Below, in pieces: positions 1 to 24,785 of a DNA stretch of 24,785 nt (the stretch's first letter is position 1; the number at the start of each line of letters is the position of its first letter). Below the pieces are notes generated by a model, which was not told the origin of the DNA, did not search any database, and was given only the letters and a program-made list of their open reading frames with translations. The position numbers and the translations under genes were made by a program. Origin of the DNA: a virus. The stretch is from IMG/VR virus record IMGVR_UViG_3300020463_002012, positions 1 to 24,785 of that record. One strand, written 5' to 3'.

Positions 1-1
1 G

Positions 2-724
2 ACACTAGCACGAGCTATGGACTATGGTTGGATGTTTAGAATTCCTGTATGGGGTAGAAAAGGTAACGGATACATCTATGATAGCGATTACATAAACGCT
101 GATCAAGCCAAAGAAGAAGTAGAAAAATATTTAGGTTATGAAATAGAAGTTGCAAAAAATATACAATTTGATCCAGGAGCAATAGACAAACCTTGGATTG
201 CAAATTGTTGTGCTATTGGTCTTAGTGCTAATTTTGTAGAACCTTTGGAAGCAAGTTCAATAGGTACAAGCATTAACCAATCATTCTTATTAGCACAAAG
301 ACTTTCTAATTACAACCAAGCAACAATAGAATTGTATAACAAAGAGATTGATGCGATAATGGAAAACATTAGAGACTTTATAATATTGCATTACATAAGC
401 CCTAGACGTGATACTAAATTTTGGCAAGACGTTGCAGAAATAGAACTTCCAGAAAGTTTAAAGAATAATTTAGCAATGTGGAAACACAGGCTACCAGTTT
501 CAGACGATTTTGCTAATAAAACTTTGTTTAATGAGTTTAATCATGCATTAGTATTACATGGTATGGATATCTTTGATAGAGATAGTTTACAAAAACAATA
601 TAACGATCTACACACTGATGCAAAACAATATGTAGAAAATATCATTCAAGAGAAAGAAACGTTTGATACAGTGAAAGCCATACCGCATAAAATGATGTTA
701 GATTTATTGCGGAGGCTGGTGTGA
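2..724 (+). CDS. Flavin-dependent tryptophan halogenase-like protein (C-terminal part, 5' end outside window)
   Basis: The reading frame is open from base 2, so the true start lies upstream; about 240 C-terminal residues are present. They contain the segment GWMFRIP (residues 9-15 of the visible part), the counterpart of the WxWxIP motif of FADH2-dependent halogenases, and EPLEASS, the counterpart of the EPLEST block that carries the catalytic Glu in PrnA-type enzymes. Family members use FADH2, oxygen and halide to form hypohalous acid and halogenate an aromatic substrate. The second Trp of WxWxIP is Phe here. The stop overlaps the next start (GTGA, 721-724), so it is probably co-translated with the SGNH-like gene. 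It most resembles halogenase 2 of this window (also EPLEA-type, not EPLEST). The flavin-binding N-terminus cannot be inspected. Family assignment is firm; the substrate is unknown. Confidence 0.85.
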   Translation, partial: TLARAMDYGWMFRIPVWGRKGNGYIYDSDYINADQAKEEVEKYLGYEIEVAKNIQFDPGAIDKPWIANCCAIGLSANFVEPLEASSIGTSINQSFLLAQRLSNYNQATIELYNKEIDAIMENIRDFIILHYISPRRDTKFWQDVAEIELPESLKNNLAMWKHRLPVSDDFANKTLFNEFNHALVLHGMDIFDRDSLQKQYNDLHTDAKQYVENIIQEKETFDTVKAIPHKMMLDLLRRLV

Positions 725-1530
725 GGGTTTTTGCATTTGGTTGCAGTTTATCTCAATATTTTTTTCCTACTTGGGCTGACATATTAATCTTTCAATATAA
801 AAATAATGGATACTATGGAGAGAACTGGGCAAGAAGTGGTGCAGGTAATCAATTTATTAGCACAAGAGTATGGGAAGCCAACACCGTACATAAGTTTAAT
901 GAATCTGATGTCATATTATTACAATGGACAAGCATGTTCAGAGAAGATAGATATAATATAGGCAAGGGTTGGTGGACACCTGGTAATTTTAATTTTCAAG
1001 ACGAGAAGGTTTTCAAAGATCCTATACACGCAGTTATGAGAGATTGTGCTTTGATAACTAGCACAACAAAAGCGTTAGAAACTTTAGGTTGTGAAGTTAT
1101 AACTACAGGATTTAGAGAGTGGCAAGAAGGCTGGACAGAACTTTCTACAGAATTTACCGATAGACAGTTTTTAGAATTAGCAGATGTAAGAGCAATTCTT
1201 GAACAGTATAAAGATGAAATAAAATTATCAACACCCCCAATACTTAATGCCTTAAACTTTGGCGACAGTGATGAATTTTTTAAAAGCAGACCAACTAGTA
1301 TTCCAAGTGCAGATGAAAAACTGAAGCATTTAATTACTCCAGAAGTTCATCCTTTGACTCACGAAGCCGCAACATTTGTAGACGAACATGTAGAACAACT
1401 CAATGATCAAACTATAGATTTTGTGGAAGAATGGAAAGAAAAATTAAGCAAAGACACTATATTATTATACGAACTTAACTGGTTCAACAAAGTCAAATGC
1501 GGTTGGTCAGATGATAGATGGAGACCATAA
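721..1530 (+). CDS. SGNH/GDSL-like hydrolase family protein
   Basis: This 269-residue protein opens with a beta strand followed by FGCSLS (residues 6-11), which matches block I of SGNH hydrolases with Ser9 in the nucleophile position and Cys in place of the usual Asp. ARSGAGN (37-43) resembles block II and supplies the oxyanion Gly. DVILLQWTS (63-71) sits where block III would be but lacks the usual Asn. VHP (209-211) may be the catalytic His of block V, although the Asp of DxxH is missing. The fold call is reasonable; esterase or acyl-hydrolase activity is uncertain. The GTG start is supported by GGAGG at 711-715, five bases upstream, and by the 4-base overlap with the halogenase. Its stop overlaps the next gene. 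The context suggests that it modifies an acyl or sugar group on a surface polymer, which is inference. Confidence 0.7.
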   Translation: MRVFAFGCSLSQYFFPTWADILIFQYKNNGYYGENWARSGAGNQFISTRVWEANTVHKFNESDVILLQWTSMFREDRYNIGKGWWTPGNFNFQDEKVFKDPIHAVMRDCALITSTTKALETLGCEVITTGFREWQEGWTELSTEFTDRQFLELADVRAILEQYKDEIKLSTPPILNALNFGDSDEFFKSRPTSIPSADEKLKHLITPEVHPLTHEAATFVDEHVEQLNDQTIDFVEEWKEKLSKDTILLYELNWFNKVKCGWSDDRWRP

Positions 1531-2093
1531 TGACAACACCGGTAATAGGATTGGACAGAGACGGAACCATTAATGTAGATGTAGGAGGATATGTTACTAA
1601 ACCAGAACAATTCCAACCCATTGAAGGCAGTTTAGAAGCCGTTAAGATGATTAGAGATAAAGGGTATGACGTTGTTATTTTAACTAATCAAGCAGGAATT
1701 CAAAAAGGTGTAATGGATACTGTTGATGTGGATATTGTGCATAATCATATGTTAGCTTTATTAGGTGAAATAGGTTGTAAAAGCATTAACGGATTATATT
1801 ATTCTACTACACCATTTAAAGACGATCCTTATAGAAAACCTAACGCTGGCATGTTCAAAAGGGCATCTGCAGAGATAGGTGTTGACTGGTCAAATGGTCT
1901 TTACGTCGGCGATAAAATAACAGATTTAAAAGCGGCTGTAAAGGCAAAAGCAAAACCGGTGCTTGTACGCACAGGATATGGTGAAGAAACTATTAAAAAA
2001 CTTAATACTTTCGCTAACAAAGACTTGAAAAAACGCACTGACATCTTTGATAATCTTAATAAGTTTGCCCATAGTTTGGTGGATCTATCATAA
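1530..2093 (+). CDS. gmhB: HAD-superfamily phosphatase, GmhB/HisB-N type (D-glycero-D-manno-heptose 1,7-bisphosphate 7-phosphatase-like)
   Basis: This 187-residue HAD phosphatase has all four motifs: LDRDGT (8-13, nucleophile Asp9 and acid/base Asp11), LTNQAG (51-56), Lys103 in YRKPNAGM, and VGDKITD (126-132). DRDGTINVD and TNQAGIQKG are typical of the GmhB and HisB-N group. GmhB removes the C7 phosphate in ADP-heptose synthesis; the later steps (HldE, HldD) are encoded at 11053-13145. The cysteine loop that binds zinc in bacterial GmhB is absent and replaced by a short STTPFKDDPY stretch, so a different sugar phosphate or histidinol phosphate cannot be excluded. I chose the ATG at 1530 because it overlaps the upstream stop (TAATG) and has GGAG at 1520-1523, six bases away; an in-frame ATG at 1518 would add four residues. 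Confidence 0.75.
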   Translation: MTTPVIGLDRDGTINVDVGGYVTKPEQFQPIEGSLEAVKMIRDKGYDVVILTNQAGIQKGVMDTVDVDIVHNHMLALLGEIGCKSINGLYYSTTPFKDDPYRKPNAGMFKRASAEIGVDWSNGLYVGDKITDLKAAVKAKAKPVLVRTGYGEETIKKLNTFANKDLKKRTDIFDNLNKFAHSLVDLS

Positions 2094-2124
2094 TTTATTA
2101 TAGTTCTACATATCTGTTTATAAA

Positions 2125-2132
2125 GATAAATA
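2125..2132 (+). promoter_or_regulatory. Candidate T4-type late promoter box for the virion gene block
   Basis: GATAAATA lies in the 57-base gap before the gene at 2151 and matches the -10 late box of T4-like phages (TATAAATA; shorter forms in marine relatives). The same box precedes gp13, gp18 and gp19 here. A Shine-Dalgarno GGAG at 2139-2142 follows. Confidence 0.6.
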
Positions 2133-2150
2133 CAATATGGAGCATGTATA

Positions 2151-2660
2151 ATGAATAAACAGCTGAATAATTTATTATCTAAAGGTCAAAACAACACCAT
2201 AGAGCTATCAAACAGAAGTAGTTTTAGTTTCAAGGGAAACTGGATAGGAGTATATCCTAGCACAGTGATGGACAAATGGCATGTTGGTGATTTTAGTAGT
2301 GTTATCTACCAGATCACAGTTGAATTTGGATCTAATGAAAAAGAAATATTGCAACTATCTGTAGTTGCAAGACCAGACAGAGCTGTTGCTACAATCTTTG
2401 GAAGATCAAGCATAAATCAAGAATTAATTACTCTATCAGTTACGGTAGATGCTGGTTTATGTTATATAAACGTTACGCCTATAAGTGGATACGCAGGCGC
2501 TAAATTAATATTCCATGGCACTTACGCAAAAACTATAAATCAACTTGTTCCGCCGGCTATTGTCGCAGATACGTCTACAGAAGAGTCAAGTGGAATAAAT
2601 ACTTTTGATAGTTTAACAAGTACAATGGACAATACAACACTAACATTTGATAAGGGTTAA
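2151..2660 (+). CDS. Virion structural protein, probably tail-fibre associated
   Basis: This 169-residue protein has no signal peptide or membrane segment. The central part (about residues 25-125) is beta-rich, including WIGVYPSTVMDKWHVGDFSS and a predicted jelly-roll-like run of strands; the last 35 residues are Ser/Thr-rich and probably flexible. It heads a block of four virion genes after a late box and has GGAG eight bases before its ATG. I recall similar short proteins before the fibre genes of marine T4-like phages, but I cannot confirm the match here. The stop is followed four bases later by the next ATG. A role as fibre base or adaptor is inference from position. Confidence 0.6.
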   Translation: MNKQLNNLLSKGQNNTIELSNRSSFSFKGNWIGVYPSTVMDKWHVGDFSSVIYQITVEFGSNEKEILQLSVVARPDRAVATIFGRSSINQELITLSVTVDAGLCYINVTPISGYAGAKLIFHGTYAKTINQLVPPAIVADTSTEESSGINTFDSLTSTMDNTTLTFDKG

Positions 2661-2663
2661 GAG

Positions 2664-4145
2664 ATGGCAAAATCAGTATTAAACATAGGTTCAGCGGCAA
2701 ACGATGGTTCTGGTGATACACTGAGAGGTGGAGCAACCAAGATCAATTCAAACTCCGATGAGCTCTATAATAGCTTAGGCGATGGCACAACTTTAAAAGA
2801 TATCGTCAATTCAAATTTGGAATTAGATGTACCAAATGATGACACAAAAAGAAATAAAATATCATTTCATGTAGCAACAACAAATTTGCTTAATGCAATT
2901 TCGCCTACTACATACCATGGCGCAATTCAACACAATCATGAAACTGGTACAGTACATGTTGCACATGCAGGTGCATGGCATAAACTTTTATTGGATGCAA
3001 GTGGAGGAGCCATCACAAACTACACAGATCCATTAAAAAGTGTTGCTTATGTAGGAAATATTAATTCATTAACAGACGTTGATACAACTAGTACTGCACC
3101 ACAAACAGGAAACGTTTTAAAATGGGACGGTGGTAAATGGGCACCAGGAACTGACGCAACATCAGGCGGCGGCGGAACTGACGCTGATACTTTAGACGGA
3201 CAAGATGGTTCGTACTACCTTAATTATAACAACTTAAATAACAAACCTACTATACCTTCAACACTTTTAAATTTAAATATTTCAGACGGTACAAGTGGAC
3301 AAGTTTTAAAAACAAACGGTAATGGTACATTTGAATTTACAACAGTAAGTGCAGGTGGTAATCAAAATGTGTTTAATACAGTAGATGGTGACACAGGAAC
3401 AACTACTGCAAATTCTACTACAGATACATTAACTATTGCAGGAGGAGCCAACATATCAACACAGATATCAGGCGACACAGTTACCATTGCATACACAGGT
3501 TCACCTAACTCAGGTGAAGAAAACCAAAACGCATTTACAAATGTTGCATCAGATTCAGGCACAGCAGTTGCAGATTCTAAAACAGATACTTTGACTATTG
3601 CAGGTGGTACAAATATTTCAACAGCAGTTGCAGGTGATACTGTTACTATTAATTACTCAGGTACAAATACTTTAGCAACATTAACAGACACTGATACTAC
3701 AGGTGCAATAGCAGGTAATGTGCTTGTATACAACGGAAGTAGTTGGGTAGATCATGGACAAACTGTTGATCAAATGGCTTATCCTGCTATCACAACTTTG
3801 ACTGTTACAGCAGATTCGTTTAACGGATACAAGTTTGATCAATATGGTAACACTGAAGACCCTACAATTTATGCCTTAGCAGGGGCAACCATTGCATTTA
3901 AGTTATCAGGTTTAGGAAGTCATCCATTTTTGATTCAAACAAGTGGTGGCTCAAACTACGACAACGGATTAGTACATGTTGAAACTACCGGAGCAGAATC
4001 AACAGGTACGTCTGCACAAGGTAAGACAAGCGGAACATTATATTGGAAAGTACCAGCAAATATTTCAGGCAACTATCAGTATAGGTGTTCAAGTCATGGT
4101 GCAATGCAAGGTACCATTGTCATTAAAACTATGAGTGCAATATAA
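2664..4145 (+). CDS. Tail-fibre-like virion protein with C-terminal cupredoxin-like domain
   Basis: This 493-residue protein has a modular build. The N-terminus includes LNIGSAANDGSGDTLR and KINSNSDELY, a pattern common at the start of phage fibre proteins. The middle holds WDGGKW and YLNYNNLNNKPTIPS-type fibre modules. Two tandem 47-residue repeats follow (233-279 and 287-333, each ending in DTVTI plus a short strand). The C-terminal 120 residues look like a cupredoxin: a strand and turn ALAGATIAFKL, then His420 in SHPFLI, a Tyr/Trp-rich strand, and CSSHGAM with Cys475, His478 and Met481. These four are the ligand types of a type-1 copper site. Copper binding is inferred; the domain could be a redox-inert fold that binds a receptor. 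The start has AGAG just upstream and sits four bases after the previous stop. Confidence 0.75.
   Translation: MAKSVLNIGSAANDGSGDTLRGGATKINSNSDELYNSLGDGTTLKDIVNSNLELDVPNDDTKRNKISFHVATTNLLNAISPTTYHGAIQHNHETGTVHVAHAGAWHKLLLDASGGAITNYTDPLKSVAYVGNINSLTDVDTTSTAPQTGNVLKWDGGKWAPGTDATSGGGGTDADTLDGQDGSYYLNYNNLNNKPTIPSTLLNLNISDGTSGQVLKTNGNGTFEFTTVSAGGNQNVFNTVDGDTGTTTANSTTDTLTIAGGANISTQISGDTVTIAYTGSPNSGEENQNAFTNVASDSGTAVADSKTDTLTIAGGTNISTAVAGDTVTINYSGTNTLATLTDTDTTGAIAGNVLVYNGSSWVDHGQTVDQMAYPAITTLTVTADSFNGYKFDQYGNTEDPTIYALAGATIAFKLSGLGSHPFLIQTSGGSNYDNGLVHVETTGAESTGTSAQGKTSGTLYWKVPANISGNYQYRCSSHGAMQGTIVIKTMSAI
3360..3662 (+). repeat. Two 141-base repeats inside the cupredoxin fibre gene
   Basis: Copy 1 spans 3360-3500 and copy 2 spans 3522-3662, separated by 21 bases. 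Both encode 47 residues with the shared frame NQNxF...TDTLTIAGGxNIST...GDTVTI. The copies match well at protein level but are diverged in DNA, so the duplication is old or selected for variation. Repeats of this type usually lengthen fibre shafts. Confidence 0.85.
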
Positions 4146-4159
4146 GATAAGGAAATAAA

Positions 4160-4717
4160 ATGGCAGGCACAATAATTAACGACAAGTTTCAAGCACAGTT
4201 TGGATTTGAAAGTCCAAAATATACTGTTGACACGGCTGGAAAAATTACAGCAGAGACACTAGACGTTAAATCAATTTTGCTAAATGGTAAATCATTTGTG
4301 CAGGCCGCAAGTGAAGATCAAACAAGTGATGATACTGGTACAACAGTATCAAACTCTTTTGATAGTTTAGCTGTGAACGGCGGAGTTTTTAAAGTAAATG
4401 ATTCTGCTAACAACACAGTTTTATCAGTAATAAATTCAAGAATTGTAATCAACAACATAGGAATACCTGGCACGATTGATAATGTTGACATAGGTTACCA
4501 TACACCTGTACAGGTGAAAGCATACAACATTGATATGACAACAGCACCTGACAGTACAGCAAGTAATTTGAATGTAAGTGGTTCAAATCTTAACGGAGAT
4601 TTAACAGTGATTGACAACCTATTAATGCAGAGAGATCCTACAGCAGGCACACATGCCGCGAGAAAAGGATATGTTGATGCGACAGCAACAGCACTAGCAG
4701 TGGCATTTGGAGCATAA
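4160..4717 (+). CDS. Virion structural protein, tail-fibre-like
   Basis: This 185-residue protein begins with MAGTIINDKFQAQFG and then a run of short beta strands with Ser/Thr/Asn-rich turns (for example DGSLAVNGG-like and NNIGIPGT segments). It ends with DPTAGTHAARKGYVDA, a module often found at the C-terminal end of phage fibre subunits, where it precedes a trimerisation or attachment region. AAGGAA at 4149-4154 serves as ribosome binding site. The next gene starts three bases after its stop. Function beyond fibre or baseplate decoration is not visible. Confidence 0.65.
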   Translation: MAGTIINDKFQAQFGFESPKYTVDTAGKITAETLDVKSILLNGKSFVQAASEDQTSDDTGTTVSNSFDSLAVNGGVFKVNDSANNTVLSVINSRIVINNIGIPGTIDNVDIGYHTPVQVKAYNIDMTTAPDSTASNLNVSGSNLNGDLTVIDNLLMQRDPTAGTHAARKGYVDATATALAVAFGA

Positions 4718-4720
4718 ACA

Positions 4721-7700
4721 ATGGCAAAGAAAAAAATACAAAATTATACTTTTTATCCTGGAATAGGTTTAAATGATGCAGTTTACCCAAATGCAAAATG
4801 GTTACTAAATGCAAATAAAACTTTTATTCAATATGAAGTATCAGCCTGGATTGCAAGACAAGTAGCAGACAATACTACCGGCTTTGAAGGTTATACTTAC
4901 AGTGATGAAAAATGCAGACGAGATACAGGCTATAACATAGATGCTTGGTTGCATGATATACAATATGGCGGAAACCAAGAAACTTATAGAATTGCAAATA
5001 CCTATTGGGAAAGAGAAGTTGCACAAATTGATGGAACAAGGATTCCAGAAATTAGAGCAAAAGAATTTACTAGAGATTTAATTAATAATCACGTGTTTGC
5101 CAATTCAGCACAGACAACACCATATCAAAGCACATACGCCCAAACAACTAACACAAGTTACACAGCAGAACCACAAGCTGGTACTAGAATACAAACACTT
5201 TCTGCAATAGTAATAGAAGTTATTACTAATGGATTAAGTTCTTTACCTACTTTTGAAAGAAAAGGTTTGGGTCATATTAGATTTGCAGGAAACTATGATG
5301 CAAGTGACTTATTGATTATAACAAACTCGACAAAGTCAGAAGTCATATACAACTTTACTGATGCTACAAAAGGTGGTAAGGTAACAAGAGTAGATGATGT
5401 TACACCTAGAGACAGTGGTGGTTATGTTGTAAAATATGATTCAGTTAACGCTAATGAGAATGCAGATACAGACTTTCCAAAATATTTACAAACAACTGAT
5501 GCTATTACTATAGTAGATTTAGTTTTTAACACGAGCACACAAGCAACAACAGATGAAATTCAAATCTTTGTAGACAACGAAGAACAGACAACTAGACCAT
5601 ATCGCTTTGGTACTGATGCAATTGAACGTATGCGTATTGCACCTCCATTATCCATGCTTGATGCTGACTTTGAATATGGCTTACAGCCAACCAAATGGTC
5701 AGCTATTGGAATGATGCGTGGTTATCCTAGTGTATACGAATTGCCAGGAACTGATACGCAAGTGGCGACAGTTACAACAGATGCTTCGTCAGGCTCAGCA
5801 GGAATTGGTGCTAGTTTAATTACTGTAACAACAATAGGTGGACACGGATTTATTGCGGGTACACCAATTACAATCAAAGCATTGGAAGATGCTGTTGTTG
5901 GAGCCGCTAGAGCAGAAGGTTCGTTTATTATTAATACTGTACCTACAGCTACAACCTTTACTTTTTATGCAAAATCAAAAGTTGGAACTACAAATGGACA
6001 GGTACTTTCAACAACATATACACAACTTAGACAAGGTGCTTTTTATACAGGTGCTAGTTTAGGTCAGCCACAATTTGATGTATTCAGTAATGGTACTAAT
6101 GGTACAATGAACTTATCACTTGCGGCACAGATAAGCGAAAATAGAATTGCAACCACAGGAGACGTTCCAGAAATTGGTGCTCCCATAAATTATCCATCAG
6201 CGTTTGCTATTGGTACACAGGTATCAGCTGTTGCAAATACACCGGGTGGTACACCGTTATCAATGAACTTGACTGCTGATATCAGTAGTGGTAATACACA
6301 ATTTACAGTTAGTTCAACAACAGGTATTGTTCCAGGACTAGCGGCAAACAATGGCTCAGGCGATGCTATATTTGTTAACAGCATAGTTGGATCAACAGTA
6401 TCTATGAGTGGACAGTTTACTTCAACTATTAGTAAAAATACAGAAACATATACAGGTGTCTCAGGAACAATTACAGCACCAGCAGGTGTTAATGCACAAT
6501 TTAATATTAGCAGAAGTGGTTCAGCTTATACAGTTGATGGTATTAACCAAGCAGGTTCAGGTTACAAAGCAGGTGACACAATTAAGATTCTAGGTACAAA
6601 CTTAGGTGGATTGACAACAGCCAACGATGCTACAATATTAATTACAACAGTTAATGGATCCGGTGGTGTTACAGGCGCATCTGTAACAGGAACAGCATTA
6701 AGCGGAAGCATTACATGGCAAGATGTAACAGCAACTTACAATAACGGTGCAGGTACGTGGGGCGGAACACAAGTTGATATTGCATGGGAAAATAATGCAT
6801 ACAATACAATTAGTTTTAATTCTCCAAATGAGACTTCAGGATATGCAGTAAACGATATAGTTAAACTAGCAGGTTCGAATGTGTCTCCGGGTACTTCGTC
6901 CGATGGTTCACAATCATACGGAAGTGGTAATGATATACTAGCCTATGTTGCGGCCTTAGGTGCAGGTGGAACAATTACAACATTAACAATAGTGAATGAT
7001 TCAGGTAGAGTTGGTACTCCGCCAGCATTGACATTAAGTTATTCTTTTGGACCTTCAGCACAATCTTTCACAGGCGGTTCAGGTTCAGACTTTGCTTTTA
7101 ATATTAGTAATCAAACAGGTGCAAGTGCAACTTACTCTGTTCAAATCTCAGCAAATGGTACTGGGTATAACACAGCAGACACTATTGTAGTTACAGGAAA
7201 TAAAGTGGGTGGTGCAACAACAGCCAACGATATATATCTTAGAGTAGTTTCTGTAGATGGTGCAGGTGGTATCACTGACGTGAGATTAGAAGGCAGTGAC
7301 GAATCCACACTTGCTGTAGCATATAATGGCTCATCTGTTCAAGGTAAAACAATGACAAATGTTGTTGGTGCAGGAGCGGTTTTTGACGTTACAAACAACG
7401 GAACAGCATATTCTGTAGCAATAGATACTGCTGGCGAAGATTACTATCAAGGTCAAACATTTACTATTGCAGGAACACAGTTAGGTGGATCTTCTCCTAC
7501 TAATGATGCCACAGTTACAATTGACAGCGTAAACACAACAGGAAGTGATGATCAAGGTATAATTGCAACAGCAAGTATTTCAGGTACTGCTCCAACATTG
7601 CCTACTAGCTTTACAGGTGTTCCAGGAACTAATCTAGCACATGCAGGTGCAAGTGGAACTTTCAATATGACTAGAACACAAGGATCATATTCGATTGCCA

Positions 7701-10693
7701 TTAATGCTAATGGATCAGGTTACAAAGTAGGAAATATTATTACAATAGTTGGCACAGACTTAGGTGGTGCAACCACTGCCAATGATGCAGAAGTTACAGT
7801 TACAGGTGTAGATGGATCTGGTGGTTTAAGTACTGCTACTGTTACTGGAACGGGTGTTGCAGGTGGATCATTAAATTTGGTTAATGGTATTACCTTAACT
7901 GATTTTACAACACAAGCAATCAATCAAGGAACAAACATACCATTTGAAGCACTTGCAACGGTAGAAGTATCGTGGCCATATGCACATGGTATTGTACCAG
8001 GTGATACATTCATTGTTGATATTAATTCAGACGATGGCGGAACAAACAACCACCAATTAGCAGGTGGTTCGTTCATGGCAATCACAGTTCCGACTACTAA
8101 GAAAATTAGATATAACACAAGAGCTCCTGGTAATATTAAAGAATTTGTTACTGGTACATCAGTTGAAGATAAGGTGCAAGGTAACGTTTACATGCGACCT
8201 GACTCATTCTTCATACACAGACCATATGACGGTGGTGTGCAGTTAGGAACAGGTGGACCTCAACACGGTGCTCAAGCAATTAGACAGAGTAAAAAATACA
8301 TTAGATACCAGTCTGGTAAGGGTATTATGTATACAACAGGTGCACTTTTTGCCCCATCCTATGATGTAAGATCTATTACTTCAACAGGTACAGAGATAGG
8401 CGCTACACTAACTATCGTTAGTGATGACAATGATCATGGTGCTCAAGTTGGTGGTAAAATAAGAATTATTGGAGTTGAATCAGCAGGATATAACGGTGAA
8501 TATATAGTCAATCAAATCGTTGACGAAAGAACGTTAAAGGTACTTTCAACACGTAGACTTGGTGCAACAACAGCCGTGCTAGGTTTTGCGGCACAAATGA
8601 CAGTCGTTGGTTGGCATGGTGCTACTGTGCGTTCAGGAATCTTTGATGACCAAAACGGAATTTATTGGGAATATGATGGTAGCAATGTAAGTGTTGCTCA
8701 AAGAACTTCTACAAAACAAATAGCAGGAACGGTAGGAGCATCACCAGATAGTAACCTAATTACAGGTAGCAACACAAGATTTAGAGATCAGCTTAAAGCA
8801 GGTGATAGAATTGTTATTAAAGGAATGACACACGTTGTATCAAATGTTGATTCACAAACACAAATTACAATTACTCCAGATTATAGAGGAGTAAATCAAA
8901 TATATGCGGCTAAGGTTAACCTTATTGCTGACAAGAAAGTACTACAAGAAGAATGGAATTTAGATAGACTAGATGGTACAGGACCAAGTGGGTACAACAT
9001 GGATGTTAGATACATGCAGATGATTGGTATTCAATACAGTTGGTATGGTGCTGGTTTCATTGACTGGATGGTTAGGGGTGCCGACGGTAACTTTGTGTTC
9101 TGTCACAGAATGCGTAACTCAAACGTAAACACAGAAGCATTTATGAGATCAGGTAACTTACCTGTGCGTTATGAAGTTACTAATGAAGGAGCATTTGATA
9201 GACTAGCAAGTGATATTACTGATGCACAAACTACACTGACACTTGTAGAAAGCAAATTCTTTCCAAGCTCAGGTACTGTGTTTATAGATAACGAGCTTAT
9301 ATCTTATACATCAAAAGATGATACAACTAAAACACTTTCAGGTTTGACTAGAGGTACTACATTAACAAACTTCCAAGCAGGTGCAACTAGACAGTATTCA
9401 GCAAGTCCGGCAAGTGGACATGCGGCAAGAACTGGTGTCATATTAGTAAGTAATACAATTACTCCACTCATATCACACTGGGGATCAGCATTTATTACAG
9501 ACGGAATGTTTGATGAAGATAGAGGATATATCTTCTCATACACAGAAGCAGGGTTGTCAGTTTCTACAACAAGACAAACTGCGTTCCTAATTAGACTAGC
9601 ACCTAGTGTTAGTAACGCTATTGTTGGAGATTTAGGAGATAGAGAACTTCTAAACAGAGCCCAGTTGCTTATGCAAGGTTTAGAGATCACATCAGATGGT
9701 GTTGATCCAACTAACAATGCAAACATTATTACAGGTGGTATTGTTGTTGAAGGCATTCTTAACCCACAAAACTATCCACTTAACCCAAGTGATATTGGTT
9801 GGCAAGGATTGTCAGGACTAGCCCAAGGTGGTCAGCCTAGCTTTGCACAGGTTGCCTCGGGTGCATCGGTTAACTGGAACTCAGGTGATACGGCAACGTA
9901 TGAAACAGGTGCCGTGATGGCTCAGGTGACTACAACAGCAACATTAATGCCATGGTGGTCATTTAGAACTAATAGAAACTATGCTTACTTTACGCAGAAC
10001 AGTTGGGAAGATGCTAATCTATCAGTTGGTGATGAAGTTAATGCAGACGGTGGAGGTAATGAATACTTCCCAGCAGGAACAACAATTCAAAGTATTACTG
10101 ACCAAACAATTTATGGACGTTATCTAGTTTACTTTTCACAAAGATCAAATTCGAACTCGAGCAACGCCGCAACGCAAACATTCCAAAAAGGTGGCGACTC
10201 TGTAAACAGCGTTAGTGCATTGTTCCTTAAAAATGTTTGGGACGCAACAGGAGCCAAGTCAGGTACGATTATTGGTAACTCAGGAGGTGCTCCAACAGAC
10301 CAAAGTGACATCAGTATGCCAGCGGGATCCTATGTTACAAACGTTCAAGGACCGTTGCTATTTGGTAATCAAGGTAGTGGTGGAATTGAATATTATAATG
10401 TTACATTTAACAATGCTTATACTGGTACAGTTTCACCAGGAGACTTGTTTAACTTTACGTTCCAACAACCTCCATATGCACAGCCAGGCGAAACAGTCTT
10501 TTCATTTATTGCTCAGCCTGGAGAAAGATCAACATTGGATCTTGCATTATTGAAAGAATTGACTAATACTACACTAGGAGGAAGAGGTACTTTTCCAAAT
10601 GGTCCAGATGTGTTAGCGATTAACGTGTATAAAACTGTTGGTACAACAACAAGTGCGAATATTATTGTGAAGTGGGGTGAGGCTCAGGCTTAA
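4721..10693 (+). CDS. Giant virion structural protein (1990 residues), probably tail-fibre or baseplate-associated
   Basis: This is the largest gene in the window. The N-terminal 100 residues include KCRRDTGYNIDAW (64-76) and a following QYGGN, a conserved block that I recall from large structural proteins of marine T4-like phages. Residues about 590-1045 hold four clear copies and one degenerate copy of a 65-72 residue beta-rich repeat (see the repeat entry). The rest has further strand-rich modules and ends in a compact C-terminal domain with AINVYKTVGTTTSANIIVKW. No Shine-Dalgarno is evident; the ATG lies three bases after the previous stop, so translation is probably coupled. Its 3' end overlaps the convergent cupin gene by 32 bases. 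An enzymatic domain was not recognised. A role in host contact or in the baseplate periphery is inferred from context. Confidence 0.75.
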   Translation: MAKKKIQNYTFYPGIGLNDAVYPNAKWLLNANKTFIQYEVSAWIARQVADNTTGFEGYTYSDEKCRRDTGYNIDAWLHDIQYGGNQETYRIANTYWEREVAQIDGTRIPEIRAKEFTRDLINNHVFANSAQTTPYQSTYAQTTNTSYTAEPQAGTRIQTLSAIVIEVITNGLSSLPTFERKGLGHIRFAGNYDASDLLIITNSTKSEVIYNFTDATKGGKVTRVDDVTPRDSGGYVVKYDSVNANENADTDFPKYLQTTDAITIVDLVFNTSTQATTDEIQIFVDNEEQTTRPYRFGTDAIERMRIAPPLSMLDADFEYGLQPTKWSAIGMMRGYPSVYELPGTDTQVATVTTDASSGSAGIGASLITVTTIGGHGFIAGTPITIKALEDAVVGAARAEGSFIINTVPTATTFTFYAKSKVGTTNGQVLSTTYTQLRQGAFYTGASLGQPQFDVFSNGTNGTMNLSLAAQISENRIATTGDVPEIGAPINYPSAFAIGTQVSAVANTPGGTPLSMNLTADISSGNTQFTVSSTTGIVPGLAANNGSGDAIFVNSIVGSTVSMSGQFTSTISKNTETYTGVSGTITAPAGVNAQFNISRSGSAYTVDGINQAGSGYKAGDTIKILGTNLGGLTTANDATILITTVNGSGGVTGASVTGTALSGSITWQDVTATYNNGAGTWGGTQVDIAWENNAYNTISFNSPNETSGYAVNDIVKLAGSNVSPGTSSDGSQSYGSGNDILAYVAALGAGGTITTLTIVNDSGRVGTPPALTLSYSFGPSAQSFTGGSGSDFAFNISNQTGASATYSVQISANGTGYNTADTIVVTGNKVGGATTANDIYLRVVSVDGAGGITDVRLEGSDESTLAVAYNGSSVQGKTMTNVVGAGAVFDVTNNGTAYSVAIDTAGEDYYQGQTFTIAGTQLGGSSPTNDATVTIDSVNTTGSDDQGIIATASISGTAPTLPTSFTGVPGTNLAHAGASGTFNMTRTQGSYSIAINANGSGYKVGNIITIVGTDLGGATTANDAEVTVTGVDGSGGLSTATVTGTGVAGGSLNLVNGITLTDFTTQAINQGTNIPFEALATVEVSWPYAHGIVPGDTFIVDINSDDGGTNNHQLAGGSFMAITVPTTKKIRYNTRAPGNIKEFVTGTSVEDKVQGNVYMRPDSFFIHRPYDGGVQLGTGGPQHGAQAIRQSKKYIRYQSGKGIMYTTGALFAPSYDVRSITSTGTEIGATLTIVSDDNDHGAQVGGKIRIIGVESAGYNGEYIVNQIVDERTLKVLSTRRLGATTAVLGFAAQMTVVGWHGATVRSGIFDDQNGIYWEYDGSNVSVAQRTSTKQIAGTVGASPDSNLITGSNTRFRDQLKAGDRIVIKGMTHVVSNVDSQTQITITPDYRGVNQIYAAKVNLIADKKVLQEEWNLDRLDGTGPSGYNMDVRYMQMIGIQYSWYGAGFIDWMVRGADGNFVFCHRMRNSNVNTEAFMRSGNLPVRYEVTNEGAFDRLASDITDAQTTLTLVESKFFPSSGTVFIDNELISYTSKDDTTKTLSGLTRGTTLTNFQAGATRQYSASPASGHAARTGVILVSNTITPLISHWGSAFITDGMFDEDRGYIFSYTEAGLSVSTTRQTAFLIRLAPSVSNAIVGDLGDRELLNRAQLLMQGLEITSDGVDPTNNANIITGGIVVEGILNPQNYPLNPSDIGWQGLSGLAQGGQPSFAQVASGASVNWNSGDTATYETGAVMAQVTTTATLMPWWSFRTNRNYAYFTQNSWEDANLSVGDEVNADGGGNEYFPAGTTIQSITDQTIYGRYLVYFSQRSNSNSSNAATQTFQKGGDSVNSVSALFLKNVWDATGAKSGTIIGNSGGAPTDQSDISMPAGSYVTNVQGPLLFGNQGSGGIEYYNVTFNNAYTGTVSPGDLFNFTFQQPPYAQPGETVFSFIAQPGERSTLDLALLKELTNTTLGGRGTFPNGPDVLAINVYKTVGTTTSANIIVKWGEAQA
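6494..7855 (+). repeat. Five-fold internal repeat in the giant virion gene
   Basis: The clear copies are 6494-6691, 7091-7294, 7376-7591 and 7655-7855 (protein 592-657, 791-858, 886-957, 979-1045); a degenerate copy lies near 6782-7006. Each has the pattern FNxxxxxxxYxVxI...GxGYxxGDTIxIxGTxLGGxTTANDA...VxGxGG. The first and last copies are also similar at the DNA level, so recombination between them could change copy number. Confidence 0.8.
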
Positions 10694-11069
10694 CTTCCTG
10701 ATCTTTTTGACTATCTCCAGGAGCAATCCTGTAATTATCCTCAACCGAATCAGCAGTACTAACCTCAGTAACACTACTTCCTGGCTCCATGCAAACTAAT
10801 TGATGTGGTTGTAAAGGAGGATTATGCCAAGTCATTCCTTGTGTAAGTTCTTGTTCATATATCTTGGATGTTTTAGTATCTATCCATCGAAGTAGAAACT
10901 TGCCGTTGTTTACAAACCAAGATTCATCTTTTTCTTTGTGAAAATGTAAACTGAATTTTGACCCTACTTTTTCAAATACCATGATTTTACCACAGTACTT
11001 TTCATTGGTTGCCCATATTAATTCATAGCCCCAACCTTTTTCTACTTTACCTTCAAGTCTCTCGGTCAT
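10662..11069 (-). CDS. Cupin-fold sugar isomerase/epimerase-like protein (mannose-6-phosphate isomerase type II-like)
   Basis: This 135-residue protein is a single cupin domain. It begins with EKGWGYELIW, matching the KPWG.E start of type II mannose-6-phosphate isomerase cupins. HFHKEKDES (42-50) is cupin motif 1 with ligands His42, His44 and Glu49; PPLQPHQL (84-91) is motif 2 with His89. EVST is the usual strand before the C-terminus. The tail (about 112-135) is polar and Pro-rich. It is the last gene of the minus-strand chain and overlaps hldD by 17 bases, so it probably acts on a sugar phosphate or nucleotide sugar related to heptose. A non-enzymatic sugar sensor or a different epimerase is possible. 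Its 3' end overlaps the convergent giant virion gene by 32 bases. Confidence 0.8.
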   Translation of the reverse strand: MTERLEGKVEKGWGYELIWATNEKYCGKIMVFEKVGSKFSLHFHKEKDESWFVNNGKFLLRWIDTKTSKIYEQELTQGMTWHNPPLQPHQLVCMEPGSSVTEVSTADSVEDNYRIAPGDSQKDQEVKPEPHPTSQ

Positions 11070-11898
11070 TTTTTACTATATCCTTGTAATATTCTTCTAG
11101 TGTGATCCAATGCCTAATTGGTATAGTATTATGTAGCTTGGCATTATCGGCACACGTATATTCTTGGTATTGGTTTTTTAGGTGGTATGGCATGTCTATA
11201 TACTCTATTTTTGCACCTGTATTCTTTGCAACTAGTTTTGCAACGCTTTCTATGTCTACTGATTTACTTGTGCCTAAGTTGTAGACACCACTTGCATCTT
11301 GGTGCATCATTTCTTCTTGTATTCTTACTAGATCATAAACACAAACTAAATCTCGCTTGTACTTGTCACTGTTCTTAAACAGTTTGATTACACCATCTGT
11401 TGCGGCTTGTACTTCAAATTTACTGACCATACTCATTTGATCTTTCTTATGTCCTTCTCCAGGTCCATATACATTGAAGTATCTATAACTTTGCACCAGC
11501 ATGTTAAAATTTTCTATACCATTATCTACCAAAAACTTATCAATTAAAAACTTACTCCATGCATATGGTGTTTGCGGATAACATGGATCTTCCTCATTGA
11601 AGTTGGTGTATGGCCCATAAACAGCGGCGGTACTAGCTATTTGTATGTTAGTCTGATAGTTGTCACAAATTTGTAAAAGTCTCATGGTAAATTCGTAATT
11701 ATGTTTCCAGACTTTGTCAATATCTTTTTCAGTAGTGTCAGAAATAGCACCACAATGTACAACCCAATCATACTGTTCAACAGCAGGAACTACATTTTCA
11801 ACCCAATCAAAGCCCTCTACATCGTGACCTTTGTGTATTAAATATTGGGACATGTTACTGCCTATAAAGCCTTTATGCCCAGTGACTAAAATTTTCAT
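11053..11898 (-). CDS. hldD: ADP-L-glycero-D-manno-heptose 6-epimerase
   Basis: This 281-residue extended short-chain dehydrogenase has an N-terminal NAD(P)-binding motif GHKGFIGSN (7-15), HCGAISDTTEKD (48-59), the active-site strand ASTAAVYG (88-95) and YAWSK (112-116, catalytic Tyr and Lys). The HldD signature is very clear: RYFNVYGPGEGHK (139-151), followed by FKNSDKYKRDLV and HLKNQYQEYTCAD. HldD converts ADP-D-glycero- to ADP-L-glycero-D-manno-heptose, the form used by most LPS heptosyltransferases. It is shorter than the E. coli enzyme (310 residues) but keeps the core. Its start overlaps the hldE stop (ATGA), so translation is coupled. No heptosyltransferase is present in the window; the product may feed host enzymes or ones encoded elsewhere in the phage. 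Confidence 0.93.
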   Translation of the reverse strand: MKILVTGHKGFIGSNMSQYLIHKGHDVEGFDWVENVVPAVEQYDWVVHCGAISDTTEKDIDKVWKHNYEFTMRLLQICDNYQTNIQIASTAAVYGPYTNFNEEDPCYPQTPYAWSKFLIDKFLVDNGIENFNMLVQSYRYFNVYGPGEGHKKDQMSMVSKFEVQAATDGVIKLFKNSDKYKRDLVCVYDLVRIQEEMMHQDASGVYNLGTSKSVDIESVAKLVAKNTGAKIEYIDMPYHLKNQYQEYTCADNAKLHNTIPIRHWITLEEYYKDIVKNDRET

Positions 11899-13145
11899 TT
11901 TATAATTTTACCTATTGTTTTTGTTGTGCTTATGCCTTCTATAGTTGGAAATATGACTACCTCTGCAAGTTCATGTCCAACTACTGTTTCGACTGTATAA
12001 TCTCCACCTTTAACGATTACATCAGGTTTATGTGACACAATACTATTTAATGGAGTATCCTCGTCAAACACTACAACCTGGTCCACCCATGGTAAAGATT
12101 CAAGCTGAGATTTTCGTTCATGTACATCGTTAATGGGTCTAGTTTCACCTTTTAAGCGTTTAACACTGGCATCGTTGTTAATGCCCACAATAAGTCTTTC
12201 CCCCTGTGTACGGGCAAATTTAAGCAGTTCTAGGTGCCCTTTGTGTAGTACATCAAATACTCCGTTTGTCCATACAGTAGTTTTTTTACGTAAATCTTTT
12301 TTGGTTATTACTGTAGTGCCTTGGCGTTCAACAGCTCTAGCGGCGGCATAACAAGCAATCTCACAAGCATCAAAAACGTCTTTGCCATCATTAAGACAGT
12401 GAGCTATTACTGCCAAAACTGTATCTCCTGCACCAGTAACATCTACTATTTGATTCGTTGGTTCTTTATAGTGTTTGTATCTAGTATCTTCATTAAGAAC
12501 ATGCATACCATTGGCTCCATCTGTAACTACTAACCATTGCCAATTATGTTTTCTCATAATATTACATGCATCTATTTCATCAAATTTTCCAAACCATTCG
12601 GTATATTCTTTCATATTAGGCTTGACTAAGAATGCTCCATCATAAAAATAATCATCCTGTTTAGGATCCACAAGTACTTTTGCTTTGCGGAATATCTGAC
12701 TGAGTGTATTTGCCTTTACTGTTCCTTTTGCGTAATCACTTATGCAAATTATATCATCTGGCTTTAAATTTTTTAGTAAATTATCTATTACTGAATCTTG
12801 TAGATACGGCTTTTCTCTATCCCATCTTAAGACTTGTTGTCCACCTTGTCCTACAAATCTTGTTTTGGTAGTTGTCATATCAGCATCGTCCTGTATATAA
12901 CAATCTATGTTTGTTTTTTCAAGTAATTCTAATAATTTATAACCTTCTTTATCTTGAGCAACACAACTATATAACTCTACAGTTCCGTTTATACTATCTA
13001 AATTTGTTGCTAAATTGCCTGCTCCTCCGATGCTATAATTATATTCATCTTCTTTCATTACAATTACAGGAGCTTCAGGACTTACTCTCTGACATGAACC
13101 ATAGATCCACCTGTCGAGCATGATATCACCGTAGATTTTTATCAC
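11895..13145 (-). CDS. hldE: Bifunctional heptose-7-phosphate kinase / heptose-1-phosphate adenylyltransferase
   Basis: This 416-residue protein fuses two domains in the HldE order. Residues 1-285 are a PfkB-type sugar kinase with GDIMLDRWIYG (6-16), the GGAGN loop (40-44) and DVTGAGDT (235-242, catalytic Asp241). Residues 290-416 are a nucleotidyltransferase with TNGVFDVLHKGH (293-304) and a C-terminal GISTTKTI (404-411). HldE phosphorylates heptose 7-phosphate at C1 and, after GmhB acts, adds AMP. The E. coli protein has 477 residues, so this one is compact, with most loss in the kinase. The GTG start overlaps the halogenase 2 stop (GTGA, minus strand); the first residues IKIYGDIML fit the family start. 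It is followed directly by hldD. Confidence 0.93.
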   Translation of the reverse strand: MIKIYGDIMLDRWIYGSCQRVSPEAPVIVMKEDEYNYSIGGAGNLATNLDSINGTVELYSCVAQDKEGYKLLELLEKTNIDCYIQDDADMTTTKTRFVGQGGQQVLRWDREKPYLQDSVIDNLLKNLKPDDIICISDYAKGTVKANTLSQIFRKAKVLVDPKQDDYFYDGAFLVKPNMKEYTEWFGKFDEIDACNIMRKHNWQWLVVTDGANGMHVLNEDTRYKHYKEPTNQIVDVTGAGDTVLAVIAHCLNDGKDVFDACEIACYAAARAVERQGTTVITKKDLRKKTTVWTNGVFDVLHKGHLELLKFARTQGERLIVGINNDASVKRLKGETRPINDVHERKSQLESLPWVDQVVVFDEDTPLNSIVSHKPDVIVKGGDYTVETVVGHELAEVVIFPTIEGISTTKTIGKIIK

Positions 13146-14623
13146 TGCATATCTCGTATATAATCAGTATTACTAGGTAAATGCATAGTTTTTCCATCAT
13201 GTTGGGCAACATGATATACGTATGCAGTATCTGAAATTCTTGCATCGTTATTAAAATGTAATTCTCTTCTACAAATTTTATCTGTTAGTTTACCTGTACC
13301 AGCTAATACATAACTCCACAAGGGCCATCCTGCACAACCTTCATGTCTAGGAAACATTGTGTGATTAGGTACTCTATTTTTACAAACTTCATGCATTGTT
13401 CTTACAAAATCAGTGGTTGTTTTACCGCTATCAATGTATTTCCAAAATTCTGTATCGTTACGCCCACATGTATAGTGAGCAACTAAAAAGTCTTTTAAGG
13501 TATCGTATAAGTGACCGTTTTTATCATTGTAATCATCTATTTGTCCTACATTACACGTTTCATCTCTATCCTTACCTAAGCAACCAAAAACAAAATGCTT
13601 TAATTGAAATATTGTTGTGTGAATACTTGTTGCTTCTAATGGTTCTGCAAAAGCGGCACACAATCCTACAGATAATACATTTTTAATCCATAATTTTTCT
13701 TGTCTTCCGCTGTCAAATGTTAACAACCTTATTGGATCTATTTTTTTACCTATAGTTTGTTCTAATTCTTCTTGTGCTTTGTCGGGGGTTACAAAGTCTG
13801 CACAAAATACATATCCACAACCTCTCCTATTCAGTGTAGGTATTTGCCAACACCATCCATTCTTTTGAGCCCATGCATTTGTAACAGGTTCAATTACTTC
13901 ATCGTCCTCGTAAGGCAGTAAAAAAGGTAGTGCAGAATTTACTGGTAAATTATCTTTGTAGCTTTTCCATTTGCTACCAACTGCTCTCATCAACACTTGA
14001 TTAAAACCACTAGCATCAATAAACATGTCGCCTTGAACAGTTTGTCCGTTACTTAATTTTAATTCTGTAACCCAACCTTTTTCTTTATCTTGTATTACAT
14101 CGTCAACTTCACTGTCTATATGTTTTACAGTATCACATACCTTTTTAAAGTATTGTCCTACCTTGTGTGCATCAAAATGATATGCATGATTTCCTTTATT
14201 TTCTACAAAACTATTTTTGTTATGATGTATTTTGTACCCTAGTTCTGTTGAAATATGCAACATGTCTTGTTCACGATAACCTAACGCATTTTGGAATACA
14301 ATATCTACAACATCTCCACTGGTCGGAGAACCATCTATTGGACCATAGTAATGTGATTTTGTATCCTTATTCCAACCTATATGTTTGATACCTAGCTTAA
14401 TAGTTGCATCACATTCGCGAATAAAATCTTGCTCTACGCACCCAAGATTCCACATCTCATTTTGTACAATATTAGTAAGAGAACCAGTACTGCCTTCTCC
14501 TGCACCTATGATTCCTATCTTACTACTTTCAATTACTGTTACATCGTGTTCTGGTCTAATTTTTGATATCATTAACGCGGCTAACCAACCAGCTGTGCCG
14601 CCGCCTACAACCACTACTTTCAT
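13142..14623 (-). CDS. Flavin-dependent tryptophan halogenase-like protein (halogenase 2)
   Basis: This 493-residue full-length protein has the FAD-binding GGGTAGW (7-13), GAGEGS (40-45), the catalytic Lys76 in ATIKLGIKHIGW, and the WxWxIP motif as WCWQIP (257-262), which separates FADH2-dependent halogenases from monooxygenases. The catalytic-Glu block reads EPLEATS (327-333), with Glu330 kept and Ala in place of the Ser of EPLEST. These enzymes halogenate indole or phenol rings and need a separate flavin reductase; none is encoded in the window. VirX1, from a marine cyanophage, is a characterised viral member. The gene overlaps halogenase 1 by one base (TAATG) and hldE by four. It groups with the partial halogenase at 2-724 by the EPLEA motif. 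The natural substrate is unknown. Confidence 0.9.
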   Translation of the reverse strand: MKVVVVGGGTAGWLAALMISKIRPEHDVTVIESSKIGIIGAGEGSTGSLTNIVQNEMWNLGCVEQDFIRECDATIKLGIKHIGWNKDTKSHYYGPIDGSPTSGDVVDIVFQNALGYREQDMLHISTELGYKIHHNKNSFVENKGNHAYHFDAHKVGQYFKKVCDTVKHIDSEVDDVIQDKEKGWVTELKLSNGQTVQGDMFIDASGFNQVLMRAVGSKWKSYKDNLPVNSALPFLLPYEDDEVIEPVTNAWAQKNGWCWQIPTLNRRGCGYVFCADFVTPDKAQEELEQTIGKKIDPIRLLTFDSGRQEKLWIKNVLSVGLCAAFAEPLEATSIHTTIFQLKHFVFGCLGKDRDETCNVGQIDDYNDKNGHLYDTLKDFLVAHYTCGRNDTEFWKYIDSGKTTTDFVRTMHEVCKNRVPNHTMFPRHEGCAGWPLWSYVLAGTGKLTDKICRRELHFNNDARISDTAYVYHVAQHDGKTMHLPSNTDYIRDMQ

Positions 14624-16131
14624 TATAGAAATCCTTCTCGCTGTCCTTGAGATGCCTTATACCAATCCATTCCCATGTTGGTCGATTCAATAGCATTGAT
14701 ATGACTAATACTAGTCCTCTTTCTAACTTCTTCAGCCCGTAAAAATTCTGTCATTGCAAAATCTAATTGCATTGGATTATGTCTATTCATATCTTTACTT
14801 ACAGGATAACCCATTTGTATTAACCATAGTTGCCAGTTCTGTGGATGAAATAAAGTATTACTAGAAACATCACTGTAAAAAGATCTTTGTGGATCACGCA
14901 ACCATTCCTCGTACCATAAATGTTTGTCTGATTTTACATGCATAAATTTTACGTAGTCCCAAAAAGGAGTGTTCCATTCTGTGTCCGCATAATGACTGCC
15001 TACAAAATCTACAGCATCTGAGTACCAATTCATCATTGACATATTATAACTTGCTATAGCTTCTTCATTATAAACATATTGTGGTATCTGTTTTGCAAGT
15101 TCTTGTACACCATATGTCATACTTGCTAAACCTGTGCTTTCTAAAGGTTCAATAAATCCTCCGCTTAGGCCTAAAGATACAACATTTTTCTCCCAAAAGT
15201 TTTCGCTATAATAAGGTGTCCAGTCAATTAACTTTAGATCTTCTGGTTTTATCCTACCATTCCAGTGATCACTAAAATACTGCATTGCAGTATCTGGATC
15301 TGTAATATCTCTATTGAAAACTAATCCTGAACCTATTCGTGATTGTACTGGTATTTTCCATATCCAACCATGATCAACTGCTGGACATTTTACATATGGT
15401 GTACACTCTTTTTCAAAATCTTCATATGGTACATGTCCTGCTACAGCAGAGTTGGTAAACAGTCTACCTGTATCAAGTAATTCCTTCTTTTTTTGGCCTT
15501 TTAAAAGCGATATAAAGCCCGTACAGTCGAGGTAAAAGTCTGATACATGTGTTGCACCGTTCTTAAGATCAAGGCTGGTTATAAAGCCGTTTTGATCCCT
15601 ATTTACATTTATAACATCACTCTTAATTGTTTTTACAGTATCCTTACAAATGTTCTGTAACTCAGTAACCAGCTTACCTGCATCTATGTGATATGCAAGT
15701 GTTTCAAAACTGTTCATCATATCTACTTGATTATCCATCACAGTTTCATAGCAAGGTAATGCATGTTTGCAGTAATCTAGTTCTTGTTTTTGAGCCCAGA
15801 TATCGTATTGTGTACATTTTAAATCAAAATAAGATCTATTTAAATAGAAAGGATGCCATACTCTGCCGTTAGGATTTTTCCAATGTGGAAAGTCTATACC
15901 TGCTTTGTATGTTGCATCTACATTTTGAAACCATTGTGTTAAATCTATACCACATTGTCTTAAGAAGTGCGGAAAAGTTAAAACAGTTGCTTCTCCTACT
16001 CCTATAGGATTACCTACTTCCTTATCTATAACAGTAACAGGTAAATCCCAAAAATTATTTTGTATATATGTAGCCGCCAGCCATGCCGCTGATCCACCAC
16101 CCACTATAGTAATATTCTTAATTCGTTTCAT
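14623..16131 (-). CDS. Flavin-dependent tryptophan halogenase-like protein (halogenase 1)
   Basis: This 502-residue full-length protein has FAD-binding GGGSAAW (11-17), GVGEAT (44-49), catalytic Lys76 in ATYKAGIDFPHW, WIWKIP (257-261 region, WxWxIP) and the canonical EPLESTG (328-334) with Glu331. All known catalytic residues of the PrnA-type family are present, so activity is likely given FADH2. It is clearly different from halogenase 2 outside these motifs, so the pair is not a recent duplication. The start lies inside the end of the Nudix gene (14-base overlap), and the stop overlaps the next start. Possible substrates include free tryptophan, an indole signal, or an aromatic group on a surface polymer or protein; the sequence does not say which. 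Confidence 0.92.
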   Translation of the reverse strand: MKRIKNITIVGGGSAAWLAATYIQNNFWDLPVTVIDKEVGNPIGVGEATVLTFPHFLRQCGIDLTQWFQNVDATYKAGIDFPHWKNPNGRVWHPFYLNRSYFDLKCTQYDIWAQKQELDYCKHALPCYETVMDNQVDMMNSFETLAYHIDAGKLVTELQNICKDTVKTIKSDVINVNRDQNGFITSLDLKNGATHVSDFYLDCTGFISLLKGQKKKELLDTGRLFTNSAVAGHVPYEDFEKECTPYVKCPAVDHGWIWKIPVQSRIGSGLVFNRDITDPDTAMQYFSDHWNGRIKPEDLKLIDWTPYYSENFWEKNVVSLGLSGGFIEPLESTGLASMTYGVQELAKQIPQYVYNEEAIASYNMSMMNWYSDAVDFVGSHYADTEWNTPFWDYVKFMHVKSDKHLWYEEWLRDPQRSFYSDVSSNTLFHPQNWQLWLIQMGYPVSKDMNRHNPMQLDFAMTEFLRAEEVRKRTSISHINAIESTNMGMDWYKASQGQREGFL

Positions 16132-16567
16132 TTTCTAAATATCCTATTAAGTCAAAAACTGTTTGAAGTTTTGTTTGATTAGTTTTATTTTGTAAAGTAT
16201 TTCTCAATCCCATGTGTAACGGCTTTGGCCATTTTCCGAAACTTACCCAAGCATAACCGTCATGCTCTTCATTAAGTACAGGTAAAAATTCTTCTTTTAC
16301 AACACATAGGTAAGTGTGAAAATGAAACTTAGAATCTGTGCTCACAAAAGTTTCTAAAGGAATTGTTTTTATAATATTAGGTAATTCACCAATTTCTTCT
16401 TTTATTTCACGCTGTAGTGCTGGCCACGGAGATTCATTTTTTCCGTTAGTTCCGCCGACTAATCCCCATACATTTTTTTGTTTACTTTGTGTTCTATGTA
16501 ATAACAAAAATCTTTTGCTTTTTAGGCAATAGAAGAGAGCACCACTACAAATTATTTCTTCACTCAT
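16118..16567 (-). CDS. Nudix hydrolase
   Basis: This 149-residue protein has a full Nudix box between Gly39 and Gly60, Gx5Ex7REUxEExG, ending in REIKEEIG (53-60). It hydrolyses a nucleoside diphosphate linked to another group; the substrate could be a nucleotide sugar, a damaged nucleotide or an RNA cap-like end. Its place ahead of two halogenases and the ADP-heptose genes makes an ADP-sugar or flavin nucleotide plausible, but T4-like phages also carry Nudix enzymes for mRNA or nucleotide turnover. It starts 12 bases after the gp15 stop; no Shine-Dalgarno is present, and a GTAAATA box lies five bases before the ATG. The last 14 bases overlap halogenase 1. Confidence 0.88.
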   Translation of the reverse strand: MSEEIICSGALFYCLKSKRFLLLHRTQSKQKNVWGLVGGTNGKNESPWPALQREIKEEIGELPNIIKTIPLETFVSTDSKFHFHTYLCVVKEEFLPVLNEEHDGYAWVSFGKWPKPLHMGLRNTLQNKTNQTKLQTVFDLIGYLENETN

Positions 16568-16572
16568 GAAAA

Positions 16573-16579
16573 TATTTAC
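16573..16579 (-). promoter_or_regulatory. Possible late-type box before the Nudix gene
   Basis: On the minus strand GTAAATA ends five bases before the Nudix ATG, within the 12-base gap after gp15. It would give an almost leaderless transcript. AT-rich chance matches are frequent, so this is tentative. Confidence 0.3.
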
Positions 16580-18079
16580 TTAAAAAATGAGTCGCCAAGT
16601 GCCTTTTTGATACTCGCCTTCGAATGAAAGGATCCATTCTGAGCCAGTCCATCGGTATTGGACACCTGTATTAAGATTGGTTATATACTTGGTAGTAGTG
16701 CCTGAATCTGCACTAGCATCAAAAACAATATGCCATTTTGCACCATCCCATTCAACTACATCATTTTCACCAGCTACAAAATCGGATCCGTCTGTGTTTT
16801 TCCAAGCATCTGGACCATCATATGGGTCTTGACTACTTCCGTCGGATGGATCTTGTCCATATGTCATTAATCCACCTACATTTGCACTAGTGTTAATTGC
16901 TCCTAACAGTAACAATCTCAGACCGGCTGTTTTTGCTGTTGCTGGATTGAATTTTAAAGGATCAACTATATAATCTACAGATCCTGTGTTATTACGTCCA
17001 CTAGGTGAATTCAAGTCAGTATTTGTAGGAATTGTATCAGCATCATATGTAAGTATTAATTTAGTTCTATCTAGTTCGTTTATTGCCACACTTGCATTTA
17101 CACTAATACTTCCTGCTTCTCCTGAAAGTAATTTTCTTTTTAATTGTATTTGAGATAATCCTGTTCTAAAAACACCAGGAAGAGCTTCGGTAATTACGTC
17201 CCATTGTACACTACCAACAACACCTCTGTCTACAATTTGTGCAATGTTATTCATAACTAGAATATCATAATCTTTATAAGTGGTAGCTCCTGTGTCTATC
17301 CCGCTTCGAATAATTCTATCATTCTGCTTATCCATCGTTGGATGTGTTGCTTCTGAGTCAGAGTATGCAGTTAATTGTGGTTGGCTATTTCCTAAGTCAA
17401 TAGTCCCTCTAGACTCGTCAAATATACTCATTACTACACTTGTAATTACACCAAGTTTTTTTACTTTTGCAGGCAAATTAATATATATTGGTGTTGTAAA
17501 ACTCAGTTGTCCTATATCAATTTCTGACTCTGTGCCGATAGGAATAGCTCTACTGCTAAAGGTTACTCCTGTAAGCTCTACGACAGATAAACTGCTCCAA
17601 TCAACATAATTGTCTGTGGTTTGGATTTCCAAACTAGGATTGAACAACATTAATATCTGTTCCATAATCTGTAATTTTTGTTCAGTGTTAGTACTCCATA
17701 TATCTACATTAATATTAAGAGTATACGGACTAGGCATAATTCTTTCTACAGTATAATTTTTTCCTTGTGTATTAAGATATTCTTTATTTGCAGTATCATA
17801 TGCACGTTCTCTAAGATGGACCTTGTGTACGTACGATGAATCAGCAGTCCTTGTTCTATCTTGTTCAAGGCCTGTAACATACACAGACATTCTAGGTGCT
17901 GATGGAATTTTGTTTTCTGAATTATCTCTTAGTATATGTCCAACTTGTCTAGTTATATCACCATACATTACCGGAATTTGTGTAAGTTTTCCTTCTCCGT
18001 CTTTGTATGAAAAATTACTAAACAATCTTATTAATTGTGTTAGGTACCTTCTTATTTGACCATCATAAAAGTGTTGCAT
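16580..18079 (-). CDS. 15: Proximal tail sheath stabiliser, T4 gp15-like, with C-terminal extension
   Basis: The first 220 residues match the build of T4 gp15: HFYDGQIRRYLTQLIRLFSN at the start (T4 gp15 has YFYNSSFRRYATLMGDLFSN), IPVMYGD, PSPYTLNINVDIWSTN, a QIMEQILMLFNPSL helix, and a late strand-rich segment ending near KVKKLGVITSV. gp15 caps the tail tube and sheath and joins the tail to the neck. T4 gp15 has 272 residues; this protein has 499, and the added part (about 225-499) includes Gly/Asp-rich stretches and the modules VEWDGAKWHIVF and YRWTGSEWIL, also found in fibre proteins here. The start overlaps the gp14 stop by one base (TAATG). It is the second gene of the minus-strand chain. 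Confidence 0.85.
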   Translation of the reverse strand: MQHFYDGQIRRYLTQLIRLFSNFSYKDGEGKLTQIPVMYGDITRQVGHILRDNSENKIPSAPRMSVYVTGLEQDRTRTADSSYVHKVHLRERAYDTANKEYLNTQGKNYTVERIMPSPYTLNINVDIWSTNTEQKLQIMEQILMLFNPSLEIQTTDNYVDWSSLSVVELTGVTFSSRAIPIGTESEIDIGQLSFTTPIYINLPAKVKKLGVITSVVMSIFDESRGTIDLGNSQPQLTAYSDSEATHPTMDKQNDRIIRSGIDTGATTYKDYDILVMNNIAQIVDRGVVGSVQWDVITEALPGVFRTGLSQIQLKRKLLSGEAGSISVNASVAINELDRTKLILTYDADTIPTNTDLNSPSGRNNTGSVDYIVDPLKFNPATAKTAGLRLLLLGAINTSANVGGLMTYGQDPSDGSSQDPYDGPDAWKNTDGSDFVAGENDVVEWDGAKWHIVFDASADSGTTTKYITNLNTGVQYRWTGSEWILSFEGEYQKGTWRLIF

Positions 18080-19236
18080 TATTCGTCTGCCTTAGGTTTA
18101 AGTGCTTCTGACAGACTTTGTCTTTCCTTGACAGTTTCGCCACCGATCTTACTAGTTGTAGAATTATTTATGAAACCAGTACGTAATGTATTTCTTGTAT
18201 CAGTATTCGTCATTGTCATTCTCACTGCGTCTTCCATTTTTACCCACCTTTGTCCGTCATATCTAAATAATCTATTTGGTAATAAATCTGTGCGTAAAAA
18301 GTAATCCCCTTTTGCTTGGGTAATAGGAAAACTTATACCTGTTCCAAATGCTTCTCCATTAGGTGGTATGCCGTCACCTATTAGATAACCATCATATCCT
18401 GTTCTTTCTGGTGTTTGATTAATTCTATCTGCTAATTCATTTTGAGTACTAGCGTCTAAACTAGTAATATCTGTTGTAACAAGTTCAGTTTGTCCTCTTT
18501 CATCAACTTGTAAAGTATATAAGTTGGTTGTATCATATCCTGATTTTGCCGTATCTGCCTCTGCCTGAGATAAGACGGCATTATTGACTTGCATTTCAGA
18601 TTCATAAGTAGATAAAACATCTCTTAGTGTTTGTGTAGAGCCTTCTTCTGTCGGTAAATCTAAAATATCTTTGAATTCTTGAGAGTCAACAATTTGTTTC
18701 ATCTTTACTCTATATAAATGAGGATACCAAGTTTGAGTAAATCCTTCACTTGCACGATTGACATCTTCAACAACATAAAATCTTTTTAATGCAACAGAGT
18801 AATCATTCAAAGCATATTCATCTTTTAAGTGTGGTATTTCTATTACATCGCCTGACATAATTTTCCTACCTAATGTTTTTACACTATAATTAATAGGAAT
18901 TGTCATAAACACAATATCATTTTGTAGAAACAATCCAAATTGACTCATATCAAAATCAACATCAGAAACATTGTATATGCCTCTCATTACATATATGTCT
19001 GGGTCATATTTTCTATCTCTATTTTCTAGAAATAGCATATCTTGAATATTAGTTTCTTTGATTGCATTGTATCTAGGCTTGTCAGACGTAGCATCTGCTA
19101 GGTCCGGATTTTTAGGACCTAGGTATTTGTGAACATGGACATCTGTACCACCAACTGTAAACATCTCAGTAATGGTCTTGTCTAAAAATTCGTAATCTTT
19201 ACCCTTTTCAGGTTTATATAAGCTCAGTCTCGGCAT
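18079..19236 (-). CDS. 14: Neck protein, T4 gp14-like
   Basis: This 385-residue protein has an N-terminal part with FTVGGTDVHVHKYLGP (26-41), then NIQDMLFLENRDR, a segment GDVIEIPHLKDEYALNDYS and a YPHLYRVKMKQI strand, resembling the T4 gp14 region around [20 protein letters not shown]. gp14 forms the head-to-tail neck with gp13. T4 gp14 has 256 residues; the extra C-terminal 130 carry FLRTDLLPNRLFRYDGQRWV. The start at 19236 lies only eight bases after a late box, with no Shine-Dalgarno; the N-terminal sequence looks family-like from residue 1, but Met25 cannot be fully excluded. gp13 is encoded on the other strand, directly across the divergent promoter. Confidence 0.85.
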   Translation of the reverse strand: MPRLSLYKPEKGKDYEFLDKTITEMFTVGGTDVHVHKYLGPKNPDLADATSDKPRYNAIKETNIQDMLFLENRDRKYDPDIYVMRGIYNVSDVDFDMSQFGLFLQNDIVFMTIPINYSVKTLGRKIMSGDVIEIPHLKDEYALNDYSVALKRFYVVEDVNRASEGFTQTWYPHLYRVKMKQIVDSQEFKDILDLPTEEGSTQTLRDVLSTYESEMQVNNAVLSQAEADTAKSGYDTTNLYTLQVDERGQTELVTTDITSLDASTQNELADRINQTPERTGYDGYLIGDGIPPNGEAFGTGISFPITQAKGDYFLRTDLLPNRLFRYDGQRWVKMEDAVRMTMTNTDTRNTLRTGFINNSTTSKIGGETVKERQSLSEALKPKADE

Positions 19237-19242
19237 AACGTA

Positions 19243-19266
19243 AGTATTTATCTACGCATAAATACT
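19243..19266. promoter_or_regulatory. Palindromic divergent late promoter between gp14 and gp13
   Basis: Two perfect 9-base inverted arms (19243-19251 and 19258-19266) flank a 6-base centre. The arms contain ATAAATAC on each strand, so each is a late-promoter -10 box pointing outwards: GATAAATA on the minus strand (19252-19245) towards gp14 and CATAAATA on the plus strand (19257-19264) towards gp13. GGAG at 19273-19276 serves gp13; gp14 has no visible ribosome site. Confidence 0.65.
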
Positions 19267-19283
19267 GTAGTCGGAGAACGTGT

Positions 19284-20045
19284 ATGGCAACCAATATTAA
19301 AACAAAAAAACAAGAAGTTTTCAAGTATGTAGAGCTTAATCTAGGCGGAGGTATGATTGATGTGGAGTTAGATCCAGATCATTACGAAACTGCACTAGGA
19401 GCCGCTTTAGCAAAATTTAGACAAAGGTCAGATAATTCAGTTGAAGAATCTTATATGTTTTTACCTACAGTAATTGATCAAAATGACTACACATTACCGA
19501 CAGAAGTAGTAGAGGTAAGAAAGTTATTTAGAAGAAGTATTGGTTCTAGAACAGGCGGCGGCGACGGGGGTACATTATTTGAACCTTTTAATCTTGCATA
19601 CACTAATACATACCTATTAGCTAGTTCAAATATGGGTGGCCTTGCAACCTATAACGCTTTTGCTGGATATCAAGAGTTAGTAGGAAGAATGTTTGGATCA
19701 TTTATAGAATTTAAATGGAATACAGTAAGTAAAAAACTTACTCTTTTACAACGTCCCAGAGCTGAAGAAGATATTTTGCTCTACGTATATAATTATAGAC
19801 CAGACTTTGAGCTGTTAGATGACTATCTTGCAAGCCAATGGATTAAAGATTATACACTTGCAAAGTGTAAATTTATGCTAGGAGAGGCAAGAAGCAAGTT
19901 TGCCACTATAGCTGGACCACAAGGTGGATCTGCCCTTAATGGTGATGCCCTTAAAGCCGAAGCTACTGCTGAAATTGAAAAGCTAGAATCAGATGTATCT
20001 ACACAAGTTGGCGGTGGTGTAGGATACGGCTTCACAATCGGTTAA
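19284..20045 (+). CDS. 13: Neck protein / head completion protein, T4 gp13-like
   Basis: This 253-residue protein begins KTKKQEVFKYVELNLGG and continues MIDVELDPDHYETALGAALAKFRQR, matching the start of T4 gp13 ([30 protein letters not shown] in family terms): a helix, a short strand and a second helix. Later segments include LPTEVVEVRKLFRRS and QWIKDYTLAKCKFMLGEAR, a helix also kept in the family. The C-terminus is Gly-rich. gp13 and gp14 seal the head portal and receive the tail. The T4 protein is 309 residues long. It has GGAG seven bases before the ATG and a CATAAATA late box. It lies opposite to gp14 and gp15, unlike in T4 where the three are in line. Confidence 0.82.
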   Translation: MATNIKTKKQEVFKYVELNLGGGMIDVELDPDHYETALGAALAKFRQRSDNSVEESYMFLPTVIDQNDYTLPTEVVEVRKLFRRSIGSRTGGGDGGTLFEPFNLAYTNTYLLASSNMGGLATYNAFAGYQELVGRMFGSFIEFKWNTVSKKLTLLQRPRAEEDILLYVYNYRPDFELLDDYLASQWIKDYTLAKCKFMLGEARSKFATIAGPQGGSALNGDALKAEATAEIEKLESDVSTQVGGGVGYGFTIG

Positions 20046-20054
20046 AAAAACCAC

Positions 20055-20083
20055 TTGACAACCTTTGTTTAAGATCGTATAAT
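20055..20083 (+). promoter_or_regulatory. Consensus sigma-70 promoter for the dNMP kinase
   Basis: TTGACA (20055-20060) and TATAAT (20078-20083) are separated by exactly 17 bases, a perfect match to the bacterial housekeeping consensus. Transcription should begin near 20090. It lies between gp13 and the dNMP kinase ATG at 20108, with GAGG at 20097-20100. This fits an early or middle gene read by host RNA polymerase. Confidence 0.85.
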
Positions 20084-20107
20084 AATTACTTTATACGAGG
20101 ATAAACT

Positions 20108-20734
20108 ATGATAATCGGTATATGCGGATTAATTGGTAGCGGCAAAGGAACAGTTGCTGACGTACTAGTTAACGAACATCAATTTAAAAAAATATCATTT
20201 GCAGATAAACTGAAAGACGCTGTTTCTGTTTTATTTGATTGGGATAGAGAAATGCTCGAAGGAGATACCTCCGAAAGCAGGTATTGGCGTGAACAGGAAG
20301 ATGCATTTTGGACAAAGGAAACTGGACGTAAAGTTACACCAAGATCGGTATTACAAGAGTTTGGTACAGACTGTATGCGTAACGGATTCTATGACGGTGT
20401 TTGGGTAAGTTTTGTAAAAAAAGAAATAATAGAAAATCCTCAAAAGAACTTTGTTATACCGGATGTTAGATTTACCAATGAAATAGATATTATAAAAAGT
20501 TTACAAGGCAAGGTTTGGTGTGTGAAAAGAGGCCCTGATCCGTTGTGGTTTAGACAGTTTCAAGACTTGGGCATAGAACCAACAGATGTACACCCAAGTG
20601 AATGGCGATGGGCATCAGCATCTTTTGACTTTAATATCTATAATGAAGGAACAGTAGATGATCTTAAAAATCAGGTACAAGGTCGCCTTGCTTCCACTTT
20701 ATTCCACGCTTCTGCAGAAGCCGTTGGCAATTAG
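20108..20734 (+). CDS. 1: Deoxynucleoside monophosphate kinase, T4 gp1-like
   Basis: This 208-residue P-loop kinase has GLIGSGKGT (7-15) as Walker A, SFADKLKDAV (30-39), TPRSVLQEFGTD (77-88) and IPDVRFTNEID (117-127), the pattern of phage dNMP kinases. It phosphorylates dNMPs such as dTMP, dGMP and 5-hydroxymethyl-dCMP in T4 for phage DNA synthesis. T4 gp1 has 241 residues. No modified-base pathway is visible here. It has its own sigma-70 promoter and a GAGG ribosome site, so it is expressed apart from the late genes around it. The last 71 bases overlap the small HNH gene on the other strand. Confidence 0.9.
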   Translation: MIIGICGLIGSGKGTVADVLVNEHQFKKISFADKLKDAVSVLFDWDREMLEGDTSESRYWREQEDAFWTKETGRKVTPRSVLQEFGTDCMRNGFYDGVWVSFVKKEIIENPQKNFVIPDVRFTNEIDIIKSLQGKVWCVKRGPDPLWFRQFQDLGIEPTDVHPSEWRWASASFDFNIYNEGTVDDLKNQVQGRLASTLFHASAEAVGN

Positions 20735-20999
20735 CACATATTGTTTTTAAATTAGTAAAACTAGTATTAGTCAAATTACCGTCAATATGATACACATTGT
20801 ATTGTTCAGGTTGTCCTTTAAATCCGCACTTCTCACACTCTCGTTTTAAACGATAGCCTGCTTTGTACCAAGTAGGTATGCCATGACTCTTTCCGTTGTG
20901 TAAACATGTCTCGCATTGTTTCCTATAATAAGTTTTGTTTGCCTTTTTATAGTTAACCGCGGCTGGTCTTTGTTTGCAATATTCACATAAAGGACGCAT
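20664..20999 (-). CDS. Small HNH endonuclease-like zinc protein
   Basis: This 111-residue protein has two CxxC knuckles near the start (Cys5/Cys8 and Cys29/Cys32), then Cys55/Cys58, YHIDGN (70-75), Asn83 in TNLKTICANC, and Cys88/Cys91. The order CxxC, H-x-D-G-N, N, CxxC is that of HNH nucleases with a structural zinc. It may be a free-standing homing-type nuclease, since these often sit between phage structural genes, or a DNA-processing enzyme. Catalysis is likely but not certain, since the last His of some HNH motifs is not seen. There is no Shine-Dalgarno; CTAAATA lies four bases before the ATG. The 3' end overlaps the dNMP kinase by 71 bases. Confidence 0.8.
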   Translation of the reverse strand: MRPLCEYCKQRPAAVNYKKANKTYYRKQCETCLHNGKSHGIPTWYKAGYRLKRECEKCGFKGQPEQYNVYHIDGNLTNTSFTNLKTICANCQRLLQKRGIKWKQGDLVPDF

Positions 21000-21003
21000 A
21001 ACG

Positions 21004-21010
21004 TATTTAG
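21004..21010 (-). promoter_or_regulatory. Possible late-type box before the HNH gene
   Basis: CTAAATA on the minus strand matches the late box described for marine T4-like cyanophages. It ends only four bases before the HNH ATG, so a transcript from it would start at or inside the start codon. Either the message is leaderless or the box is a chance match. Confidence 0.35.
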
Positions 21011-21021
21011 CATACCTTTTT

Positions 21022-21058
21022 ACCCCCTTTTATTGGTATTTTTTCCGGGGTGTTTTTT
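21022..21058 (+). terminator. Weak candidate terminator before the gp18 promoter
   Basis: ACCCC (21022-21026) can pair with GGGGT (21047-21051), followed after one base by six T (21053-21058). The loop is 20 bases, which is long. It would end rightward transcripts from the dNMP kinase promoter just before the gp18 late box. Confidence 0.25.
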
Positions 21059-21066
21059 AAAAATCG

Positions 21067-21074
21067 TATAAATA
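21067..21074 (+). promoter_or_regulatory. Late promoter of gp18
   Basis: TATAAATA is an exact match to the T4 late promoter. It lies 34 bases before the gp18 ATG and is followed by a strong Shine-Dalgarno AGGAGA (21097-21102), six bases from the start codon. Confidence 0.8.
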
Positions 21075-21108
21075 CTTTTAACAGTTGTTAATATACAGGA
21101 GAACATAA

Positions 21109-24100
21109 ATGGCTAATTTAGTATCACCAGGTGTACAAGTAAGTGTAATCGACGAAAGTTTTTACACTCCGGCTGAACCTGGAACAACGCCTATTATTTT
21201 TGTTGTCTCAGCACAGGACAAGAAAAATGGAGCAGGCACGGCGACAGCGGCAGGGACTACAAAAGCGAAAGCAGGTACCCCTTACTTAATCACATCACAA
21301 AGAGATTTAACAGAAACTTTTGGAGATCCGATCTTCAAAACAGACACAAGCAATAATCCAATCAATGGCGGAGAGCTTAACGAATATGGATTACAAGCGG
21401 CATATTCATACCTAGGCGTTAGCAACAGAGCATTTGTTGTTAGAGCAGATATAGATTTAGCTGAGATCGAGCCAAGTGCAAGTGCACCGGCGGCGGCTCC
21501 AGCAAATGGTACATTTTGGTTTGATACAGCCGTTACAAAATACGGTTTATTTCAGTGGAACGGAAACGCGGCGACTGTTACTGGTGGACAATCATTTACA
21601 AACAAAGTTCCAACTGTAATTACAACAAACACACAACTTGTTGGTGAATCCAACACAGGTATACCAAAAGGGTCAGTAGGACAAATTGGTGATTATGCTG
21701 TAGTAACGACAACAACTGTTAACAAAATCTACTACAAAAACAAATCAGGTACTTGGGTAAAAGTTGGTACACAGGCTTGGGTAGCTAGTTGGCCAACAAT
21801 ACAAGGCACAGCGGCAAATCCAACATTAAGTAATGGACAAACAATTATTATTAATGGAACTACTGTAACAATTTCAGGCACAACTGTTTCAGCAATGGAA
21901 ACAGCAATCGATGCCGCAGGTATTACTGGTATTACTTCAGCAGTAGTTGATGGTAAATTAGAAATTTACAGTAATGGTACTTCTACAACTGACGGATCAA
22001 CTGACGAAGACGGTGCAATACAAATTACTGCTGGTGCTTCTGGTACATTACTTGCTGACTTAGGTATTACAGCAGGAACTTACTTTGCTCCACAATTTGT
22101 AATTCAACCTCATACACAGGTTCCAGAATTTAAAACAGCTGACACTAAATCAAGACCAACTGGTTCTGTTTGGTTAAAAACTACAGATGCAAACCTTGGT
22201 GCAAACTATAGTGTCAAAAAATACAATAGTACAACAAAATTATGGGCAACACAATCTGCACCAATTTATAAAACACACAATTCAGCTTTATTCAATATAG
22301 ATAAATCAGGTGGTGGAATTAACCTAATTTTAGGTCAAGTGTATATTCAAGCTCATACTACTTTAGCAGGTGATGAAGAAGGAGACTTCACATTATTTGC
22401 AAGAAATGCCACTGGATCAACAACTATTACATCTTCGGCTGTAACAGCAAGTTCTATAGCGGCAGGTGGTAAAACATTTACAATGGCAGAAAGCATTGTT
22501 GGACAAGAGGCAATGAATGCACACCAGACTGTATCATTTACAGCCACTGGTGCAACTTCAGATGCAGACGTAATTGCAGACGCAATTAACGCCAAAGGCT
22601 TTATAAACATTGTTGCAACAGTTGATGCAAGTAACAGAGTTGTAATTTCACACAATGATGGTGGTGAAATTAGAATTAAAGATACTTCAAGTGCTTTACA
22701 AAACATTGGTTTTTCAGCATACAACTATACAACAAAGTTAGGTACTGCAAATCTTTACACAGCACCGACTGGTGATAGTGCATCAGACTTCCATGCTTCA
22801 AATTGGAAGATCTTAACTTACACAGCAGGACCAAATGCACCAACTGCCTTAACAACTAATGGTAGATTATGGTACAGTTCACTTGTTGATGAAGTTGACA
22901 TATTAGTACATAACGGAACTACTTGGAAAGGTTACCAGAATGTTTATTCTAGTGCTGATCCTTTAGGACCAATTGTTAGTGCTACTGAGCCAACACAACA
23001 GTCAGATACTACTCCGTTGGTCACAGGCGATCTATGGATTAGTACAGCAGACTTAGAAGCATATCCGCAAGTACACAGATACAATGCAGACTTAGGTAAG
23101 TGGATTGCACTAGACGAAGGTGATCAAACTACAGAAGATGGTATACTTTTTGCTGATGCAAGATTTGGTACATCAGGTGGTACTGCAACTGCGGCACCAA
23201 CTGGAACTATTCCACAAATGTTAGTAAGTGATCATTTAGATACAGATTGTCCAGATCCAGCATTATATCCAAAAGGTATGTTGCTTTGGAACTTACGTAG
23301 AAGTGGATTTAATGTTAAGAAATTTGTACGTAATCATGTTGTAACAACAGATAAGAACGTTAGAATGAGTGACGAAAGTCAGGCTAACTATTATCCACAC
23401 AGATGGGTTACTGAATCAGCTAATCAAACAGATGGCTCAGGTTCATTTGGTAGAAAAGCACAAAGAAAAGTTGTTATACAAGCTCTACAGGCAATGGTTA
23501 ATAGTAACCAAGACATTAGAGATGATGAATCAAGATTGTTTAACTTAATGGCATGTCCTGGTTATCCTGAATTAATTGGTGAAATGAATTCACTTAATAA
23601 TGATAGAGGCTTAACTGCATTTATCGTTGGTGATTCACCGTTCAGATTAACTTCAGATGCAACTACTTTGAACAACTGGGGTAAAAACGTTAATCTTGCA
23701 GTAGAAGATAATGATAACGGACTAGTAACTAGCAGTGAATACTTAGGTGTATTTTATCCTAGCTTATTTACTAGCGACAATGCAGGTAAAAACATCATTG
23801 TTCCACCAAGTCATGCAATACTAAGAACTATTGCGTTAAGTGACCAAGTTTCGTTTCCATGGTTTGCGCCAGCAGGAACAAGACGTGGTGGTGTTACAAA
23901 CGCAACAGCTTCAGGTTTTATTGATGCAGAAGGCGAATTTAAATCAATTGCATTGAATGAAGGACAGCGTGATACTTTACAACAAGTAAATGTAAACCCA
24001 ATAACATTCTTAACAGGTGCAGGTTTAGTAAACTTTGGTCAAAAAACTAGAGCCGCAAACGCAAGTGCTTTAGATAGAATCAACGTTGCACGTTTAGTTG

Positions 24101-24390
24101 TGTATCTAAGATCACAACTTAAGAAACTTGCTAAACCATATATCTTTGAACCAAACGATAAGATTACACGTGATGAAATTAAAGCTCAAACAGATAGCTT
24201 GATGCTTGAATTAGTCTCACAAAGAGCGTTGTATGACTTCTTAGTAGTTTGTGATGAGTCAAACAACACACCAGCAAGAATAGACAGAAATGAACTATAT
24301 TTGGACATTGCAATAGAACCAGTAAAAGCTGTGGAATTTATTTACATTCCATTAAGACTTAAAAATACTGGTGAAATAGCAGGACTCTAA
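21109..24390 (+). CDS. 18: Tail sheath protein, T4 gp18-like, with large internal insertion
   Basis: The N-terminus LVSPGVQVSVIDESFY and the core through NRAFVVRADIDLAEIEP (to about residue 125) match phage sheath proteins; the C-terminal 350 residues contain PITFLTGAGLVNFGQ, RINVARLVVYLRSQL, RALYDFLVVCDE and IEPVKAVEFIYIPL, the region that forms the contractile core and inter-subunit links. T4 gp18 has 659 residues; this one has 1093, with about 550 inserted between roughly 127 and 680. The insertion has four GxxW modules (near 134, 352, 585 and 640: GTFWFDT, GSVWLKT, GRLWYSS, GDLWIST), each followed by a short strand and a Trp or Tyr turn. These domains should lie on the outside of the tail. 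The gene has its own late promoter and strong ribosome site. Confidence 0.93.
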   Translation: MANLVSPGVQVSVIDESFYTPAEPGTTPIIFVVSAQDKKNGAGTATAAGTTKAKAGTPYLITSQRDLTETFGDPIFKTDTSNNPINGGELNEYGLQAAYSYLGVSNRAFVVRADIDLAEIEPSASAPAAAPANGTFWFDTAVTKYGLFQWNGNAATVTGGQSFTNKVPTVITTNTQLVGESNTGIPKGSVGQIGDYAVVTTTTVNKIYYKNKSGTWVKVGTQAWVASWPTIQGTAANPTLSNGQTIIINGTTVTISGTTVSAMETAIDAAGITGITSAVVDGKLEIYSNGTSTTDGSTDEDGAIQITAGASGTLLADLGITAGTYFAPQFVIQPHTQVPEFKTADTKSRPTGSVWLKTTDANLGANYSVKKYNSTTKLWATQSAPIYKTHNSALFNIDKSGGGINLILGQVYIQAHTTLAGDEEGDFTLFARNATGSTTITSSAVTASSIAAGGKTFTMAESIVGQEAMNAHQTVSFTATGATSDADVIADAINAKGFINIVATVDASNRVVISHNDGGEIRIKDTSSALQNIGFSAYNYTTKLGTANLYTAPTGDSASDFHASNWKILTYTAGPNAPTALTTNGRLWYSSLVDEVDILVHNGTTWKGYQNVYSSADPLGPIVSATEPTQQSDTTPLVTGDLWISTADLEAYPQVHRYNADLGKWIALDEGDQTTEDGILFADARFGTSGGTATAAPTGTIPQMLVSDHLDTDCPDPALYPKGMLLWNLRRSGFNVKKFVRNHVVTTDKNVRMSDESQANYYPHRWVTESANQTDGSGSFGRKAQRKVVIQALQAMVNSNQDIRDDESRLFNLMACPGYPELIGEMNSLNNDRGLTAFIVGDSPFRLTSDATTLNNWGKNVNLAVEDNDNGLVTSSEYLGVFYPSLFTSDNAGKNIIVPPSHAILRTIALSDQVSFPWFAPAGTRRGGVTNATASGFIDAEGEFKSIALNEGQRDTLQQVNVNPITFLTGAGLVNFGQKTRAANASALDRINVARLVVYLRSQLKKLAKPYIFEPNDKITRDEIKAQTDSLMLELVSQRALYDFLVVCDESNNTPARIDRNELYLDIAIEPVKAVEFIYIPLRLKNTGEIAGL

Positions 24391-24393
24391 ACG

Positions 24394-24401
24394 GATAAAT
24401 A
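24394..24401 (+). promoter_or_regulatory. Late promoter box of gp19
   Basis: GATAAATA follows the gp18 stop by three bases and precedes AGGAG (24410-24414), seven bases from the gp19 ATG. It allows the abundant tube protein to be made apart from gp18. Confidence 0.6.
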
Positions 24402-24421
24402 AAAGTAATAGGAGCATATAG

Positions 24422-24785
24422 ATGGCAATTTCAACACTTTCAAAATTAACAGTACCACTGGACAGTAACGCGAGTGCATCCAACCAAGGACTGTTGATGC
24501 CAAAGCTACAATACCGTTTTAGGGTATCGTTAGAAAACTTTGGAACTTCAAGTCCGACAACGGAACTTACTAAACAGGTAATGGATGTAACTAGACCAAA
24601 TGTAACATTTGATCAAATGACAGTTGATATTTACAACTCCAAAGTATTCCTTTTAGGAAAACATACTTGGGAACCTATTACAATTAATTTTAGAGAAGAT
24701 ATCAGTAACAATGTTCAAAAACTAGTTGGTGAGCAGTTACAGAAACAATTTGATTTCTTTGAACAATCAGGTGCGGCTTCTGGTA
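24422..24785 (+). CDS. 19: Tail tube protein, T4 gp19-like (N-terminal part, 3' end outside window)
   Basis: The first 121 residues are present. The protein starts MAISTLSKLTVPLDSN and shows YRFRVSLENFG, QVMDVTRPNVTFD, VDIYNSKVFLLGKHTWEP and ITINFREDISNNVQKLV, the strand order of phage tail tube proteins of the gp19 type. T4 gp19 has 163 residues, so about 40 to 90 residues should follow. It forms the inner tube inside the gp18 sheath; the order gp18 then gp19 is that of T4 and its marine relatives. Confidence 0.88.
   Translation, partial: MAISTLSKLTVPLDSNASASNQGLLMPKLQYRFRVSLENFGTSSPTTELTKQVMDVTRPNVTFDQMTVDIYNSKVFLLGKHTWEPITINFREDISNNVQKLVGEQLQKQFDFFEQSGAASG

Follow-up and report, generated by a model that had tools for sequence, protein, structure and literature searches.

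Three separate clades of flavin-dependent halogenase in the tail-gene islands of a large T4-like marine phage and its relatives, a possible late tailoring set

Introduction

What a phage does with a halogenase has been a standing question since prnA was seen in cyanophages. The guesses in print are antibiotic production for the halogenases and DNA repair for the 2-oxoglutarate (2OG) oxygenases of phages. The question is raised by a stretch of viral DNA of 24,785 nucleotides (IMG/VR record IMGVR_UViG_3300020463_002012, hereafter the window), where three genes of the flavin-dependent halogenase (FDH) family lie among neck and tail genes. Are these three functional enzymes, are they copies of one another, and upon what might they act? 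The window comes from a large, T4-like marine phage. A cyanophage origin was considered and is not supported, given that psbA is absent from 30 relatives and that the neck protein is closest to those of jumbo phages; the best isolate matches of gp13 are jumbo phages of Sinorhizobium, Pseudomonas and Agrobacterium, and the phage Phosso shares the order gp13-DNMK-sheath.

Three halogenases of old and separate descent

Halogenase A (502 aa, 14623-16131) and halogenase B (493 aa, 13142-14623) are complete and lie in tandem on the minus strand, and halogenase C is represented on the plus strand by its C-terminal half (2-724, residues 240-479), the gene being truncated by the contig end. In a profile search of the window ORFs, the Pfam Trp_halogenase family (PF04820, cut-off 21 bits) matches A with E 2.6e-86 (290.7 bits), B with E 3.8e-92 (310 bits) and the C fragment with E 3.8e-44 (151.7 bits, over profile positions 253-448 only). 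All three also match PHROG 2928, and the sequence-only reading, which had counted one partial and two complete halogenase genes, is upheld. The segment at 2-724 is not a pseudogene fragment: it is cut by the contig edge, and C is complete in the near-identical contig L122 as a 479-aa ORF (8196-9635), with which the window fragment is identical at 235 of 240 residues. A and B share only about 27% identity and belong to separate clades, which rules out a recent tandem duplication and agrees with the earlier view that their divergence is old.

In a phylogeny with VirX1 and bacterial families, A, B and C each form one clade (support 100/100, 100/99 and 100/98, respectively), and each clade spans both the lineage of the window and contig G005 and a second lineage (G017, G024, G025, G027 and G028). 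The VirX1 clade (100/100) holds other copies from Syn10, S-RIM44, P-TIM40 and P-RSM6, and none of A, B or C falls within it. The three types occur together on contigs repeatedly, and a contig may carry as many as five members of the family; on one contig of 147 kb the only copy is of the C type. The window itself is collinear with a 261-kb contig. It had been supposed that phages otherwise carry single halogenases, but this is not supported, as several FDHs per phage are already known: S-RIM44 has three, Syn10, P-TIM40 and P-RSM6 have tandem pairs, and a 2010 survey recorded two copies in two cyanophage genomes (PMC3037559). What appears from these comparisons to be new here is the co-occurrence of three old, separate, non-VirX1 clades in two divergent phage lineages.

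The catalytic residues appear intact. By alignment to PrnA, with Lys79 and Glu346 as reference positions, the catalytic pair is K76/E331 in A and K76/E330 in B, and the tryptophans of the WxWxIP motif are W256/W258 in A (GWIWKIP) and W257/W259 in B (GWCWQIP), in accord with the Lys76, WxWxIP and catalytic Glu previously read from the sequence. The catalytic Glu of C is E322 and its Lys is K72 in the full-length protein of L122, outside the part in the window. C has GWMFRIP in place of WxWxIP, and WxFx[IL]P is found in every C-type protein. The GxGxxG motif is present in B and in full-length C, while the FAD loop of A, as of most A-type proteins, is GGGSAA. Among the distinct full-length phage homologues the Lys is kept in 253/253 and the Glu in 252/253, and both are kept in all A-type (93/93), B-type (87/87) and C-type (40/40) proteins; many contigs are near relatives, and counts of homologues and of contigs are accordingly not independent. 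AlphaFold models match solved FDHs at the level of the predicted fold, with high confidence for B (pLDDT 91.7; Foldseek matches to Thal, PrnA and PyrH, E ~1e-40) and good confidence for A (pLDDT 79.3; Xcc4156, Thal and PyrH, E ~1e-34). At this fold level, a blocked halide or FAD site, named earlier as the outcome that would overturn the reading, was not seen. PrnA, Thal, PyrH, RebH and Xcc4156 have the same fold and catalytic residues as A and B, at only 23-28% identity and with a substrate pocket that is partly unconserved in B. At the PrnA substrate-site positions His101/Phe103, A-type proteins keep both residues (93/93), B-type proteins have Gly/Ala/Ser and Ile/Leu (Gly/Ile in the window), and C-type proteins have His/Gln and Ile/Val/Thr. 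Separate clades and differing pocket residues would be compatible with different substrates or halides for A and B.

An overlapping gene run behind the neck genes

The A-B operon (minus strand) is headed by two virion genes (16580-19236; phrog_11196/227 and phrog_11591), one like a tail sheath stabiliser/completion protein and the other a neck-like virion structural protein. There follow a Nudix hydrolase (16118-16567; PF00293, E 2.8e-15) that overlaps A by 14 bp, A and B themselves, an HldE-like bifunctional heptose-7-P kinase/heptose-1-P adenylyltransferase with PfkB and CTP_transf_like domains (11895-13145; NF008454, E 8.9e-103), an HldD-like ADP-heptose epimerase (11053-11898; TIGR02197, E 1.1e-64) and, last, a cupin-fold protein (10662-11069; phrog_7851, with weak PF07883 and WbuC-like matches). 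Overlaps of 1-17 bp chain the genes from Nudix through cupin, and 12 bp separates gp15 from the Nudix gene. A T4-type, late-promoter-like ATAAATA (19245-19251, minus strand) stands 15 bp upstream of the operon, so that A and B are overlap-chained behind neck genes and downstream of a late-type promoter; beyond it, the neck protein gp13 (head-tail adaptor Ad2; phrog_211) is encoded on the plus strand at 19284-20045.

On the plus strand, C overlaps by 4 bp the gene for a 269-aa protein (721-1530), which has orthologues in relatives and no match in Pfam, PHROG or NCBIfam. Next are a GmhB-like D,D-heptose 1,7-bisphosphate phosphatase of the HAD type (1518-2093; NF006506, E 1.3e-40; PF13242) and a block of tail/virion structural genes (2151-10693; phrog_677, phrog_5838), which includes, by PHROG match, a baseplate wedge-tail fibre connector (2664-4145) and a 1990-aa structural protein (4721-10693).

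Of the seven ATAAATA sites, five stand at most 45 bp upstream of a gene start that is itself preceded by a gap (binomial 4e-10, in zones picked after the sites were seen). Neither TATAAATA nor ATAAATA is numerically enriched across the whole window, so only the positions of the ATAAATA sites are informative. Contig G005 has late-type sites in the same places, with a similar site in the gap matching 19245-19251. These positions suggest that A and B are expressed late.

The HldE, GmhB and HldD homologues all score below the curated NCBIfam equivalog cut-offs, and a search of 30 related contigs, the 261-kb one among them, gave no GmhA-type SIS_2 protein; the complete four-step ADP-heptose pathway (GmhA, HldE, GmhB, HldD) thus seems not to be encoded there. 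A flavin reductase had been noted as lacking from the window, which is right, and a search for two reductase families extends this to related contigs: PF01613 was not found in 30 contigs, including that of 261,806 bp, nor PF03358 in 10.

Tail-gene islands in relatives and known systems

In the window and in its relatives the halogenases are placed within tail/neck gene islands. In relatives the island also holds 2OG/Fe(II) oxygenases, a carbamoyltransferase, a putative glycosyltransferase and Gly-rich tail-like proteins, including Cys/Trp-rich Gly-rich ones of 278 aa. For the putative glycosyltransferase the profile match is weak (TIGR02201, E 0.0018) and no solved relative was found; a GT9 reading of the 350-aa island protein drew no support from the PDB. 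For the 2OG-oxygenase domains of these relatives, a halogenase is no more than 6 kb away in 33/46 cases (expected 9.8); in G005, five of seven are far from halogenases. Among isolates, S-CREM1 has a collagen-like tail-fibre-family protein, a halogenase and then at least five 2OG oxygenases and a JmjC protein; in S-SRM01 a halogenase is flanked by a tail fibre and an adhesin tip, and S-WAM1 repeats the tail-island setting. Outside tail islands are a halogenase among replication genes in S-B64, the third copy of S-RIM44 near talC, and that of P-SSM2. The loci examined from the second lineage yielded no heptose genes.

The closest known systems differ in instructive ways. VirX1 (from cyanophage Syn10, PDB 6QGM) is, like the halogenases found in tandem in Syn10, S-RIM44, P-TIM40 and P-RSM6, one of the phage FDHs with the Lys/Glu pair and WxWxIP, often in tandem within an accessory island of structural genes, but A, B and C lie outside their clade, and phmmer matches to VirX1 (E 1.9e-46 for B, 8.6e-43 for A) are weaker than those to bacterial Trp halogenases. 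S-SSM7 (GU071098) has an A-clade halogenase (SSSM7_125, 42.6% identity), a carbamoyltransferase 67% identical to the G005 copy, a putative glycosyltransferase (56%), and HldE, HldD, cupin and 2OG homologues, in an island that adjoins gp13/gp14. It differs in having a single halogenase and HldE as two genes, and in being a Kyanoviridae cyanophage. The placing of heptose genes beside a halogenase, part of what had earlier been called notable, is present here and shared with S-SSM7. Several PF04820 genes in a row also occur in Proteobacteria (four in Erythrobacter L234, three in Aquisalinus L231), there on chromosomes and, by eye, beside TonB-receptor-like outer-membrane genes rather than tail genes. 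The nearest bacterial relatives of B that were found, of the alphaproteobacterial Devosia/Rhodobacterales type (~34-40% identity), are single genes, several adjoining sugar/peptide transporters and a GH4 glycosidase.

What might the halogenases act upon?

The reading given about an even chance is a late tailoring set, in which the three FDH clades would act upon proteins of the phage's own tail or adhesins, or upon the glycan that these carry. A, B and C would be functional enzymes of the FDH fold from three old, separately evolved clades. Host reductases would supply reduced FAD, which with oxygen and seawater halide would yield hypohalous acid, and the conserved Lys/Glu pair would steer this onto an electron-rich aromatic group. 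Transcription of A and B would come late, along the chain of overlapping genes that follows gp14/gp15 of the neck, and C would be transcribed with its neighbours in the tail-side island. The halogenases would belong to one tailoring set together with the ADP-heptose enzymes, the 2OG/Fe(II) oxygenases, the carbamoyltransferase and the putative glycosyltransferase that share their island. The target held most likely is tail or adhesin protein, or glycan on it. There are precedents for macromolecular substrates, as the FDHs ChlH, MibH and SrpI act on peptide Trp (PMC12518702) and the FDH-like flavoprotein QhpG on protein Trp (PMC7876137).

The strongest competitor, held to be appreciably less probable, is halogenation of a small aromatic molecule, such as tryptophan or indole, for signalling, antibiotic or anti-competitor purposes during infection. 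PrnA, Thal, PyrH and RebH, the best-characterised relatives and top structural matches, act on free Trp, VirX1 takes many small aromatics in vitro (PMC8407142), an antibiotic role has been proposed for cyanophage prnA (PMC2984593, PMC9964418), and bacterial relatives of B adjoin ABC transporters as well as the GH4 glycosidase. Yet window and island are without other natural-product genes, B lacks the His101/Phe103 of PrnA, the late-type promoter and tail-gene setting fit less well, and for one compound, three to five distinct halogenases on a contig are many.

Modification of a host-surface glycan (LPS or capsule) by halogenases and heptose genes, altering receptors and blocking superinfection, is unlikely. 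A and B do share an overlapping operon with HldE/HldD, and the wider island has the carbamoyltransferase and putative glycosyltransferase, but sugars are not normal FDH substrates because they have no electron-rich aromatic ring, the promoters are late-type, and where loci of the second lineage were examined, A, B and C stand without heptose genes. Moreover, S-SSM7 carries the set though heptose is absent from the LPS of studied marine Synechococcus strains (PMC4515613), a point in favour of a glycan of the phage's own making rather than host LPS. Equally unlikely is flavin monooxygenase activity of the FDH fold in place of halogenation, with aromatic residues being hydroxylated or cross-linked in the manner of QhpG/LodB, a reading most plausible for C and for divergent relatives of 389-407 aa. 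It draws on weak LodB, QhpG or GoxB profile matches for C and B, on the loss in C of the second Trp of a motif reputed to block monooxygenation, and on the Cys/Trp-rich proteins of the island; against it, the Lys79 and Glu346 equivalents are invariant across A, B and C, and PF04820 scores far exceed any maturase match. Decaying or selfish cargo, suggested by a patchy distribution among phages and copies at unrelated sites, is very improbable and already disfavoured by an apparently purifying pattern, with intact frames, catalytic residues invariant in hundreds of diverged homologues and three clades retained together in two lineages.

For phage biology, three halogenases conserved together, a late-type promoter and a recurrent place beside tail fibres and 2OG oxygenases turn the standing question into a testable claim of phage tail tailoring, and three uncharacterised halogenase clades with intact active sites are offered to enzymology. 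A wider proposal, put forward tentatively and with less confidence than the tailoring set itself, is that large T4-superfamily phages may use a conserved set of at least three non-redundant halogenases, with 2OG oxygenases and a carbamoyl/heptose module, to add halogens and hydroxyl groups to Gly-rich tail and adhesin proteins of their own (or to the glycans of these) in late assembly, which would amount to enzymatic halogenation of the virion.

Halogenase genes, residues and folds

The window, a linear IMG/VR virus record of 24,785 bp, carries three flavin-dependent halogenase (FDH) genes, as the sequence-only reading had it: C, partial, at 2-724 (+), B at 13142-14623 (-) and A at 14623-16131 (-), each with a Pfam Trp_halogenase match far above the cut-off. 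Comparison with the bacterial Trp halogenase PrnA bears out the Lys76, WxWxIP and catalytic Glu earlier assigned to both complete copies, with K76, GWIWKIP and E331 in A and K76, GWCWQIP and E330 in B, while full-length C, from the near-identical contig L122, has K72, GWMFRIP and E322. C in the window is not a broken gene but is cut by the contig edge; the L122 ORF is intact, and 235/240 residues are identical to its positions 240-479. The FAD loop of A is GGGSAA, which is common in the A clade.

Structure prediction, proposed earlier as a check, gave FDHs as the listed best Foldseek matches at fold level: Thal, PrnA and PyrH (E ~1e-40, TM 0.85-0.88) for the AlphaFold model of B (mean pLDDT 91.7), and Xcc4156, Thal and PyrH (E ~1e-34, TM ~0.8) for that of A (mean pLDDT 79.3), where confidence is lower for the loop surrounding the catalytic Glu (pLDDT <50 at 324-329). 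The halide and FAD sites of both were assessed from residues only.

Conservation and clades

Among 253 distinct full-length phage homologues (430 aa or more) the catalytic Lys is present in 253 and the Glu in 252, with both kept in every A (93/93), B (87/87) and C (40/40) protein. The Glu lies in E-S-T-G in PrnA and most A proteins and in E-A-[TS]-S in most B and C proteins, and PrnA His101/Phe103 are kept in A, not in B. Four shorter PF04820 relatives (389-407 aa; L079 7169-8377 (-), L153 2039-3229, L150 14814-15983 and L147 1622-2845) are more divergent and differ in their FAD loop; in the L147 copy both catalytic residues are missing.

A 65-sequence tree that included VirX1 and bacterial enzymes places each type in one clade (support 100/100 for A, 100/99 for B, 100/98 for C), and each clade spans both the window-like marine lineage and a second lineage (G017, G024, G025, G027, G028). 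By sequence, A, B and C are three old clades, and the earlier view that A and B are no fresh duplication holds. The S-SSM7 enzyme falls within A, P-SSM2 groups with C, and VirX1, from cyanophage Syn10, lies outside all three; B is nearest to alphaproteobacterial enzymes (Devosia, Rhodobacterales), a placement to be read with bacterial sampling tilted towards B because the bacterial scan used one B alignment. All three types occur together on contigs of both lineages, which have 3 to 5 members of the family apiece; in G017, where two of the six matches belong to a single frame, the gene count is five. A or B is duplicated in some contigs, and a 147-kb contig has C alone.

The contrast drawn earlier with single viral halogenases was mistaken, since several FDHs per phage were already known: two per genome in Sullivan 2010 (PMC3037559) and three in S-RIM44.

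Gene order and late-type promoters

The entire window is collinear with the related contig G005 (261,806 bp). The minus-strand order is a virion gene, a sheath-stabiliser-like gene, Nudix, A, B, HldE, HldD and cupin, adjacent genes overlapping by 1-17 bp bar a 12-bp gap before Nudix; HldE and HldD, among the heptose genes noted earlier beside the halogenases, directly follow B in this chain. C shares 4 bp with the gene that follows it, and this gene in turn runs 13 bp into GmhB. ATAAATA, the core of the T4-type late promoter, has seven copies in the window, five of them <=45 bp upstream of gene starts after a gap (zones chosen after the sites were seen), including one 15 bp upstream of the operon with A and B; G005 has similar sites in the same gaps. 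This arrangement indicates probable late expression of the halogenases with neck and tail proteins.

Positions 19284-24390 encode the neck protein gp13, a deoxynucleotide kinase and a tail sheath of 1093 aa, an order shared with the Sinorhizobium jumbo phage Phosso, where no halogenase island was seen at that locus. A small ORF at 20664-20999 (-), with Cys-pair motifs and HNH-like by eye, overlaps the end of the opposite-strand nucleotide kinase gene and is conserved in G005 (73%). G005 also has thirteen tRNA genes in two groups (L182 18-2382 and L185 6842-7093).

Neighbours of the halogenases

The G005 island upstream of C comprises 2OG-Fe(II) oxygenases, a carbamoyltransferase, a DUF6445 protein and a 350-aa protein whose heptosyltransferase match is weak. 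It also encodes three 278-aa Gly-rich proteins in tandem, each containing 9-11 Trp and 28-32 Cys (L189 6259-8792). Genes of these kinds recur in L122. The Gly-rich proteins (also L122 2-1474 and L123 31-2562) are highly conserved at the island adjoining the halogenases and are candidate substrates or adhesins. DUF6445 proteins lie near C-type halogenases at L189 1-488 and in the islands of G001, G002, G006-G008, G010, G014-G016 and G018, all window-lineage contigs; none was found in 14 control genomes. Much of this module is common to S-SSM7, whose carbamoyltransferase is 67% and putative glycosyltransferase 56% identical.

Genes for halogenases and 2OG oxygenases are interleaved in second-lineage contigs and adjoin those for Gly-rich and LamG tail-like proteins, beside Cpn60 and a tail assembly chaperone (L079 2904-4580 and 4636-5076). 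Across 12 partly related contigs, 33 of the 46 2OG domains lie <=6 kb from a halogenase, against 9.8 expected (maximum 20 in 5,000 simulations); in G005 the figure is 2/7.

Phage isolates have comparable neighbourhoods. S-WAM1 runs tail fibre, halogenase, 2OG oxygenase; in S-CREM1 a collagen-like tail-fibre-family protein and a halogenase precede at least five 2OG oxygenases and a JmjC protein; and in S-SRM01 the halogenase is flanked by a tail fibre and an adhesin tip. S-RIM44, Syn10, P-TIM40, P-RSM6 and Sf-CH11 have structural-gene islands with single or tandem halogenases, gp13 following shortly after them in S-RIM44 and Sf-CH11, and in HTVC008M terminase genes flank the halogenase with dioxygenases nearby. 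S-B64, P-SSM2 and the third S-RIM44 copy are exceptions.

Proposed function

Phage halogenases have been proposed to serve antibiotic production (PMC2984593, PMC9964418), and phage 2OG oxygenases DNA repair; no paper joining both with tail proteins as one tailoring system was found in the open-licence library searched. The analysis itself shows that the proteins have the FDH fold and conserve its catalytic pair, that all three clades are kept, and that the genes, chained and with late-type promoters, lie in a tail-side island. Neither flavin reductase family sought (PF01613 in 30 related contigs, PF03358 in 10) was found, and the host would supply FADH2. The halogenases would put halogen on an aromatic group, the likeliest target being a phage tail or adhesin protein, or a glycan on it; FDHs that act on peptide Trp (PMC12518702) and FDH-like flavoproteins that act on protein Trp (PMC7876137) are precedents. 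The LPS of the marine Synechococcus strains studied is without heptose (PMC4515613), yet a Synechococcus phage has the heptose module, a point in favour of a glycan made by the phage.
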